Part shown: in pieces, positions 1 to 64,000 of the stretch | Layout of the letters: every line of letters begins with the position of its first letter | Numbering within the stretch: the first letter of the stretch is position 1 | DNA from: an uncultured Maribacter sp. | GTDB lineage: Bacteria; Bacteroidota; Bacteroidia; Flavobacteriales; Flavobacteriaceae | DNA length: 64,000 bases | Direction of reading: 5' to 3' | Assembly (NCBI GenBank): GCA_947504045.1 | Contig: CANNFY010000002.1 | Span: 248,001 to 312,000 of the forward strand | Made by a program: the position numbers and the translations under genes | Notes under the pieces: generated by a model | The model's database searches: none | The model's input: only the letters and a program-made list of their open reading frames with translations | What the model was told of the DNA's origin: nothing

Positions 1-1
1 T

Positions 2-451
2 TTTGATAAAAATGTTTCTATAATAGGATTTCTTTTTGCTATAGCAGCAGCAGCTACCAGTGGATTAGTATATAACATTATACGTAAAATTGGAGATAAA
101 GAACACCCAGTTGTAATTGTAAATTATTTTATGTGTATTGCTACTGTTGTGGGGGGAATTTTAGCCATTTTTAATTGGAAAACACCACATGGTATAGATA
201 TTTTATTACTATCTAGTCTTGGTGTTTTAGGCTATATAGGACAATTATTTATGACCAAAGCTTTTCAAATTGGCGAAACCAATATTATTGCACCAATAAA
301 ATATATTGAAGTTGTTTTTTCTATAGTAGCGGGTATTGGTTTTTTAGGAGAAGAATATACCATAATTAGTATTGTTGGTATGGTAATGATAATTACTGGT
401 GTATTATTAAACATATGGTATAAGAGAAAGTACAGTACAATACGTGCTTAA
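2..451 (+). CDS. EamA/DMT-family membrane transporter, C-terminal part
   Basis: The open frame runs in from the left edge (base 2), so the N-terminus lies outside the window; a later internal ATG at 131 is not the start. The visible ~149 residues contain four strongly hydrophobic segments, small-residue rich, ending in a short basic tail (WYKRKY). The segment with a GQLFMTKAFQ stretch followed by APIKYIEVVFS and GEEYTIISIVGMVMIITGV is typical of the second EamA repeat of drug/metabolite transporters (inner membrane, export of small metabolites; substrate unknown). Family assignment is by pattern only. Confidence 0.75.
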   Translation, partial: FDKNVSIIGFLFAIAAAATSGLVYNIIRKIGDKEHPVVIVNYFMCIATVVGGILAIFNWKTPHGIDILLLSSLGVLGYIGQLFMTKAFQIGETNIIAPIKYIEVVFSIVAGIGFLGEEYTIISIVGMVMIITGVLLNIWYKRKYSTIRA

Positions 452-558
452 TACTAAAAAGTTGCCATTTATAATTTATTTTTTACCAAGTATACAGTAA
501 TTTATAGTTAGTTAATTTTCTTAATGTATTTTTAAAACATTAAAGAAAACAAGATACT

Positions 559-678
559 ATGGCATTTAATTTTACACTTGTAGATGTTTTTATTATTTTA
601 AGTAATACCATAGCCTTTTTTAGTATTCTTAGAATAAGCATAGCAATGGTTTTACGGTTACATAAGAAAGATTCTTAG
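559..678 (+). CDS. Possible 39-residue membrane miniprotein
   Basis: A short ATG-started frame of 39 codons ending in TAG. It encodes one hydrophobic stretch (about residues 5-30, with FIILSNTIAFFSILRISIAM) followed by a basic tail (RLHKKDS), the layout of a single-pass small membrane protein. It lies 107 bp after the EamA gene on the same strand and just before the repeat-rich region. There is no recognisable family and no strong start signal, so it may be a chance frame. Confidence 0.25.
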   Translation: MAFNFTLVDVFIILSNTIAFFSILRISIAMVLRLHKKDS

Positions 679-729
679 TAGTGTCTTATGAATTCTATTT
701 TACATAATATAAATTATAGTACATTTGTA

Positions 730-827
730 GTAAGTTGGCGGATAGATCTTTTTCGGTCTATTTTACATAGTTGCAGATATCGGCCTTTAGGACTATATCG
801 TCAGCAATTATGTAAAAGCCAATTTAC
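730..827. repeat. Large imperfect hairpin, repeat copy 1
   Basis: The outer stem GTAAGTTGGC (730-739) pairs with GCCAATTTAC (818-827), with one G-T wobble. A side bulge (740-760) can form its own small hairpin. The inner stem (761-780) pairs with 795-817, with a 2-by-5 internal loop (AG opposite CGTCA). The terminal loop carries CCTTTAGG. A second copy with the same architecture lies at 4911-4999. Inner and outer stems differ between copies by paired changes (TTGGC/GCCAA here, ACGGC/GCCGT there). Confidence 0.7.
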
Positions 828-918
828 GGGTAGCTTGTAATAAAGTTTACACCAAGTAGCTATAATTTGCCGTTATGTACGGAATAATTAAAAAGATTGA
901 GAATCTATATAATTATTA

Positions 919-1111
919 GCGAGTTGATGCGGCTGTGCTGCCAATACCGCTTGCACGAATATTTATCCAACGCTTGCCAACGCCATTTAAAAGCTAGCCT
1001 TTTTGCTCTTATTAAAAATCGCGTATTCGATAAAATGTACGTAATAAAAAATTTTAGACGATTCTCGTAAGCTTGCCACAACAGCTAAAATTTGCAGCCG
1101 CATCAACTCGC
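919..1111. repeat. 193-bp element bounded by 17-bp perfect inverted repeats
   Basis: GCGAGTTGATGCGGCTG at 919-935 is repeated exactly in inverted orientation at 1095-1111. The interior (about 160 bp) has no coding capacity. Its right part (1009-1093) resembles 5008-5091 near the second hairpin copy, including ATTCG, AAAATGT.CG and TTGCCACAACA. The termini and size suggest a MITE-like or structured mobile remnant. No target-site duplication is evident. Confidence 0.5.
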
Positions 1112-1715
1112 AGCTTTTTTAATTGATACTTAATCAATCAAAAAATCTCGTGAGCAAAATTCTTAGCCTTTGCTAACCTCTCGTCTTGATTGAAGCTTTT
1201 CTTTAAATGCTCCTAACATTATGTAAAATAGGATTTCAACATGGTAACCAGTAACCATTTTTATTTATCTTTTTTTTCTTGATACGGCAAAGTATACTTT
1301 GAGCGAGATGATACTACTGCGAAACAAAAAAATCAAGGCTTACAGATAATTTTAGAAACAATGTACGGCTCAGTCGCTATATTTTACGATCCATTGTAAC
1401 TCTTAAGACTGCTTTAAGGTAAAAGTATCTTTTCAATTGTCAAGAAAAATAGTGACCTTCCCCCTAAAATATGGCCGCTCCCCTCGCCTATTGTTTTGCC
1501 AAAATTCTCTTAGGCCTCCTGCCTTTTAGAAAATTTTATCCTTTCTTTGTTTTGGTCTAATTTCCATAAAGTTTCCATCTTTTGGGCAATGTCCAATCAA
1601 CATTGTAACCTACAAAGCGTTTCGTTTATCTATTTTTATGATTAAACGCCAACCCAAAAATTATATTTAAGTAAATTTGATATTACCAGGTTATGCTTTT
1701 AAAACTAATTATAAT

Positions 1716-3383
1716 ATGAAATTGTTTTTGAAAATACTTTTTTCTTGTACATTATTAATTTTCACTTCATGTAGTAATGATTCTGAAGAAGACGCAACAC
1801 AATTAATCACTGAGAGCCAATTAACTGGTGTTTTAGGCCAAGAAATAACTATTGTTGGTGAGAATTTAGAGGTAGATAAATTGCAATTCTTTTTTGATCT
1901 TGAAGAAGCATACTTGACTGAATTCTCTTCTACCGAGCTTAAAATTAGGGTTCCAAGGTCCTTAAAACGATATAACCCAGAACTAAAGATTATTAATTTA
2001 GTGACTAATGAAACAATTTTATCCTCAAACTTTACCTTGTTAAAACCTAAAATCACAGGTTTTAATTCTAATGATATTACTTTTGATGAAGACTTAATTA
2101 TTAATGGCGAAAACTTTGATGATGAGGATATTGAAGTGTTGATAAACAATCAAAGTACTAAAATTTTAAAATTTGATAGTTCTGAAATAATAGTACAAAT
2201 ACCGTATGAAATTAATGATTCATCATTAGAGGTAAAAATAAAGGCACAATTACAAGAGTCTGACATAAATCAAGAACTAAATTTAAAACAACCAGTAATT
2301 GAAGTTGTAGAAAATGAGTCGGTCTGGCTAGGGTCTGAGTTAATTTTAAAGGGTAAAAATTTCAACCCAAAATACCAGTATGGAGAAATTTATATCAATG
2401 ACTTAAAAAGCCACTTTTCAGCTACAAATTCAGAAATTAGAGTTCGCGTGCCTTCAGGACCATATTCAGATTTTTACATTCAAGATATCACCTACAAAAC
2501 AGCGAATTTAGAAACCAATTACACCACCAATCTAGAAATAGAAAATAGTGGTATTATGGTAGATTACACTAAAAACTTAGAAAGTACAAGGGTTTTTACC
2601 TATAACAACAAGGCGTATACATTTACATATCCTACATCAAGCAGTCTGCCTATCATAGAATTATATGAATTTACTGGAGTAACAGAAAAGTGGACAAAGG
2701 TAGATGGCTTAGAATTTGAGGGCTATGTATCAAAATTGGCTGTGGATAAAAATATTTTATACTTATACCTAAGAGTAGAACCTAGTGCTCACGAATTAAT
2801 TAAAATTAATTTAGATGATTATTCACAAGAAGAAATAGAATTTCCTTTTCATGAAAGCTTACATTCAAATAATTACTTTGCTATTAATAACGCCTTGTAT
2901 ATTTTATTTGGTGATACTTATGTTAATGGTCAAACAATTGCATCAGATATAAAATATAGATATTCTTTGTCAACTAATACTTGGGAGGTTTTAGGGGATG
3001 ATATTTTTACAGAAACCACATGGAAATCATTTATGTCAAATAAAATGCTTCACAAAGAAGAGTTATATTTCTCTTTCGGTTTTAGTGGCGCCAATTTTAA
3101 ATTAGAAAATGATTTGAGTTTAAGCCCTGTACAAAGCGGAAGTTTATTGTTTTCATATAATGACGTTATAGTGGCCAGACAATTGAATAGAAATATTTCA
3201 AAAATCTATGTTTATAACCTTTTTGATATTGCCAATACAGTAGCCGTAAATTGGCGCGAAGGTAAAGATTTCTTTACTATAAATGACACAATCTACTATC
3301 ATGACTTTGGCAATGATTATGAAGGGAATGTAGAATTAGTCACCTTTAAATTAAAAAATGGATTCTTTGATGCAATATTCTAA
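1716..3383 (+). CDS. Lipoprotein with IPT/TIG repeats and a propeller-like C-terminus
   Basis: I start the gene at ATG 1716 rather than the upstream TTG (1677), because this gives a clean lipoprotein signal MKLFLKILFSCTLLIFTSC with the acylated Cys at residue 19. Mature residues about 30-275 contain three immunoglobulin-like IPT/TIG units, recognisable by repeating GxxLxIxGxNF..., xxxVxINxxxxxFxxSEIxVxVP patterns. The rest (about 285-555) is rich in aromatic and beta-strand patterns with repeated NNxxYxF/YxLxTNTW blades, resembling a Kelch-type propeller. It is probably outer-membrane anchored and surface exposed. Its 3' end overlaps the next lipoprotein gene by 14-26 bp. Function is unknown. 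Confidence 0.85.
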   Translation: MKLFLKILFSCTLLIFTSCSNDSEEDATQLITESQLTGVLGQEITIVGENLEVDKLQFFFDLEEAYLTEFSSTELKIRVPRSLKRYNPELKIINLVTNETILSSNFTLLKPKITGFNSNDITFDEDLIINGENFDDEDIEVLINNQSTKILKFDSSEIIVQIPYEINDSSLEVKIKAQLQESDINQELNLKQPVIEVVENESVWLGSELILKGKNFNPKYQYGEIYINDLKSHFSATNSEIRVRVPSGPYSDFYIQDITYKTANLETNYTTNLEIENSGIMVDYTKNLESTRVFTYNNKAYTFTYPTSSSLPIIELYEFTGVTEKWTKVDGLEFEGYVSKLAVDKNILYLYLRVEPSAHELIKINLDDYSQEEIEFPFHESLHSNNYFAINNALYILFGDTYVNGQTIASDIKYRYSLSTNTWEVLGDDIFTETTWKSFMSNKMLHKEELYFSFGFSGANFKLENDLSLSPVQSGSLLFSYNDVIVARQLNRNISKIYVYNLFDIANTVAVNWREGKDFFTINDTIYYHDFGNDYEGNVELVTFKLKNGFFDAIF

Positions 3384-4719
3384 ATTATACAATCAACTTT
3401 TTCTTGGTTTGTTATTAAGTCTTTTTATTGGATGCAGTGATTCAAATGAAAATGATGTTTTAATTGAAAACTCTGTAAGTATAGAAATTGTTTCTTTTAT
3501 TCCATCAAAAAATGAAGTTGAAATTTCTTGGAACCTTAAAAGATATAATGGTGTTATTGTAACTGACCTTTTTATTTCAAGATTTATTAATGACGAAGAC
3601 GCTGATAATACTAATAGGCAACAGATAGTAGCTAATTTACCTTCAAATGAAACAACTTTTATTGATAAAGACGTTCCTTATCTTGAAAATATAAAGTATG
3701 TTGTAAAGGCTCGATTTCAAGTCGATGGAAAAGATGGAGTTGAATTCTTTGATATTCAATCAGAAGAAGTAGTATTTGAGCGTAATATCATTAAAATTTC
3801 TCGAATACCAGACCACATCATTCAAGACCAAAACGATGCGAATAGCTATCATTTTTTGACGCAAAGTTTAAGTCTTAATTTATCGCGATATAATATGATA
3901 AATAATCAGTTCGAAGCTAATAAAACTTACGAAAACGCTCATTTTAATGATAAATTAATGACTAATGAACAGGCCGTTTTTATAGGAACCAAAAATGGAT
4001 TAATATACAGTTTAAACCCTGTTGATTATTCTGAAAATTTTACTTTTTCTGTTCCTATAGAAGATGAATTAAAATCATTTGGAATTGTTAATGATGAAAT
4101 ACATTATAACGATTCGGATAATTGGAAATATTCTAATTATCTAACTAATGAATCAGGTAGAGTAAATGATTCTTTCGTTATTAATTTTGTTCACACAACA
4201 AATTTGGAAAGTAATAAAGCACTTCTTATTATGTATAATTATCCCAATTTTTGGGGCAACATCTACGATATAAGTAATTATAATAATATAGATTTATTAC
4301 ACAACACCGATTTTGATGTAAATTTTGGTAGTAGACTTGATAAAGGAATACTTCATTTTAAAAGGGATAAAACTGAATTTATATCAACTATTTTTGGTAG
4401 AGTTATTTCAACTGATGATTTATCTTTAAAAGCTGAATTAAAATATAATACTGGTGTCAATTATTTATATTTTAACTACGGGAATAACGGAAAAATTTAT
4501 GGTGCTGTTCAGAATGAAAAACTGATACATGTATTTGATGATAAATCCTATGAACTTATTGAAACAATAAAAACTAAATTATATCCAATATATCCACTTA
4601 TCTCGGAAAACGGTGAACTTCAAAGTCTCGGGAGATATTCAAGAGTTGAATATTGGGATTATTTTGACGGTTTTGGATTATTTAATTCTATTTCTAATTG
4701 TGCAATTGAAACATTTTGA
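3358..4719 (+). CDS. Lipoprotein, FN3-like domain plus beta-rich C-terminus
   Basis: Starts within the end of the preceding gene; ATG 3358 and ATG 3370 are both possible and both give a lipoprotein signal ending LLSLFIGC. Residues about 40-140 read as a fibronectin type III-like domain (SVSIEIVSFIPSKNEVEISW, later YVVKARFQVDGKDGVEFF). Residues about 150-450 contain recurring NxxxFIGTKNGLIYSLNPVDYS-type strands reminiscent of a beta-propeller, like its neighbour. The overlap suggests translational coupling, so the two products probably act together at the cell surface. No enzyme motif was seen. Confidence 0.8.
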   Translation: MDSLMQYSKLYNQLFLGLLLSLFIGCSDSNENDVLIENSVSIEIVSFIPSKNEVEISWNLKRYNGVIVTDLFISRFINDEDADNTNRQQIVANLPSNETTFIDKDVPYLENIKYVVKARFQVDGKDGVEFFDIQSEEVVFERNIIKISRIPDHIIQDQNDANSYHFLTQSLSLNLSRYNMINNQFEANKTYENAHFNDKLMTNEQAVFIGTKNGLIYSLNPVDYSENFTFSVPIEDELKSFGIVNDEIHYNDSDNWKYSNYLTNESGRVNDSFVINFVHTTNLESNKALLIMYNYPNFWGNIYDISNYNNIDLLHNTDFDVNFGSRLDKGILHFKRDKTEFISTIFGRVISTDDLSLKAELKYNTGVNYLYFNYGNNGKIYGAVQNEKLIHVFDDKSYELIETIKTKLYPIYPLISENGELQSLGRYSRVEYWDYFDGFGLFNSISNCAIETF

Positions 4720-5177
4720 AATTTTATCACCTAGTCCATTCCACACACATTATATTCCCTCCTGCCGTCGGCTCATATAATAAGTGTTCCATTACCTTTT
4801 GAGAAGAAAATTTTAGAAAGAAAAAAAAAGAGAATTTGTAGATACTTTCGCTTTTAATCAAAGCTCAAGTTACATAACACGGAACATTATAGTACATTTT
4901 TATTTATTTTGTAAAACGGCGCATGCTTGCATTTGATATAATATCAGATATGACACCTTTAGGTTCATATCGTCAGATATTATGTCAAAGCCGTTTTACT
5001 AGAATATTTATTAAAATTCGTGTATTCGTGAAAATGTGCGCAAGATTTTTTTCTACGACATTCTAGGCAGATTGCCACAACAACAAAAATTACACTACGA
5101 GATAATTTCTTAACCTTATTAGTAAAAAACAAGGATTTATAAATAAAGTAATTATAAACGCACTACTACCTTCTGTA
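4720..5177. other. Gene-free segment holding repeat copy 2
   Basis: No plausible gene is present. The segment contains a short GCCGTCGGC hairpin near 4764, the large hairpin at 4911-4999 and, at 5008-5091, a stretch resembling 1009-1093. It closes off the lipoprotein pair on its right side in the same orientation as the left copy. Confidence 0.55.
4911..4999. repeat. Large imperfect hairpin, repeat copy 2
   Basis: The outer stem GTAAAACGGC (4911-4920) pairs perfectly with GCCGTTTTAC (4990-4999). An 11-nt side bulge follows (4921-4931). The inner stem (4932-4953) pairs with 4965-4989, with the same AG/CGTCA internal loop as copy 1. The loop contains CCTTTAGG. About 36 of 44 bases of the right half match copy 1, with most differences inside stems and compensated on the other strand. 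ATTATAGTACATTT precedes both copies (713-726 and 4886-4899). Confidence 0.75.
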
Positions 5178-5777
5178 TTAATAATACAATCTAAAATCTA
5201 GTAATTTACAGACATTATAGTGTTTTTGATGCAACTCTTCAACAACATCAAACATAGTATCGTCTTCATTAAATAAATTAAAGAAGGCTTTGTCTAGGTT
5301 TGCACTACTTACACCATTGTATGGGTTGCCATAGCCAGAAACCGCTTTTGCATTAGTTATATCTAAAAAATATTGTGCTTCTTCTTCGTCTAAATCGAGA
5401 ACTTTGGCATTAGAAAAATGTAAAATTTTTCCACGTAAGCGTCCTTCAAAAATTTCTGCAATTTCTTGTAAACTATAGTAATAGCCATTTAAACAAATGC
5501 TATTAGCTTCCCCATGCATGACCAAATAAATAATTTCATAATCTTTAAAATTATGATCCTCTAAAACTAAGGTATTTAAGCTCTCTTCTAGTCCTTCAAT
5601 AGTATCGCAGGCTTTATAAATACTTGCAATACCATATTTTATAGTCAGTTGTTCTAGGCTTTCTTGGGTTTGGGTAAGCTCTTCGTTTTCAATATCGGAA
5701 ACCCCTTCTAAACAGTAAATAAAATGGTCTGTATCTATTAGCTGCTTTTGGGGAAGTTGATTTCTTTTTTCTAGCAA
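5178..5777 (-). CDS. DUF6642-like protein resembling a CHAT/caspase-type domain
   Basis: A 199-residue cytoplasmic protein with no signal or membrane segment. The centre (residues 79-128) reads DYEIIYLVMHGEANS, then SLQEIAEIFEGRL, then GKILHFSNAKVL. This is the strand-His-Gly, helix, strand order of CHAT/caspase-like peptidases. His88-Gly89 fits the catalytic His, but the position where a catalytic Cys is expected (about Ser122-Asn123) has no Cys. I recall this family as DUF6642, common in Flavobacteriia; that name is from memory. It stands alone between the repeat region and the glucan locus. A role in signalling or defence is only a guess. Confidence 0.75.
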   Translation of the reverse strand: MLEKRNQLPQKQLIDTDHFIYCLEGVSDIENEELTQTQESLEQLTIKYGIASIYKACDTIEGLEESLNTLVLEDHNFKDYEIIYLVMHGEANSICLNGYYYSLQEIAEIFEGRLRGKILHFSNAKVLDLDEEEAQYFLDITNAKAVSGYGNPYNGVSSANLDKAFFNLFNEDDTMFDVVEELHQKHYNVCKLLDFRLYY

Positions 5778-5927
5778 GATTATAAATTAACGTATTAGTA
5801 AATTAAATGCAAAATTACCATATGCTAGACTATTCTTCTTACTATTTTTGTTTTTATGTATATTGAACATATAGAATTATAAATTTTAATGGACTTTTCC
5901 ATTAAATAAATACAAACCAATTACTAA

Positions 5928-5965
5928 TAAAAAAGGGAAGATTCTAATAGACCTTCCCTTTTTTA
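5928..5965 (-). terminator. Rho-independent terminator of the glucan locus
   Basis: AAAAAGGGAAG (5930-5940) pairs with CTTCCCTTTTT (5953-5963) around a 12-nt loop, with T or A tracts on both sides. It lies 30 bp downstream of the GH16 stop on the minus strand, so it most likely ends the SusC-to-GH16 transcript. It could also work on the plus strand. Confidence 0.75.
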
Positions 5966-5994
5966 TTAATGTGATTCTTAGATAATTTAATTAA

Positions 5995-7065
5995 TTATTG
6001 ATAAACTCTAACATAATCTATTTCCATAGTAGAAACATCAAAATTAGGATCAATACTCCCCCCTAAATTACCGCCCATGGCAATATTCAGTATAAGAAAT
6101 TGGTCATTGTAAAACGGCCATGTTGCATCATTTTTTGTTGATGGGTCATAAGTGTAGTATGCCACATCATCTAGCAGAAAGGTGATACTGTTTTCTGTCC
6201 AAATAGTAGAATAAATATGAAATTCCGATGTTTCATTACTTATAGCAGTTACATCATGATTAACGGTGGCACCAGAGCTAGAAGTGGTATGTAAAGCGCT
6301 TGATATTTGTCCAGGGTTATTACCTACATATTCCATAATATCAATTTCACCGCAAGCCGGCCAACCAACAGTGCCGAAGTTTGCACCAAGCATCCAAATA
6401 GCGGGCCATACACCACCACCAGAAGGTAATTTGGCTTTTACATCTACTCTACCATAAGTAAATTCAAATTTACCTGAAGTAAGAAGCCTTGCTGAAGTAT
6501 ACCCTGACCCCTGGTAATCTTCCTTTTTTGCTATGATTTTTAATACTCCGTTTTCTACTATGGCATTATCTAATCTATCGGTATAGTATTGAGACTCATT
6601 ATTACCCCAGCCGTTATCACCTACTCCTATATTGTATCCCCATTTTGAGGTGTCAGGTGCACCATCCTGATCAAACTCATCTTGCCATATTAAGCTAAGT
6701 TCAGTTTCTACTGTTACAGTAATAGCATAATTAATGCTTGTGTTTCCAGATGAATTGTAGGCCACTACTAAAACATCATAGTCGTTTGTACCATTTTCTG
6801 TAAACGTATAACGAAACGTATTCTGCGTAATTTCTAAAGTTTCGTTGTTAATTAAAACCTTGTAAGAGGTTGCGTTTGTGGCCATAATGGTAAAATCTAC
6901 AATGCCACTACCATCTCCGTTAGGGTTATTACCATCAGCACCTAATTTCTCACTGCTTATTGACAAATTACTTGGTATATTAGGTTCAGTAGATTCATTT
7001 TCACTGCTACTACAAGATAAAAATGATAATAGTACAGTAACTACCAAAAAGAATGTATTTTTCAT
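5995..7065 (-). CDS. GH16 endo-beta-1,3-glucanase (laminarinase) lipoprotein
   Basis: The signal peptide MKNTFFLVVTVLLSFLSC places the lipid-bearing Cys at 18, so the enzyme is likely outer-membrane attached. Residues about 30-120 form a PKD-like immunoglobulin domain. The GH16 domain (about 125-356) holds the catalytic signature GEIDIMEYVG, with nucleophile Glu240, Asp242 and acid/base Glu245, plus GGGVWPAIWMLG in the glycan cleft and the C-terminal MEIDYVRVYQ. The EIDIME form with the extra Met is typical of laminarinases. It is last in the SusC-SusD-SGBP-GH30-GH16 series and would cut beta-1,3-glucan chains at the surface. Confidence 0.93.
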   Translation of the reverse strand: MKNTFFLVVTVLLSFLSCSSSENESTEPNIPSNLSISSEKLGADGNNPNGDGSGIVDFTIMATNATSYKVLINNETLEITQNTFRYTFTENGTNDYDVLVVAYNSSGNTSINYAITVTVETELSLIWQDEFDQDGAPDTSKWGYNIGVGDNGWGNNESQYYTDRLDNAIVENGVLKIIAKKEDYQGSGYTSARLLTSGKFEFTYGRVDVKAKLPSGGGVWPAIWMLGANFGTVGWPACGEIDIMEYVGNNPGQISSALHTTSSSGATVNHDVTAISNETSEFHIYSTIWTENSITFLLDDVAYYTYDPSTKNDATWPFYNDQFLILNIAMGGNLGGSIDPNFDVSTMEIDYVRVYQ

Positions 7066-7091
7066 TTATTTAATTTTTTAGGGTTATAGCT

Positions 7092-8576
7092 TTAGTAAAT
7101 TAAAGTTTGCATGGCATGAGGCGGTAATTTGTAACTGATTTCAGATTCGTTAACTAATAACTTATAAGTAATAGCTTCATCTGTTCTATTCATTACCACA
7201 GTAACCAGCTGACCGTCTGGGTTTTTAAAAGAAGTACTTTCAATAGTGCTTCTGCTCGTAGTAGTACTTACTCTTTGAGCTCCTTTTTTTATGAATTTTG
7301 AAAAGTGGCCAATATAAAAATAAGAAGGGGTATAAATAAGTTCGTTGGTCTTAGTATTGGCATGAATAGGGGCAAAACAAAAATTTTGGACATGATTTGG
7401 ACCGCCATTTTCATTCAATAGAATATTCCAATCTGTCCATCCTACGGTACCGTTATTAAAGTCATTAATCATAGAATTACCATACCGTTCTGCGTTAGAC
7501 CATCTTTGATATTGTGCAGGGTCGAAGCGTTCTTGACAACCTTCTGTAAATAAAAGGTTTTTAGTAGGGAAAGATTCTTTTATATTTTTTAGATTATCAT
7601 ATTTAGGTTCACCACCGCTCCAGGTTTCATACCAATGAAAACCAATACCCCAAGCATACTTCATAGCTTCGGGATCATCAAAAATAGTGTTTGCACGGTG
7701 TGATATTAAATCTCTATTATGGTCCCAAACTACAATATTTTTATTGCTCATTCCTGCTTTTTCAAATGTGGGGCCTAAATAATTCTTTAAAAAATCTCTT
7801 TCTTCTTCAGCGGTATATATGCAAGACTCCCATCGTTGTACTGCCATAGGCTCATTCTGAATAGTAACGCCCCAGACTGGAATATTTTCGGCTTCATAGG
7901 CCTCTATAAACTTAATGTAGTAGTTTGCCCATGCTTGATTATATTCTGGCAACAATTTACCACCTTGCAACATATTTTTATTTGTTTTCATAAAGGCAGG
8001 AGGGCTCCATGGACTTGCATAGAATACCATATCATTATTGATCAGAGCCTGTGCCCGTTTAATCATAGGAATACGTTTTTGTTTGTCCTTTTCTATTGAA
8101 AATGTGGTAAGATCCTTATCTCCTTCGTTAATATACGTATGGCTGCCCAAGCCAAAATCGCTACTATGAATACTTGTTCTAATAATGTTATAATTTATTC
8201 CTTCCTCAGAATAATATGCAAGTAATAACTCTTCTTGTTTGTCTTTACTAAGTGTAGAAAATACTTCGGCGGCAGCATCGGTAATTGCACCACCTATTCC
8301 TAAGAATTTTTGAAATTGTTTTTTTGGATGAACAAATATGGCCACTTCGTTTTCCATAGGTTGTTTTGCTGTCTTAAAAGTTGCTTTTGAATCTACGGAT
8401 AATCTCATATCTGTATCCTTGGCAGTAGTGTAAACGCTCACTTCCTTTCCTTCTAAGTTATTTTTTTTGTTTGACTGGTTAATGCCTTTTACAGTAATCG
8501 CTTCGTTGCTCTTTTTGGTATTACAAGAAAATCCCAAAGACAAGATTAGAAGTGTATATATTATTTTTTTTATCAT
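7092..8576 (-). CDS. GH30 beta-glycosidase lipoprotein, probably beta-1,6-glucan acting
   Basis: The signal peptide ends LGFSC (Cys18). The GH30 landmarks are all present: GIGGAITDAAAEVF (about 93-106), SPWSPPAFMKT, the acid/base Glu242 in QNEP, HWYETW (314-319) and the nucleophile Glu345 in LLFTEGC. The C-terminal beta-sandwich (about 420-494) has a YIGHFSKFIKKGAQRV start. Family length is normal. GH30 enzymes in laminarin loci of marine flavobacteria remove beta-1,6 side branches; that role is inferred from the GH16 neighbour 26 bp downstream. A glucosylceramidase-like specificity cannot be excluded from sequence alone. Confidence 0.92.
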   Translation of the reverse strand: MIKKIIYTLLILSLGFSCNTKKSNEAITVKGINQSNKKNNLEGKEVSVYTTAKDTDMRLSVDSKATFKTAKQPMENEVAIFVHPKKQFQKFLGIGGAITDAAAEVFSTLSKDKQEELLLAYYSEEGINYNIIRTSIHSSDFGLGSHTYINEGDKDLTTFSIEKDKQKRIPMIKRAQALINNDMVFYASPWSPPAFMKTNKNMLQGGKLLPEYNQAWANYYIKFIEAYEAENIPVWGVTIQNEPMAVQRWESCIYTAEEERDFLKNYLGPTFEKAGMSNKNIVVWDHNRDLISHRANTIFDDPEAMKYAWGIGFHWYETWSGGEPKYDNLKNIKESFPTKNLLFTEGCQERFDPAQYQRWSNAERYGNSMINDFNNGTVGWTDWNILLNENGGPNHVQNFCFAPIHANTKTNELIYTPSYFYIGHFSKFIKKGAQRVSTTTSRSTIESTSFKNPDGQLVTVVMNRTDEAITYKLLVNESEISYKLPPHAMQTLIY

Positions 8577-8738
8577 ATGTATTTTTTAAAAAAATTGTAA
8601 ATGATGATTATACTAGTTATATTATTTTCTTAATAAGTACTTATATTTTTAAGTTAAAGCCCATATACATTCAAGAATGCATACAGGCAACTCAACTAAC
8701 TCACATCTCACATGCAATTTTTATATAATATTTAGTAT

Positions 8739-9608
8739 TTAATTAGAACCTCTCATCTCTACATTAGAAATTGTAATACCACTTGTTTGGTTTCCACCAC
8801 TTTTAATTACTAGGTAAATAGTACCTGAGGTATCAAAAGAGACGATATTACTTCTCGATCCAGTATATGAATTATCAACACAGCCCACAGAAGAAAGCGA
8901 ACCATTAAATGACCCTGTGCCACATCCTGCCCAAGTGTTTAGTCCCATAACAACATTATCAACATAGTCGTTACCTTGTACGGGCTCAACCGTACTAACG
9001 AAAACTTCGAACCAAGTTTCGTCATTTGATTCACCCGAAACAATCATGTCAATTACATATTCTTTACCAGCAACTACTTCTATAGTTTGATAAATTGCTT
9101 GTTGATTAAATCCGCCAGCAGTAATTGTTGCACTAGACTCATTAAAATTCCAACTAGCTCCATTATCACTTATGTTTAAAATAGTCCATTCTGCATGATC
9201 ACTCTCATTTTCAAATTTTCCACCTCTAACTAAGTTTCCAGCAACGGGGTCAGACGATTCCACATTAATACTTTGGGTAACTGTTTGGGACACCCCTCCT
9301 ATTCCAGTAACTTTGTGTTGTACAGTGTATATACCTGCATCTGGATAAAAAACTGTTTCTTCAGTGCCTCCTGCATTAAAACCTGCTCCATTATCCAGGT
9401 CCCAGCTAGAAGTGAGGTAGCTATTATTTGCGGTTAACAAATACGTATTATTAGCATTGGCATTGGTTATTGTAAATCCTGCATCTAATTCCGTTGATAC
9501 AATACCATTACCCTCTCCTATTTCATTTGGTTGACAAGCAATTAAAAGAGAACTTAGTACAATTGCTGTATACCTAAACCGTTTATTTAAATTTATAGTT
9601 AATTTCAT
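8739..9608 (-). CDS. Surface glycan-binding lipoprotein, PKD plus CBM-like domain
   Basis: The lipoprotein signal ends LLIAC at Cys25. Residues about 38-117 are a PKD domain (SSWDLDNGAGF, VFYPDAGIYTVQHKV, then a hydrophobic closing strand). Residues about 123-289 start LVRGGKFENESDHAEW and end ISNVEMRG, the usual frame of a CBM4/9-like beta-sandwich with exposed Trp and Phe residues. It sits directly after SusD, where Bacteroidota loci encode the surface glycan-binding protein (SusE/F position), so it probably holds glucan chains at the outer membrane. It has no catalytic motif. Confidence 0.85.
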   Translation of the reverse strand: MKLTINLNKRFRYTAIVLSSLLIACQPNEIGEGNGIVSTELDAGFTITNANANNTYLLTANNSYLTSSWDLDNGAGFNAGGTEETVFYPDAGIYTVQHKVTGIGGVSQTVTQSINVESSDPVAGNLVRGGKFENESDHAEWTILNISDNGASWNFNESSATITAGGFNQQAIYQTIEVVAGKEYVIDMIVSGESNDETWFEVFVSTVEPVQGNDYVDNVVMGLNTWAGCGTGSFNGSLSSVGCVDNSYTGSRSNIVSFDTSGTIYLVIKSGGNQTSGITISNVEMRGSN

Positions 9609-9625
9609 TATGATATCTTTAGAGA

Positions 9626-11140
9626 TTAATAATTAGGGTTTTGTTCCAATAATGTGTTTTCCAATTCGGTAAGAGGAATAGGCAATATTTCATGTTTACC
9701 GGCAACAAACCCTCTATCTGCCAAAGCTGTTGAAGCTCTACCTGTTCTAACCAAATCGTACCATCTGTGACCTTCGCCTGCCAGCTCTAAACGACGTTCG
9801 TTTAAAACAGCATCCAATGTTACAGGAATAGAAGGTAAACCTACCCTTGCCCTAACGGCATCTAACAGTGCCTGAGCACGAGCACCTGTACCTCCTAAAG
9901 CTTCAGCTTCTAGTAAGTAGGTGTCGGCTAAACGTATCATATAAGTATGCTGTTTGTAGTTAAGAACAGAAGCTCCACCACCTGTAGATACATCTGCGTT
10001 TAAAGGCATAAACTTTTTTAGAAAATAGCCTGTATATTGATAATTCTCTTCTAATTCGACTTCCCCAGCTTCTCTAAATGATTGTAAATCTTCAACTGTA
10101 GCATCAAACCTTGGGTCACCGCTAAGTGCATCATACAAATCTTGAGTAATTATATTAAAACCCCATCCTGCAGCATAGTCTGGTGCTGAAGAGCCAGCTG
10201 AACGCACAAAACCACGTGGTCCTACCATTACATTTAAACTATTGCCTTCATCATTACCAGCACCCCAAAACCACCAGTCTGCATTGCTTTTATCGGTATG
10301 TGCAATTTCAATAATAGATTCACTATTATAATTATTACCAACAATCCATAAATCAGAAAAATTATCTAGTAATTTATATCCAAATGCACTTGTAGAACCG
10401 GGAGTACCATTAACATCTGCTAATTGTGAAGCGGCTTCACTGTTTTTACCTTGATACAAATACACTTTACCTAAAAGAGCTTTAGCAGCACCTTGCGTTA
10501 AGCGCCCTGCCTCATTTGTAAGGTCTAAACTTACTGGTAAGTCTAGTATTGCTTCTAGTAAATCGGTTTCAATTTGAGCATATACCTCAGTTGGGTCAGC
10601 TTGTGTAACATCATAAATAGCATCGGTGCTAATAGGAGTTGTAATTAGTGGTATGTTTTTGAACAGCTTAACTAATTCAAAATAATAAACAGCTCTTAAA
10701 GCTTTACTTTCGGCTGTAAATCTTGCCCTTGTAGCATTAGGCATATCAACATCGGGTAATTTGGTTAATAATGTATTTGCTCTAAATATACCTTGATAAA
10801 AATCGCTCCAATAGCTAGTGCCAACGGTAGCTTCACTTATCGTATAATTAGAAAAAACTTGAAACTGTGTACCGTCAGAAGAGCTACCACCACCCGCAAA
10901 ATGATCATCTGAACCCGAATTTAAAAATGCAATCATATTTTCAAATCCGCGAGATTGTTTACCAATAACATCATAAACAGCTACTAGGCCTGAATACGCT
11001 TCTTCCTCGTTTGAATAATAGTTTTCTTCTAACGCAGTTCCTTTTGGTTCTACTTCTAAAAACTCTTCACTACAGGATACCATTAAAACTATTGTTGCTA
11101 AAGCAACCCCTGTAGCGATTATATTTTTTACTTTTTTCAT
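9626..11140 (-). CDS. susD: SusD/RagB-family glycan-binding lipoprotein
   Basis: The signal MKKVKNIIATGVALATIVLMVSC has the lipid Cys at 23, followed by the SusD N-terminal pattern EEFLEVEPKGTALEENYYSNEEEAY. TPR-like helical pairs carry LRAVYYFELVKLF and AKALLGKVYLYQGK. The C-terminal RRLELAGEGHRWYDLVRTGRA and EILPIPLTELENT are hallmark SusD features. The 504-residue length is normal. The start lies 12 bp below the SusC stop, so the two are co-transcribed; it would form the lid of the SusC channel and capture oligosaccharides. Confidence 0.95.
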   Translation of the reverse strand: MKKVKNIIATGVALATIVLMVSCSEEFLEVEPKGTALEENYYSNEEEAYSGLVAVYDVIGKQSRGFENMIAFLNSGSDDHFAGGGSSSDGTQFQVFSNYTISEATVGTSYWSDFYQGIFRANTLLTKLPDVDMPNATRARFTAESKALRAVYYFELVKLFKNIPLITTPISTDAIYDVTQADPTEVYAQIETDLLEAILDLPVSLDLTNEAGRLTQGAAKALLGKVYLYQGKNSEAASQLADVNGTPGSTSAFGYKLLDNFSDLWIVGNNYNSESIIEIAHTDKSNADWWFWGAGNDEGNSLNVMVGPRGFVRSAGSSAPDYAAGWGFNIITQDLYDALSGDPRFDATVEDLQSFREAGEVELEENYQYTGYFLKKFMPLNADVSTGGGASVLNYKQHTYMIRLADTYLLEAEALGGTGARAQALLDAVRARVGLPSIPVTLDAVLNERRLELAGEGHRWYDLVRTGRASTALADRGFVAGKHEILPIPLTELENTLLEQNPNY

Positions 11141-11152
11141 ATCACTATTTTT

Positions 11153-14100
11153 TTAAAATTGTAAGTTAATGCCAACCTGATTTGTAATTGCCTGTGGATA
11201 ATAACCACGGTCAATACCAAAAATTCCTCCCCCAATTTCAGGATCATAACCACTATATTTTGTAAATGTGAATAGATTTTCTGAAGTCAGATAAATTCTT
11301 AATTTACTTATACCATATCGGTTTAGAATATCTGAAGGAATTGAATATCCTAGTTGTATTGTTTTAAATCTTAAATAATCTCCATCTTCTAAATAAAAAT
11401 CGGAAGGATTGGAAAAATTATTATTAGTATCGTTTGTTGTTAATCTTGGGTAAGTATTTGTAGAACCTTCCCCAACCCATCTATTTAAAGCTGATGTTTG
11501 ATAATTTGCATTTTCTACGTCTAATCTTCTTAGACCTTGAAAAATTTTATTTCCACTAGCTCCTTGACAGAAAACTAAAAGATCAATGTTTTTGTAATCT
11601 ATATTAAAAGTAAATCCAAAAGTTATTTTTGGTATTGAACTACCTAAGAAATCTCTATCATCAGAATCGATATCCCCATCATCATCTAAATCTTGCCATT
11701 TAAAATCACCAGGTTTTGCATTTGGTTGAATTACCGTGCCAGCTGAGTTTACATAATTATCTATTTCTGCTTGATTTTGAAAAATTCCATTAGTCTTAAA
11801 CCCAAAGAAAGAATTTACGGGTTGCCCTACTTGCGTTCGGGTAATCGGGTAAGTACTGGATTGTAACGTAGCACCACCAGACAAGAAATCTACGCCATTA
11901 CCCAGGAAGGTAACTTCATTTTCTAAGAACGATATGTTACCATTCAACGATACATTAAAGTCATTGAAACTTTTGTTGTAACCAATTTCTAAATCGACAC
12001 CGGTATTTTCCATATCGGCTACATTACCAGTAGGGCTACCAACTGCACCAACATAACCCGGTATGGTAACACTTTGTAAAATACCCGTGGTTTCCTTTTT
12101 GTACCAATCAAATGCCAATGAGAAATCATTAAACAATTTGGTATCAAAACCAATGTTCAATTGACTTGTTTCTTCCCATTTTAAATCTGGGTTAGAAGGT
12201 GCATCTGGACTATTACCAATTATTACAGATCCAGAGGTTCCAATAGTGTAGTTTCTACCACCGCTAACCGTTGATAGATATTGAAAATCTCCGATGGCGT
12301 CACTACCTGTAACTCCATACCCTCCTCTAAACTTTAATTGGTTTACGACTTCATTTTCCTTCCAAAAACTTTCTCTAGAAGGCACCCAACCTGCCGAAAA
12401 AGATGGAAAGAATCCATATTTATTATTGGCACCAAAACGTGAAGATCCATCACGTCTTATAATTGCTGTAAGCAGGTATTTCTCATCATAATCATAAGTT
12501 AGTCTAGAAAATAATGAATTTACTTTGTGCTCGTTGCCTGTGTAGGCCGATGCAGTAATTTGATCCGTAGGCACACTAAAATTAAACGAAGCATCTTTGT
12601 AATTATCGACTGGAATATCAAAATAGGTAACCGTTTCACCCGAAGAAATATTATCTACATATGCTCCTTGACCTAGCAATAGGCTAAAGTTATGGTTACC
12701 CAACTTGTTAGCATAAGTAACCGTGTTCTCTATATTCCAACCTAAACCTTTATTGGTACCTCTAGAAATGTTATTTTGGGTAGTTATAGAAGATGCATTT
12801 AAGTAAGAAACAGGCGTGTAACTTTCATAACCCCAATAAGCAAGTTTCCCTCCTAAAGTACTTCTAAATGTCAATCCTTCAATTGGTTCATATTCCAGAT
12901 ATGCATTACCAACAAAATTGTCTGCCCAACCATAATTTCCTAATAATGTTTGTTGGTAAGCTAAAGGATTAGACATTTCTTGAGCTACTAAGTTAGAAAT
13001 TCCGTAGGGGTTTCCAGTAGCATCTCTCCATATACCGTTATTGGTATATGGAGCTTGTGCAGCTATAATTGGATCGGTTTCAACAGTTGGGGTTAATGGG
13101 TCTAAGTTTATTGCAGATGACAATGGACCTCCAAATTCACTGTTGGTATTACCAATACCTATATTTTTTTCGTTGGAATATCCAACTGTTTGCCCAAAAC
13201 GTAATTTGTCTGTTATATTATGTGTCGAATTTAGGCGGATATTTTTTCTTGTGTAATTAGAAATATCACTTAGTACGATGCCTTGTTGATCTGTATATCC
13301 AAATGATGCATAATATTTAGAAACCTCATTACCACCACTTAAACTTAACTCATGACTGGTTCTAGTTGCGCCTTTATTAAAAATTTCTGATTGCCAGTCT
13401 GTACCTTCACCTAATGAAGTTGGATTGGAATATAAAATACCACCACCTCCATTAACTGATTTTTCATTTAATAAAGTTGCATATTCAGTAGCGTTTAAAA
13501 GATCTAATTTTCTTGCAGCAGAAGATATTCCAGTATATCCATTATAATTTACAGTTAACTTACCAGATTTTCCTTTTTTTGTTGTAACAAGAATAACTCC
13601 TGTTGCTGCTCTTGCTCCATAAATTGCCTGAGATGCTGCGTCTTTTAGTACTTCTATAGATTCAATATCTGATTGGTTTAAATATCCTATACCGCCAGAA
13701 TCAACCACAACGCCATCTACAACCCACAGTGGTTCATTACTGCCCAATGTGGTAATTCCTCTAACTCTGACAGTTGAAGAAGAGCCAGGTTGTCCGGAAT
13801 TAGCAGCAATAGTAATACCAGAAACTCTACCTTGTAATGTTTGCTCAACTCGTGTTATAGGTAAATCTTCAAGTTCAGTCTGTTTTACTCCAGAAATAGC
13901 ACCCGTTATCACACTCTTTTTTTGAGTACCATAACCAACTACAACAACTTCATCTAATTGCTGTAAGTCTTCTATTAAAACAATATTTAAATCTGCGTTG
14001 TTCTTTACAACAATGTTTTGGCTTATATAACCAAGATAACTGAAAGACAATATATTACCAACCTCTGTATGGATTGTAAATATACCATCAAAATCTGTAA

Positions 14101-14266
14101 CTGTACCTTTAGAAGTTCCTTTTTCAATTACGTTTGCTCCAGGAATAGGAGCACCCGTTTCATCCTTTACAAGTCCATTTATGGTAATTTCTTGAGCAAA
14201 AGAAAACCATGAAGAGAGAACACATAAAATCATAAAGGATTTTAAAATCAGTTTGTTTTGTTTCAT
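11153..14266 (-). CDS. susC: SusC/RagA-family TonB-dependent outer-membrane transporter
   Basis: I start at ATG 14266, because MKQNKLILKSFMILCVLSSWFSFAQ is a normal signal peptide; an in-frame ATG at 14317 would add 17 unlikely residues. After the signal comes a carboxypeptidase-like domain (ITINGLVKDETGAPIPGANV to about residue 100), a TonB-box-like LDEVVVVGYGTQKK, the plug domain (PITRVEQTLQGRVSGI and EVLKDAASQAIYGARAATGV) and a 22-strand-type barrel ending INLQF. Length is 1037 residues. It heads the glucan locus and would import oligosaccharides with TonB energy. Confidence 0.95.
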   Translation of the reverse strand: MKQNKLILKSFMILCVLSSWFSFAQEITINGLVKDETGAPIPGANVIEKGTSKGTVTDFDGIFTIHTEVGNILSFSYLGYISQNIVVKNNADLNIVLIEDLQQLDEVVVVGYGTQKKSVITGAISGVKQTELEDLPITRVEQTLQGRVSGITIAANSGQPGSSSTVRVRGITTLGSNEPLWVVDGVVVDSGGIGYLNQSDIESIEVLKDAASQAIYGARAATGVILVTTKKGKSGKLTVNYNGYTGISSAARKLDLLNATEYATLLNEKSVNGGGGILYSNPTSLGEGTDWQSEIFNKGATRTSHELSLSGGNEVSKYYASFGYTDQQGIVLSDISNYTRKNIRLNSTHNITDKLRFGQTVGYSNEKNIGIGNTNSEFGGPLSSAINLDPLTPTVETDPIIAAQAPYTNNGIWRDATGNPYGISNLVAQEMSNPLAYQQTLLGNYGWADNFVGNAYLEYEPIEGLTFRSTLGGKLAYWGYESYTPVSYLNASSITTQNNISRGTNKGLGWNIENTVTYANKLGNHNFSLLLGQGAYVDNISSGETVTYFDIPVDNYKDASFNFSVPTDQITASAYTGNEHKVNSLFSRLTYDYDEKYLLTAIIRRDGSSRFGANNKYGFFPSFSAGWVPSRESFWKENEVVNQLKFRGGYGVTGSDAIGDFQYLSTVSGGRNYTIGTSGSVIIGNSPDAPSNPDLKWEETSQLNIGFDTKLFNDFSLAFDWYKKETTGILQSVTIPGYVGAVGSPTGNVADMENTGVDLEIGYNKSFNDFNVSLNGNISFLENEVTFLGNGVDFLSGGATLQSSTYPITRTQVGQPVNSFFGFKTNGIFQNQAEIDNYVNSAGTVIQPNAKPGDFKWQDLDDDGDIDSDDRDFLGSSIPKITFGFTFNIDYKNIDLLVFCQGASGNKIFQGLRRLDVENANYQTSALNRWVGEGSTNTYPRLTTNDTNNNFSNPSDFYLEDGDYLRFKTIQLGYSIPSDILNRYGISKLRIYLTSENLFTFTKYSGYDPEIGGGIFGIDRGYYPQAITNQVGINLQF

Positions 14267-14396
14267 ACTTAAGTTTGATTTAGTTTTTTGAACATCAAAT
14301 GACAAATGTCTTGACACAAATTAAACCTAGAAGTGGGGGTAAGTACAAAGCAAAGTATTACATAAGTAGATTTACGCAATATATAAAAACATATAA

Positions 14397-14419
14397 ATAA
14401 CTATAAATAAGATAGTTAT
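14397..14419. promoter_or_regulatory. Inverted repeat upstream of susC
   Basis: ATAACTA (14397-14403) and TAGTTAT (14413-14419) are perfect 7-bp arms with a 9-bp spacer, about 130 bp upstream of the susC start and between it and the SusR-like gene. The position suits an operator for the adjacent regulator. The region is very AT rich, so chance is possible. No convincing TTG/TAnnTTTG promoter was found nearby. Confidence 0.3.
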
Positions 14420-14544
14420 ATAAAAAAATAGGAGTAAATAAAGTAGTGAATATATAAGTAGTATATAGAAAAAATACGATTTTTAATATGTTAAAATAAT
14501 GAATTCAACAATTTAAACTCTAATATTTTAACACAAAATAATTA

Positions 14545-16242
14545 TTACATTATTTTTTTTACCATATTCTCAAAGTTATCTCTATCTATAGCGTTGTTCC
14601 TAACTTTTACTCGGTAATTATAAATTGTATTTACAGAGTATCTTAAGATTTTTGCTATTTGTGAACTATTTGAAATACCTAACCTTATTAGTGCAAAAAT
14701 TCGTAATTCAACGGTTAGGTTATCTTCTGTTTTTACAGTTATTTTTTCATCATCTTGTAATAAATTATTAAAGTCCTCAATAAAATTAGGATAAATATGC
14801 AAAAAGGATTTGTCAAAATTCGTATAGAAGATTTTCAATTCTTCATCCACAACATCTTTAGATTTAATAAGTTTAAGTAACTCATTAGTTTTATTTGTAA
14901 CTATAAACTTACGCACAGTTTTTCTGTAAACATCTAACTTGTCAATGTACTCTGAATATAAGTTCAAAAATGTACCTATATATTGTTCTTTAATGGAATC
15001 TACAGCAGAAAGTTCTTCGTATAATCTTTTAAGATCGTTATTTTTAAAATTTAATTGTTCATTAAGATTTTTAAGCTTCAAATTTGCTGTTTTTAAAGAC
15101 TCTCTACCTAACTTAATTTTTTGATACTGTCTAAAAATAAAAAACAAGGCAATCATTAATATTCCAGACAAAAGACTAATAAATATTAATTGTTTTTTAA
15201 GTTTTCTACTTTGTTTAAAGCTTTCTACTTCATAGGATTTTGAAATTACAGGTAATACATTGGAAATATCTAAAAATCTTAATTTAGAGTTGTAAAACTT
15301 TGCATCTTCAAAAGAAAAATTAATATACTTATGAGCCATTTTAACATTACCTTCTTCAAATAAAATTACCGCTAAATTTGTCATAGAGGCATTATCTTTT
15401 ACAGAGGATTGAATGTCGGAAATAGCTGAAAGTATTAGGAATTTTTTTTGTCTTTTTCTGTTTCCATCGACTTCATAACTCATGTATGATCTATTAAAAG
15501 CCACTGTAGCATATTCACGAGTACCCATTTTTGTATGCTCTAATCTTTGAGCGTTAATTTCCAATGCTTTTTTAGTATCTCTTTTATCTCTATAATTTTG
15601 TTCTTCAACTTCTAAAACTAGCTTTGAATTTTTATCTAGCATAGATATTTGTGTATTTAGAGAATCTCTGTAAGAAAAATAAAGTTGCTGGTATTTTTTA
15701 TTAATACTATTTACTCTAGAAATATTTCTAAGTTCATAATAACATTTTTTATAAATTATATAATATTCTTTAATTAAATTTTCAGATAAATTTGATGCAG
15801 ATATTTCTTCAAGTAAATTTATAGATTCATCATATCTACCAGATGTAGTTAAAAGTTTAGCAAGTCTTAGTGTTGATTCTTGAATTAGTTCTATATTATC
15901 TAATTCCTTAGCTAATTTTAAATTCTTTTCAATGAAATATAAAGTAGCATCAAAACTGTAATATTCATATTCATCAATTAATCTATTTGTTATATAATAT
16001 TGGTTTTCTTTAGAAGCCGTAGTATCTTCAAGTAATAGTTTTAAATTATTAATTCTTTCTTCTTTAGAATTATCATACTCATTTCTTTTTAACATTACTT
16101 CATCCATTACAACAAGTAAGGAGTCAATATTTTGTGAGTATGAAACAGTAGGAATAAGCAGAAGAAATAGTAAAAAAAAGTTAATTAAATTTATTTTTTT
16201 TTTACTTGAAGTCATAAAAAGCAATAATTTAAAATATTTCAC
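14545..16242 (-). CDS. SusR-like membrane regulator (TPR, TM, DUF6377-type HTH)
   Basis: The N-terminus (start at 16242, or at 16215 which gives a cleaner signal) is a secretion signal ending VSYSQ. Residues about 40-340 are TPR-like helical repeats in the periplasm. A transmembrane segment (FISLLSGILMIALFFIFRQY, about 350-370) is followed by a coiled coil (KLKNLNEQLNFKNNDLKRLYEELS) and a C-terminal HTH (ELRIFALIRLGISNSSQIAKILRYSVNTIYNYRVKVRN). The family, as I recall it, is DUF6377, related to SusR. It is encoded on the same strand upstream of susC, so it is the likely glucan-responsive activator of the locus. Confidence 0.85.
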   Translation of the reverse strand: MKYFKLLLFMTSSKKKINLINFFLLFLLLIPTVSYSQNIDSLLVVMDEVMLKRNEYDNSKEERINNLKLLLEDTTASKENQYYITNRLIDEYEYYSFDATLYFIEKNLKLAKELDNIELIQESTLRLAKLLTTSGRYDESINLLEEISASNLSENLIKEYYIIYKKCYYELRNISRVNSINKKYQQLYFSYRDSLNTQISMLDKNSKLVLEVEEQNYRDKRDTKKALEINAQRLEHTKMGTREYATVAFNRSYMSYEVDGNRKRQKKFLILSAISDIQSSVKDNASMTNLAVILFEEGNVKMAHKYINFSFEDAKFYNSKLRFLDISNVLPVISKSYEVESFKQSRKLKKQLIFISLLSGILMIALFFIFRQYQKIKLGRESLKTANLKLKNLNEQLNFKNNDLKRLYEELSAVDSIKEQYIGTFLNLYSEYIDKLDVYRKTVRKFIVTNKTNELLKLIKSKDVVDEELKIFYTNFDKSFLHIYPNFIEDFNNLLQDDEKITVKTEDNLTVELRIFALIRLGISNSSQIAKILRYSVNTIYNYRVKVRNNAIDRDNFENMVKKIM

Positions 16243-16503
16243 AACTTATTAGGTTCTAAAAATCAGATATTTAATTATGATACAATGTTTATTGTAAAAG
16301 TAAGTAATATAATTTGTAACATTTAAATATAAAAATTTACTATTAAATAAGCATTTATGGTGCCTAGTATATTTTTTAAATGGTATTTTAAAATTAGATT
16401 AAGCTATTATTGTATTTGTTTTAGTTTCCAATAAAGCTTTCATTGCTTTTAAAAAAAGAAAGTATAAAAACTTACAATTTTATCTAACTATTTAAAATAT
16501 ATT

Positions 16504-17376
16504 TTATAATTCTAAAATAGATTTAATTAAATCATTATTTAAGATTTCTTGAATAATTTTTGAAGTTTGTATAGGTGTTTGTGCAGGGTGGTCTTGAAAT
16601 ACTTTTTTATGTAATTCATCTACCGTATTAGTAAAGGGTATGGCTTTGTTTTTAGATAACTTGTTAATTTTAGATTTATATCTGGTATTAAATTTTAAAT
16701 TATCTGGGTCAACCTTACCTTCATTGATATAACCTCTTGTTTTTTTAGAACACCTACAAGGATTAGCTTCATTTACCAATCCACATTTTTTATTCATCCA
16801 ATTATACAGCTCTTTACGAGTACGCATTAGTTTTACTCGAAAATTACCTGGTGTAATGCCTAGAATTTCACCACCTAGGCTATGTCCTATTTCGAACATT
16901 TCGCCTAGAATATAAATTATTCTTTGTTCTTTAGATAAACATAGTAACATACCTGTTGTACAATTAATTCTAATTTCTTCTATAGTATCTTTTAATTCTT
17001 TTTCTTCTTGTTCATTTAAATCGGAAATAGGAACAGCATCTATAGATTCAAAATAGTTTTCAAAATTTACAAACTTAAATTTTGAACTTTGCTTTTTACT
17101 ATTTAAAAAATGGTTTACTGTAATTCTATATAACCATGTGGTAAATTTACTTTCTCCTTTAAATTTAGATAAAGCGGTAATTACCTTTATAAAAACCTCT
17201 TGAGTTAAATCTTCAGCATCGTGTACATTACCTACGGTTTTTAGAGCCAAATTATACACGAAAAGTTGATGGCGAATAATGAGTGTTTGTAGTGCTTTTT
17301 TATCCCCTTTAACAGATAGTTCTACTAATTTAAAATCTTCAAAATCAGTATAGTTTTTTAAAAATTCATTTTTCAT
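16504..17376 (-). CDS. ECF-type RNA polymerase sigma factor with Cys-rich C-terminal extension
   Basis: Region 2 is clear (LIIRHQLFVYNLALKTVGNVHDAEDLTQEVFIKVITALSKF, TTWLYRITVNHFLNSKK; about residues 32-95). Region 4 follows at about 140-190 (LSKEQRIIYILGEMFEIGHSLGGEILGITPGNFRVKLMRTRKEL). Beyond it is a 95-residue extension starting KKCGLVNEANPCRCSKK, whose three Cys could bind a metal; the rest is basic and helical. At 290 residues it is longer than a basic ECF factor. No anti-sigma gene is adjacent; the extension may replace one. Its link to the glucan locus is positional only. Confidence 0.85.
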   Translation of the reverse strand: MKNEFLKNYTDFEDFKLVELSVKGDKKALQTLIIRHQLFVYNLALKTVGNVHDAEDLTQEVFIKVITALSKFKGESKFTTWLYRITVNHFLNSKKQSSKFKFVNFENYFESIDAVPISDLNEQEEKELKDTIEEIRINCTTGMLLCLSKEQRIIYILGEMFEIGHSLGGEILGITPGNFRVKLMRTRKELYNWMNKKCGLVNEANPCRCSKKTRGYINEGKVDPDNLKFNTRYKSKINKLSKNKAIPFTNTVDELHKKVFQDHPAQTPIQTSKIIQEILNNDLIKSILEL

Positions 17377-17523
17377 AGCTGCTTTTTTGAATGTTTATTT
17401 TTAGACCAAATACGTAAGGAAATTGACTATTACTTAGGTATAACTGAAAATAACTTATGTTTCTTACTTAATTAGACAAGTAAAAAATAAAGGTGTTACA
17501 AAACTATTTTATTTAAAAACAAA

Positions 17524-17559
17524 AAAAGGGGGCAGATTATCATTCATTTGCCCCCTTTT
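17524..17559 (-). terminator. Rho-independent terminator after the SDR gene
   Basis: AAAAGGGGGCA (17524-17534) pairs with TGCCCCCTTTT (17549-17559) around a 14-nt loop, GC rich and flanked by A/T tracts. It sits 30 bp below the stop of the SDR gene on the minus strand. Confidence 0.85.
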
Positions 17560-17589
17560 AATCTATAAAAAAATTATAGTAATTACATT

Positions 17590-18369
17590 TTAAATAGCAT
17601 TAATACCACCGTGTACAGGTATTTCTTCTCCAATAATATATGAAGATTCATCAGACGCTAAAAATAATACTGCTTTAGCTACTTCTTCTGGATTTCCAAA
17701 ACGTTTTAATGCTGTTTCTGCTGTAATAGCTTCAGCTGCTCCAGATAAAACATCATCAGGTAAACCTATTTTGCCCCAGAAAGGAGTTCCAATTGGCCCA
17801 GGGCTTACTGCATTTACACGAATACCTTGTTCAGCTAATTCTGCTGAGGCAACACGTACTAATGAACGTAATGCTGCTTTACTTGCACTTAATAAACTAC
17901 TACCAGCGAAACCTATTTCGTTTAACCAAGACGTTGTAATTATTACTGATGCTTTTGGATTTAAGTTTTTAATACTTTTTTGTAAAGTAAAATAAGATCC
18001 TTTAAAGTTAACATCCATCATGTCATCAAAAAAAGCTTCATCTGTATCTGCTACAGGCGCTAATTTTCCTTTTCCGACATTAATGAATAAAACATCGATA
18101 CCTCCAAATTTTGATTTAGTTTCTGAAAATAAGTTGTCTAGATCTCCTTGCTTGGTAATATCTCCTTTTACGCCATAACTATTAGCTCCTAATTGTTGTA
18201 CTGCAGCGTTTAAACCTTCTTGGCCTCTACCAAACAAAACAACCTTAGCTCCATTATTTACAAATTCTTGAGCTGTTGCTAAACCGATACCACTAGTACC
18301 ACCTGTAATTACTGCTACTTTACCTTCTAATTTTCCCATTGCCTTCTTTTTTTTAAATATGCCGAACAT
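17590..18369 (-). CDS. SDR-family oxidoreductase-like protein lacking the catalytic Tyr
   Basis: A Rossmann-fold protein with the NAD(P)-binding TGGTSGIG motif (about 23-30), the structural NVG in place of NNAG, and SPGPIGTPFW plus a C-terminal IGEEIPVHGGINAI. The active-site block reads SSLLSASKAAL, where classical SDRs have YSASK: the Lys is kept, but the Tyr is Leu. A short basic N-terminus (MFGIFKKKKAMGKLEGK) leaves a second start at Met11 possible. Reduction of a carbonyl by the usual mechanism is doubtful; a binding role or an altered chemistry is possible. It is a monocistronic unit by spacing (139 bp from the COG0523 gene). Confidence 0.85.
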   Translation of the reverse strand: MFGIFKKKKAMGKLEGKVAVITGGTSGIGLATAQEFVNNGAKVVLFGRGQEGLNAAVQQLGANSYGVKGDITKQGDLDNLFSETKSKFGGIDVLFINVGKGKLAPVADTDEAFFDDMMDVNFKGSYFTLQKSIKNLNPKASVIITTSWLNEIGFAGSSLLSASKAALRSLVRVASAELAEQGIRVNAVSPGPIGTPFWGKIGLPDDVLSGAAEAITAETALKRFGNPEEVAKAVLFLASDESSYIIGEEIPVHGGINAI

Positions 18370-18508
18370 ATGATTAATTGATTTTTATTATTACTTGGAC
18401 AATCAAAAAATTAATGTGTTACAAAACTATTTGGGTGATGTTATTGGTTGAACGAATAATTATATAAAAAGGTAATTTACTTTTATTTAATTTTACTTGG
18501 TCTTTTAG

Positions 18509-19414
18509 TTAGGTATGCAAACTTAGACTTGAATGTATTATTTTTTTTAAAATTTCTGGAGAACTACCAGGCCCTATTGTTAACAGTTTAGAACCTGTTA
18601 TAGGAATTCCTCTAAAAGGTCTTACAGATATATTACCATCTGGAGTTCTTTCAAAATAGGTGTAGTTTTCATCACCTGTAACTTTAGTACATCCTTTTAC
18701 ACGCAATATGTTTAAAGGCAATTGTTTACAAATTTCATAAATACATGCTATGCTTGGCACTATAGGCAAATCAACAGAGCAAGATGACCAATGCGTTTTT
18801 TGATGTTTTATTTTTTTTGCTGTGCTAGTTGTTGGTAAAAGTTCTGGTAAAAGTGACACATCTAACTCATTTAATGTCAAAATTTTAGCTAAAGGATTAA
18901 GCTTTTTTAACTCTTTAATAACTTCGGCTTGTCTGCTTTTAGTGGTGTTATTCAAATGGGTTAAAACCAATAAAGAAGAAACTTGAATTTGATTAGATTC
19001 TAACTCGTTATGCTCTCCTCGTTTCTGCCAATTTTTAACATCTACTACAGAAATTTGAATGGGAGGTAAATACCTATCATTAAGTCCTACCCCCATAAAC
19101 TCCATTAAAGAGCAGGCATCAGAAGTACCGTTAGCTTCAATTAGCGTTATACCTTTTTCTCTTTCTGGTATTCTGTTTATTATGTTTCTAAGTTCTACAA
19201 TACCACTACAACATATACAGCTACCTGTTAATGCTTTAATATTATTATTTTGTAATTGTGCTACAAACTGTTGGGCATCTATATACGCATTCTCATAATC
19301 ATTAATAACTAAAAATGGTTGCCATCCGCTATTGGTAAAACGTTGTATTAAATGTTTTATGAGCGTAGTTTTTCCTGCACCAAGAAAACCAACTACAGTA
19401 ATAAGAGCTTCCAT
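18509..19414 (-). CDS. COG0523/CobW-family GTPase, probable zinc metallochaperone
   Basis: Walker A GFLGAGKTT (9-17) and the diagnostic CxCC motif (Cys66, Cys68, Cys69 in TGSCICC) mark the COG0523 family. The C-terminal CobW domain reads LNILRVKGCTKV to YTYFERTPDG. The usual NKxD guanine motif is not seen; its expected place (about 150) reads LTHLN. COG0523 proteins deliver zinc or cobalt to client enzymes; the nearby FolE (33 bp upstream) and Zur-type regulator point to zinc. It is the third gene of the MerC-FolE-COG0523 operon. Confidence 0.88.
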   Translation of the reverse strand: MEALITVVGFLGAGKTTLIKHLIQRFTNSGWQPFLVINDYENAYIDAQQFVAQLQNNNIKALTGSCICCSGIVELRNIINRIPEREKGITLIEANGTSDACSLMEFMGVGLNDRYLPPIQISVVDVKNWQKRGEHNELESNQIQVSSLLVLTHLNNTTKSRQAEVIKELKKLNPLAKILTLNELDVSLLPELLPTTSTAKKIKHQKTHWSSCSVDLPIVPSIACIYEICKQLPLNILRVKGCTKVTGDENYTYFERTPDGNISVRPFRGIPITGSKLLTIGPGSSPEILKKIIHSSLSLHT

Positions 19415-19447
19415 GTAATTTTTTTAAAGTCTTATTATAAAATACTC

Positions 19448-20113
19448 CTATAAATTTTGTTTTGCTATAATTTGTAGAAACTCGTTACGTTTAGTTTCAT
19501 TTTCAAAACATCCACCATATTCTAAAGTGGTAGTAAAACTATCTTTGTCTTTAATTCCCCTAGAAGATACACATAGATGTTTTGCAGTAATCATTACAAT
19601 AACATCTTTAGTATTTAAAACTTCTTGAAGGTCCTTTAATATTTGTAAGGACAATCTTTCTTGCACCTGTGGGCGATGTGAGTAATAATCAACTAATCGG
19701 TTAATTTTAGATAAACCAATAACTTTATCTTTTGGGATATATGCAATATGAGCGTGGCCAGTTATTGGTAAAAAATGATGCTCACAAGAAGAATCTATGG
19801 TTATATTTTGTTCAACTAACATTTTTTTGTATCCATACTTATTTTCAAAAACAGAAAGTTTAGGCTTGTTTTTAGGGTTTAGACCATAAAACAATTCTTT
19901 TACATACATTTTGGCAAAACGGTATGGCGTACCAGACAAACTATCATCAGTTAAATCTAAACCTAATTCTTCCATTATTTTGCCAAAATAATGCTGTATG
20001 TTCTCTATTTTTTCATCATCTGTTTTAGTAAAAGCATCTGCACGTAAAGGTGTTTTTATGCTTACAGAAAAATGATTATCTCCTTCAATCTCAATTTGTT
20101 CTTTATCCTTCAT
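19448..20113 (-). CDS. folE: GTP cyclohydrolase I (GCYH-IA)
   Basis: Converts GTP to dihydroneopterin triphosphate, the first step to folate or pterins, in the cytoplasm. Zinc ligands are in place: Cys110 and His113 in SSCEHHFLP, and Cys181 in AKHLCVSSRG. Other FolE signatures include LSGTPYRFAKMY, VIGLSKINRLVDYYSHRPQVQERL and TTTLEYGGCF. At 221 residues it is full length. The start overlaps the end of the MerC-like gene by 11 bp. Its presence in a Zur-type operon beside a zinc chaperone suggests it is a zinc-starvation copy that receives zinc from the GTPase. Confidence 0.95.
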   Translation of the reverse strand: MKDKEQIEIEGDNHFSVSIKTPLRADAFTKTDDEKIENIQHYFGKIMEELGLDLTDDSLSGTPYRFAKMYVKELFYGLNPKNKPKLSVFENKYGYKKMLVEQNITIDSSCEHHFLPITGHAHIAYIPKDKVIGLSKINRLVDYYSHRPQVQERLSLQILKDLQEVLNTKDVIVMITAKHLCVSSRGIKDKDSFTTTLEYGGCFENETKRNEFLQIIAKQNL

Positions 20114-20507
20114 TTACACAACATTTATCGTTATTACAATTACAGTACTTTTTATTATACAAGTGTAGTATAACTAAGGAAATTGTAGGTATATATATTA
20201 GCACTTCTGGAAACGATAAAATCGCTAATTTTTCATTAAGAATAATACCTAATAACAAAATCCAGCTTATCCAAAACAATGGCTTTATCCAGTTAAGGTT
20301 TGTAGTACTTGTAGACCAATACACGGCTATAAAAGATATAGCTAGGAACATATAATCTAAAAATTTCCACCAAACTGGAGGTTCTCCACCACTACCAAAT
20401 ACCGAAGATTGTGCTATAAAAATAAAAGGCGTTGCAACACAATGTACAAGACAAAGTGTACTAGCTAAAGTTCCTACTAGGTCTGGTTTTCTTTTTAATA
20501 CTATCAT
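20103..20507 (-). CDS. MerC-like small membrane protein
   Basis: 134 residues with four hydrophobic segments (about 10-32, 47-65, 70-90, 95-115). The first contains Cys19-x-x-His22-Cys23 (LCLVHC), as in MerC mercury/metal transport proteins. The C-terminus is a Cys cluster (YCNCNNDKCC) suited to metal binding. It is the first gene of the operon controlled by the palindromic operators at 20522-20571. In this context a zinc-uptake or metal-relay role is more likely than mercury resistance. The name MerC is by motif only. Confidence 0.75.
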   Translation of the reverse strand: MIVLKRKPDLVGTLASTLCLVHCVATPFIFIAQSSVFGSGGEPPVWWKFLDYMFLAISFIAVYWSTSTTNLNWIKPLFWISWILLLGIILNEKLAILSFPEVLIYIPTISLVILHLYNKKYCNCNNDKCCVNEG

Positions 20508-20521
20508 TTTTCTTTTTAATA

Positions 20522-20571
20522 CAACTGAGTTGCAAATATACTATTATTCACCATTATTGCAACTTAGTTGC
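20522..20571 (-). promoter_or_regulatory. Zur-type operators and promoter of the MerC-FolE-COG0523 operon
   Basis: Two palindromes, CAACTGAGTTG (20522-20532) and GCAACTTAGTTGC (20559-20571), lie 38 bp apart centre to centre. A partial third, CAACTTAGCTT, is at 20593-20603. Read on the minus strand, TTG (20560-20562) is followed after exactly 19 bases by TATATTTG (20533-20540), matching the Bacteroidota TTG-N19-TAnnTTTG promoter. One operator covers the -33 element and the other adjoins the start point, as expected for repression. The Fur-family gene is read in the opposite direction from the same gap. Confidence 0.75.
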
Positions 20572-20651
20572 TTTTATTAAATACGATTATTCCAACTTAG
20601 CTTTAAATTGTATTTTTGTAAGTACAACAAGCTTATATTACAATTGCACTA

Positions 20652-21032
20652 ATGGGTATTTTAAGAAAAACAAAGTCGGTAGAAACTCTCCTTTACGAGT
20701 TTGATAAAAGTTTAAGTGCTATTTCTGTAATATCTTTAGTAGAGCGTTTAGATTCTGAAATGAATAAGACTACGGTGTATCGTATTTTAGATAAACTGGA
20801 AGATGATGGGGTTTTACATTCTTTTTTAGGTACAAATGGCCTTAAGTGGTATGCCAAATGTTCTGGTTGTTCCTCTAGCGTACACCATGACATACACCCG
20901 CATTTTGAATGTTTAAGTTGTGGAAAAGTAGAATGTTTATCTATAAACATACAAATACCAGAAATACCTAGTCATAAAATAGAAAATTCTCAAGTGCTTC
21001 TTCAAGGAAAATGTAAAAATTGTTATAGTTAG
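20652..21032 (+). CDS. Fur-family regulator, probably Zur
   Basis: 126 residues: winged-helix DNA-binding part (about 1-70, with NKTTVYRILDKLEDDGVLHSF) and metal/dimerisation part. Metal-site candidates are His78-His79-Asp80 and His82/His84 (VHHDIHPHF). Structural zinc Cys pairs are Cys87-x-x-Cys90 and Cys121-x-x-Cys124. It is divergent from the MerC-FolE-COG0523 operon across 144 bp carrying Fur-type palindromes. Zinc sensing is inferred from these partners; the protein family alone does not separate Zur from Fur or PerR. Confidence 0.85.
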   Translation: MGILRKTKSVETLLYEFDKSLSAISVISLVERLDSEMNKTTVYRILDKLEDDGVLHSFLGTNGLKWYAKCSGCSSSVHHDIHPHFECLSCGKVECLSINIQIPEIPSHKIENSQVLLQGKCKNCYS

Positions 21033-21054
21033 ATAAAGTACACCTCTACTCCTA

Positions 21055-21528
21055 CTAATATTCTGTTTTATCTTCTTTTTTTACCCATTCTTGAAAAGGT
21101 TTAATAGCAATTTCTGGAGATAATTGCTCAAAAGGAATACTACGCTTGTTGTACGGCAATGGAATTTCTTTGTAGATAAAAGCATCATCAAAACCAATAT
21201 TAGCAGCATCTTGTTGGTTACTACCATAATATACTTTATCTGGTCTTGCCCAATAAATTGCACCTAAACACATAGGGCATGGTTCGCAGGAGGTATAAAT
21301 AATACATCCTTCTAATTGAAAAGAATTTAAATTTTTACAAGCATCTCTAATAGCTGTAACTTCTGCATGCGCCGTAGGATCATTGGTAGAGGTTACTTTG
21401 TTATTACCACGACCAATAATTTTTCCATCTTTAACAATAACACACCCAAATGGTCCACCTTCGTTATTTTGCATTCCTTTTAAAGCCGCATTTACAGCTT
21501 CTTGCATAAACTTTTCTTCTTCTATCAC
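21055..21528 (-). CDS. Guanine deaminase-like nucleoside deaminase
   Basis: 157-residue cytidine-deaminase fold with the zinc and proton-shuttle motif THAEVTAI (His-Ala-Glu) and PCPMCLGAIYWA (Cys-x-x-Cys). The central NNEGGPFGCVIV and the C-terminal FQEWVKK agree with bacterial guanine deaminases of the small type (guanine to xanthine), rather than tRNA TadA. It converges with the Fur-type gene (22 bp between stops). It is a zinc enzyme beside a zinc regulon, but transcribed separately. Confidence 0.8.
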   Translation of the reverse strand: MIEEEKFMQEAVNAALKGMQNNEGGPFGCVIVKDGKIIGRGNNKVTSTNDPTAHAEVTAIRDACKNLNSFQLEGCIIYTSCEPCPMCLGAIYWARPDKVYYGSNQQDAANIGFDDAFIYKEIPLPYNKRSIPFEQLSPEIAIKPFQEWVKKEDKTEY

Positions 21529-21613
21529 AATCTATATTTATAACCATAAAATTATGCTTAAATATATGGTATGACAAATTAAATGTTCTAAGAAAATTTT
21601 TTTTTAAATAAAA

Positions 21614-21642
21614 GGGTTGGGTAAAACAGTTTCATAAACGTA
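21614..21642 (+). promoter_or_regulatory. Predicted FecI-type sigma promoter, copy A
   Basis: GGGTTGGGTAA, 14 further bases, then ACGTA. It matches 38176-38204 (upstream of the haloperoxidase gene) in total length and at both ends, and differs by one base in spacing from 34672-34699 (between fecI and fecR). It ends 55 bp before the cytochrome peroxidase start. Assignment to the FecI factor at 34149 is inference. Confidence 0.6.
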
Positions 21643-21697
21643 GATATACAAAGAGAATAAAATTCTCTAGGTAGTTTAATTAAATTTATTCTGATTT

Positions 21698-22894
21698 ATG
21701 AAAAAATATTTTATCCCTTTTTGTTTACTAGCTTCTATTATTATGTCTTGTAGTAAAGATGAATATATAGATGTTCTTACAGGTGATGAACAAGAAATTG
21801 CAAACCAAGAAACTAATGATGCAGACGATGTAACTTCAGAAAATTTAGAACTTAATGATGCAAATTTAATCTTGCCCTCTACTCCTTTTAACTATGCCAA
21901 CATTGCTATTCCAAACTTTTTTTTAGATAATGATGTGCAACAAGAAGATAATACGCCAAACAACAACCCAATTACCGATAATGGGGCTACACTAGGTAGA
22001 GTTTTATTTTATGATACAAAACTATCTTTAAACAATACTATTTCTTGTGCATCTTGCCATATACAAGAAAACGGCTTTTCAGACCCAAATGCTTTAAGTA
22101 CTGGGTTTGATGGGGAATTAACCTCTAGAAACTCTATGGGATTAGCAAATGCTAGATTCTATGAAAATGGACGGTTTTTCTGGGATGAAAGAGCTGCAAC
22201 TTTAGAAACACAAACCTTAATTCCTATACAAGATTTGGTAGAAATGGGAATGACATTAGAGGACCTAGAAATTAAATTAGCGCAAGAGGATTATTATTCT
22301 ACATTATTTACAAATGCTTTTGGTAATGCAACTGTTACAAGCGAAAGAATAGCTTTAGCGCTATCGCAATTTATACGTTCTATGGTTTCTTTTGAATCTA
22401 AGTTTGATGAAGGTTTAGCTCAAACCAATATAAACAACGACTTTCCAAATTTTACTGCATCAGAAAATAGAGGTAAAGATCTTTTTATGAGTAATCAAAC
22501 GCGTTGTTTTGATTGTCATGCTACTAATGTATTTGTGGGTGATGCTGCCAGAAATAATGGCTTAGATGCTACAATAACAGATCCTGGAGTAGGTGGAATT
22601 ACTGGTAATAATAACGATTTAGGAGAATTTAAAGTTCCATCATTAAGAAATATAGCATTAACAGCACCATATATGCACGATGGTAGATTTGCTACTTTGG
22701 CAGAAGTAATTGAGCATTACGATAATGGAGTACAAAATAACCCTAATCTAGACAATCGTTTAACACAAGGTAATAATGTTCGTCGTTTAAATTTATCTAA
22801 TGCAGATAAGCAAGCTTTAGTAGATTTTTTAAATACATTAACCGATGAAGCTTTTATTACTGATGAAAAATATTCTGATCCTTTTTTAGAATAA
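21698..22894 (+). CDS. Di-haem cytochrome c peroxidase (CcpA/MauG family) lipoprotein
   Basis: The lipoprotein signal ends IIMSC (Cys18). Two CxxCH haem sites lie at Cys117-His121 (CASCH) and Cys270-His274 (CFDCH). Family blocks include LGRVLFYDTKLS, FSDPNALSTGFDG, ENGRFFWDERA, VPSLRNIALTAPYMHDGRFATLAEVIEHY and a terminal LVDFLNTLTDE. It would reduce hydrogen peroxide in the periplasm. The N-terminal 80 residues are acidic and low complexity. It shares its promoter-like motif with the FecI/FecR/TonB-receptor/haloperoxidase cluster 13 kb away, which argues for a common stimulus. Confidence 0.92.
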   Translation: MKKYFIPFCLLASIIMSCSKDEYIDVLTGDEQEIANQETNDADDVTSENLELNDANLILPSTPFNYANIAIPNFFLDNDVQQEDNTPNNNPITDNGATLGRVLFYDTKLSLNNTISCASCHIQENGFSDPNALSTGFDGELTSRNSMGLANARFYENGRFFWDERAATLETQTLIPIQDLVEMGMTLEDLEIKLAQEDYYSTLFTNAFGNATVTSERIALALSQFIRSMVSFESKFDEGLAQTNINNDFPNFTASENRGKDLFMSNQTRCFDCHATNVFVGDAARNNGLDATITDPGVGGITGNNNDLGEFKVPSLRNIALTAPYMHDGRFATLAEVIEHYDNGVQNNPNLDNRLTQGNNVRRLNLSNADKQALVDFLNTLTDEAFITDEKYSDPFLE

Positions 22895-22914
22895 AATAGA
22901 ATCAGAATATTTTT
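22866..22914 (+). terminator. Terminator overlapping the cytochrome peroxidase stop
   Basis: AAAAATATTCTGAT (22866-22879) and ATCAGAATATTTTT (22901-22914) are perfect 14-bp arms with a 21-nt loop; the stop codon lies in the loop. A T-rich run follows. The stem is AT rich but long. Confidence 0.6.
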
Positions 22915-23048
22915 ATAAGTTCTAATTTTTTTTAATGAAAAATCATACAATCAAAAAGTAGGAAATTACATACAAATAATACACTTTTACAACATTTATT
23001 TTAGTATTTTAATTTACTATTCTTAATTTAAAGAATATAATTTTTTAA

Positions 23049-25109
23049 ATGAAAAAAAATAGTAATTCAATTAAGTGTTTATACCTTTATTTTTTTCTGA
23101 CATTACTTTGGTGTGCTAATCTTACCGCACAATCAGAAATAAAAACATACACTAAAATAGAGGAATTACGAGCTAGCAAAAATTTTAATACAAAAGACAC
23201 AACTTATATTAATTTAATTTTAAAGTTAGCAAAGGAAAAAATTAGAACCAACCCAGACACTACATTACTATTATTAAAACAAGCACATAAATTATGTCTT
23301 ACAACTAAGTATAAGGCAGGAGAAAGCATTGCCTTATCTACATACGGTTATTATTATTTTGAAAAAGGCGAAGTAGAAAAAGCTTATGAGTATAATATGA
23401 ATGCTCTAAAAGTTGCACAAAATAATGACTTAAAAAAAGAAAAATTAATTGCCCTAAATAATATGGGCTTAGACTTTTGGTTGCAAGGAGAAGAAGCTAA
23501 ATCTTTAACCAAATTTATGGAGGCTCTATCTGTTGCCAAAGAGTTAAACGATATTGATAGAATAATGAGCCTTAATGTTAATATTGCTAATTTATATAGC
23601 GAAAATGGGGATTATGAAACCTCGTTACAATTTCTTGAAATTGCTAAAGATTTAAGTACCAAAAATAGCAATCATAAGGTACTAGCATATACGTTAGTAA
23701 ATATGGCTAATGAGTATATTAAATTAAAAAAATACGATGAGGCAAATGAAATGATTAATACTGCTATTGAGTATTTTAAAAAGGAAGAAATTATAGATTG
23801 GTTATCTCATGCCTATGAAGTAAAAGGTTCTATTGCTTTAGATCAAAAAAAATATAAACAAGCTTTAAATTGGTATGCTAAGGCCGAAAAATTATGTGAC
23901 GAAATAAATTTTAAATACGGATATACCATTTTATATTATCAAACTGCAAATGCACACCTTGGTCTTGGTAATATTAACAAGGCAGAAACTTATGCCTTAA
24001 AAGGGTTAGCTATTTCAACAGAGTTAAAAATTGCAGGCACCATAAAAGATTCTAATGCCATTTTAGCCGAGGTTTATAATAAAAAAGGAGAGTATAAATT
24101 GGCTTATGAATACCTAAACACCTATAAAGACTTACAAGAAAAAAGTTCTACCGAAAAATTTAAAAAAGGATTAGGAATTTTAAGAAGTAAAATAAAATTT
24201 GAAGAGCAGAAAGAAAAATTAATACAAGAACAAAATAAAGCTATTGCAAGGCAAAAAAACTATGTATACTTTTTTATTGCTGCTCTTTTAATAGTTAGTT
24301 TATTTTTACTTCTAATTTATAGAACAAATAACCTTCAAAAAAAATACACTCAAAAATTACTTGAAAAACAAGAAATTTTATTAAAACATGAAAAAGAATT
24401 AAGCGATTCTAATGCTACAAAAGACCGATTATTTTCTATTGTAGCACATGATCTTAAAGGACCAATAAATTCTTTTCATGGACTTATGAAAATGTCTATG
24501 GACGAGTCTATTAGCAAACAAGATTATGACATGCTAATACCTAAAGCCTTAAAAAATATTCAAAACATTTCTGAAATGTTAAACAACCTTTTAGTTTGGG
24601 CAAAAACACAAATGGAAGGAATTGTTGTTAAACAAGTAAACTTAGATGTTAATAGTATTGCTTCAAAAACTATCTTATTACTAGAACCAATTGCTAAAAA
24701 GAAAGACATTAAAATAATAAACCAAATACCCAAAAACACCATTAGTTACAGCGATAAAAACCACCTAAATATTATAATTAGAAATTTAATTAGCAACGCA
24801 ATAAAATTTACAAAACTAGGAGGCGAAATAAATGTTAGCATTGTAAAAAAAGAACATAATTTACAATTAGAAGTTAAGGATAATGGTATTGGAATGGAGG
24901 AAGAAACGCTAAACTTACTTTTTAAGAAAAAACATATAAAATCTACCTTTGGTACAAATAAAGAAAAAGGAACTGGACTAGGCCTTTATATTTGCAAAGA
25001 AATGGTAGAAAGTAACGGAGGTGAAATCAGGGTTTCTAGCGAAAAAAATAAAGGTACTTCTATTTATTTTACGCTGCCTTTAGAAGAAAAAAATAATACC
25101 AAAGTTTAA
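23049..25109 (+). CDS. TPR-containing membrane sensor histidine kinase
   Basis: Signal peptide (cleavage after NLTAQ), then about 350 residues of tetratricopeptide repeats in the periplasm (typical ALNNMGLDFWLQGEEAKSL units). One transmembrane helix lies at about 403-423 and a coiled coil follows. The HisKA box reads LFSIVAHDLKGPINSF, with the phospho-acceptor His467. The ATPase domain holds NLISNAIKFT (N box), DNGIGM (G1) and GTGLGLYICKEMVE (G2). It has no receiver domain. The PAS-LuxR gene that converges with it (14 bp apart) is a candidate partner, although that protein lacks a receiver. Confidence 0.92.
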   Translation: MKKNSNSIKCLYLYFFLTLLWCANLTAQSEIKTYTKIEELRASKNFNTKDTTYINLILKLAKEKIRTNPDTTLLLLKQAHKLCLTTKYKAGESIALSTYGYYYFEKGEVEKAYEYNMNALKVAQNNDLKKEKLIALNNMGLDFWLQGEEAKSLTKFMEALSVAKELNDIDRIMSLNVNIANLYSENGDYETSLQFLEIAKDLSTKNSNHKVLAYTLVNMANEYIKLKKYDEANEMINTAIEYFKKEEIIDWLSHAYEVKGSIALDQKKYKQALNWYAKAEKLCDEINFKYGYTILYYQTANAHLGLGNINKAETYALKGLAISTELKIAGTIKDSNAILAEVYNKKGEYKLAYEYLNTYKDLQEKSSTEKFKKGLGILRSKIKFEEQKEKLIQEQNKAIARQKNYVYFFIAALLIVSLFLLLIYRTNNLQKKYTQKLLEKQEILLKHEKELSDSNATKDRLFSIVAHDLKGPINSFHGLMKMSMDESISKQDYDMLIPKALKNIQNISEMLNNLLVWAKTQMEGIVVKQVNLDVNSIASKTILLLEPIAKKKDIKIINQIPKNTISYSDKNHLNIIIRNLISNAIKFTKLGGEINVSIVKKEHNLQLEVKDNGIGMEEETLNLLFKKKHIKSTFGTNKEKGTGLGLYICKEMVESNGGEIRVSSEKNKGTSIYFTLPLEEKNNTKV

Positions 25110-25123
25110 AAGTTTAGTATGCG

Positions 25124-25864
25124 TTAATGTAAAATTCCGTTTTTCTTACAAAAATTAATTAGGTCTTCTTGCGAATGCGTTTTTGCTTTTTTTAGAATAT
25201 TTTTTCTGTGTGTTGTTACGGTATGTGGGCTTAAAAATAATTTTTTTGCAATAGTTTCTGAAGTATTATTGCTTTCAATTAATTTTATAATTTCTTTTTC
25301 TCTTTTTGTAAAATAGTTTTCATAGGCTTTATAAACCGATTTTTTAAATGCTTCAGAATCTAACTCATTTGCATGTACATCCCACTCTACTCTATCTGGT
25401 GTATCTAAAAAAGTAATATCGGTTAAAAGAGAAAAATTACTAACCATTCTACCTTTTTCATCTCTTTCAAAAACAGAGGATTGTCTTAAAAGCTTACAAT
25501 AAGTACCATCTTTTTTTAAAAACCTAAAATAAATAAATAAATGGGGTTCTTTATCTACAATTGGGGTATTAATAACGTGTTCTACAACACCTTTGGTTAT
25601 ATCTTTAACTATTTGTCTATCTTCTGGATGCGTGTATGCTACCAAATCTTCCGGACTAAATTCATTTAATTTATAGCCAGTTAGTTTAGTTAAGTTTTTT
25701 TCATAAACCATTCCTTTATGTGCCCAATGTGCAACATAAATACATTGTTTTTTATTAATCGGAAATTTTTCAAGAACAGAATAATCGTTAGAATTATAAG
25801 TATACTTATCTACAACATTGTGTATTTTTTGTCTAAATAATTTCATTTCCTCTCTAGAGCCCAT
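25124..25864 (-). CDS. PAS domain - LuxR-type HTH regulator
   Basis: 246 residues. The PAS_3-like fold (about 45-160) has ENLTKLTGYKLNEFSPEDLVAYTHPEDR and FRFLKKDGTYCKLLRQSSV. A C-terminal LuxR/GerE HTH (about 180-240) has FTKREKEIIKLIESNNTSETIAKKLFLSPHTVTTHRKNILKK. No receiver domain and no membrane segment, so it probably senses a cytoplasmic ligand or redox signal. The start follows the alpha/beta hydrolase stop codon almost immediately, so they form an operon. Met7 is an alternative start. Confidence 0.88.
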   Translation of the reverse strand: MGSREEMKLFRQKIHNVVDKYTYNSNDYSVLEKFPINKKQCIYVAHWAHKGMVYEKNLTKLTGYKLNEFSPEDLVAYTHPEDRQIVKDITKGVVEHVINTPIVDKEPHLFIYFRFLKKDGTYCKLLRQSSVFERDEKGRMVSNFSLLTDITFLDTPDRVEWDVHANELDSEAFKKSVYKAYENYFTKREKEIIKLIESNNTSETIAKKLFLSPHTVTTHRKNILKKAKTHSQEDLINFCKKNGILH

Positions 25865-25865
25865 A

Positions 25866-26666
25866 CTACAAAATATTGTTTAAGTACTGGTGTAATAATT
25901 GATTAAATACTACTGGATTTTCTATATGTGGACTATGACTACTATTTGATATTTCAATAATTTCATTCTTCCAAATAGTGCTGATATTTAGCTGATTAAG
26001 GTAATCTTTATTAACCAATACATCTTTTTCGCCATGAAAAATTGCTACTGGTACCTGTAACGCATTTAAAATTGCATATTCATCAGAAAACTCTCCATTT
26101 CCGATAGAGGTTGCTATTGCTGTTCTAAATTTTGAGTCTGTTTGTTTTATATTTTTTTCCAATATTTTTTTCCACTCTATACTTTCTTTTACCATTAAAT
26201 CTGCCATTTCTGAAATTTCAAAATCATTTAATTCTTCCTGAAATAAATACGACATTTTATCATTAGGTAAAAAAGCTTCTTCTAAGTTAATTGGCTTTTT
26301 TATAGGTGGAGTTCCAAAAACTAAACATCCTATACAATTATTTAAGTATGGTAAAGTTTCAATAGCTAAATGTCCCCCTAAAGAATGTCCTACTAAAACT
26401 ACACTTTCAAACTTCTGACAATTATCTGCCAAAATTTTAACTAAATTAGTAACGCTATAATCTTTAAGCTTAATAGATTGTCCATGACCAGGAAAATCAT
26501 AAGCTACCATTGAAAAAGCTTGTAATTCACTTGCTTCTAATTGTTTTTTCCAAACAATATTTGATGTAGAATTGCCGTGCAAAAAAATAATTGTAGTATT
26601 TTTTTTAGGAGTTTTAGTTGTAGGTTTTTTTTCTACCTTATATAGAGGAACAATTGGTGCAGGCAT
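25866..26666 (-). CDS. Alpha/beta-hydrolase
   Basis: Canonical fold: oxyanion FLHGNSTS (about 29-36), YDFPGHGQS, nucleophile elbow GHSLGG, FHGEKDVLVN with the likely catalytic Asp, and SSHSPHIENP with the catalytic His. 266 residues, cytoplasmic, no signal peptide. Substrate is unknown; carboxylesterase or a lactone/ester hydrolase are equally possible. It is co-transcribed with the PAS-LuxR regulator one base downstream, so its product or substrate may be the regulator's ligand (inference). Confidence 0.88.
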   Translation of the reverse strand: MPAPIVPLYKVEKKPTTKTPKKNTTIIFLHGNSTSNIVWKKQLEASELQAFSMVAYDFPGHGQSIKLKDYSVTNLVKILADNCQKFESVVLVGHSLGGHLAIETLPYLNNCIGCLVFGTPPIKKPINLEEAFLPNDKMSYLFQEELNDFEISEMADLMVKESIEWKKILEKNIKQTDSKFRTAIATSIGNGEFSDEYAILNALQVPVAIFHGEKDVLVNKDYLNQLNISTIWKNEIIEISNSSHSPHIENPVVFNQLLHQYLNNIL

Positions 26667-26765
26667 ATGTAATATTAAGTAAACACTATATGAATATCTT
26701 AAAAAATATCAAATTTACCAAATTACTATGAAACACCTTTTTATCTTTAATTTAAATTTAAAAAC

Positions 26766-27245
26766 ATGAAAAATATTTGTTTTTTATTCTTTAGCATAAC
26801 TACTATTTTAAATGCTTGTAGCACTAATAATGCTATAAAAATAAATGAAGAAGATACAAATACTAATATGGCTAGTGTAGTTAGTGTTACTGTTTCTGGA
26901 ACAGAAAACAACTACACTTTTAATGTAGGTATTTCTAGTCCAGATACAGGGTGTAACCAATATGCAGATTGGTGGGAAGTTGTTACCGAAGACGGTACAC
27001 TTTTGTATCGTAGAGTTTTGTTACATAGCCACGTAAACGAACAACCTTTTGTAAGGTCTGGAGGCTCCATAAATGTTACAAGTAATACTACCCTAATTAT
27101 AAGAGCGCATATGAATACTTCTGGTTATGGAGTAAATGCATACGTAGGCTCTGTATCTAATGGTTTTAAAGCAACTACATTAGAAAATAACTTTGCTTTA
27201 GAACTTGCTATGCAAGAACCTTTGCCAAGTGGTTGCAATTTTTAA
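26766..27245 (+). CDS. Small unrecognised lipoprotein
   Basis: 159 residues; the signal ends ILNAC (Cys18). The rest is beta-rich with a single compact domain (VSVTVSGTENNYTFNVGISSPDTGC to SVSNGF), containing GCNQYADWWEVV and a His-containing LLHSHVNEQPF. Cys at about 67 and 157 could form a disulphide. I do not recognise the family; the pattern is that of a small immunoglobulin-like extracellular domain. It is divergent from the hydrolase and converges with the amidase (8 bp apart). Confidence 0.75.
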   Translation: MKNICFLFFSITTILNACSTNNAIKINEEDTNTNMASVVSVTVSGTENNYTFNVGISSPDTGCNQYADWWEVVTEDGTLLYRRVLLHSHVNEQPFVRSGGSINVTSNTTLIIRAHMNTSGYGVNAYVGSVSNGFKATTLENNFALELAMQEPLPSGCNF

Positions 27246-27253
27246 AACAACTA

Positions 27254-28789
27254 TTATAAATCTGGAGATTTTCTATGTTTTGTACCTTGCTCATATGCAT
27301 ATGACAATTTAATTAAAGTTGGCTCTGCATACATTCTGCCTAAAAACTGTATACCTACAGGTAAATTATTACGAGTATATCCCATAGGAACTGTAAATGC
27401 TGGTTGTCCTGTATGTGGGCTAATTATCTGGTTATTATCCCCTTTATATTCCTCTGAAAACAAATTAATTTTTGCTGGTATATTGTTCCAAGAAGGATAC
27501 ACTATTGCATCTAGCTTAAGAGAATCCATCATATTTTCAATAGCATTTCTAAAGGCCACTCTTCTACTATCTGTATAGGCATTTAAACATGGTATATTTG
27601 AATTTCCCCATCTTCCAGTATTAGCAGCATTCCTCTTTAACCTTTCTTCTGCAAATTTAGATTTGCTTCCTATTCTAATTACATCATTAATTGTTTTTAT
27701 AGTATCATTTTTAACAAATTCATTTAAAAAACCTTCTAGGTCTTTAGAAAAAGTGGCACACCATTGATCCTTTTTTAATTCATTAAAATCAGGTATTTCA
27801 ATAGAGTCTATAACTGTTGCTCCCATTGCATTTAAATCAAAAAGAGCTTTATTAAATAATTCGTCAATTTCAGGGTCAATAGTACCGTTACCTAATGTTC
27901 TTAGTACTCCAATTTTTGCTTTTTCAAGACCATATTTAGTAAGATATTGTCTATAATTTCTTGGAATTTTTCCTTTAGATCTAATGGTTATAGAATCTTT
28001 AGGATCATAAGCTGCCATAATTTCTAATAATTTTGTTGCGTCTTCAACGGTTCTTCCCATAGGGCCAACAACATCATTTCTTAAATACAATGGTACAATA
28101 GCACTTCTACTTACAAGTCCAATTGTAGTTCTAAAACCAACAAGTGCACAATGTGAAGATGGCCCTCTTATAGAGTTTCCGGTATCTGTACCTAAACCAA
28201 TTATTGCAAAATTAGCTGCAACAGATGCTGCTGTACCACCACTAGAACCCGCTGGAACATATGCCGTATTATAAGGATTTTTTGTTGTTCCTGCAGTAGA
28301 ACTTTCTGTATGCATAGGACTAAATGCCCACTCTGCCATATTAGATTTTGCCAATAGTATAGCTCCTGCTTTTACAAGCTTTTCTATTATAAAAGCATCT
28401 TGTTCTGGAACAAAATTTTCTAAAGCTATTGCCCCTGCAGTAGTTGGCATACCTACAGTATTTATATTATCTTTTACTATAATTGGTACACCATGTAAAG
28501 GTCTTAAAATACCTGTTTCTAAATATTCTTTATCTAAAGCAGCTGCAATTTCTAAAGCTTTAGGGTTTATGGTTGTAATAGAATTTATATTATTATCTAA
28601 ATTGTGTATTCTATTTATATAGGCTTTAACTACAGAAACGCAAGTAAAATCTTTTTGTTTATACCCTTTATGAATATCTGTAATTGTATATTCTAAAAAA
28701 GGAAACTCTTTGTCTTCCCTTCTTTCTTTACATGCTGTAAAAAATAATACTATAAAAATTACATAATATATATGTTTTGATGCAGTCAT
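27254..28789 (-). CDS. Amidase-signature family hydrolase, lipoprotein
   Basis: Signal peptide with Cys20 (VLFFTAC). The Ser-cisSer-Lys triad elements are present: Lys in VPIIVKDNINT (about 107), cis-Ser in PAGSSGGTAASVAA (about 182) and the nucleophile Ser in GTDTGNSIRGPSSHCALVG (about 206). The C-terminal QPAFTVPMGYTRNNLPVGIQFLG is typical of AS enzymes such as fatty-acid or peptide amidases. The lipid anchor puts it in the periplasm, unlike the gatA subunit. It is transcribed alone. Confidence 0.92.
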   Translation of the reverse strand: MTASKHIYYVIFIVLFFTACKERREDKEFPFLEYTITDIHKGYKQKDFTCVSVVKAYINRIHNLDNNINSITTINPKALEIAAALDKEYLETGILRPLHGVPIIVKDNINTVGMPTTAGAIALENFVPEQDAFIIEKLVKAGAILLAKSNMAEWAFSPMHTESSTAGTTKNPYNTAYVPAGSSGGTAASVAANFAIIGLGTDTGNSIRGPSSHCALVGFRTTIGLVSRSAIVPLYLRNDVVGPMGRTVEDATKLLEIMAAYDPKDSITIRSKGKIPRNYRQYLTKYGLEKAKIGVLRTLGNGTIDPEIDELFNKALFDLNAMGATVIDSIEIPDFNELKKDQWCATFSKDLEGFLNEFVKNDTIKTINDVIRIGSKSKFAEERLKRNAANTGRWGNSNIPCLNAYTDSRRVAFRNAIENMMDSLKLDAIVYPSWNNIPAKINLFSEEYKGDNNQIISPHTGQPAFTVPMGYTRNNLPVGIQFLGRMYAEPTLIKLSYAYEQGTKHRKSPDL

Positions 28790-28885
28790 AAATTATAGAA
28801 TAAGTGCAGTTTAAATTATATAAATGTAAAGTACTAGCAACTATTTTTTTAAAGCAAAAAAAATAAATGTTTTTTTAACTTAAAT

Positions 28886-28923
28886 TTAATAGTATTAAAC
28901 ACTAAGTTAATAGTATTACTATT
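28886..28923. promoter_or_regulatory. Double palindrome upstream of tetR, likely auto-operator
   Basis: TTAATAGTATTAA (28886-28898) is a 6-1-6 palindrome. TTAATAGTATTA recurs at 28907-28918, exactly 21 bp away (two helical turns), and runs into AATAGTATTACTATT (28909-28923), another perfect palindrome. A TAnnTTTG-like box (TATTTTTG, 28923-28930) overlaps the end. Placement just ahead of the tetR start suits autorepression. Confidence 0.6.
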
Positions 28924-28948
28924 ATTTTTGCCAATTATTTCTTTTTAT

Positions 28949-29629
28949 ATGGAAAAATTACTTTTAAATATTAAAATAGAGATTCCTAAAGATATTTATC
29001 TTAAAGATCCTGAATCTTCATCATTAGGAAAAAAAATAATTGAAAAGAGTATTATACTAATAGAAGATATTGGTTTTGAATCTTTTACATTTAAAAAATT
29101 AGGCAAAATTATTGGCTCTAATGAGAGTTCTATTTATAGGTATTTTGAAAGCAAACATAAGCTTTTAGTTTACTTAACCTCTTGGTATTGGAGTTGGATA
29201 GAATACCAATTAGTTATAGAAACAAATAGTATAACTAATACTGAAGAAAAGTTAAAAAAAGCAATACAAATAGTTACAAGAACAACAAAACAAGATAGTA
29301 AGTTTAGTCATATTAACGAGGTACTACTAAATCAAATTGTAATTAACGAAAACTCTAAATCTTATTTAACAAAAGATGTTGATAACGAAAATAAAGAAGG
29401 CTATTTTATGTCTTACAAACACGTTGTACAACGTTTTTCTAATATAATACAAGATTATAATAGTTTATACTCGTATAGTTTAAGTTTGGCTAGTACAATA
29501 ATTGAAGGAGCTTTACACCAACACTTTATAAAAACACATTTTACGTCTATTACAAACTGTAATAAGCATATAACTCCAACAGATTTTTTTACAGATTTAG
29601 CATTAAAAACAATAGAAAAAAATGAATAA
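28949..29629 (+). CDS. TetR-family regulator
   Basis: ATG 28949 is preferred over an upstream TTG (28928), which lies within the promoter-like box. 226 residues: the N-terminal HTH (about 25-70) has KKIIEKSIILIEDIGFESFTFKKLGKIIGSNESSIYRYFESKHKLL, typical TetR. The C-terminal half is helical with no recognisable ligand motif. Its stop overlaps the ABC exporter start by 8 bp, so it heads the tetR-ABC-HlyD-TolC operon and probably represses it until the exported compound binds. Confidence 0.88.
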   Translation: MEKLLLNIKIEIPKDIYLKDPESSSLGKKIIEKSIILIEDIGFESFTFKKLGKIIGSNESSIYRYFESKHKLLVYLTSWYWSWIEYQLVIETNSITNTEEKLKKAIQIVTRTTKQDSKFSHINEVLLNQIVINENSKSYLTKDVDNENKEGYFMSYKHVVQRFSNIIQDYNSLYSYSLSLASTIIEGALHQHFIKTHFTSITNCNKHITPTDFFTDLALKTIEKNE

Positions 29630-31289
29630 TAGCGAAACTATCTTAACCCCTTGGCAACGTTTTGTAGGCTTAATAAAATTAGAGCGAAAAGATATTTTTC
29701 AGGTTGCATATTATGCAATTTTTGAAGGTATTGTAGCACTATCTTTACCTCTTGGTATACAGGCCATTATAAACCTTATTCAGGGAGCTCAAATATCTAC
29801 ATCATGGATTGTTTTAGTAGTTTTGGTAACTGCAGGTGTGGCATTTTCAGGAGTCTTAAAATTAATGCAAATGCGAATTATAGAAACTATACAGCAACGT
29901 ATTTTTACTAGAGCCTCTTTAGCATTAAGTTATCGTTTTCCTAAAATAAAAATGAGCGAGTTACGTAATTATTACCTTCCGGAACTTGCAAATCGTTTTT
30001 TTGATACCTTAACTATTCAAAAAGGATTGTCCAAAATTTTAATTGATGTTCCTTCTGCATTCCTACAAATTATATTTGCTTTAATTCTTTTATCATTTTA
30101 CCACCCGTTTTTTATAGTTTTTGGCTTATTACTTTTATTATTAATTTATGTAGTATTTAAATATACTGCAAAACGAGGTTTAGATACTAGTTTAAGTGAA
30201 TCTAAAATAAAATACCAAGTAGCGTATTGGCTGCAAGAAATATCGCGCTCTGTAATTAGTTTTAAGCTATCTGGTAAAACTAATTTAGCCATGTCTAAGA
30301 ATGATAATTTACTTACGCACTATTTAAAATCAAGAGAAAGTCATTTCAAAATTTTATTACTACAATTTATACAAATGATTGGTTTTAAGGTTCTTGTAAC
30401 TGCAGGACTTTTACTAATTGGAGGGTTTTTAGTTTTAGAACAACGTATGAATATTGGACAATTTGTTGCCGCAGAAATTATTATTCTTTTGATTATTAAT
30501 TCTGTTGAAAAATTAATTTTAGGATTAGAATCTTTTTATGATGTTTTAACCTCTATTGAAAAATTAGGTCAAATTATAGATAAACCTATGGAGGCTCAAA
30601 ATGGTGAAATTATAGACACTACAAAAGAACTAACAATAGAGTTCCAAGAAGTATCTTATGTTGTAAAAGAAAGAAACAAACCAATTTTAAATAATATTTC
30701 TTTTACTATTAACCCAAAAGATAGAATATTAGTTGAAGGAGAAAGTGGTTCCGGAAAATCTAGTTTATTTCAATTAATTGCTGGTGTAATATTACCAACA
30801 TCCGGATATATTTATATAAACAACCTATCTATAGAAAGTTTATATATTAATAAATATCGTGCCTTATTAGGATTATCACTTTCTGAAGAAACACCTTTTG
30901 AGGGTACTATAAGAGAAAATGTAACTTTTGGCGATAAAAGCATTACAGACGATGCTATATATAAAACTTTTGAAGATTTAGATTTAACTACTTTTTTAAA
31001 GCAACAACCAAAAGGTCTAAATACCATATTAAAGCCAGAAGGTAAACAAATTGCTTACACGACAGCTAAAAAAATAGTTTTAGCAAGAGCTATAGTAAAG
31101 CAACCAAAATTATTAATATTAGAAGACCCTCTAGATCAATTTCATAAAACGGAGGCTAAAAAGCTTATCGAATTTCTAACAAAAGAATCCCACTCTTGGA
31201 GTTTAATTGTTGTTAGTAATAATGAAACTTGGAAACAAAAATGTAACAAACATATTATCCTTAAAAACGGAAATATTATAAAAAATTAA
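29622..31289 (+). CDS. ABC exporter half-transporter with a degenerate ATPase domain
   Basis: Residues about 1-320 are a six-helix exporter membrane domain. The nucleotide-binding domain (about 340-555) has an intact Walker A, GESGSGKSS (373-381). The other motifs deviate: the Q-loop Gln is not seen (LGLSLSEETPFEG), the LSGGQ signature is replaced by IAYTTA (477-482), Walker B reads LLILEDP with Glu501-Asp502 in reversed order, and the switch His is Asn533 (VVSNNE). I believe similar LEDP-type domains occur in other Bacteroidota exporters paired with HlyD proteins. It has no peptidase domain. It works with the HlyD (6 bp downstream) and TolC proteins; substrate is unknown. Confidence 0.88.
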   Translation: MNNSETILTPWQRFVGLIKLERKDIFQVAYYAIFEGIVALSLPLGIQAIINLIQGAQISTSWIVLVVLVTAGVAFSGVLKLMQMRIIETIQQRIFTRASLALSYRFPKIKMSELRNYYLPELANRFFDTLTIQKGLSKILIDVPSAFLQIIFALILLSFYHPFFIVFGLLLLLLIYVVFKYTAKRGLDTSLSESKIKYQVAYWLQEISRSVISFKLSGKTNLAMSKNDNLLTHYLKSRESHFKILLLQFIQMIGFKVLVTAGLLLIGGFLVLEQRMNIGQFVAAEIIILLIINSVEKLILGLESFYDVLTSIEKLGQIIDKPMEAQNGEIIDTTKELTIEFQEVSYVVKERNKPILNNISFTINPKDRILVEGESGSGKSSLFQLIAGVILPTSGYIYINNLSIESLYINKYRALLGLSLSEETPFEGTIRENVTFGDKSITDDAIYKTFEDLDLTTFLKQQPKGLNTILKPEGKQIAYTTAKKIVLARAIVKQPKLLILEDPLDQFHKTEAKKLIEFLTKESHSWSLIVVSNNETWKQKCNKHIILKNGNIIKN

Positions 31290-31295
31290 TACCCT

Positions 31296-32645
31296 ATGTT
31301 AAACATATCACACAATAACGTTACAGAAAACATAGATTTAAAAAGCTTTAAATCTGGTAAAGATATTTTTACAAAAGAGTATTATAAGCGTTTTAAAACT
31401 TTCTTATTAGTTTTTGCAATACTATTCATCATAATTTTATTTTTACCATGGACACAAAATATTACAAGTAATGGTAATGTAACTACACTAAAGCCTAACC
31501 AACGTCCGCAAAGTTTACAATCGCAAATTCCTGGTCGTATTGAAGAGTGGTTTGTACAAGAAGGAGATTTAGTTAAAAAAGGAGATACCATACTACGTAT
31601 ATCTGAAGTTAAAAGTGAGTATTTTGATGAAAGACTTGCTGAGCGTACAGACAACCAGCTTAATGCAAAAACCTCTTCTGTAGAAGCGTATAAAGGAAAA
31701 GTTTTAGCTTTAAATAATCAAATATCATCTTTAAAACAAGAGCTAAATTTAAAATTAAAACAAGCAAAAAATAAAGTAATACAAACGGCTTTAAAAATTA
31801 AAACTGATAGTATAGATTTAGAAGCAGCTAAAATAAAAGCAAACATTGCCAATACACAATTTAATAGAACCGTATTACTACAAGAAGAAGGGTTAAAAGC
31901 GGTTAAAGATGTGGAAGAAAAAAGAGCTAAATTACAAGAGGCAAATGCCAAATTAATATCGCAAGAAAATAAATATTTAACTTCAAAAAATGAGGCAATA
32001 AATGCCCAACTTTCTATATCTACGCTTAATGCAACATATGGCGATAAACTAGCAAAAGCACAAAGTAATTTATATACCGCACAATCTAATGGTTACGATA
32101 CAGAGGTAGAAGTTTCTAAATTAGAAACTAATTTAGCTAACTACCAAAAACGTACTAGTTTATTATTTGTTACTGCTCCGCAAGATGGGTATATAAATAA
32201 AGCCATAAAATCTGGTGTTGGAGAAACCTTTAAAGAAGGAGATCAATTAGTAAGTATAATGCCTGCTAATTATGATTTAGCGGTAGAAATGTATGTGCGC
32301 CCAATAGACCTTCCTTTAATACATGTAAATGAAAAAGTAAGAGTACAATTTGATGGATGGCCTGCAATTGTTTTTAGTGGCTGGCCAAATGTTTCTTATG
32401 GTACATATGGCGCAAAAGTTATTGCTATTGAAAACTATAGCAGTACTAATGGAATGTTTCGTGTTTTACTAGTACCCGATGAAAGTGAAGCCGAGTGGCC
32501 AAAAGCTATACGTGTAGGTTCTGGTGCAAAAACAATTGCATTACTAGAAGACGTTTCTATTTGGTTTGAGTTATGGAGACAATTAAATAGCTTCCCTCCT
32601 AACTACTACCAACCTAATGCAGAAAAGTCGGATTATAAAAATTAA
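31296..32645 (+). CDS. HlyD-family membrane fusion protein of a type I-like exporter
   Basis: A cytoplasmic N-terminus, one transmembrane helix (about 31-51, FKTFLLVFAILFIIILFLPW), then a biotinyl-lipoyl-like half-motif (IPGRIEEWFVQEGDLVKKGDTIL). A long coiled coil (about 110-280) and the matching second half (VTAPQDGYINKAIKSGVGETFKEGDQLVSI) follow, then a beta-barrel domain. It bridges the ABC protein to TolC. Its end overlaps the likely TolC start region; the true ATG of the latter is 32656. Confidence 0.9.
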   Translation: MLNISHNNVTENIDLKSFKSGKDIFTKEYYKRFKTFLLVFAILFIIILFLPWTQNITSNGNVTTLKPNQRPQSLQSQIPGRIEEWFVQEGDLVKKGDTILRISEVKSEYFDERLAERTDNQLNAKTSSVEAYKGKVLALNNQISSLKQELNLKLKQAKNKVIQTALKIKTDSIDLEAAKIKANIANTQFNRTVLLQEEGLKAVKDVEEKRAKLQEANAKLISQENKYLTSKNEAINAQLSISTLNATYGDKLAKAQSNLYTAQSNGYDTEVEVSKLETNLANYQKRTSLLFVTAPQDGYINKAIKSGVGETFKEGDQLVSIMPANYDLAVEMYVRPIDLPLIHVNEKVRVQFDGWPAIVFSGWPNVSYGTYGAKVIAIENYSSTNGMFRVLLVPDESEAEWPKAIRVGSGAKTIALLEDVSIWFELWRQLNSFPPNYYQPNAEKSDYKN

Positions 32646-32655
32646 AAAAAGCATA

Positions 32656-34044
32656 ATGCAAAAAATACTTATTTTACTATTTATTTTAAACGCTTCTTTT
32701 CTTTTTTCTCAAGAAAACGACTCTATTTTGTCTTTAGAAGAATATTTAGGGTATGTAAAAAAATACCATCCTATTGTAAAACAAGCTAGACTTATAACTA
32801 CAAACAGCGAAGCCAAATTATTAAAATCTAGAGGAGCTTTTGACCCTAAAATACAAGTAGACTACGATAGAAAAAAATTTAAAGAAACAGAATATTATGA
32901 CATACTAAATACATCTTTTAAAATACCAACATGGTATGGTGTAGAGTTTAAGGCTAATTATGAAAATAATAGCGGTGTATTTTTAAATCCAGAATATAAC
33001 GTTCCGGAAGATGGTTTGTATAGTGCAGGAATATCTTTATCGCTTGCTAAAGGTTTGCTTACCAACAAAAGAATGGCAACATTAAAACAAGCAAAACTAT
33101 ATACAACACAGGCCCAAGCAAAACAAAAATTAGTGATTAATGATATTCTTTATGATGCTATTATTATATACTTTAATTGGTTAAAAAATTATAAAGCAAA
33201 ACTAGTTTATCAAGATTTTTTAGAAAATGCTAATACTAGATTACAAAATGTAAAAAGTAGTTTTAATGCAGGAGATAAACCCGCAGTAGATACTTTAGAA
33301 GCTAGTATAAACTACAAAACCAGAATGCTAGATCTAGAAAAATCTAATATTGGGTATATAAAAGCTACTTTAGAACTTTCTAATTATTTATGGTTAGAAA
33401 ATAACTTACCTATAGAGCTAAAAACAAACATAAAACCAGACATATACACCTTTGGTAGTATTGATAATGTTTTAAATAATTCTATATTAAATAGTAAAGA
33501 TGTTAACTTAGAAAATCATCCTAAAATAGTAGAATTAAAAGCTAAACAAGAAATCTTAAAGGTAGACAAAAGACTAAAAACCAATAATTTATTACCAAAA
33601 ATAGATTTAGAATATAATTTTTTAACACCAGATTACGACCAACTAAACTCGCTAAACACTGCCAACTATAAAAGCGGATTAAATATTAGTTTTCCTCTAT
33701 TTCTACGAAAAGAAAGAGGAGAATTAAAATTGGCGAAAATTAAATTACAAAACACAAAATTTGATATTTCTGCAACAGAAGTAAATCTAAAAAATAAAAT
33801 TGAAAGCAAACTAAGAGAAATAGAATCGTACGATATACAAAATACTATATTAGAAAATTTAGTGCTAGATTATAAAAAATTAGTGCAAACCGAAGAACGT
33901 AAATTTATTCTAGGAGAAGGCTCTATATTTTTAGTAAATTATAGAGAAGTAAAACTAATAGAAAGTCAATTAAAAGCAATAGATACAGAGTACCAATTAT
34001 TTAGCAGTAAAACCGGTTTAGTACAAGTACTTGGGGACTTATAA
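32656..34044 (+). CDS. TolC-family outer-membrane efflux protein
   Basis: I start at ATG 32656, which gives MQKILILLFILNASFLFSQ, a clean signal peptide; the earlier frame start at 32617 lies in the HlyD gene. 462 residues with two OEP repeats of long alternating helices (KQAKLYTTQAQAKQKL and KLAKIKLQNTKFDISATEV) and strands rich in aromatic residues. It completes a tripartite export system with the two upstream genes. No lipobox is seen. Confidence 0.9.
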   Translation: MQKILILLFILNASFLFSQENDSILSLEEYLGYVKKYHPIVKQARLITTNSEAKLLKSRGAFDPKIQVDYDRKKFKETEYYDILNTSFKIPTWYGVEFKANYENNSGVFLNPEYNVPEDGLYSAGISLSLAKGLLTNKRMATLKQAKLYTTQAQAKQKLVINDILYDAIIIYFNWLKNYKAKLVYQDFLENANTRLQNVKSSFNAGDKPAVDTLEASINYKTRMLDLEKSNIGYIKATLELSNYLWLENNLPIELKTNIKPDIYTFGSIDNVLNNSILNSKDVNLENHPKIVELKAKQEILKVDKRLKTNNLLPKIDLEYNFLTPDYDQLNSLNTANYKSGLNISFPLFLRKERGELKLAKIKLQNTKFDISATEVNLKNKIESKLREIESYDIQNTILENLVLDYKKLVQTEERKFILGEGSIFLVNYREVKLIESQLKAIDTEYQLFSSKTGLVQVLGDL

Positions 34045-34148
34045 TTAGATATACTACACCTAAATAAACCACTAAATTTTATTTTTTAAAAACTGTTTTA
34101 CAACAACTAATTATCCTTTCTTATCTTTAGGGTTTATAATAGATAGTA

Positions 34149-34670
34149 ATGAGCAAACAACCTTCGGTCTGTGATGAACAGGTGTATAATCAAATTTACA
34201 AAGCACATGCAGAAAGCTTAAGAAACTATCTATATTATAAATTTGGAGATATGAAACAAGCAGAAGATGTTGTTCATGATTCCTTTATTAAACTCTGGTC
34301 TAAATGCAGCTCTATTATTTATGAAACTGCTGCAAATTTTTTATATAAAATTTCTAGTAATTTAATGATAGATACGTTACGATCTAAAAAAGTTGCTCTA
34401 AAATTTGAAAAAGGACTTACCATAACCCCAGATAAAGAAGACCCCTATTTTCATTTACGATCTAAAGAGTTTAGGTTGCAAATAGAGAAAACTATTTCTG
34501 AATTACCCGAAAAACAAAGAGAAGCCTTTTTATTAAATAGAATAGATAAACTTACTTATAAAGAAATTGCGGTAAGGTTAGGTGTTAGTACTACTGCTGT
34601 AGAAAAACGTATAGCAAAAGCATTACTAAAATTAAAATCAATTACAGAATTAAAAAAATATACTATTTAA
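34149..34670 (+). CDS. FecI-type ECF sigma factor
   Basis: 173 residues. Region 2 (about 10-85) reads VYNQIYKAHAESLRNYLYYKF and QAEDVVHDSFIKLWSK. Region 4 (about 115-170) reads ISELPEKQREAFLLNRIDKLTYKEIAVRLGVSTTAVEKRIAKAL. It is followed by FecR and an STN-containing TonB receptor, the standard cell-surface signalling trio. It is the best candidate to recognise the GGGTTGGGTAA...ACGTA motif seen three times in the window. Confidence 0.93.
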   Translation: MSKQPSVCDEQVYNQIYKAHAESLRNYLYYKFGDMKQAEDVVHDSFIKLWSKCSSIIYETAANFLYKISSNLMIDTLRSKKVALKFEKGLTITPDKEDPYFHLRSKEFRLQIEKTISELPEKQREAFLLNRIDKLTYKEIAVRLGVSTTAVEKRIAKALLKLKSITELKKYTI

Positions 34671-34671
34671 T

Positions 34672-34699
34672 GGGTTGGGTAAATATTTTTTATAACGTA
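34672..34699 (+). promoter_or_regulatory. Predicted FecI-type sigma promoter, copy C
   Basis: GGGTTGGGTAA, 12 or 13 bases, then ACGTA; one base shorter than copies A (21614) and B (38176). It starts just after the fecI stop and ends 11 bp before the fecR GTG, so a transcript from it would have almost no leader. This could let the sigma factor drive fecR and the receptor gene. Confidence 0.55.
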
Positions 34700-34710
34700 A
34701 TATATGTACT

Positions 34711-35622
34711 GTGAGTAAAAAACTAGAACATAATAACCTTATAGCTAAATGGTTAGACAATAGTTTAACCCAAAGCGAAAAAGAAGCATTAGAATCTTCA
34801 GGAGAATTAGATGCTTTAAAAACTGTTATAGAAGATATAGATACCTGGAAAGTAAAACCATTTAATACCGAAGAAGGTTTAGCTAAACTTAAACAAGACA
34901 AGCAAAAAATTCTAATCCTAGAAAAAAACAAAAAGCGTAACTTTTTACGCATGGTTGCAAGCATAGCTTTATTAATATCTTTTGGAGCTTTATGGTTTTT
35001 TATGAATACTGGTAAAGTAACCGAAACAACTAAAATTGCAGAAAAAAAGTCTATAGAACTTCCTAATGGATCTTTAGTAGAATTAGATGCTGCTTCTGCA
35101 GTTACCTTTTATAAAAAAGATTGGGAGGATCAAAGAAATATATCTTTAACCGGACAAGCCTTTTTTAATGTTACAAAAGGGGCTCCTTTTGTAGTAAAAA
35201 CACCAACAGCAAAAGTTACGGTATTAGGAACTAAATTTAATATAAAAGCAGAAAAAGAAGACTTTTCTGTTTACTGTTACGAAGGTTCTATTTTAGTTTC
35301 TTATCAAGATAAAAAACAAACATTAAAGCAAGGACAAAGTGTTATATTAAAAAATAATACCTTATTAAAAAAAGAACATCAAATTACATCGCCAGATTGG
35401 ATGTTAGGTTATTCTAAATACGAAAGCACTTTACTTATAAATGTAATACAAGATTTAAAACGCTATTATAATTTAGACCTATCTCTTCCTAAAAAATATG
35501 AAAACCAAAAATTTACCGGAATTATACATCATAATAATAAAAAAGTTGCTTTAGAAGAACTTTTTACTACTATGGAGATAAATTATACAATTAAAGAAAG
35601 CGGAAATATAATTATCTATTAA
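34711..35622 (+). CDS. FecR-family anti-sigma/regulatory protein
   Basis: GTG start. The cytoplasmic N-terminal part (1-79) would bind the sigma factor, and one transmembrane helix follows (about 80-98). The periplasmic FecR domain includes IELPNGSLVELDAASAVTFYK, ISLTGQAFFNVTKGAPFVVKT and TVLGTKFNIKA. The C-terminal DUF4974-type domain has VIQDLKRYYNLDLSLP and KVALEELFTTMEINYTI. It relays the state of the TonB receptor encoded 18 bp downstream. Confidence 0.92.
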   Translation: MSKKLEHNNLIAKWLDNSLTQSEKEALESSGELDALKTVIEDIDTWKVKPFNTEEGLAKLKQDKQKILILEKNKKRNFLRMVASIALLISFGALWFFMNTGKVTETTKIAEKKSIELPNGSLVELDAASAVTFYKKDWEDQRNISLTGQAFFNVTKGAPFVVKTPTAKVTVLGTKFNIKAEKEDFSVYCYEGSILVSYQDKKQTLKQGQSVILKNNTLLKKEHQITSPDWMLGYSKYESTLLINVIQDLKRYYNLDLSLPKKYENQKFTGIIHHNNKKVALEELFTTMEINYTIKESGNIIIY

Positions 35623-35640
35623 TTACTATTTTAGCAGTAT

Positions 35641-38112
35641 ATGGTTAACAATATTCTAAAAATTAGTATAACTTTTATTTGGTGTTTTTTTTGTGGTTCA
35701 TTTCTTCTTTTTTCTCAGGAACAACAATTAAAACTAATAGATATTTTACCAGAATTAGAAAAAAAATATGGTGTTAGTTTCTCTTACAATACTATTTTTT
35801 TAGAAAACATTACACTTAATACTATTGAAGATTGTAACTCTTTAGACTCTTGTTTACAAACAATTTATAAAGCAGTACCCATTACTTTTAAAAAAAGTGG
35901 AGAAAATAACTATTTAATTGTTCCTGTTAGAAAAAGTGTTTCTTTTAAAGTAGTTGACCCTTTATCTGAAGACCGTATATCTTCTTTAAACGTACAAGTA
36001 AATAAAGACCAACCAACAACCATATACCCAGAAAATGAGGTGTATAAACTGCAAAATATTTCTCCTTTAGACTCTATACATATAGAGGTTCCTTTTTATA
36101 AAAGTTTGCATTATAAAGCTCAGGAGCTTATGGATCAATCTCAAACTTTATTTTTAGAAAGTAAAACTATTTTTTTAAATGAAGTTCAAGTTACCCAGTA
36201 CCTTACAAAAGGTATAGATACCAGAATTAGCGACCATAGTATACAAGTAGATATGAAGTTTTTAAAACTATTAGTTGGAGAAACAGATAATGATATTTTA
36301 AATGCTATAAAAACTATTCCAGGAATGCATACACCAAACGGTAAACCTGGTAATTTAAGTTTAAGAGGTAGTACCTTTGATCAAACATTAATACAAATAG
36401 ATGATATACCTATTTACCATACAGGACATTTTTATGGTACACTATCCCCATATAACCCATCTATAATTAACCATATAGAAGTACAACGTAATACTCTACC
36501 AGCAAATTGGGGAGGAAAAGTTGGGGGCTTAATTAACATGACTACTAGTAATGATGTGCCAGAATCTAAAGACTTTTTAGTTTTAGCAAATACAATTTTT
36601 GCTGGTGTTACAGCAAAAATGCCCATTATAAAAGATAAAGTTGGTTTTAGTTTAGCAGGAAGATCAAGTTACCCAGGGCTTAACTCTCCAAAACTTACTA
36701 CATTATCTAATTTAAATTTTCAAGGAAGTTTATTAGAATCTGTTGCAGATAATGTTAACAGTAAAAATTTAGAAACAGGATTTTACGATATCAATTCTAA
36801 GTTGGTTTATGATATAAACGAAAATAATAAAGCCAGCATAAGTTATATTAATATTCAAAATTACCTATCCGCTCAATTAGAAGATTCGGAACAAGACAAT
36901 AAAGATTTTAGAGATTTAAATTTGGATAACTGGGGAGTAACCTTAAAATGGGATGGTAAATTTTCAGATAAACTTAGTGCGCATACACGTATTAGCAAAT
37001 CATCATTAATAATATCTAATACTAGCGAAGGCTTTTCTGCATCAGAAAGATCTAGCTTTGAAAAATACATTAATACTATTAACGATACTCGTTTTATAAG
37101 TGAAATTACATACCAAAAAAATGCATCTACAAGTTTTGAAACAGGTTATACGTTTACAGATTATAGCATAACTTTTGATGAAAGAATTGATCAAAACGCT
37201 ACAACAAATAGAAATGATCAAGATGCTACCGTTCATAGCTCTTTTTTATCAGCAACAAAAAAATGGGACTCAAAAATAACATCTGTATTTGGTATACATG
37301 CAGACTATTATAATCCTAAAAAAAGAGTTTATTTAGATCCAAGATTATCTTTAAGCATACCTGCAGGCAAAAACTTTATTATAAAAACTTCTGTTGGACG
37401 ATCACATCAATTTATTCAAAAAAAATTAAGAGACGATTTTGATGATTTTAATAATGATAGTCAATTTTGGTATTTACCAGACAAAACCACTAGTGTATTA
37501 GAAAGTTACCAAACTATGTTAGGAGGTTTATATACTAAATCTAACTGGTTAGTAGATCTAGAATTATATTACAGAAAAACAAATAATGTAACATTACAAA
37601 CTAGTACAGATACACAAAGCTCAGGATCACTAAAAAGTTTAGGATTAGATTTTTTTGTAAAAAAAAGATGGGGAAAATTAGAAACATTAGTTAGTTACTC
37701 GTTAAGTAATGTAAATACAAATTTTGACAAAGTTCAAGAAAGTATATTTTTTGATCAAAGGCATATTTTAAATATAACCGGACTTTTAAATTTAGACCAT
37801 TGGAACTTTGTTTGTACATGGGCATATTCTTCAGGTATGCCAGTAGTTATTCCTGATTATGGCTTAGGGCAAGAAAACCAACCTTTAGAATATACCTCGC
37901 GTTTTCCTAGCCAACACCAATTAGATGCAACTATTGCTTATTCCTTTTTTAATACTTCAAATAAATTAAAAAGCACTATAGGTTTATCTTTAGTAAATAT
38001 TTATGACCAAGATAATATTGTAAATATTTTTCAAAACGCTCCATCAAACAATTCTCTCTATAGAAAAGGAATTGGCTTTTCTCCTAATTTACAACTAAGT
38101 ATACAGTTTTAA
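35641..38112 (+). CDS. TonB-dependent outer-membrane receptor with STN signalling domain
   Basis: Signal peptide (to LLFSQ), then an STN domain (about 30-100: LKLIDILPELEKKYGVSFSY, SLDSCLQTIYKAVPITF). The plug domain is at about 190-310 (NAIKTIPGMHTPNGKPGNLSLRGSTFDQTLIQIDDIPIY, NWGGKVGGLINMTT) and the barrel ends FSPNLQLSIQF. At 823 residues it is FecA-like and has no SusD partner, so it imports a small ligand such as a metal chelate rather than glycan. The ligand is not readable from sequence. The STN domain links it to the FecR/FecI pair. Confidence 0.9.
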   Translation: MVNNILKISITFIWCFFCGSFLLFSQEQQLKLIDILPELEKKYGVSFSYNTIFLENITLNTIEDCNSLDSCLQTIYKAVPITFKKSGENNYLIVPVRKSVSFKVVDPLSEDRISSLNVQVNKDQPTTIYPENEVYKLQNISPLDSIHIEVPFYKSLHYKAQELMDQSQTLFLESKTIFLNEVQVTQYLTKGIDTRISDHSIQVDMKFLKLLVGETDNDILNAIKTIPGMHTPNGKPGNLSLRGSTFDQTLIQIDDIPIYHTGHFYGTLSPYNPSIINHIEVQRNTLPANWGGKVGGLINMTTSNDVPESKDFLVLANTIFAGVTAKMPIIKDKVGFSLAGRSSYPGLNSPKLTTLSNLNFQGSLLESVADNVNSKNLETGFYDINSKLVYDINENNKASISYINIQNYLSAQLEDSEQDNKDFRDLNLDNWGVTLKWDGKFSDKLSAHTRISKSSLIISNTSEGFSASERSSFEKYINTINDTRFISEITYQKNASTSFETGYTFTDYSITFDERIDQNATTNRNDQDATVHSSFLSATKKWDSKITSVFGIHADYYNPKKRVYLDPRLSLSIPAGKNFIIKTSVGRSHQFIQKKLRDDFDDFNNDSQFWYLPDKTTSVLESYQTMLGGLYTKSNWLVDLELYYRKTNNVTLQTSTDTQSSGSLKSLGLDFFVKKRWGKLETLVSYSLSNVNTNFDKVQESIFFDQRHILNITGLLNLDHWNFVCTWAYSSGMPVVIPDYGLGQENQPLEYTSRFPSQHQLDATIAYSFFNTSNKLKSTIGLSLVNIYDQDNIVNIFQNAPSNNSLYRKGIGFSPNLQLSIQF

Positions 38113-38175
38113 ATAACAAAATTAGACTTCTTATTATTTACTAAACCTCTCCCCTTTTATTTTTTTTTAATAAGA

Positions 38176-38204
38176 GGGTTGGGTAATACAACCTCATAAA
38201 CGTA
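38176..38204 (+). promoter_or_regulatory. Predicted FecI-type sigma promoter, copy B
   Basis: GGGTTGGGTAA, 13 bases, then ACGTA, with TCATAA directly before ACGTA exactly as in copy A (21614-21642). It ends 63 bp before the haloperoxidase-like gene and lies after the receptor stop, so that gene probably has its own sigma-dependent start. Confidence 0.6.
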
Positions 38205-38267
38205 TTAGAAGAAAGGTTATAAAAAATTAACCTTGAATTAAACATTAACCTAATATAAATTTCAATT

Positions 38268-39719
38268 ATGAGGAAAATAGATTTTAAATGGTCCATTGCT
38301 ATTTTAGTAGCAATATTTTTATTTCAATCTTGTGCAACGGATGAATTAGATGAAGTTATTGATATTGATCAAGTAGATACTTCAGAGGAAGAAGAAACAG
38401 ATAATAATGGCAATACCAATAGATTTGGAGAACAAATGAATATGACCGATTCTACTAGCGAATTAGTTGTAGAATGGAGCGAATTATTTTTAGAATTAGA
38501 TAGGTATGCAACTGGTATGCGCCCTAACGCTACAGCTAGAGCCATTGCTTATATAAATTTAGCAGCATATGAAACTGCTGTTGCAGATATGCCCAATTAC
38601 ACTTCTAATACAAGTAGGTTAAACGGTTTAAATATAAATGCAAACCAAAGAGAAGATGATGTTAATGTTGCAATTGCATTAAATGCTTGCTATGCTAGTG
38701 TTCTAGATCATTTTTTATATAACGTTCCTCGTAATATTAATTCTGGAATTAATAGTTTAGAAAACGAAAAAGAAGAAGAATTAGAAGATGGCGTATCTAA
38801 CGACGTAATAGACGATTCTAAAGATTGGGGAAGATATGTTGCAAACCGTATTATTGCATATAGCCAAACAGATGATGAAGCAGAAGAACAAATTGAAGAT
38901 CCACAACCAGATTCTTACGAGCCACCAGTTGGCGAAGGTTTTTGGACCTATAGTGCAGATGCTGAACGCGCTTGGTTTCCTTACTGGGAGTCTGTAAGAA
39001 CATTTGTAATCTCTGCAGATGAAACCAGCTCTGTACCTCCTACAGATGACTATAGCGAAAACACTAATAGTGGCTATTACGAACAAATGCTCGAAGTGTA
39101 TGAAACAAATAATACTGCTAGAGAAGAAAGAAATGAAGATTTATGGATTGCAGAATTTTGGTCTGATGATGTAGAAGGACTTATGATGAGCCCACCAGGT
39201 AGACAAATTTCTATAGCAGCACAACTTATAGAGCATTATGATCTTAGTTTAGAAGAATCTTTAGCTATGCTATTAAAAGTAGGTTTTGCAATTAATGATG
39301 CTGCGGTATCTTCTTGGGATGATAAATACAATTATATGGTTATGCGTCCTAGTGTATATATACAAGAATTTATAGACCCAGATTACCAAACTAATTTGTT
39401 TACATTTATTTCTTGGCCAAACCCTTCTTTTCCTGGCTACCCATCTGGGCATTCTACTTTTGCTTCAGCAGCTGGAGGGGTTTTTATAGACCTTTTTGGA
39501 GATGACACTAATTTTACAGACAGATCACACGAAGGACGTACAGACTTTTTAGGCACACCAAGACAATTTAGTACATTTTCAGAAATGGCAGAAGAAAATG
39601 CATTTTCTCGTATACCTTTAGGTGTACACATAAGAATGGATTGTACCGAAGGGTTAAGACTTGGATATGAAATATCTGATGCAGTAAATAATTTTGACTT
39701 AACCTCTGGTAACAATTAA
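38268..39719 (+). CDS. Vanadium-dependent haloperoxidase-like (PAP2-fold) lipoprotein
   Basis: The lipoprotein signal ends FLFQSC (Cys22), followed by a very acidic linker (to about 60). The vanadate or phosphate pocket is complete: Lys353 and Arg360 (DKYNYMVMRP, spacing 7), Ser393-Gly394-His395 in YPSGHS, and Arg448 with His454 (SRIPLGVH, spacing 6). These spacings match vanadium haloperoxidases more than lipid phosphatases, and no membrane helices are present. A peroxide-using halide oxidase or an acid phosphatase is possible. It follows the FecI/FecR/receptor cluster under a shared promoter motif. Confidence 0.85.
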   Translation: MRKIDFKWSIAILVAIFLFQSCATDELDEVIDIDQVDTSEEEETDNNGNTNRFGEQMNMTDSTSELVVEWSELFLELDRYATGMRPNATARAIAYINLAAYETAVADMPNYTSNTSRLNGLNINANQREDDVNVAIALNACYASVLDHFLYNVPRNINSGINSLENEKEEELEDGVSNDVIDDSKDWGRYVANRIIAYSQTDDEAEEQIEDPQPDSYEPPVGEGFWTYSADAERAWFPYWESVRTFVISADETSSVPPTDDYSENTNSGYYEQMLEVYETNNTAREERNEDLWIAEFWSDDVEGLMMSPPGRQISIAAQLIEHYDLSLEESLAMLLKVGFAINDAAVSSWDDKYNYMVMRPSVYIQEFIDPDYQTNLFTFISWPNPSFPGYPSGHSTFASAAGGVFIDLFGDDTNFTDRSHEGRTDFLGTPRQFSTFSEMAEENAFSRIPLGVHIRMDCTEGLRLGYEISDAVNNFDLTSGNN

Positions 39720-39740
39720 GTTTTTGTTTTATTGTTTTTT

Positions 39741-39777
39741 AAAGCACTCTTAAGTTTTAAACTTTTGGGTGCTTTTT
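39741..39777 (+). terminator. Terminator after the haloperoxidase-like gene
   Basis: AAAGCAC (39741-39747) pairs with GTGCTTT (39769-39775), with a further AAGTTT/AAACTT inner stem, followed by T residues. It lies 21 bp after the stop. Confidence 0.65.
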
Positions 39778-39881
39778 ATGTTACTGTATTTATAAATAAA
39801 ATAGCACAATAAAAAATGTATTAGTAATATCTTAATCTATGGTGATAACCTATATTTGAAACCTTAAAAAAAACTGAAAAT

Positions 39882-40442
39882 ATGAGTGCAACTTGGTATG
39901 AGTGTAAAGTAAAATATAGAAAAATTGATGAAACTTCTGGTGCTCAGAAAGTTAAGACAGAACCTTTTTTGGTAGATGCAATTTCTTATACCGAAGCAGA
40001 AAGTAGAATTACTCAAGAAATGGCAGCCTATTTAAGTGATAACGAGGAAATTAAAATAACAAACATTAAAGTTGCCAACTATGCCGAAATACATCCTTTT
40101 GAAAATTCAGATAGATGGTTTAAGGCTAAAGTTTCTCTTATAGCTTTTGATGAAGAAAGTGGAAAAGAACGTAAAACAAATTTATATTTATTAGTACAAG
40201 GGAATAATGTAAAAGAAGCTTACGAAAATACTTTTGAAATAATGAAAGATAGTTTAGGAGAATTTAGTATTCCTGCAATTTCAGAATCTCCAATAATAGA
40301 TGTTTTTCCGTACTTTTCTGGAGAAGAAGATGATATAGAGCGTGTAAAAAAGTTTACCGCCTTAAAAGACTCTGTACCAGTATCGCTTAGCATGAACGAA
40401 AACCTAGAAATGGCAGATATTCTTGGTAATGTAGAAGCATAG
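39882..40442 (+). CDS. DUF4494-family cytoplasmic protein
   Basis: 186 residues, acidic, no signal. Begins SATWYECKVKYRKIDETSGAQK and contains VDAISYTEAESRITQEM and VANYAEIHPFENSDRWFKAKV. These are the marks of the DUF4494 family, conserved in Bacteroidota, function unknown. A TATATTTG box (39851-39858) 24 bp before the start suits a Bacteroidota -7 element. A strong terminator follows at 40470, so it is a single-gene unit. Confidence 0.85.
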   Translation: MSATWYECKVKYRKIDETSGAQKVKTEPFLVDAISYTEAESRITQEMAAYLSDNEEIKITNIKVANYAEIHPFENSDRWFKAKVSLIAFDEESGKERKTNLYLLVQGNNVKEAYENTFEIMKDSLGEFSIPAISESPIIDVFPYFSGEEDDIERVKKFTALKDSVPVSLSMNENLEMADILGNVEA

Positions 40443-40469
40443 CTTTACGTGGTTTTTCTAACAAAAATA

Positions 40470-40504
40470 AAAAGGAGGATAATTTTAAAATTATCCTCCT
40501 TTTC
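40470..40504. terminator. Bidirectional terminator
   Basis: AAAAGGAGGATAATTTT (about 40470-40485) pairs with AAAATTATCCTCCTTTT, a near-perfect long stem flanked by A and T runs. It serves the DUF4494 gene (plus) and the DUF6515-like gene (minus), which converge here. Confidence 0.85.
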
Positions 40505-40531
40505 TACTTACTAACTCAAAACAAACTCTAA

Positions 40532-41146
40532 TTAATTCATCTCAATAATACCAACAACTTCATAAGCTCTAGTACCATCGTATTGTATTTTTTCATATAA
40601 AACATTAGCATACTCATATAATGTTTGTCCGTCTATAATTACTTTTTCATAATCATCTGGAAGCTCATATACAATTGTTCCAATTTCTGGATCTACAACC
40701 TCATATTCATTATTAATTTGCGTGTAAAATATACCTTGTACATTAAAATAGTTACGATTGTTAAAACGTACTCTTCTAAAATTAGGAGGTAATACACTTA
40801 TTCTAAATCCTACTTTTGGTGCAATAGCAATATAACGCCCTCTAGATTGTGTGTAATATTTATTATTTGCGTAATAATAATTTTGTCCTTTATGGTTAAT
40901 AACAGTTCTACTAGAAGGTACATTTCTAACAGCTACAACTTTCTTTTTTTGTGTTTTATAAGTTACTTTAGAACTAGGTATTTTTTTAGTAGTTCTATTT
41001 GTTGTAGTTGTTCTAGTTGTTGTTGTTCTTGTAGTTGTTGTTTTCTTATTATTTGTTTTAGTATTACGTGTTTGTGCTGATACTTGTGTAGTTATAGCAA
41101 ATAAAAATAAAGCTGGCACTACATATGTTTTTATAATTGTTTTCAT
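40532..41146 (-). CDS. DUF6515-like secreted protein with Thr/Lys/Arg-rich linker
   Basis: Signal peptide (to TQVSAQ), then a low-complexity basic linker (about 26-75) made of TTTTRTTTTR-type repeats. A beta-rich domain follows (about 78-204), with repeated YYYANNKYYTQSRGRYIAI, NYFNVQGIFYTQINNEYEVV and LYEYANVLYEKIQYDGTRAYEVV units and LPPNF/LPDDY turns. This matches what I recall of DUF6515, found in many Bacteroidota. It is periplasmic or surface located; function is unknown. The linker could contact the wall or anionic polymer. Confidence 0.8.
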   Translation of the reverse strand: MKTIIKTYVVPALFLFAITTQVSAQTRNTKTNNKKTTTTRTTTTRTTTTNRTTKKIPSSKVTYKTQKKKVVAVRNVPSSRTVINHKGQNYYYANNKYYTQSRGRYIAIAPKVGFRISVLPPNFRRVRFNNRNYFNVQGIFYTQINNEYEVVDPEIGTIVYELPDDYEKVIIDGQTLYEYANVLYEKIQYDGTRAYEVVGIIEMN

Positions 41147-41331
41147 AATTTTTAGTTTTTAATAATTTAACTTCTTTACTGTTTAATAGTAAGACTAAAT
41201 TTAGTTCCGATGGTTTAAATTTATTTTTATTTTATTTTAAAAAAAAGACAATTAGAAGTTTACTACGATTGTATCTACGAACTCCCCGATTTTATAGAAG
41301 AAATATATTTAAAACTACATATTTAAAAAAA

Positions 41332-41369
41332 AAACAAGGTATCGTTTATAAGTACGACACCTTGTTTAT
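41332..41369 (-). terminator. Terminator after the EF-hand miniprotein
   Basis: AAACAAGGTATCGT pairs with ACGACACCTTGTTT around a short loop, with A and T tracts on the flanks. It lies 20 bp below the stop of the gene ending at 41389. Confidence 0.7.
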
Positions 41370-41388
41370 TACTAACTCAAATAAAATT

Positions 41389-41688
41389 TTATTTTAAAAT
41401 ATCTAACAAGCCTGTTAACTCTGTAAGATTTAGACCTGAACTATTATCGGTGTCTAAAACATTAAAATTTTCTGACACAGAACCAATTGCTTCTGAAGAA
41501 CTAATTGATGCATCTTTATTACTGTCTAACAAACTAAAAAGACTAGAAATTTGCTCTACAGTAGAGTTTGAACTTAAAGAACTTAATAGTGTTGTAGCAC
41601 TTGACAAACTAGATGTATTAACGCTTTTTGTACTATTGCAGCTAAACATTGTAACGGCTAAAAATAATGGTAGTGTAACTTTTTTCAT
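41389..41688 (-). CDS. Small EF-hand lipoprotein
   Basis: 99 residues; the signal ends VTMFSC (Cys17), followed by a Ser-rich stretch. Two EF-hand loops follow: DSNKDASISSSE and DTDNSSGLNLTE (about 54-65 and 78-89), each with acidic residues at positions 1 and 3 and Glu at 12. Loop 2 has Ser at position 5, so calcium binding there may be weaker. It is likely a calcium-binding protein in the envelope, transcribed alone. Confidence 0.8.
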   Translation of the reverse strand: MKKVTLPLFLAVTMFSCNSTKSVNTSSLSSATTLLSSLSSNSTVEQISSLFSLLDSNKDASISSSEAIGSVSENFNVLDTDNSSGLNLTELTGLLDILK

Positions 41689-41806
41689 GTTTTATATTTA
41701 TAGGATAAAACAAAGGTAATTACATTTAAGTCTATGTGAAAAATTAATATACAAACCACCAAAATTTACATCTAAACAAGGCTTATTTATAGACGTAATG
41801 TAAACT

Positions 41807-41826
41807 GTTTTTTTAAGCAAAAAAAC
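41807..41826 (-). terminator. Weak A/T-stem terminator after DUF6090 gene
   Basis: GTTTTTTT (41807-41814) and AAAAAAAC (41819-41826) pair around AAGC. It lies 25 bp below the DUF6090 stop. The stem is almost entirely A-T, so termination strength is doubtful. Confidence 0.35.
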
Positions 41827-41850
41827 TTATAAACCACCTTTATTATAAAG

Positions 41851-42597
41851 TTAGTTTAATTCTATATCCAACTCTTTAATTAAAATTTTTGTTTTTCCTT
41901 GCAAAGTTTTAGCATTTGTAAGCTGTATTTTGGTTTGTAACAAACGATCCAAAATACTGTTTTGATATTCTTTATTTTCTAACAATGCTTGGTAATCAGA
42001 TTTAAAGGAAAATTCTTTTATATGTTTATAGTTTACATTATTATTTGGTAACATATCGGTTAAAGAAATATACTTTTCTATAATTGGTTTTATCCTATTT
42101 GCTATTATCGTTTTAATTTTTTCATCTTGTTGTTTATACGCATCTATTTTAGAGGGGTATAACACAATTAAGTCTTTTAACTCGGTGCTTTCTATAAATT
42201 CAAAACGGTTCGTATTTACAATAGAGTTAATAGAGCTTTCTAGTAAATTTACTTGCTTATTGTGTAAATTTATAATAGTATCCTTAGCGCCTTGGGTTAT
42301 TTTCTGAGGAGATACCCCAACATATTTTAGGGTATTTTCTAAATACACAATAGTTTCTTGCTTTTGCTCAACAATACCTTTTAACAACCTTAAATTAGTT
42401 TGTAATTCTACACTTAAATTGGTGTATATTTTTTGCTCTACTATTTTATTTTTTCTAATATCATTTAAATCATTAATCTTCCAGGCAATAGATATACCTA
42501 TTACAATTAATACAATTTCTCCTAGAGCGTAAATTAAATAGGATTTAAATTTACCTAAGGCTATTAGGTTTTTTCTTAGCTTACGAAAAATTTTCAT
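41851..42597 (-). CDS. DUF6090-like single-pass membrane protein
   Basis: 248 residues. The N-terminus MKIFRKLRKNLIALGKFKSYLIYALGEIVLIVIGISIAWKIND has a basic cytoplasmic end, an amphipathic segment and one transmembrane helix (about 24-42), the stable signature I recall for DUF6090 in Flavobacteriia. The rest is a periplasmic helical domain with no catalytic motif. It follows the LytTR regulator by 47 bp containing a perfect palindrome (42614-42627). Function is unknown. Confidence 0.8.
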   Translation of the reverse strand: MKIFRKLRKNLIALGKFKSYLIYALGEIVLIVIGISIAWKINDLNDIRKNKIVEQKIYTNLSVELQTNLRLLKGIVEQKQETIVYLENTLKYVGVSPQKITQGAKDTIINLHNKQVNLLESSINSIVNTNRFEFIESTELKDLIVLYPSKIDAYKQQDEKIKTIIANRIKPIIEKYISLTDMLPNNNVNYKHIKEFSFKSDYQALLENKEYQNSILDRLLQTKIQLTNAKTLQGKTKILIKELDIELN

Positions 42598-42613
42598 GTT
42601 AATGTTGGGGAAA

Positions 42614-42627
42614 GTAATACGTATTAC
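42614..42627. promoter_or_regulatory. Perfect 14-bp palindrome GTAATACGTATTAC
   Basis: Lies in the 47-bp gap between the LytTR regulator and the DUF6090 gene, 17 bp before the latter's start. A partial match (ATACGTATTAC) occurs at 49506-49516, at the 3' end of the Gly-rich gene. It could be a regulator-binding site; whose is unknown. Confidence 0.3.
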
Positions 42628-42644
42628 AATAAATAGTATCTAAA

Positions 42645-43379
42645 TTATAGGTTTAAAGAATTTGAGTTGATATACTCTAAAAATTTAGTTTTATACTGTT
42701 CAGAAACAGTAATGCGTTGTTTTTTTATTACTATTTGGCTACGCTCTATAACTTCAATATTTTTTAAAGATATTATAAATGAACGGTGCACACGCATAAA
42801 ATGAGTAGCAGGAAGCTCTTCTTCTAAAGACTTCAAACTCATTAAAGTTAAAATAGGCTTAGGATTATCTTTTAACCATATTTTAATATAATCTTTTAAG
42901 CCTTCAAAATACAATACATCAGCAAGTTTAATACGCAGTTGTTTGTATTCCGATTTTACAAAAAGAAATTCCTTTTCTGCAGAAACTACATTTGATTTTT
43001 CTGCTTTTACAAGACTAAACCAAGTATTTGCCTTATTTGCTGCGGTAAGAAACTCTGCATAATCAAAAGGTTTTAATAAATAATCTAAAGCTTCTACTTT
43101 AAATCCTTCTAAAGCATATTGATCAAAAGCGGTTGTAAAAATAACTCTAGATTTTTCTGGCAACATTTTAGAAAACGCAATACCCGTTAAATCTGGCATT
43201 TGTATGTCTAAAAACAACAAATCTACTGGTTCTTTTTTAATATATTCCATTGCCTCTATGGCACTACTACACTTTTTCTTAAGCTCTAAAAACGGCGTTT
43301 TATCTACATAACTTTCTACCAAATTTAAAGCCATTGGCTCATCATCTACAATAACACAAGTAATTTTTATGCCGCTCAT
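42645..43379 (-). CDS. LytTR-type response regulator
   Basis: 244 residues. Receiver domain (about 6-120) with acidic pocket VDDE, phospho-acceptor Asp58 in LLFLDIQMPD, TTAF and LLKPF. The LytTR DNA-binding domain (about 140-240) has FLFVKSEYKQLRIKLADVLYFEGLKDYIKI and FMRVHRSFIISLKNI. Its start is 3 bp from the stop of the LytS-type kinase, its obvious partner. Likely targets are the neighbouring export and DoxX genes. Confidence 0.94.
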   Translation of the reverse strand: MSGIKITCVIVDDEPMALNLVESYVDKTPFLELKKKCSSAIEAMEYIKKEPVDLLFLDIQMPDLTGIAFSKMLPEKSRVIFTTAFDQYALEGFKVEALDYLLKPFDYAEFLTAANKANTWFSLVKAEKSNVVSAEKEFLFVKSEYKQLRIKLADVLYFEGLKDYIKIWLKDNPKPILTLMSLKSLEEELPATHFMRVHRSFIISLKNIEVIERSQIVIKKQRITVSEQYKTKFLEYINSNSLNL

Positions 43380-43382
43380 ACT

Positions 43383-44420
43383 CTAGTCTGTTTCAATTTC
43401 TAAATGTGCTATAAATTGATTGTCTTTTATTAAAGTTTTAAAGTTATTTTTATCTGGATATAATAAAGCTAAACGCTTTTTTATATTAGGAATTCCTATT
43501 CCAGAACCACTTTTATCTTCTGTTTTTTTAGGAAAATTTGCATTCTCAATTATAAACAGAACCTTTTTTTCTGTGCAACTCATACGTATATTAATTTCAC
43601 TTTCTTTACTTGCAGAAACACCGTGTTTAAAAGCATTTTCTATTAGTGATATAAATAGTAATGGAGCTATTTTAATACCCGTTTCTTGTTCTGGAAAAGA
43701 ATAATTAACGGTAGTTTTATTAGACACCCTTAGTTTCATTAAATTAATATACTTTTTCATAAAATCTATCTCTTTAGATAAAGAAACTAATTCTACATTG
43801 GTTTCATATAACATATAGCGCATAAGTTTACTAAGGCTATGTATAGATGTTTTTGCCTGCTCTGGCGAAATATCTACCATTGCATATATATTATTTAAAG
43901 AGTTAAAAAAGAAATGTGGTTGCAATTGGTAATGCAAATGCTGCAATTCTGATTGTAATTTAAAATTTGTAGCCTCTTTATGCTCTGCTTCTGTTTGTAC
44001 CCATCTTTTTGTTGTTTTTACAGCTATAGAAAATAATAAAGGTGCCATATATGATACCATTTGCACATAAATAAACATTTTAAATGGAGGCCCAGAATTA
44101 GTTTTACTTTTGGGTCTAGAACTAATTAAATCTTGAAAATAAGTTTCTTCAATACTTTCTTTAAAAAAAATAAATAAAGAGATGATTATTAGATTTATAA
44201 GTGCAAACCAAAAGGTTTTTTTAGTGAATAAATATTTATCAATTAATACAAAAAAATTAAAATAAAAAAGAATCGCAGACAATAATAAGGGCAACCAAAA
44301 ATGAATAATAACTCTATTCATATCTTGCTCTTGCCCATAGGATAATAAATATGGCATACTAAATAATACAAACCATACTAGTATGTGCGATAAAAATGTT
44401 ATGTTTCTATTCTTCTGCAT
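43383..44420 (-). CDS. LytS/YehU-type membrane histidine kinase
   Basis: 345 residues with four hydrophobic helices in the first ~150 residues. The His_kinase domain has phospho-acceptor motif LQPHFFFNSLNNIYA, the LSKLMRYMLYET helix, N box LISLIENAFKHG and a GSGIGIPNIKKRL glycine loop. There is no periplasmic sensor domain of size, so it senses in or near the membrane. It pairs with the downstream LytTR regulator; DoxX lies 5 bp upstream in the same transcript. Confidence 0.93.
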   Translation of the reverse strand: MQKNRNITFLSHILVWFVLFSMPYLLSYGQEQDMNRVIIHFWLPLLLSAILFYFNFFVLIDKYLFTKKTFWFALINLIIISLFIFFKESIEETYFQDLISSRPKSKTNSGPPFKMFIYVQMVSYMAPLLFSIAVKTTKRWVQTEAEHKEATNFKLQSELQHLHYQLQPHFFFNSLNNIYAMVDISPEQAKTSIHSLSKLMRYMLYETNVELVSLSKEIDFMKKYINLMKLRVSNKTTVNYSFPEQETGIKIAPLLFISLIENAFKHGVSASKESEINIRMSCTEKKVLFIIENANFPKKTEDKSGSGIGIPNIKKRLALLYPDKNNFKTLIKDNQFIAHLEIETD

Positions 44421-44425
44421 TTAAA

Positions 44426-44848
44426 TTAATCCCAAATATTTGTTGTAGAAACTGCATATTTACCAGCGCCTGTAAAAAACAAGCTTAATCCTCCAAAAGC
44501 ATATAATACTATTAGCTCTATTCCTAAACCACCAGATTTAGTTAGCGCAAACATATTATCAGAATGTGCCATTAATAAAGCAGCTATCATACCAAAGAAA
44601 AACACAACAGAAGCTATTCTTGTTCTAAAACCTATAATTATAAGTATTGGTGCAATTAGCTCTGTAATATACACCCCATATGCCATTATTTCTGGCAAGC
44701 CAAGGCCAGATAGCATATTTTTAATACCATCTAAATGTGATAATTTTGCTACACCATGAAACAACATTAAACCTGCCACAGTTACTCTTAAAAGTAGTAA
44801 ACCTAAATCTTTATTTTTTTTCATTTTATTTGGATTTAATTTATTCAT
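44426..44848 (-). CDS. DoxX-family membrane protein
   Basis: 140 residues, four transmembrane helices. The DoxX signatures include LLLLRVTVAGLMLFHGVAKLSHL (N-terminal), YGVYITELIAPILIIIGFRTR and a GGLSLFFTGAGKY ending. The start overlaps the end of the MacB-like permease gene by 8 bp. Some DoxX proteins act with thiol or sulphur oxidation in the membrane, but a precise role is not readable here. Confidence 0.85.
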   Translation of the reverse strand: MNKLNPNKMKKNKDLGLLLLRVTVAGLMLFHGVAKLSHLDGIKNMLSGLGLPEIMAYGVYITELIAPILIIIGFRTRIASVVFFFGMIAALLMAHSDNMFALTKSGGLGIELIVLYAFGGLSLFFTGAGKYAVSTTNIWD

Positions 44849-46061
44849 AACGTAATGCCGTAATAGGATCTAACGCAGATGCTTTTCTTGCTGGATACCA
44901 TCCAAAAAAGATGCCTGTTATAGCACAAACGGCAAAAGATACTATTATAGAGTAAATAGCAACACTTGTAGGCCAATTTAAGAATTTTTCTATAAAAACA
45001 GTGGCTCCTAAACCTAAGATTACGCCTAACAGCCCTCCTGTTAAACTAATTAATATAGCTTCAATTAAAAATTGCATTAATATATCTGCTCCTTTACCAC
45101 CTACTGCCATACGTAAACCTATTTCTTTGGTACGTTCTTTTACGGAAACATACATAATATTCATAATACCAATACCTCCTATTAATAAAGATATACTTGC
45201 TACTGCTACCAATAATATTGTAAGCATTTCACTTGTAGAACTAAAGGTAGAAATTAATTCTTCCATAGATCGCACACTAAAATCATCCTCTTCTGCTAAG
45301 GATAGTTTGTGTTGGCTTCGTAAAATATCTGTAACTTCAACTACTGCATCTGGAGCATCATCTTCGCTTATTGCAGATGCCATTATTTGATTAAGGTAAT
45401 CTATGGCTAAAATTCTTTTTTGTACTGTAGTATATGGTGCAATAACCACGTCATCTTGATCTTGACCAAAGGTATTTTCACCTTTTTCTTCTAATACTCC
45501 AATAACTTTAAATGGTATGTTATTAAAACGAATCATTTGTCCTACAGGTTCTCTACCATCAGGAAAAACATTATCTACAACGGTTTGGCCAATTAATGCA
45601 ACTTTAGAAGCCGTTTTTACATCATTATCTGTAAACATACTACCACTTTGTAAGTCTACTACTTTAATTTTTAAATAATCAGGATTTACGCCATAAATAG
45701 TACTAGGCCAGTTATTAGATCCATTAATTACCTGTCCACCTCCATTTACCACAGGGGTTATGTAATTAATAAGTTTTGTATTATTTTTTATTTCTTCATA
45801 ATCTTTAAAAACAAGAGTTTGAACATCGCCTCCACTTCCTCTAGCCGGCCCTCTGCTATCTGCTCCTGGTCGTATAGTTATCATATTAGATCCCATACTA
45901 GAAATAGTAGAACGGATACTTTCTTTAGAACCTTCACCAATTGCTAACATAGCAATTACAGACGCTACTCCTATAATAATACCTAACATAGTTAGCAATG
46001 TTCTAGTTTTGTTTAGAATAATTGCTTTAAATGCTATTTTAAATAAATTTAATAGTCTCAT
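44841..46061 (-). CDS. MacB-like ABC transporter permease
   Basis: 406 residues. N-terminal transmembrane helix with NKTRTLLTMLGIIIGVASVIAMLAIGEG, a large periplasmic MacB-PCD domain (about 50-270; SMGSNMITIRPG, IGQTVVDNVFP) and three C-terminal helices (FtsX-type, LLIGGIGIMNIMYVSVKERTKEIGLRMAVGGK). It follows its ATPase by 2 bp. With the MacA-like adaptor and TolC it forms a tripartite export pump acting on periplasmic substrates. Confidence 0.94.
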   Translation of the reverse strand: MRLLNLFKIAFKAIILNKTRTLLTMLGIIIGVASVIAMLAIGEGSKESIRSTISSMGSNMITIRPGADSRGPARGSGGDVQTLVFKDYEEIKNNTKLINYITPVVNGGGQVINGSNNWPSTIYGVNPDYLKIKVVDLQSGSMFTDNDVKTASKVALIGQTVVDNVFPDGREPVGQMIRFNNIPFKVIGVLEEKGENTFGQDQDDVVIAPYTTVQKRILAIDYLNQIMASAISEDDAPDAVVEVTDILRSQHKLSLAEEDDFSVRSMEELISTFSSTSEMLTILLVAVASISLLIGGIGIMNIMYVSVKERTKEIGLRMAVGGKGADILMQFLIEAILISLTGGLLGVILGLGATVFIEKFLNWPTSVAIYSIIVSFAVCAITGIFFGWYPARKASALDPITALRYE

Positions 46062-46063
46062 AA

Positions 46064-46807
46064 TTAATGGTTTTCATTAGGCAATTTGGCTAATTCTACA
46101 GCAGCAGATTGTATATTGTTATTTATGGTATCCTGAATAATATTACCGTCTTTTAATACTACAGTACGACTACTAAAGGTGGCAATATCGGGCTCGTGAG
46201 TTACAAAGGTTATTGTAATACCTTGTTTGTTTAAGTCTTGAAATAAAGACATTATTTCGTAAGAAGTTTTAGTATCTAAATTTCCTGTTGCCTCATCTGC
46301 AAGTATCATAACTGGATTATTAACTAAAGATCTAGCAATTGCTACACGCTGTTGTTGCCCACCAGATAATTGTGCTGGCGTATGATCTAGCCTATCTCCT
46401 AAACCCACCATTTTCAAAGCTTTAATAGCTCTTTTTCTTCGTTCTTCTGTAGAAACTTTGCTATTGTACAAAAGAGGTAGTTCTACATTTTCTATGGCAG
46501 AAGTTCTTGCCAATAAATTATAGGATTGAAAAATAAAGCCAATTTTTTCATTTCGTATAGTTGCTAGTTCATTTCTACTCAAATCTTTAACACTAACATT
46601 ATCAATCTCATAAGTTCCAGATGTAGGTTGATCTAAACACCCTAGTATATTTAACATGGTACTTTTACCCGATCCACTAGATCCCATAATGGTAACAAAC
46701 TCGCCTTCTTTTATAGTAAATGAAATTCCTTTTAAGGCGTGTACTGTTTCGTTACCCATTGTAAACTCTCGTTTTAGGTCTTGTATTTTTATAATTTCCT
46801 TGTTCAT
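46064..46807 (-). CDS. MacB-like ABC transporter ATPase
   Basis: I start at ATG 46807 (MNKEIIKIQDLKREF); a longer frame to 46885 overlaps the adaptor gene and adds 26 residues unrelated to ABC domains. 247 residues. Walker A GSSGSGKSTMLN, Q-loop FIFQSYNLL, signature LSGGQQQRVAIARSL, Walker B MILADEATGNLDT and switch His in ITFVTHEPD are all intact, in contrast to the exporter at 29622. It couples to the permease 2 bp downstream. Confidence 0.95.
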   Translation of the reverse strand: MNKEIIKIQDLKREFTMGNETVHALKGISFTIKEGEFVTIMGSSGSGKSTMLNILGCLDQPTSGTYEIDNVSVKDLSRNELATIRNEKIGFIFQSYNLLARTSAIENVELPLLYNSKVSTEERRKRAIKALKMVGLGDRLDHTPAQLSGGQQQRVAIARSLVNNPVMILADEATGNLDTKTSYEIMSLFQDLNKQGITITFVTHEPDIATFSSRTVVLKDGNIIQDTINNNIQSAAVELAKLPNENH

Positions 46808-46814
46808 GGCTTTT

Positions 46815-48026
46815 TTATTTTTTACTTCCTGGTGGTTTTGGCATAAACGGACTTTCGTTTGAACCTCCAGGACCACCTGGAACACTGGAACCAGATTTGG
46901 ATATTCCTTTTAAACTATACACTAATTTATCTCCAGCAGAAATTCCACTTAATACCTCTACCTGTACCCCATCACTAGCGCCTAATTTTACCTTTTTTGG
47001 GGTTATACTTTTATCTTTATTTAATACCCAAACAGTATTTTCTTTAGCAGATATACTAGGTTCGTTATTAGTTAAATTGTGATGCATATTATACGTAGAT
47101 AAAACTTGCTGTTCAGGAGTAAAGTTTATTGCTTTTGCTTCTGCTGTTAACACATTGTTTAGCTCTAGTGTATAAATAGATATTGTAGCTGTTAAACCTG
47201 GTTTTAACTTTAATTCAGGGTTATCTGCCTTTATTACTACCGTATATGTTACTACGTTAGAAGTTACCGTAGGATCTAAACGTACTTGTGTTACTTGCCC
47301 TTCAAAAGTATCTCCAATATATGCATCTACTGTAAAAGTTACTCGTTGGCCTTCTTTAACATTTCCTATATCAGCTTCATCTACATCTGCCTCTACTTGC
47401 ATTTCTTTTAAATCTTGGGCTATGGTAAATAAAGTTGGTGTACTATAACTTGCTGCAACAGTTTGGCCTTCATCAATATCTCTAGACAATACAACCCCAT
47501 TTATAGGCGAATATATATTAGCATATTCTAAATTTGTTTTAGCCGACTGTAAGTCGGATAAACGTTGTGTTACAGTACCTTTTGCTGTTTCGTAATTATA
47601 AAAAGCATCATCATAATCAGATTTACTAATAACCTGATTATCAAACAATGTTTTTTGCCTTTCAAAAATTGTTTTTGTGTAATTTCTTTGGCTTATAGCA
47701 TTATCATATGAAGCCTGAGCTTGCGTTTTTGCTGCTTTTAAGTTTGTTTTATCTAATTCGGCAATTAATTGCCCTTCTTTAACAATACTATTGTAGTCTA
47801 CATATATTTTTTCTACTACACCAGAAACCTGTGTTCCTACATCTACTTGGGTAATAGGTTCTATAGTACCTGTTGCAGTTACCATAGTAGTAACGTTTCC
47901 TGTTTTAGCAGCTACTATTTTAGGTTCTATAATAATAGCATCATCACCCTTTATAAAACTAAAAGCAGCTATAGCAAGTACAATAAGTACACCACTAGCT
48001 ATTATAATGTTTTTTTTATTTTTCAT
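46815..48026 (-). CDS. MacA/HlyD-type periplasmic adaptor
   Basis: 403 residues; one N-terminal membrane anchor (IIIASGVLIVLAIAAFSFI). The lipoyl halves are GVVEKIYVDYNSIVKEGQLIAEL and YSPINGVVLSRDIDEGQTV around a coiled-coil hairpin. The beta-barrel domain has MQVEADVDEADIGNVKEGQRVTF, and a C-terminal MP domain ends in a Gly/Pro-rich tail (GGPGGSNESPFMPKPPGS). It links the MacB-like ABC pair to TolC. Confidence 0.93.
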   Translation of the reverse strand: MKNKKNIIIASGVLIVLAIAAFSFIKGDDAIIIEPKIVAAKTGNVTTMVTATGTIEPITQVDVGTQVSGVVEKIYVDYNSIVKEGQLIAELDKTNLKAAKTQAQASYDNAISQRNYTKTIFERQKTLFDNQVISKSDYDDAFYNYETAKGTVTQRLSDLQSAKTNLEYANIYSPINGVVLSRDIDEGQTVAASYSTPTLFTIAQDLKEMQVEADVDEADIGNVKEGQRVTFTVDAYIGDTFEGQVTQVRLDPTVTSNVVTYTVVIKADNPELKLKPGLTATISIYTLELNNVLTAEAKAINFTPEQQVLSTYNMHHNLTNNEPSISAKENTVWVLNKDKSITPKKVKLGASDGVQVEVLSGISAGDKLVYSLKGISKSGSSVPGGPGGSNESPFMPKPPGSKK

Positions 48027-48038
48027 GATTATATTGTA

Positions 48039-49370
48039 TTAAAGTTTGATATCGTTTCCTTGATAAAATTGTAGTAATTGATGGTATAAAATATTTAAAT
48101 ATTTAGCCTGTAAATAATTCTGTTGTGCACCGGTATAGGTGTTTTGACTTATTACTAAATCTGTTGTACTTAAATCTCCTAATTCGTATTTTTTTTGGGC
48201 CAATTTATACGATTGTTCCGCCGCTTCTTTTGATGCCTCTGAAGCCAAAACTTGTTCTTGGGCAGAAAGTGCATTTTGGTATGCTGTTTCTACTTTTTTA
48301 AATATTTCTTTTTCTACAGCTTCTTTTTGTAGTTCTGCTTTTTCTATATTTAAAGTTGCTGTTTTTACAGCTGCTTTTGTTGCATTTCTATTAAATATTG
48401 GAACACTTAAAGACACTCCAATTCTTTGATTAAAGTTTACATTAAATTGGTCCGAAAATGTGTTATCATTTACACTAGTATATCCAGAACCAATACTTCC
48501 TGTTAAAGACAATGTTGGTAAATATCCTCCTTTTGCAATATTGTATTCTTTTTTATTTGCTTCTATATTAAGATTGCTTGCTTGTATTTCTGGTAAAAAA
48601 TCTAAAGCATTTTTATACACTGTTGTTTTATTAAGCTCTAAGTTTATTAGGTCTATATTATCATCAATAGTTTCTATTTCTATTGTTTCTAACGGAGGTA
48701 GTTCTAACAACTGCTTAAGCTCTATAATATACTGTTCATATTCATTTTTGGCCGTAATTATATTGTACTTATTTGTTGCTGCTTGGCTTTGTGCTTCGGT
48801 TAAATCGCTCAATGCAATTGTACCAGCAGCTAACCTTGCTTCTGCTCTAAGCACTTCTTTTTCGGAGGCTTTAAAATTGTTTTCGGCAATAGTAATATTT
48901 TCTTTACTATATAAACTTTGTAGATAAACTTCTAAAATGTTTAGAACTATATTATTTTTTTCTACTTCTTCTTGAAAAATACTTTGTTCAAATAATAATT
49001 TATTCTGCTGTATCTGATTGTTTATTTGGTTTCCTTGATACACCGTCATAGAACTACTTAGTGCAAGATTTGTACTATGTATTTGATCCGACACAAAATC
49101 GCTAGTAATAGGATCAATAGTATTACCATTAGAAAAATTCTGTGAAGCGCTACCAAACAAATTAGGTAATCTAGAAGATTTTGCAGTGTTATAATCTACT
49201 TCTGCTATATTTTTGTTTATTACAACATCCTTAACCGTAATATTATTATCTAAGGCATACGCTATACAATCTTCTAAAGACCATATTTTTGAAGATGTAT
49301 TAGATAAAGTTTCTTGCGCTAAACTTAACTGCACATATAAAAAACTTACAAGTAGTACATATAATTTCAT
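48039..49370 (-). CDS. TolC-family outer-membrane efflux protein
   Basis: 443 residues with signal peptide (to LSLAQ). Two OEP repeats carry long helices, each beginning like SLEDCIAYALDNNITVKDV and later QKEAVEKEIFKKVETAYQNALSAQEQVLASE, with the family turn YELGDLSTTDLVISQNTYTGAQQNYLQAKY near the end. Spacing to the adaptor gene is 12 bp. It is the outer-membrane duct for the MacAB-like pump. Confidence 0.93.
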   Translation of the reverse strand: MKLYVLLVSFLYVQLSLAQETLSNTSSKIWSLEDCIAYALDNNITVKDVVINKNIAEVDYNTAKSSRLPNLFGSASQNFSNGNTIDPITSDFVSDQIHSTNLALSSSMTVYQGNQINNQIQQNKLLFEQSIFQEEVEKNNIVLNILEVYLQSLYSKENITIAENNFKASEKEVLRAEARLAAGTIALSDLTEAQSQAATNKYNIITAKNEYEQYIIELKQLLELPPLETIEIETIDDNIDLINLELNKTTVYKNALDFLPEIQASNLNIEANKKEYNIAKGGYLPTLSLTGSIGSGYTSVNDNTFSDQFNVNFNQRIGVSLSVPIFNRNATKAAVKTATLNIEKAELQKEAVEKEIFKKVETAYQNALSAQEQVLASEASKEAAEQSYKLAQKKYELGDLSTTDLVISQNTYTGAQQNYLQAKYLNILYHQLLQFYQGNDIKL

Positions 49371-49512
49371 TTGTAGTTGTTTTAATTAACACTTCAAAAT
49401 TGAAATTATATACCATCTTATTAAAGTAAAATAGACGGATGAAGTTATTTTCTATACAGAAAAGCTTTTTTTATAGATGAGATTTTCGTCAAAATAATAA
49501 AAGAGATACGTA

Positions 49513-50325
49513 TTACTCTACAAGGTTTGCCTTAAACCAAATATTTAAGTTTATTTCTTGTGGCCTTTCTCTTTGTGGTTGCCCTGTTTGAGAACCTCCA
49601 CGGCCACCTTGACCACCGCCTTGACCACCGCCAGGTGGGCCGCCTTGGCCTCCACGACCGCCTCCTCCTCTGCTACCTTGACCACCACCGCCAAAACTAA
49701 CATTAGGAGACTCTTTCTCCTCATTTTCCATCTTAGAAGTTACTACACCTATACTTAATTTGGGTAATTTAGAAGGTATATCTGATATTCTTTTCTTAGG
49801 TATTGCTAGGTTGTATTGTAAAATATTATCCTCAGCATTATAACTATAACTAATTTTAATACCTAAACTATTAATATCTAAATGAAATTCTTCTTCAGAA
49901 TTGGGGGTATTATAATTTGCTTTTCTGGGCATTTGGGTTAATAAAGTAGAAATGTCTGGGCCTTTTCTTTCTCCTTCTTCCCTTTCTCCTCTTTCTTGTT
50001 CTGTATTATTATCTCTGCTTTTTCTTGGAGATTGTCTTTGCATTTGTGTAACCTCTGAAGGATATTGTACAGATATGTTTCTTTTTTTCTTCCCTTTTAC
50101 ATCAAAATACACATAAAAACCACGATGTAACATAGATAACATAGTAGGAACATTGCTAGTGCTAAGCTCTACATAAATATTGTCTTTGTCAGATGTACTG
50201 CTATATGCAATATTATCTTCACTATTTTTTTCCTCTTTTGGTGTTTGAGCATAACAGCTATACAGACCTAAAAATAATATTGTGTATAGTGTAAATGATA
50301 CTTTTTTATAGTTTAATTTCATCAA
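49513..50325 (-). CDS. Secreted protein with charged and glycine-rich segments
   Basis: 270 residues; signal peptide ending YSCYAQ (a Cys is present, but not in a clear lipobox); Met2 at 50322 is an alternative start. The mature protein has a beta-rich part (about 45-100), a highly charged Arg/Glu stretch (about 105-125; NNTEQERGEREEGERK), a second beta-rich part (about 145-200) and a Gly-rich tail region (about 210-250, GGG, GGQGG and GGRGG units), then a hydrophobic end INLNIWFKANLVE. I do not recognise a family. It lies between SCO1 and TolC in the minus-strand series. Confidence 0.8.
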   Translation of the reverse strand: MMKLNYKKVSFTLYTILFLGLYSCYAQTPKEEKNSEDNIAYSSTSDKDNIYVELSTSNVPTMLSMLHRGFYVYFDVKGKKKRNISVQYPSEVTQMQRQSPRKSRDNNTEQERGEREEGERKGPDISTLLTQMPRKANYNTPNSEEEFHLDINSLGIKISYSYNAEDNILQYNLAIPKKRISDIPSKLPKLSIGVVTSKMENEEKESPNVSFGGGGQGSRGGGGRGGQGGPPGGGQGGGQGGRGGSQTGQPQRERPQEINLNIWFKANLVE

Positions 50326-50358
50326 ATTTTATTTTATACTAATGCAAAACAGTTAAAA

Positions 50359-51027
50359 CTAGCCTTCTTTTTTTAATGCTTTTATATCTGTAATTAATTG
50401 TGCTACAGAAGCTCTATTTAAACCGTTATAAATACCTCTAATATGTTTGTTTTTATCTATTAGAAGAAAATTTTCTGTGTGTAAAAAATCATCTATACTT
50501 TTGGTTACACCTAAATCATTTTCTACAAAATAATGGTTTCTGCCTAAGTCATAAATTTGTTCTTTAGAACCTGTAACCAAATGCCATTTATTATTTTCTA
50601 CATTATGGTTGTCTGCATATGTTTTTAATACCGAAACAGAGTCTATAGATGGCGTAACAGAATGAGAAAGTAAAAGAATTTCCGAATCGTTTTTAAATTC
50701 TTCTTGTATTTTAAACATATTATCTGTCATTTTTGGACAAATACCCGGACAGCTAGTAAAAAAGAAATCTGCTATAAAAATTTTATTCGTAAAAGTTTTA
50801 TTGGTTACAGTATTACCTAACTGATTGGTTAGAGAAAATTCTGGAATTTTATGAAACTCTTTTTCTTCTAATGTATTAGGTGTTATCCAATTAGGTGTAA
50901 AAGTAGCATCGTTATAATACGGTAAATAGTTTACTCTACTATTTTCTACAACTTTTATATTTTCTTTTTTAACTTTAGTTGTACAGTTTACAAGTACTAG
51001 CGCTAATAGAATTAAATAATACTTCAT
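50359..51027 (-). CDS. SCO1/SenC-family copper-handling lipoprotein
   Basis: 222 residues; signal ending LVNC (Cys15). Thioredoxin fold with the copper/thiol motif Cys93-x-x-x-Cys97 (TSCPGICPKM) and the third ligand His183 (FLHTENFLLID). SCO proteins deliver copper to the CuA site of cytochrome oxidase or act as thiol reductases. It lies 8 bp after the MORN-repeat gene. The surrounding YHYH, MORN and EF-hand genes are not known oxidase assembly genes, so its client may be different. Confidence 0.92.
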   Translation of the reverse strand: MKYYLILLALVLVNCTTKVKKENIKVVENSRVNYLPYYNDATFTPNWITPNTLEEKEFHKIPEFSLTNQLGNTVTNKTFTNKIFIADFFFTSCPGICPKMTDNMFKIQEEFKNDSEILLLSHSVTPSIDSVSVLKTYADNHNVENNKWHLVTGSKEQIYDLGRNHYFVENDLGVTKSIDDFLHTENFLLIDKNKHIRGIYNGLNRASVAQLITDIKALKKEG

Positions 51028-51035
51028 CTTATTTT

Positions 51036-51656
51036 TTAATTTCTAATTACTACTTCGTTTTCTAATTGGTAACAAGAGTTTGCTCTTCTCATTCCAAAAA
51101 TTCGACCATTTTTAGCTTCATAATTAACATAGAGTTTTCCATTTTGAAGCCATGCCTTTTGTAACCCTTCTTCAAAACCATTTACTAAGTTTCTCTCTTT
51201 TGCTAAAACTCCTGTAGGATACCATCTTTTTTCAACACCATGTTTTTTTCCTTCTTTATAATATATTTCAGAAGCTAAAACTCCATTTTCCCACCAAGAT
51301 TTATAGCTACCTATTAGTTTATTTTTTGTGTAATGGGATTCTAATTTAAGATTCCCGTTTGCAAACCACAATTTGGCAACACCTTCTTTTTTTCCATTAT
51401 AAAAACCTATCTTTTCTTGTATGTTTTGGTCTTTAAAAAAACGTACTGCAAAGCCAGAAAAAGGTTTGTTCTTATAATACCAAACCCCTTTGTTGCCATC
51501 TAAAATTAAACTGTCTTTTTCTACCTCTAAAGGGTTAATTACTACTATTTCTTTTTTATTATTAATTGTAGCAAAATCTTGTTTTGGCACATTTGTTTTT
51601 TTATTACAAGCTGTAAAAACAATTAAAAGGTAAAAAAAGAACAGTCTTACTTTCAT
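51036..51656 (-). CDS. MORN-repeat (YwqK-like) lipoprotein
   Basis: 206 residues; signal ending IVFTAC (Cys17). Five or six MORN_2-type units follow (about 60-190): FYNGKKEGVAKLWFANGNLKLES, YTKNKLIGSYKSWWENGVLASE, YYKEGKKHGVEKRWYPTGVLAKE. Similar proteins are often annotated as YwqK-family antitoxin, but nothing here suggests a toxin; the lipid anchor and neighbours suggest an envelope scaffold. Confidence 0.85.
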   Translation of the reverse strand: MKVRLFFFYLLIVFTACNKKTNVPKQDFATINNKKEIVVINPLEVEKDSLILDGNKGVWYYKNKPFSGFAVRFFKDQNIQEKIGFYNGKKEGVAKLWFANGNLKLESHYTKNKLIGSYKSWWENGVLASEIYYKEGKKHGVEKRWYPTGVLAKERNLVNGFEEGLQKAWLQNGKLYVNYEAKNGRIFGMRRANSCYQLENEVVIRN

Positions 51657-51658
51657 AA

Positions 51659-52441
51659 TTAATATCCTTGGTAAGGGCCTGCAAAAGCAATATAAGACCC
51701 TGTGTTAGAATAAAGCTCATTTATTATATGGTAGTGGTATTCTTCCTCTCCATTAGTATATTGTGTGGTAGTTGTATGCCCACCAGAAGCATCTAAATCT
51801 GTTGGATAATCTCCGGTAGAATTACATTTTCTTCCATATAAAAACACACCATCTAATAAAATACCAACTAAGTTATCATCATCATTAGAAAAAGCTACAG
51901 GTTCTAAATGGTAATGGTATACACCTGGTCCAATATGTGCACCTGTCCAATCTAAACTACCTGCTGCTGCATCTAAAGCACCACCACCTTCTTGATCATT
52001 AAAAATAGAAGCACCACTTACAGCAATACCAATGGTATCAAAATTTGTATTAACAGTACTTCCTGTTAAATTAGGGCTAGCATCCACTGTTATAGTTACA
52101 GCATTATTATTACTAGACATAATACTTGGAGTTAATTGCACATCTGGTTCTTCTCTATACAAATCATTACCTTCTCCCCAATATACAGTTTCGTGATCTG
52201 GTAGACCTGTAGTTTCTATAGTTACTGTAGTTCCATTATCTGATAAATAAATATCTGTAGCATCTTGGTTAAATGCAGCATAAGCAGCATGTAATTCTGT
52301 TACAGCGGTTTCATCACTTGTATCTTCTTGATTATTCTCCTCCGAAGAACTTTCACCATCTGTACTGCAAGCAATAAAACTTACAACTATTAAAAAAAGT
52401 AATCCTCTTTGCAAAAAGTTATTTTTAGTCATGTTTTTCAT
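51659..52441 (-). CDS. YHYH-domain lipoprotein
   Basis: 260 residues; signal ending VSFIAC (Cys25), acidic linker, then the YHYH domain (about 105-260). It contains GIAVSGASIFNDQEGGG, the eponymous VYHYHLEP, GILLDGVFLYGRKC and the second EYHYHI. The clustered His residues suggest metal binding. An in-frame ATG at residue 4 is an alternative start. It is 2 bp from the MORN gene and 14 bp from the EF-hand gene, so all are co-transcribed. The biochemical role of YHYH proteins is not established. Confidence 0.88.
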   Translation of the reverse strand: MKNMTKNNFLQRGLLFLIVVSFIACSTDGESSSEENNQEDTSDETAVTELHAAYAAFNQDATDIYLSDNGTTVTIETTGLPDHETVYWGEGNDLYREEPDVQLTPSIMSSNNNAVTITVDASPNLTGSTVNTNFDTIGIAVSGASIFNDQEGGGALDAAAGSLDWTGAHIGPGVYHYHLEPVAFSNDDDNLVGILLDGVFLYGRKCNSTGDYPTDLDASGGHTTTTQYTNGEEEYHYHIINELYSNTGSYIAFAGPYQGY

Positions 52442-52455
52442 ACTTTATATTTTAA

Positions 52456-52842
52456 TTATTCTTCTTCTCTATGATCCTCTCTATAATCCTCTCTATTCTC
52501 GTCTCTTTCTCCTTCTCTTGGTTTAGGAGCATTTTTAAACTCTTCTTCGGTTATAAATCCATCTTCATTTTTATCTACAGTAGAAAAATCATTTTTTAAT
52601 GGCCCCTTAATTTCTTGTTCGGATAATTTACCATCATTATTAGCATCCATATCTTCTAGTAATTGACTAAAAGACGGTGGTTTTTTAAAATTTTCATTTT
52701 TTGGAGGTCTTTGCATATTTTCTTTTTTGGTTACACCCTCTTTTTTAGCGTCTTTCTTAGGTTTAGAATCTCGGCAAGAAACAATACCTAAAAGCAAAAT
52801 GGCGCTAAAAAATACACCTTTTATAATTTTACCTATTATCAT
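52456..52842 (-). CDS. EF-hand lipoprotein with charged tail
   Basis: 128 residues; signal ending LGIVSC (Cys23), Lys-rich linker, two canonical EF-hand loops DANNDGKLSEQE and DKNEDGFITEEE (about 70-81 and 92-103), and an Arg/Asp/Glu repeat tail (REDYREDHREEE). It binds calcium in the envelope. It heads the minus-strand series that continues with YHYH, MORN, SCO1 and the Gly-rich protein; a LytS kinase gene starts 190 bp away in the opposite direction. Confidence 0.88.
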   Translation of the reverse strand: MIIGKIIKGVFFSAILLLGIVSCRDSKPKKDAKKEGVTKKENMQRPPKNENFKKPPSFSQLLEDMDANNDGKLSEQEIKGPLKNDFSTVDKNEDGFITEEEFKNAPKPREGERDENREDYREDHREEE

Positions 52843-53031
52843 AATATTATCTTTTATTTTATATATACAACTCCAAATTTATAAAAAGGTTAGCCACAAA
52901 TATTTGATATTCAGTAAACCAAGATAGGTTTTCTGTAAAAAGGGTTTTTTACTATTTGAATGCCTATTTTATTGGGTTTTATATCGTCTTATTTTAAATA
53001 TTGCTTGTTATTTTTTTACTTTATTTGTTAT

Positions 53032-54102
53032 ATGAATACATTTAAAAGGCTTCTAACTCAAATTCTTATTTGGTTATTTATCTGGTTATTATTTTGGGCG
53101 CAACAATATTTTAGCACCAATTTTATTAACGAAAATATATATGTTTATATAGCACAAATAGGACTACTAAATCTTTTAATTTATTACAATGTTCCTTTTT
53201 TCTTATTTCAAAAAAAATATGGATTGTTTTTGGTGATTTCTTTTGCCGCAATAGTTTTATTTACATACGCCTCCTATATACCTATTAAAAATACTCCTAT
53301 GCCATTTCCGGATGAATTTCCTAAACCGCCACGTATTGAAAATGAAAGATTTGCAGAAAGAATTGGAGAAAGAGTTAATGGTAGATCACATAGGCCACCA
53401 TCAAGATTACTTGCAAATGCAATGTTTTTAATATTAACCTATGTTATTGGTACTGTTATAGAATTTGTCTTTTATACTCACAAAAGAGAAGAAGAAATTA
53501 CAATTAATAAAAATGAAAATTTACAAACAGAATTAAAGCTTTTAAAGTCTCAAATAAATCCTCATTTTTTATTTAATTCTTTAAATAATATTTATGCACT
53601 ATCTGCTATAAATGTTACTAAAACGCAACAAAGTATAAGTTACTTATCTGATATGCTACGGTATGTTTTGTACGAGTGCGAAAGCCCCTTTGTTCCTCTT
53701 ACTAAAGAAATAACATATATTGAAGATTATATAAAATTATTTACGCTAAAAAGTAGTAAAACTTACCCTATAGAAACAAATTTTATGATTTCTGACAATA
53801 GCATTAATATTGCTCCAATGCTATTAATACCCTTTGTAGAAAATGCCTTTAAACACAGTAACATTGAAAAAATAAACAATACATTTATAAAAATTAATAT
53901 TACCACAAATAAAGATAGTATTAGCTTTAGAATAGAAAATTCTGTGGGTAAAAAAGAAGTTGTAAAAGATTCTGTTGGTGGTATTGGAGTAGAAAATGTA
54001 AAGAAAAGATTATCTATTTTATACCCTGAAAAACATAGTCTAGAAATTTACGAAAATGAAAATTTATTTAAAGTAGAACTTAATCTAAAATACAATGTTT
54101 AA
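53032..54102 (+). CDS. LytS-type membrane histidine kinase, second system
   Basis: I start at ATG 53032 (MNTFKRLLTQILIWLFIWLLFW); the frame also has ATG 52960, which would add an extra hydrophobic run. 356 residues: three to four membrane helices, a Pro/Arg-rich loop (FPDEFPKPPRIENERFAERIGERVNGRSHRPPSR, given as landmarks at about 85-118), the His motif QINPHFLFNSLNNIYA, N box LIPFVENAFKHS and GGIGVENVKKRL. It overlaps its regulator gene by 8 bp and is divergent from the EF-hand/YHYH series. Confidence 0.92.
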   Translation: MNTFKRLLTQILIWLFIWLLFWAQQYFSTNFINENIYVYIAQIGLLNLLIYYNVPFFLFQKKYGLFLVISFAAIVLFTYASYIPIKNTPMPFPDEFPKPPRIENERFAERIGERVNGRSHRPPSRLLANAMFLILTYVIGTVIEFVFYTHKREEEITINKNENLQTELKLLKSQINPHFLFNSLNNIYALSAINVTKTQQSISYLSDMLRYVLYECESPFVPLTKEITYIEDYIKLFTLKSSKTYPIETNFMISDNSINIAPMLLIPFVENAFKHSNIEKINNTFIKINITTNKDSISFRIENSVGKKEVVKDSVGGIGVENVKKRLSILYPEKHSLEIYENENLFKVELNLKYNV

Positions 54103-54763
54103 ATGTCTTATTATAGATGATGAGGAGTTGGCACGAGCTTTACTTAGTACCTATGTAGAAAAATTAGACTTTTTACAATTAATAGCAGAATTTGAAAACC
54201 CTTTAGATGCTTTAGAAACAATTAAAACGAATACTATTGATTTAATTTTCTTAGACATACAAATGCCCGAATTAAAAGGTACTGATTTTGCTAAAATGAT
54301 ACCTGCTACCACAAAAATAATATTTACTACAGCCTATTCCGAATATGCTTTACAAGGTTTTGAGCTTAATGCTTTAGATTATTTATTAAAACCAATAACA
54401 TTTGAGCGCTTTTTAAATGCCGTAAATAAATTACAGGCTAAAACTATAGCGCTTACGGATCAAACTATTACCGTAAAATCTGGATATGATTTACATAAAT
54501 TAAAACTTGTAGATATTACACATATAGAAAGTGATAGTGAATATGTAATTTTTTATACTCCAAATAAAAAAATTATGAGTCACCAAAGTCTAAAATCTTT
54601 AGAAAAATCTTTAGACTCTTCTATTTTTATGCGAGTACACCGGTCCTATATAATTAATAAAACAAAAGTTACCAGTTTAAAAGGGAGAGAATTATTACTT
54701 TCTGATATAAAAATTGCGGTGAGCGATTCTTACTATGAAAATGTAAAAAAAGAACTTTTCTAA
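54095..54763 (+). CDS. LytTR-type response regulator, second system
   Basis: 222 residues. Receiver with IIDDEE, Asp54 in LIFLDIQMPE, TTAY and LLKPI. LytTR domain (about 125-222) with VKSGYDLHKLKLVDITHIESDSEYVIFY and FMRVHRSYIINKTKV. Closely similar in plan to the regulator at 42645. It probably controls the EF-hand-YHYH-MORN-SCO1 genes that start on the other side of its kinase. Confidence 0.93.
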   Translation: MFKCLIIDDEELARALLSTYVEKLDFLQLIAEFENPLDALETIKTNTIDLIFLDIQMPELKGTDFAKMIPATTKIIFTTAYSEYALQGFELNALDYLLKPITFERFLNAVNKLQAKTIALTDQTITVKSGYDLHKLKLVDITHIESDSEYVIFYTPNKKIMSHQSLKSLEKSLDSSIFMRVHRSYIINKTKVTSLKGRELLLSDIKIAVSDSYYENVKKELF

Positions 54764-54765
54764 TT

Positions 54766-56067
54766 TTATTGCGGATTTTTTACCCTTATAGAACCTATTG
54801 TTACTACAAATAAAAAAAGTAAAGTTATATAGCTTATATAACTATAAGACCCCATAATAGAGTAACAATAGCTAAATAAACTAGGTGCAATAGCACTTGA
54901 CACTACTAAAAAACTCATAATTTTTCCTGTAATTGTTCCCAAATATTTTCTGCCATAATATTTAGGCCAAGTAACTGCATTAATAACAGTAAATAAGCCT
55001 CCCATAACCCCTATACCAACAATTATCATATAAATACCTACAGGTTTAGCAAGTAGTAACATACCAAACGAAGCTATAATACCGCTACCTAGCATAACAT
55101 ACAAGTATATTTTATGATGCACATAATCACTTAAAATATTACATAATGCAGATATTAAAACAGCAATAATTGAAATTGGTAAAAAAATAGCTATAGCCTC
55201 TGATTTTGAATAAGACTGTGTGTTAAATATAGACACCACATGAAAAGTAAAACCTGTGGAAAAAAAACTATGAAAACTTAACATTAAACCAAACATCCAA
55301 AAAGCTCTTGTGTTTTTAGCTTCTTGCAAGGTAAAATCTTTCTCCTCATTCTCTATTATTGTACTATTTTTTTGGGTACTAAAACCATCTGGCAATAACT
55401 TAAAATCTTCGGGCTTATTTCTGTAAAACTGTAAAATACAAAAACTAAAAAGCAATAAACATAACGCCATTATTTGCCAACTAATCTGCCAACCATTATC
55501 CGTAATAAGTTTATTTAATAAAATTGGAGAGCTAGAAAATCCTAAAGAAACCACAATACTACTAATAGAGTTTATTTTTCCTCTATTTTTTTTAAACCAT
55601 ATCATGATCATATTTCTAGATGCCATTGTTAAAATACCTTGGCCACTAAAACGTATTAAAAAAAATAAAAATGATATGGTTATAAAAGATATTAACCAAC
55701 TTGAAGAGTTAAAAAAATATTTAAAGGCAGCACTAATTTCTACAGAAAAAGATGCCAGTAATAATGCTATGCTTAGTAGTATTGCTGCAAAAAAAGCAAC
55801 ATATCTTGCTCCATAAGCATCAAACCATACTCCTGCTCTAGAAACTACCATAGAACTTAATAATGTACCAAGCATATATGCATTACTAAATTGGTTTCTA
55901 GATAAACCTAAAGCATTTTTTACGGGATCCGTAAAAACAGAAACACCTATTGTTTGTCCAGGAACACTTGCTAAAACACCTATTGTTCCAATAAAAAGAA
56001 CCACATAACCATAAAAAAAAGGAAATTTTTCTGGTTTTATAAATGAGTACTTATTGGGTTTTAGCAT
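54766..56067 (-). CDS. MFS transporter
   Basis: 433 residues with about 12 hydrophobic helices. MFS marks are YGYVVLFIGTIGVLASVPGQTIGVSVFTDPV in helix 1, AGVWFDAYGARY in the loop 2-3 position, and FWMFGLMLSFHSFF starting the second half. The long cytoplasmic loop between helices 6 and 7 is charged. The pattern is close to monocarboxylate/oxalate-type (OFA-like) carriers; the substrate is not known. Its stop is 2 bp from the convergent LytTR gene and no terminator is visible between. Confidence 0.88.
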   Translation of the reverse strand: MLKPNKYSFIKPEKFPFFYGYVVLFIGTIGVLASVPGQTIGVSVFTDPVKNALGLSRNQFSNAYMLGTLLSSMVVSRAGVWFDAYGARYVAFFAAILLSIALLLASFSVEISAAFKYFFNSSSWLISFITISFLFFLIRFSGQGILTMASRNMIMIWFKKNRGKINSISSIVVSLGFSSSPILLNKLITDNGWQISWQIMALCLLLFSFCILQFYRNKPEDFKLLPDGFSTQKNSTIIENEEKDFTLQEAKNTRAFWMFGLMLSFHSFFSTGFTFHVVSIFNTQSYSKSEAIAIFLPISIIAVLISALCNILSDYVHHKIYLYVMLGSGIIASFGMLLLAKPVGIYMIIVGIGVMGGLFTVINAVTWPKYYGRKYLGTITGKIMSFLVVSSAIAPSLFSYCYSIMGSYSYISYITLLFLFVVTIGSIRVKNPQ

Positions 56068-56328
56068 AAGTGTAAAATAATCTGAATTTAATAATTTATT
56101 ATGGTAACGAAACTACTTCTTTTTAATAAAAGAAAGTCTCTTTACCTAAGAATAAAATTATTATTTAATAGAACTACAATAAACGTATTAAAGGTGCCAA
56201 AATTACTAATGTATAGTAATTAAAAAATTAACAAAACAGAAGTCTAAAGAGTAAAAAATTAGCAAATTTATAACTATTAAATGTTATTTCGATTTCTAAA
56301 AATCTTATATATTTATCAAAATAATTTT

Positions 56329-56799
56329 ATGAAATACGTAACTGCTTTCTTTCTATTTTTTTTATTATTCTCTTGTGGTAACGAGACCAATAATTTTACT
56401 ATAACACCTGTAGATTATACTGCTCAGAATGAAGCTGAGATTGTTGCTTATTTAGAAAGCAACAACTTAGAAGCGCAAAAAACAGAATCTGGGTTGTACT
56501 ATATAATTAATACTGTTGGAGAAGGTGAAAACCCTACCGCAACTTCTGAAGTTACTGTAGAATACAAAGGGTATTTTACAGATGGTATTGTTTTTGATCA
56601 AAGTGATGATTCTAATGGAAGTACATTTAGATTAAACGAAGTAATTGCCGGATGGACAGAGGGAATTCCGTATTTTAATGAAGGTGGTGAAGGCGTTCTT
56701 TTAATACCATCACATTTAGCATACGGTAACAATACTATTGGCCCTATTTCTGCTGGTTCTGTATTACTATTTGATATAAGATTAATAGCTGTAAACTAA
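56329..56799 (+). CDS. FKBP-type peptidyl-prolyl isomerase lipoprotein
   Basis: ATG 56329 gives the lipoprotein signal MKYVTAFFLFFLLFSC (Cys16); an upstream ATG at 56281 would break it. 156 residues. The FKBP domain (about 50-156) has VTVEYKGYFTDGIVFDQS, FRLNEVIAGWTEGIPYFNEGGEGVLLIPSHLAYG and VLLFDIRLI. Aromatic pocket residues Tyr, Phe-Asp, Trp and Tyr are conserved, so it should be active. It assists folding in the periplasm. Confidence 0.93.
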   Translation: MKYVTAFFLFFLLFSCGNETNNFTITPVDYTAQNEAEIVAYLESNNLEAQKTESGLYYIINTVGEGENPTATSEVTVEYKGYFTDGIVFDQSDDSNGSTFRLNEVIAGWTEGIPYFNEGGEGVLLIPSHLAYGNNTIGPISAGSVLLFDIRLIAVN

Positions 56800-57134
56800 A
56801 TAGTAGCTTTAAGTTTTTTTATATAATTATTTACACAATTGTCTAATAATTTAGACTCCTCTAATTGTTTGTTTATTTTTTTTACATGAGTTTCGTTAAC
56901 ACTTATTGGCTGTTTTAACACCGTTTTTATATTTAAATAAGAAATATGAAGTAGTTCTATTTTAAATTTTATGTTTTCTAACTCTAAAAATAATTCACGT
57001 GTATTAGGTTCTAAATTGTAGCTGTTAAGCCTTTTTTTTAACTCTAAATTTTTCTTATGACTACGCTCTATTTTTACTAAATAACTACCTATACTTAAAA
57101 ATTGTTTTTCTTCAGCTACTTTATCCAAAATCAT
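56796..57134 (-). CDS. Small helical cytoplasmic protein of unknown function
   Basis: 112 residues, Lys/Leu rich, predicted all-helical with coiled-coil character (HKKNLELKKRLNSYNLEPNTRELFLELENIKFKIELL spread over 25-62). No signal, no recognised family. The stop overlaps the FKBP stop by 4 bp from the opposite strand. Confidence 0.6.
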   Translation of the reverse strand: MILDKVAEEKQFLSIGSYLVKIERSHKKNLELKKRLNSYNLEPNTRELFLELENIKFKIELLHISYLNIKTVLKQPISVNETHVKKINKQLEESKLLDNCVNNYIKKLKATI

Positions 57135-57285
57135 TTAAAAAAATTATAAATTACATATAACAAATGCAATTTATAATAAATGTACTATGAATGTTTACCT
57201 CGTAAAAACACTTAACTCACACATAATAAGCACGTAACAATTTATTAAAATTTAAAACTAAAAAAGTCTTAAAACAAACCTATTG

Positions 57286-57298
57286 TTAATAGTATTAA
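57286..57298. promoter_or_regulatory. Palindrome TTAATAGTATTAA upstream of hpf
   Basis: The identical 13 bases form the first operator-like site ahead of tetR (28886-28898). Here it lies 36 bp before the HPF-like start. The TetR-family protein at 28949, or another factor, might bind; an AT-rich chance match is possible. Confidence 0.25.
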
Positions 57299-57334
57299 AA
57301 GTTGTATCTTAATAAAAAAGAAATATAAATACTT

Positions 57335-57637
57335 ATGAATATAAATTTTGAATATGATGATGTTAAAGCCAGTAACCGTCTTGAGATTATGGCTGCCGAA
57401 AAATTACAAAAACTAATTGATAAGTTTGATTTTATTGTAAATATAGATGTGTTTTTTAAAACTGAGAATACCTCTGACCCTAACACTGGGTTTATCTGTA
57501 ACATTCGATTAAACACACCTGGAGCTACTTTGTTTTCAGAATCTAGCAATGCAAATTTTGAAACTTCAATTGCATATTCTATTACAGATTTAGAAAGGCA
57601 ACTCCAAAAAAGAAAGGCTAAAATGAAAACGCGCTAA
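57335..57637 (+). CDS. hpf: HPF/RaiA-family ribosome hibernation factor
   Basis: 100 residues. Begins MNINFEYDDVKASNRLEIMAAEKLQKLIDKF and continues with IVNIDVFFKTENTS and ICNIRLNTPGATLFSESSNANFETSIAYSITDLERQLQKRKAKM, the beta-alpha-beta-beta-beta-alpha plan of short HPF. It binds the 30S subunit and inactivates ribosomes in stationary phase. The stop codon lies inside the terminator stem. Confidence 0.9.
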   Translation: MNINFEYDDVKASNRLEIMAAEKLQKLIDKFDFIVNIDVFFKTENTSDPNTGFICNIRLNTPGATLFSESSNANFETSIAYSITDLERQLQKRKAKMKTR

Positions 57638-57653
57638 TTAGCGCGTTTTTTTT
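57628..57653 (+). terminator. Terminator embedding the hpf stop codon
   Basis: AACGCGCTAATTAGCGCGTT (57628-57647) is a perfect 20-bp palindrome followed by eight T. The TAA stop (57635-57637) sits near the centre, so the last codons form the left arm. Confidence 0.9.
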
Positions 57654-57674
57654 ATCTAATAAGTAAGTATACTA

Positions 57675-58097
57675 TTATTCTTCGTCTTGGAATTCGGTAT
57701 CTACAACAACTGTCTTAGAAAGACGACTAGAAAAAGGAGAAGTACTTAAATCTTTAATTAATTTTTTTCTTTTACGATCAGATATTTTCATTGTATCTAA
57801 AATTCCTTTTTTTGTATACGCGTCAACAATACGTTGTTTTTTTTGCTCTATACGTTCTTCAGGAGTATCAACATAGTCTGGCTCAAATTTAGACATTACC
57901 GTATATTTAGTAATCTTAATGTTACTAATACTTTCTTCTTGGTATTCTTTATTTTTTTCTAGTAGTGCTTCTTTTTCTAAAGCTTCTCTTTCTAAAGCTG
58001 CTTTCTTTAAAGAATCTTTGTCTTGTTTTTCTTGTGCAGATAAAGCACTTGTAGCAACAAGACATAAGCCTATTGCCCAATATTTAATAGTTTTCAT
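57675..58097 (-). CDS. Small secreted protein, paralogue A
   Basis: 140 residues. Signal peptide ending ATSALSAQ, then a Lys/Glu-rich helical stretch (about 22-55) and a C-terminal block FEPDYVDTPEERIEQKKQRIVDAYTKKGILDT, ISDRKRKKLIKDL, ending in acidic FQDEE. The same block order occurs in the gene 135 bp upstream (58232-58606). No known family; probably periplasmic. Confidence 0.75.
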   Translation of the reverse strand: MKTIKYWAIGLCLVATSALSAQEKQDKDSLKKAALEREALEKEALLEKNKEYQEESISNIKITKYTVMSKFEPDYVDTPEERIEQKKQRIVDAYTKKGILDTMKISDRKRKKLIKDLSTSPFSSRLSKTVVVDTEFQDEE

Positions 58098-58231
58098 ATG
58101 TAATCTCGTATAGTGTCTAGCATAAATTTAGCAAATTTATTTTTAAACAAATACTATAATAGATAACAAAAACTTTTTATCGATTTTTCTTCTTAGTTTA
58201 TCGATACTTATAAAATTATTGTAGTGTAGTG

Positions 58232-58606
58232 TTATTCTTGATCTTCAAACTTAATGTCTGCTACTCTAGATAAATCTTCGTAGAAATTTTTAGTAAAAAC
58301 TTTTTTTAGCAAACGCTTTCTTTTTCTTTCCGAAATAGATAAGGTATCTAAAATTTCTCTATTCCTTTTTTGGGTTACTTTATCTTCTTCTACAGTATCT
58401 AAATAGTCTGGCTCAAATTTAAAAATAGAAGAAGATTTTTCAGTTTCTTCTTCACTTTCTTTTACTTCTGATACATTACTTATAGCTTCTACCTCCCAGG
58501 TACTATCATTATCTTGACTGTACACAAAAAAAGAGAAAAAAAGAAAAGAAAAACTTAATTTACACTTTACGCCCCTTATCATTATATTTTTTTTCGAAAT
58601 ATACAA
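58232..58606 (-). CDS. Small secreted protein, paralogue B
   Basis: 124 residues; the real start may be Met9 (58582). Signal region LSFSFLFFSFFVYSQ, then an acidic Ser/Glu stretch and the block FEPDYLDTVEEDKVTQKRNREILDTLSISERKRKRLLKKV, ending FEDQE. Compared with paralogue A the FEPDYxDTxEE, ILDT, ISxRKRKxLxK and terminal acidic motifs are kept, while the N-terminal halves differ. Function is unknown. Confidence 0.7.
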   Translation of the reverse strand: MYISKKNIMIRGVKCKLSFSFLFFSFFVYSQDNDSTWEVEAISNVSEVKESEEETEKSSSIFKFEPDYLDTVEEDKVTQKRNREILDTLSISERKRKRLLKKVFTKNFYEDLSRVADIKFEDQE

Positions 58607-58637
58607 TATAAACTATAAAGTAAAAACCTTTTTAATT

Positions 58638-60614
58638 TTAGTAATCTAATAATTCTTTTAATACAAACTCAAATCTATTTTTTGGAAGATAATTTTGTTC
58701 TAAATGCGAGGCAAAAGGAATAGGAGTTTCTATACTTGCGACTCTTTTTATTGGCGCATCTAAATAAGTAAAACAATTTTCTGTTACTAAGGCTGCTATA
58801 TCGCTAGAAATACTTCCAAAAAGGCTATCTTCTTGTAAGATAATTAATCTTCCGGTTTTTTTAACAGATGCATAAATTGTTTGTATATCTAACGGTTTTA
58901 AAGTTCTTAAATCTATTAAATCCGCTTTAATATCTGGGTTATTTTTTAAGGTTTCTATAGCCCAATGTATGCCTAAACCATAAGATACAATAGTAATATC
59001 TTTTCCTTTTTGAAGTACATTAGCCTTACCAAAAGGGGTTGTATAATAATTTTCAGGAACATTTTGGGTAACCGTCCTATATAGTGCTTTATGCTCATAA
59101 AACAATACAGGGTTGGGATCGTTAATTGCTGTTGCTAGTAAACCTTTGGCATCTACCGGAAAAGCAGGATAAACCACTTTTAAGCCTGGCGTTTTAGTAA
59201 ACCAAGCTTCATTAGTTTGCGAATGAAAAGGACCTGCAGAAACACCTGCACCGCAAGGCATACGTATTACAACATCTGCTTTTTGCCCCCATCTATAATG
59301 AGATTTAGCTAAATAGTTTACTATAGGAGTAAATCCACTACTAACAAAATCTGCAAATTGAATTTCTACAATTGCTTTCATTTCATTAATAGATAAACCC
59401 ATTGCTGTAGAAATAATTGCAGATTCACAAATAGGTGTATTTCGTACTCTCTTTTTTCCAAATTGTTCTACAAAACCTTCGGTTACTTTAAAAACCCCTC
59501 CATATTTTGCTATGTCTTGTCCCATAATAATTAAATCATCATGAATTTCCATAGACTGTTTTAAACCTTCAGATATAGCATCAACAAACCTTATTTTTTT
59601 AAATTTATTACCTTTTGGAATTTCTTGGTAATAATATTTTTTAAAAACATCTGCCAACTCTTTTTCTAAAGAATAAGAGCTATTTTCAACCGCATTAAAG
59701 CTTCCCATTTGAAGCGTAATTTCTTGCTTTATTTTATCACTTATTTCTTTTCTAGTCTCTTTAGTAAGTATTTTATTTTCAATAAGATATTTTTCATAGG
59801 AACTAATAGGGTCTTTTAGTTTCCATTTTTCCAGTAATTTTTTTGGAACATACCCAACACCACTAGTTTCCTCATGTCCGCGAACCCTAAAGGTTTTAAA
59901 TTCTATTAAAATTGGTCTTGGGTTAGCTCTCATACTTTTGGCAAGGGCTTTAACCTTTGTAAACACAGACAGTATGTTATTACCATTTATAGAATAAGAC
60001 TCTATACCATAACCAATACCTTTATCTGCTATAGACTTACATTTATATTGTTGCTTTGTTGTTGTAGAAATTGCATACCCGTTATTTTCTACACAAAAAA
60101 GAACGGGTAATTTCCAAACTGCAGCTACATTTAAAGCCTCATGAAAATCACCTTCGCTAGTGCCACCTTCTCCAGAAAAAACCGCAGTAACTAGTTTTTC
60201 TTTTCTTATTTTATTTGCAAGTGCAATACCATCTGCAACCCCTAGTTGTGGCCCCAAATGAGATATCATACCTATAATTTTATGAGCCTTACTCCCAAAA
60301 TGAAAACTACGGTCTCTACCTTTTGTAAAACCACTTGTTTTTCCTTGCCATTGAGCAAACAACGTATCTAAAGGAACATTTCTTGACGTAAACACACCTA
60401 AATTTCTATGCATAGGTAGTATATACTCTTTATCTTTTAATGCCAAAGTAACTCCTACAGATATAGCTTCTTGTCCAATACCACTAAACCATTTAGAAAT
60501 TTTTCCTTGACGAAGAAGAACCAACATTTTTTCCTCTATTATCCTAGGTTTAAGCATTGCAATATATAATTGCAAATGCATTTCTTTGGTTATCTGATAT
60601 TTAGAGTAATTCAT
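58638..60614 (-). CDS. Fused E1 alpha/beta 2-oxoacid dehydrogenase (branched-chain type)
   Basis: 658 residues combining two subunits. The alpha part (about 1-330) has the thiamine-diphosphate motif GEGGTSEGDFHEALN...NN and HRNLGVFTSRN plus GRDRSFHFG. The beta part (about 340-658) has MGQDIAKYGGVFKVTEG, the ICESAIISTAMGL block, MPCGAGVSAGPFHSQ and ending VASIETPIPFASHLEQNYLP. It decarboxylates branched-chain or related 2-oxoacids and feeds E2. No E2 or E3 gene is adjacent, which is usual for this fused form in Bacteroidota. Confidence 0.93.
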   Translation of the reverse strand: MNYSKYQITKEMHLQLYIAMLKPRIIEEKMLVLLRQGKISKWFSGIGQEAISVGVTLALKDKEYILPMHRNLGVFTSRNVPLDTLFAQWQGKTSGFTKGRDRSFHFGSKAHKIIGMISHLGPQLGVADGIALANKIRKEKLVTAVFSGEGGTSEGDFHEALNVAAVWKLPVLFCVENNGYAISTTTKQQYKCKSIADKGIGYGIESYSINGNNILSVFTKVKALAKSMRANPRPILIEFKTFRVRGHEETSGVGYVPKKLLEKWKLKDPISSYEKYLIENKILTKETRKEISDKIKQEITLQMGSFNAVENSSYSLEKELADVFKKYYYQEIPKGNKFKKIRFVDAISEGLKQSMEIHDDLIIMGQDIAKYGGVFKVTEGFVEQFGKKRVRNTPICESAIISTAMGLSINEMKAIVEIQFADFVSSGFTPIVNYLAKSHYRWGQKADVVIRMPCGAGVSAGPFHSQTNEAWFTKTPGLKVVYPAFPVDAKGLLATAINDPNPVLFYEHKALYRTVTQNVPENYYTTPFGKANVLQKGKDITIVSYGLGIHWAIETLKNNPDIKADLIDLRTLKPLDIQTIYASVKKTGRLIILQEDSLFGSISSDIAALVTENCFTYLDAPIKRVASIETPIPFASHLEQNYLPKNRFEFVLKELLDY

Positions 60615-60745
60615 GCTTATAAAACAGAAAAAAATGATAATTAGTATAGCTAAATGTAATCAAAAAGAAACCTACCAACTGTAAAAATAGGATCTTTATA
60701 TAACTTATAATTTGTAATTTTGAAAGAACGATTAAAATGATATGT

Positions 60746-61696
60746 ATGAGTGCTATACCAAGTGTTAACTTAAAAGAGTTTGTTTCTGGAAACCAGAAAG
60801 AAAAAGAAAAGTTTATAAATGAAATAGGAAATGCTTTTGAGAATATAGGTTTTGTTGCCTTAAGTGGTCATTTTTTATCGGATGATTTAGTAGAAAAATT
60901 ATACGCAGAAATAAAAAACTTTTTTAACCTAGAGCAAGAAATTAAAGATGGTTATGAAATTGAAGGTATTGGTGGTCAAAGAGGCTATACCTCTTTTGGT
61001 AAAGAACATGCAAAAGGTAAAAAAGAAGGCGATTTAAAAGAGTTTTGGCATTTTGGTCAGTATGTAGAAGATAACCCTAGCTTAGAAGCAGAATACCCTT
61101 CTAATGTTATTGTTAAAGAGCTTAATGAGTTTAATATTGTAGGTAAAGAAACCTATAAAATGCTAGAAAAAACTGCTAAATATGTGCTTAGAGCTTTAGC
61201 ACTACATTTAAATTTAGAAGAAACTTATTTTGATGTATTTATAAAGAATGGAAATTCAATTTTAAGACCCATACACTACCCTCCTATTACTTCGGAACCT
61301 AAAAATGCTGTTAGAGCAGCTGCTCATGGCGATATTAATTTAATTACCCTACTTATGGGAGCACACGGCAAAGGACTACAAGTACAAAACCATGAAGGAG
61401 AATGGGTAGATGCAATTGCAAGACCAGACCAACTAATGATAAATGTTGGCGATATGTTATCTAGATTAACAAACAACAAACTAAAATCTACTATACACCA
61501 AGTGGTTAACCCTCCAAAAGAATTATGGGGAACATCTAGATACTCTATACCATTTTTTATGCATCCAATAAGCGAAATGCCTTTAAACTGTTTACCAAAT
61601 TGTATAGATGAAAATAACCCAAAACAATTTGAAGATATTACTGCTGGCGATTATTTACACGAAAGACTTATTGAATTAGGTTTAATAAAAAAATAA
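60746..61696 (+). CDS. Isopenicillin N synthase-like 2OG-Fe(II) oxygenase
   Basis: I prefer ATG 60746 (MSAIPSVNLKEF); ATG 60737 adds three residues. 316 residues. N-terminal DIOX_N-type region (FINEIGNAFENIGFVALSGH). Iron ligands His-x-Asp in AAHGDINLITLL and His in KSTIHQVVNP, with the oxoglutarate-binding Arg-x-Ser in SRYSIPFF. Substrate is unknown; members hydroxylate or desaturate small molecules. It is followed by the SUI1-like gene after 3 bp, an unusual companion. Confidence 0.9.
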   Translation: MSAIPSVNLKEFVSGNQKEKEKFINEIGNAFENIGFVALSGHFLSDDLVEKLYAEIKNFFNLEQEIKDGYEIEGIGGQRGYTSFGKEHAKGKKEGDLKEFWHFGQYVEDNPSLEAEYPSNVIVKELNEFNIVGKETYKMLEKTAKYVLRALALHLNLEETYFDVFIKNGNSILRPIHYPPITSEPKNAVRAAAHGDINLITLLMGAHGKGLQVQNHEGEWVDAIARPDQLMINVGDMLSRLTNNKLKSTIHQVVNPPKELWGTSRYSIPFFMHPISEMPLNCLPNCIDENNPKQFEDITAGDYLHERLIELGLIKK

Positions 61697-61699
61697 TAT

Positions 61700-62023
61700 A
61701 TGGATTTAAAAGACCAGTTAAAAAACCTTTTTCCAGAACATATACCCTCTGAAGAGCCCAAAAAAGAAAAAAGTGATATTTGGTTACAAGACACCCCTAT
61801 TATATGTAAATATGAAAAAAGAAAAGGGAAACCAATTACAATTTTAGAAGGGTATACAGGAGCCATTTCGGATTTTAAAAAACTTGCAAAAGAGTTAAAA
61901 ACTAAGCTAAGTGTTGGTGGTAGCTTTAAAGATGATAAAATTATAATACAAGGAGATTATAGAGATAAAATAATGAACATTCTGCAAGAAAAAGGCTTTA
62001 AAGTAAAACGTGTTGGAGGCTAA
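61700..62023 (+). CDS. SUI1/YciH-type translation initiation factor-like protein
   Basis: 107 residues. After a 45-residue acidic/basic leader, the eIF1-like domain (about 46-107) reads KRKGKPITILEGYTGAISDFKKLAKELKTKLSVGGSFKDDKIIIQGDYRDKIMNILQEKGFKVKRVGG, split here by landmarks: the GxxKDDxIxIQGD turn is the family hallmark. Bacterial homologues (YciH) affect start-site choice. It is co-transcribed with the oxygenase. Confidence 0.9.
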   Translation: MDLKDQLKNLFPEHIPSEEPKKEKSDIWLQDTPIICKYEKRKGKPITILEGYTGAISDFKKLAKELKTKLSVGGSFKDDKIIIQGDYRDKIMNILQEKGFKVKRVGG

Positions 62024-62137
62024 ATTTTAAATACGAAAACTGCCATACTAAAAGGTTGCGTATTTTTCTGTTAAATTTTTCATCTTGCTTTATTTTAAAC
62101 TGTACATTTATCTACTACAACCAAAACTAGACAAAAA

Positions 62138-63070
62138 ATGGGTTCCCTTTTACACATTACAAATGGCGATAGTTTCACAAACCGTTTAAAAAAATTAAAT
62201 CTAGAAGGAGATATAATTACTTGGAGAGAAATGTTGTGCGAAGGCAAAACACTAAACCAAGTAGGTAGCGAGTCTTTCTGGAAAACTAGATATGAGTTTC
62301 TACATGAAAATTACAAAATATCTAAATCTTGGTTTGTTGAAAAAACATTAAAAGAATACCGCTCTTTATGTAATCATAAAAAACAGGATCAAATAGTTTT
62401 ATGGTTTGAGTATGATTTATTTTGTCAAATAAATATGCTTGCAGTAATTAGCTGGCTTAAAACCCATAGAAAATACGCTCAAATATTTTTAATTTGTTCT
62501 GGAAAAGAAGATAAAACAGACACACTATATACTTTAAATGAATTAACAGACGCTAAACTTCTTAAATTATATAAAAACAAAACTACACTTTCTTTAGATG
62601 ATATAGAATACGCGGATTATGTTTGGCAACTTTATTGTAGTGACAATCCTATTAGATTAGAAAATTTAACCGACTTTAAAAATTATAAATTTAATTATCT
62701 AGAAGATGCCATAAAAGCACACTTACAAAGATTTCCTAGTATTTCTAACGGCTTAAACCTTATGGAAAACACTATATTACAATTAGGAAACTCCCAAAAT
62801 TACCCTAATAAAGAAAAATTTGTAAATACCCTAATAACGCATCAAGCAAATTTAGGTTTTACAACTACTCAATACAAAAGAGCTCTTGACCGATTAAAAC
62901 CCTTATTTAACAGCTTTAACCCTGTAAAACTAACAAAAAAAGGACAAGAAATACTAGAGCAAAAAACTAGTTATTACGCTTGCATACAAAACAATGAAGT
63001 ATATTTAGGAGGTGCCTTAAAATATAATTTTCTATATAATACTACTTCCAATAAAATACTAAAATTATAA
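62138..63070 (+). CDS. DUF1835-family protein
   Basis: 310 residues, cytoplasmic. Begins SLLHITNGDSFTNRLKKLNLEGDIITWREMLCEG, which is the DUF1835 start, and has VLWFEYDLFCQINMLAVISWL and DYVWQLYCSDNPIRLENL. The C-terminal 120 residues are helical with a winged-helix-like ending (YKRALDRLKPLFNSFNPVKLTKKGQEIL). Function is unknown. It is 1 bp from the nucleoside phosphorylase, so probably part of one operon. Confidence 0.8.
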   Translation: MGSLLHITNGDSFTNRLKKLNLEGDIITWREMLCEGKTLNQVGSESFWKTRYEFLHENYKISKSWFVEKTLKEYRSLCNHKKQDQIVLWFEYDLFCQINMLAVISWLKTHRKYAQIFLICSGKEDKTDTLYTLNELTDAKLLKLYKNKTTLSLDDIEYADYVWQLYCSDNPIRLENLTDFKNYKFNYLEDAIKAHLQRFPSISNGLNLMENTILQLGNSQNYPNKEKFVNTLITHQANLGFTTTQYKRALDRLKPLFNSFNPVKLTKKGQEILEQKTSYYACIQNNEVYLGGALKYNFLYNTTSNKILKL

Positions 63071-63071
63071 T

Positions 63072-63944
63072 ATGAGCCTAGCGCATTCTGAGCTTATAAT
63101 TAATACAGATGGTAGCATTTACCATTTAAATTTACTTCCTGAAGATATTGCCACTAACATAATTTTTGTTGGAGATCAAGATAGAGTTTCTAAAGTTTCT
63201 AAATATTTTGATTCTATAGAAATAAAAAAAGGGAAAAGAGAATTTATTACCCATACTGGCCATTTAAACGGACATAGAATTACAGTTATTTCTACCGGAA
63301 TAGGAACAGATAATATAGACATTGTTCTTAACGAGTTAGATGCACTTGTTAATATAGATTTTAAGACTCGAAAAATTAAAGAAAAGCACACTCAATTAAA
63401 CATAATTAGAATTGGCACCTCTGGTGCAATACAAAAAGATATTCCTGTAGATTCTTTTTTAATGAGTGAATATGTAATTGGTTTTGATGGGCTTTTACAT
63501 TTTTATGAAACAAAATTACCTTCATATAAAGAAATTTCTAATGCATTTATAGAGCATACACAATGGTCCTCTAATAAAGCAACACCATATATACTAAAAT
63601 ACGATGAAGAGCTAGGTAAAAAAATTCTATCAAATCGTATACGATTAGGATTTACTGCAACAAACACAGGGTTTTATGCGCCTCAAGGGCGTAGCTTAAG
63701 ACTTGGTGTACAAGACCCAGAGTTAAATTCAAAAATTTCTAGTTTTAAGTATCAGAAATTAAAAATAACTAATCTTGAAATGGAAACCTCTGGTATATAT
63801 GCTTTAGCATCGCTATTAAATCATAAAGCTATTTCTTTAAATTGTATTCTTGCAAATAGAAGCACTAAAGATTTTTCTAAAAAGCCAAATAAAGCTATGG
63901 AAAATTTAATACAGTATACCTTAAATAAACTTACAGAAAATTGA
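63072..63944 (+). CDS. Uridine phosphorylase-like nucleoside phosphorylase
   Basis: 290 residues. Phosphate-binding and nucleoside-binding blocks FVGDQDRVSKVSKYFD, GHRITVISTGIGTDNIDIVLNEL, NIIRIGTSGAIQKDIPV and LEMETSGIYALASLLNHK place it in the PNP/UDP family. The Glu-Met-Glu of LEMET is the usual nucleoside-binding motif. It cleaves nucleosides with phosphate for pyrimidine salvage. Its stop overlaps the next start (TTGA). Confidence 0.88.
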   Translation: MSLAHSELIINTDGSIYHLNLLPEDIATNIIFVGDQDRVSKVSKYFDSIEIKKGKREFITHTGHLNGHRITVISTGIGTDNIDIVLNELDALVNIDFKTRKIKEKHTQLNIIRIGTSGAIQKDIPVDSFLMSEYVIGFDGLLHFYETKLPSYKEISNAFIEHTQWSSNKATPYILKYDEELGKKILSNRIRLGFTATNTGFYAPQGRSLRLGVQDPELNSKISSFKYQKLKITNLEMETSGIYALASLLNHKAISLNCILANRSTKDFSKKPNKAMENLIQYTLNKLTEN

Positions 63945-64000
63945 AAAATATTAAAATTATTGGTGTTCCGGAACACTTTAACTTACCGTGGCATTTAGCA
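63941..64000 (+). CDS. Substrate-binding-like protein, start only
   Basis: A TTG start overlaps the preceding stop by 4 bp and encodes 20 residues (KNIKIIGVPEHFNLPWHLA) before the window ends. The GVPEHFNLPWHLA pattern is what I recall from NMT1/THI5-like periplasmic-binding folds encoded as cytoplasmic proteins in Bacteroidota. Length and function cannot be judged. Confidence 0.5.
   Translation, partial: MKNIKIIGVPEHFNLPWHLA

Follow-up and report, generated by a model that had tools for sequence, protein, structure and literature searches.

In the ferric citrate system of E. coli, FecI/FecR/FecA, the sigma factor drives the promoter of the receptor (PMC9249621). In methanotrophs, MbnP-MbnH pairs have been reported near MbnT-like receptors together with MbnI and MbnR homologues (PMC3621798). 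This second arrangement, MbnI/MbnR/MbnT with MbnH/MbnP, which occurs in methanobactin loci and as isolated pairs, is the nearest precedent for the locus described here, which lies in a stretch of 64,000 nucleotides that we call the window.

The window shares with FecI/FecR/FecA an ECF sigma factor, a membrane regulator and a TonB-dependent receptor with an N-terminal signalling domain. It differs in that its putative promoter stands before the fecR-receptor unit and also before two extra enzyme genes, one for a vanadium-haloperoxidase-like lipoprotein (VHPO) and one for a MauG-like di-haem enzyme. A FecI/FecR/TonB receptor system beside a MauG-like di-haem enzyme is also what links the window to the Mbn system, but here the cluster has a VHPO and no MbnP, and the di-haem protein scores below the cut-off of the MbnH family.

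We consider it very probable, on comparison of sequences, that the fecR-receptor unit, the VHPO gene and the di-haem gene form a regulon driven by FecI and that a shared upstream motif is its promoter. This reading rests on three exact sites, a conserved set of five genes, and the presence of the site with the cluster and its absence from the relatives examined that lack the cluster. The regulon is, with high probability, real, and it would be a new version of surface signalling by the FecI route in which the enzyme pair is unusual. Among the literature matches listed, as titles and abstract openings, with subscription journals mostly outside and the motif letters not queried, there was no description of the module or its motif. 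The name ECF240, which we take to be that of an ECF group, did not occur among the matches listed either.

Sites and sensor genes in the window

The initial annotation had described three nearly identical sequences, 11-63 bp before the start codons of the di-haem, fecR and VHPO genes. The pattern GGGTTGGGTAA-N12/13-ACGTA does match the plus strand of the window at exactly these three places without a mismatch (Table 1), and it gave no match in 100 shuffles of the window. Between the last base of ACGTA and the start codon lie 55 bases at the di-haem gene (ATG 21698), 11 at fecR (GTG 34711) and 63 at the VHPO gene (ATG 38268).

Table 1. Genes and putative promoter sites of the proposed regulon in the window
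Feature	Position	Strand	Evidence
Site before di-haem enzyme gene	21614..21642	+	Motif scan and upstream scoring
MauG/MbnH-like di-haem enzyme, lipoprotein, 398 aa	21698..22894	+	Pfam CCP_MauG; CxxCH at 117 and 270
fecI, ECF sigma factor, 173 aa	34149..34670	+	Pfam Sigma70_r2 and r4_2
Site before fecR, promoter-like	34672..34699	+	GGGTTGGGTAA, 12 bases, ACGTA; in the fecI-fecR gap
fecR, anti-sigma/sensor protein, GTG start	34711..35622	+	Pfam FecR, FecR_C
TonB-dependent receptor, signalling-type N-terminal domain, 823 aa	35641..38112	+	Pfam FecR_C at residues 31-89, Plug
Site before VHPO gene	38176..38204	+	Motif scan; kept in 8/8 loci, window included
Vanadium-haloperoxidase-like lipoprotein (VHPO), 483 aa	38268..39719	+	Best solved match 4cit; signature residues

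The motif is not frequent genome-wide. The initial annotation had proposed a scan of the whole genome, and in the host genome (G000; 3,455,399 bases in 42 contigs, completeness 99.7%) the pattern, its gap allowed to range over 10-18, matched three times only, always at these gene starts in the window, and the reversed control not at all. With the gap fixed at 13 and up to two mismatches allowed, the scan stayed at background: the pattern gave 23 matches, of which two are true sites, and the reversed control gave 21. The sole place with one mismatch, C3:178135, was rejected as a fourth member, as its neighbouring genes lie on the opposite strand and no listed start codon follows downstream.

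The sensor genes have the domains of FecI/FecR/FecA-type signalling. FecI has ECF regions 2 and 4 by Pfam, with a score of 115.3 bits against NCBIfam TIGR02985, under the cut-off of 126.4. A regulator with a FecR domain (Pfam FecR, 67.4 bits) is encoded beside it. The receptor combines a Plug domain with a FecR_C-type domain at its N-terminus, which we read as the signalling domain; the Pfam STN model found nothing on it at E 0.001. The receptor sequence had no match among solved structures up to E 0.01, and its AlphaFold model (mean pLDDT 51.5) adds little.

Conservation of the gene set and its sites

Orthologues of all five genes are clustered in seven further loci, making eight with the window. 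The order is fecI-fecR-receptor-VHPO-di-haem in the Maribacter loci (L037, L038 and L039) and di-haem-fecI-fecR-receptor-VHPO in four other genomes (L041, L085, L086 and L134). Going by this cluster, Maribacter is the closest relative that has a name, which suggests that the host of the window is a flavobacterium. In L134 the cluster is followed by a kinase gene similar to the window's gene at 23049. BLAST identities to the window over the seven loci are as follows: FecI 69-72%, FecR 44-56%, receptor 45-58%, VHPO 50-56%, di-haem protein 69-77%. Because L037 and L038 hardly differ, the eight loci amount to seven independent ones at most; L038 took no part in the trees or in alignment A3. The initial annotation had called the di-haem gene distant, which is true of the window only. 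There it lies 11 kb from fecI, an arrangement peculiar to this genome among the eight; in all seven other loci it adjoins the cluster, so the separation in the window is a local rearrangement.

We scored the 400 bases before each start against GGGTTGGGTAA-N12/13-ACGTA, which has 16 positions, with a threshold of two mismatches. Over the eight loci, 18 gene starts had a site within this threshold, and the consensus was GGTTGGGTAA-N12/13-WCGTA. A site precedes the VHPO gene in all eight loci, the di-haem gene in all five loci where that gene is not directly behind VHPO, and fecR in five of eight. No site was found before fecI itself in the seven cases examined (5-7 mismatches). Genes outside the cluster that served as controls (nine VHPO, five di-haem and two kinase genes) gave 5-7 mismatches, as did most random stretches; the loci sampled for this null themselves contain true sites. 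Membership was rejected for the kinase gene at 23049 (best seven mismatches) and, at 6-7 mismatches, for the two remaining fecR units of the genome and for its MbnP-like/MbnH-like pair.

In six relatives that carry the cluster, GGTTGGGTAA-N9-17-CGTA occurs at nine distinct places, eight of them in the cluster and the ninth within a reading frame; the reversed control gave none. Across the 397 family genomes, outside those with the cluster, the longer pattern gave 15 single matches against 19 for the reversed control (18 genomes), which is background. One genome, G365, has the cluster but misses the longer pattern because its sites begin AGG. The motif thus accompanies the fecI cluster at these genes and is missing before the nine VHPO and five di-haem relatives examined that lack the cluster. 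This comparison of related genomes, which the initial annotation had also proposed, supports its claim of a regulon of fecR-receptor, VHPO and di-haem enzyme marked by the motif.

Several details of the site distribution count against the regulon. The VHPO site of L086 is 293 bases from the start. In the Maribacter loci, where the di-haem gene lies directly behind VHPO, none of the three has a di-haem site of its own within two mismatches, and transcription from VHPO would have to run on over some 150 bases to reach the gene. The three loci that miss the fecR site (L041, L085 and L134) belong to one genus. In these about 80 bases separate the di-haem gene from fecI behind it, and read-through from the di-haem promoter could, we suppose, reach fecI, in which case FecI would be autoregulated there.

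The phylogenetic distribution also counts against the regulon. The five-gene regulon is rare and patchy in the family: the set was found in four genomes, counting that of the window, out of 397 sampled from the family, and the motif is absent from all seven genomes of the same genus. In one of these (G007) the TolC and DUF4494 genes, which in the window stand on either side of the fecI-VHPO block, are adjacent, some 250-320 bases apart, so the block is absent there. Relatives of VHPO, 49-67% identical, occur in nine genomes without a fecI cluster nearby, and di-haem relatives exist without the cluster in ten, of which five were examined; this VHPO-only or di-haem-only status was judged on loci of 13-19 kb, not by whole-genome searches for fecI.

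The VHPO and receptor trees conflict. VHPOs with the motif fall at three places among stand-alone VHPOs, and a single clade of them is rejected (AU p 2e-8). The grouping of the window and Maribacter VHPOs is also rejected (p 1e-5), although this test group was specified only when a first tree was already at hand. The window and Maribacter receptors group together with support of 99/99. The tree of the di-haem protein has poor resolution. The most economical reading seems to be that a VHPO was exchanged within the module while the promoter was kept or regained, and such an exchange under the same promoter speaks for functional coupling. If the stand-alone lineages had merely lost the regulatory part several times, the disagreement with the receptor tree would still need another cause; hidden paralogy could account for it.

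A putative FecI-class promoter element

The motif is made up of two half-sites that a constant spacer of 12-13 bases separates, and CGTA lies in the second. CGT-type -10 elements are known from ECF promoters, and the motif looks like one of these. The strongest reason for assigning it to FecI comes from related FecI loci with a similar element before fecR. A GTAGGGTAA-like element lies within 110 bases ahead of fecR at 19 of 27 related loci with fecI, fecR and a receptor gene. The opposite strand has it at none of the 27, and a set of 4000 random stretches at 94. These 27 loci (FecI 37-57% identical) are the ones with both fecI and fecR from 28 non-orthologous loci; 14 further FecI matches came without a locus and stand outside the count. 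Two points weigh against the assignment: one of the 19, L011, looks like a chance match, and eight loci lack the element by the expression used, of which two, L016 and L031, show a close variant. In 15 of the 19, TGTC or TGTT can be seen by eye about 13 bases after the element.

The motif is thus most likely a variant of a FecI-class promoter element, and the proposal of the initial annotation that it is the target of FecI is well supported. It seems to represent one dialect within a class of promoters that serves the FecI factors of the family, which means that the motif as such is not exotic.

The three window sites are better conserved than expected of promoters. They might for this reason be sites of another DNA-binding regulator, or an element spread by recombination, with FecI linked to them by mere proximity. 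We think this very unlikely. The four loci read for regulators (window, L038, L041 and L134) have no regulator in common besides the FecI/FecR system. The spacers of the three window sites differ from one another, so these are not recent copies, and both the fixed distance between the half-sites and the similar element before fecR in related loci argue for an ECF promoter.

The enzymes and possible functions of the proposed regulon

By Pfam, VHPO belongs to PAP2. Its best solved match is 4cit (E 5.2e-34), which we take to be the iodoperoxidase of Zobellia galactanivorans. Vanadium haloperoxidases bind vanadate through Lys, Arg, Ser-Gly-His, Arg and an axial His. Both the signature of the window VHPO (K353-x6-RP, PSGH at 392-395 and SRxxxGxHxxxD from 447) and its alignment with 4cit contain this set, and the corresponding motifs are complete in the six orthologues examined (L038 left out). 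The closest solved structure shares the signature residues and differs in having TSGH where the window protein has PSGH. The AlphaFold model (mean pLDDT 30.1) was useless. By its superfamily, VHPO may be a phosphatase rather than a halide-oxidising enzyme.

The initial annotation had named the di-haem protein a cytochrome c peroxidase. Classical bacterial enzymes of that kind have a Met ligand at the position of MauG residue 294. The window protein has Tyr341 there, aligned with a tyrosine of 6e1c and with the MauG residue (294 by our own count), which is presumably a haem ligand; the three classical peroxidases in the alignment (1iqc, 3o5c and 2c1u) have Met opposite it. Tyr341 is invariant in the five aligned di-haem sequences, the window's included. 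With two CxxCH motifs and this tyrosine the protein is of the wider MauG type. Its best solved match is 6e1c (E 8.7e-47), an entry listed as a di-heme enzyme and presumably MbnH, with which it shares the tyrosine. MauG/MbnH-type enzymes modify partner proteins, and the tyrosine in place of Met favours oxidation of a substrate or protein over peroxide scavenging.

Both proteins begin with a lipobox. In the di-haem protein the Cys is followed by SKDEY, which fits C-X-K-(D/E)2-X, a signal that sends lipoproteins to the surface in Capnocytophaga (PMC5080379). VHPO has ATDEL after the Cys, acidic but without the lysine of the export signal. Two lipoprotein cysteines, of the L134 VHPO and the L037 di-haem protein, were read by eye, the automatic choice having fallen inside the signal peptide. 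Surface exposure of both proteins is likely, given the lipobox and the acidic residues that resemble the published signal.

We propose that a ligand would bind the receptor outside the cell. The N-terminal domain of the receptor would signal to FecR, presumably in this direction, and FecR would release or activate FecI. FecI with RNA polymerase would then bind and start transcription at the three sites, before fecR-receptor, VHPO and the di-haem gene, and the start before fecR-receptor would amplify the sensor. Our confidence in the regulon applies to the regulon itself. The peroxide-defence and metal alternatives discussed below compete over its function only, so the probabilities that we attach to them and to the regulon do not add up to certainty.

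The function that we rank above peroxide defence, at somewhat short of an even chance, is that both surface lipoproteins use H2O2 to oxidise something tied to the receptor ligand, a metal version included. VHPO may supply hypohalite or may itself be the partner of the di-haem enzyme; the MbnP-MbnH pairs near receptors in methanotrophs are a precedent of the MauG/MbnH type.

The initial annotation had both enzymes consuming H2O2 at the cell surface in a peroxide/halide or metal response. Haloperoxidases and di-haem enzymes do both use H2O2; simple peroxide removal is not the first guess for a protein with the tyrosine of MauG and 6e1c. The nature of the signal was put too strongly; the receptor is without a match among solved structures. 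In a defence system the receptor would report oxidants of algal or microbial origin, and the two enzymes would remove H2O2 at the surface. We consider this unlikely. The shared use of H2O2 and the export-like N-termini of both proteins fit it, but receptors of the FecA-like signalling type as a rule sense ligands, not peroxide, the tyrosine at the distal haem points to MauG/MbnH-type chemistry, and the nine genomes with a related VHPO keep it without the cluster nearby. Defence would also agree with the upregulation of Zobellia vIPO3 with Ascophyllum compared with alginate (PMC9296495).

A module for uptake of a metal or metallophore, like MbnI/R/T with MbnH/MbnP, is doubtful, if a little less so than defence. 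The VHPO-like protein would take the place of MbnP, and the di-haem enzyme would create a metal site on a surface partner by oxidising one of its residues, a tryptophan or the like. Besides the methanotroph precedent, it is suggested by the best family and the best solved match of the di-haem protein, TIGR04039 (the MbnH family) and 6e1c. The score of 264.2 bits against TIGR04039 is, however, under the cut-off of 362.85, and there is no MbnP-like gene at the cluster. The MbnP model TIGR04052 gave one weak match in the window's own genome, below cut-off and on another contig (C1, about 284 kb), beside another di-haem gene and without the motif. The VHPO signature is also intact, so VHPO need not be a mere substrate.

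Within oxidation of a ligand or partner, we tentatively suggest a surface oxidation module. A ligand sensed by the receptor would induce, via FecI, a haloperoxidase and a MauG/MbnH-type enzyme that act jointly on the outside of the cell, and hypohalite or high-valent haem chemistry would make, unmask or modify the receptor's cargo. Such a module would correspond to the MbnH/MbnP pair, with a link to halogens or metals.

The proposed regulon, compact and signalled from outside the cell, joins two enzyme classes that are usually studied apart, the haloperoxidases and the MauG-like di-haem enzymes. With its likely promoter named, the inducing ligand can be searched for with a simple reporter. The FecI factors of the family may follow a general promoter code in which a GTAGGGTAA-like half is shared and the second one varies.

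Genes flanking the cluster

Directly upstream of the window fecI lies a block encoding a TetR-like regulator, an ABC exporter, an HlyD-like protein and a TolC-like protein. In a genome of the same genus (G007) these four genes are followed by a DUF4494 gene, without the fecI block.

The window also holds a metal-type neighbourhood at 18509-21032, and relatives of its four listed genes are grouped together in G007.

Features around the cluster and in a second genome
Feature	Position	Location	Basis
COG0523-type GTPase	18509	window	by eye
GTP cyclohydrolase-like	19448	window	by eye
MerC-like	20103	window	by eye
Fur-family regulator	20652	window	Pfam FUR
TPR-histidine kinase	23049-25109	window, behind di-haem gene	
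TetR-like, ABC exporter, HlyD-like	within 28928-34044	window	by eye
TolC-like	within 28928-34044	window, after HlyD-like gene	Pfam OEP
TPR-histidine kinase	L134:12656-14704	G441, downstream of cluster	

Kinase and second di-haem genes

The two TPR-histidine kinases are 53% identical, and the motif ending in ACGTA is absent upstream of both genes. The window genome has a separate MbnP-like/MbnH-like pair (L149:2361-4285; contig C1, about 282-284 kb), whose di-haem protein shares 41% identity over 311 residues with that of the window. There is no motif at the di-haem gene of this pair.

Elements before fecR

Only 11 bases separate the supposed -10 element from the fecR start in the window (34699-34711), and 8 do so in Maribacter, a spacing that would leave the fecR mRNA with almost no leader. 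A GTAGGGTAA-like element lies upstream of fecR in 19 of the 27 more distant, non-orthologous FecI/FecR/receptor loci (L009-L036). The second halves of these elements vary by subgroup (TGTC, TGTT and others), a pattern that could be a promoter code.
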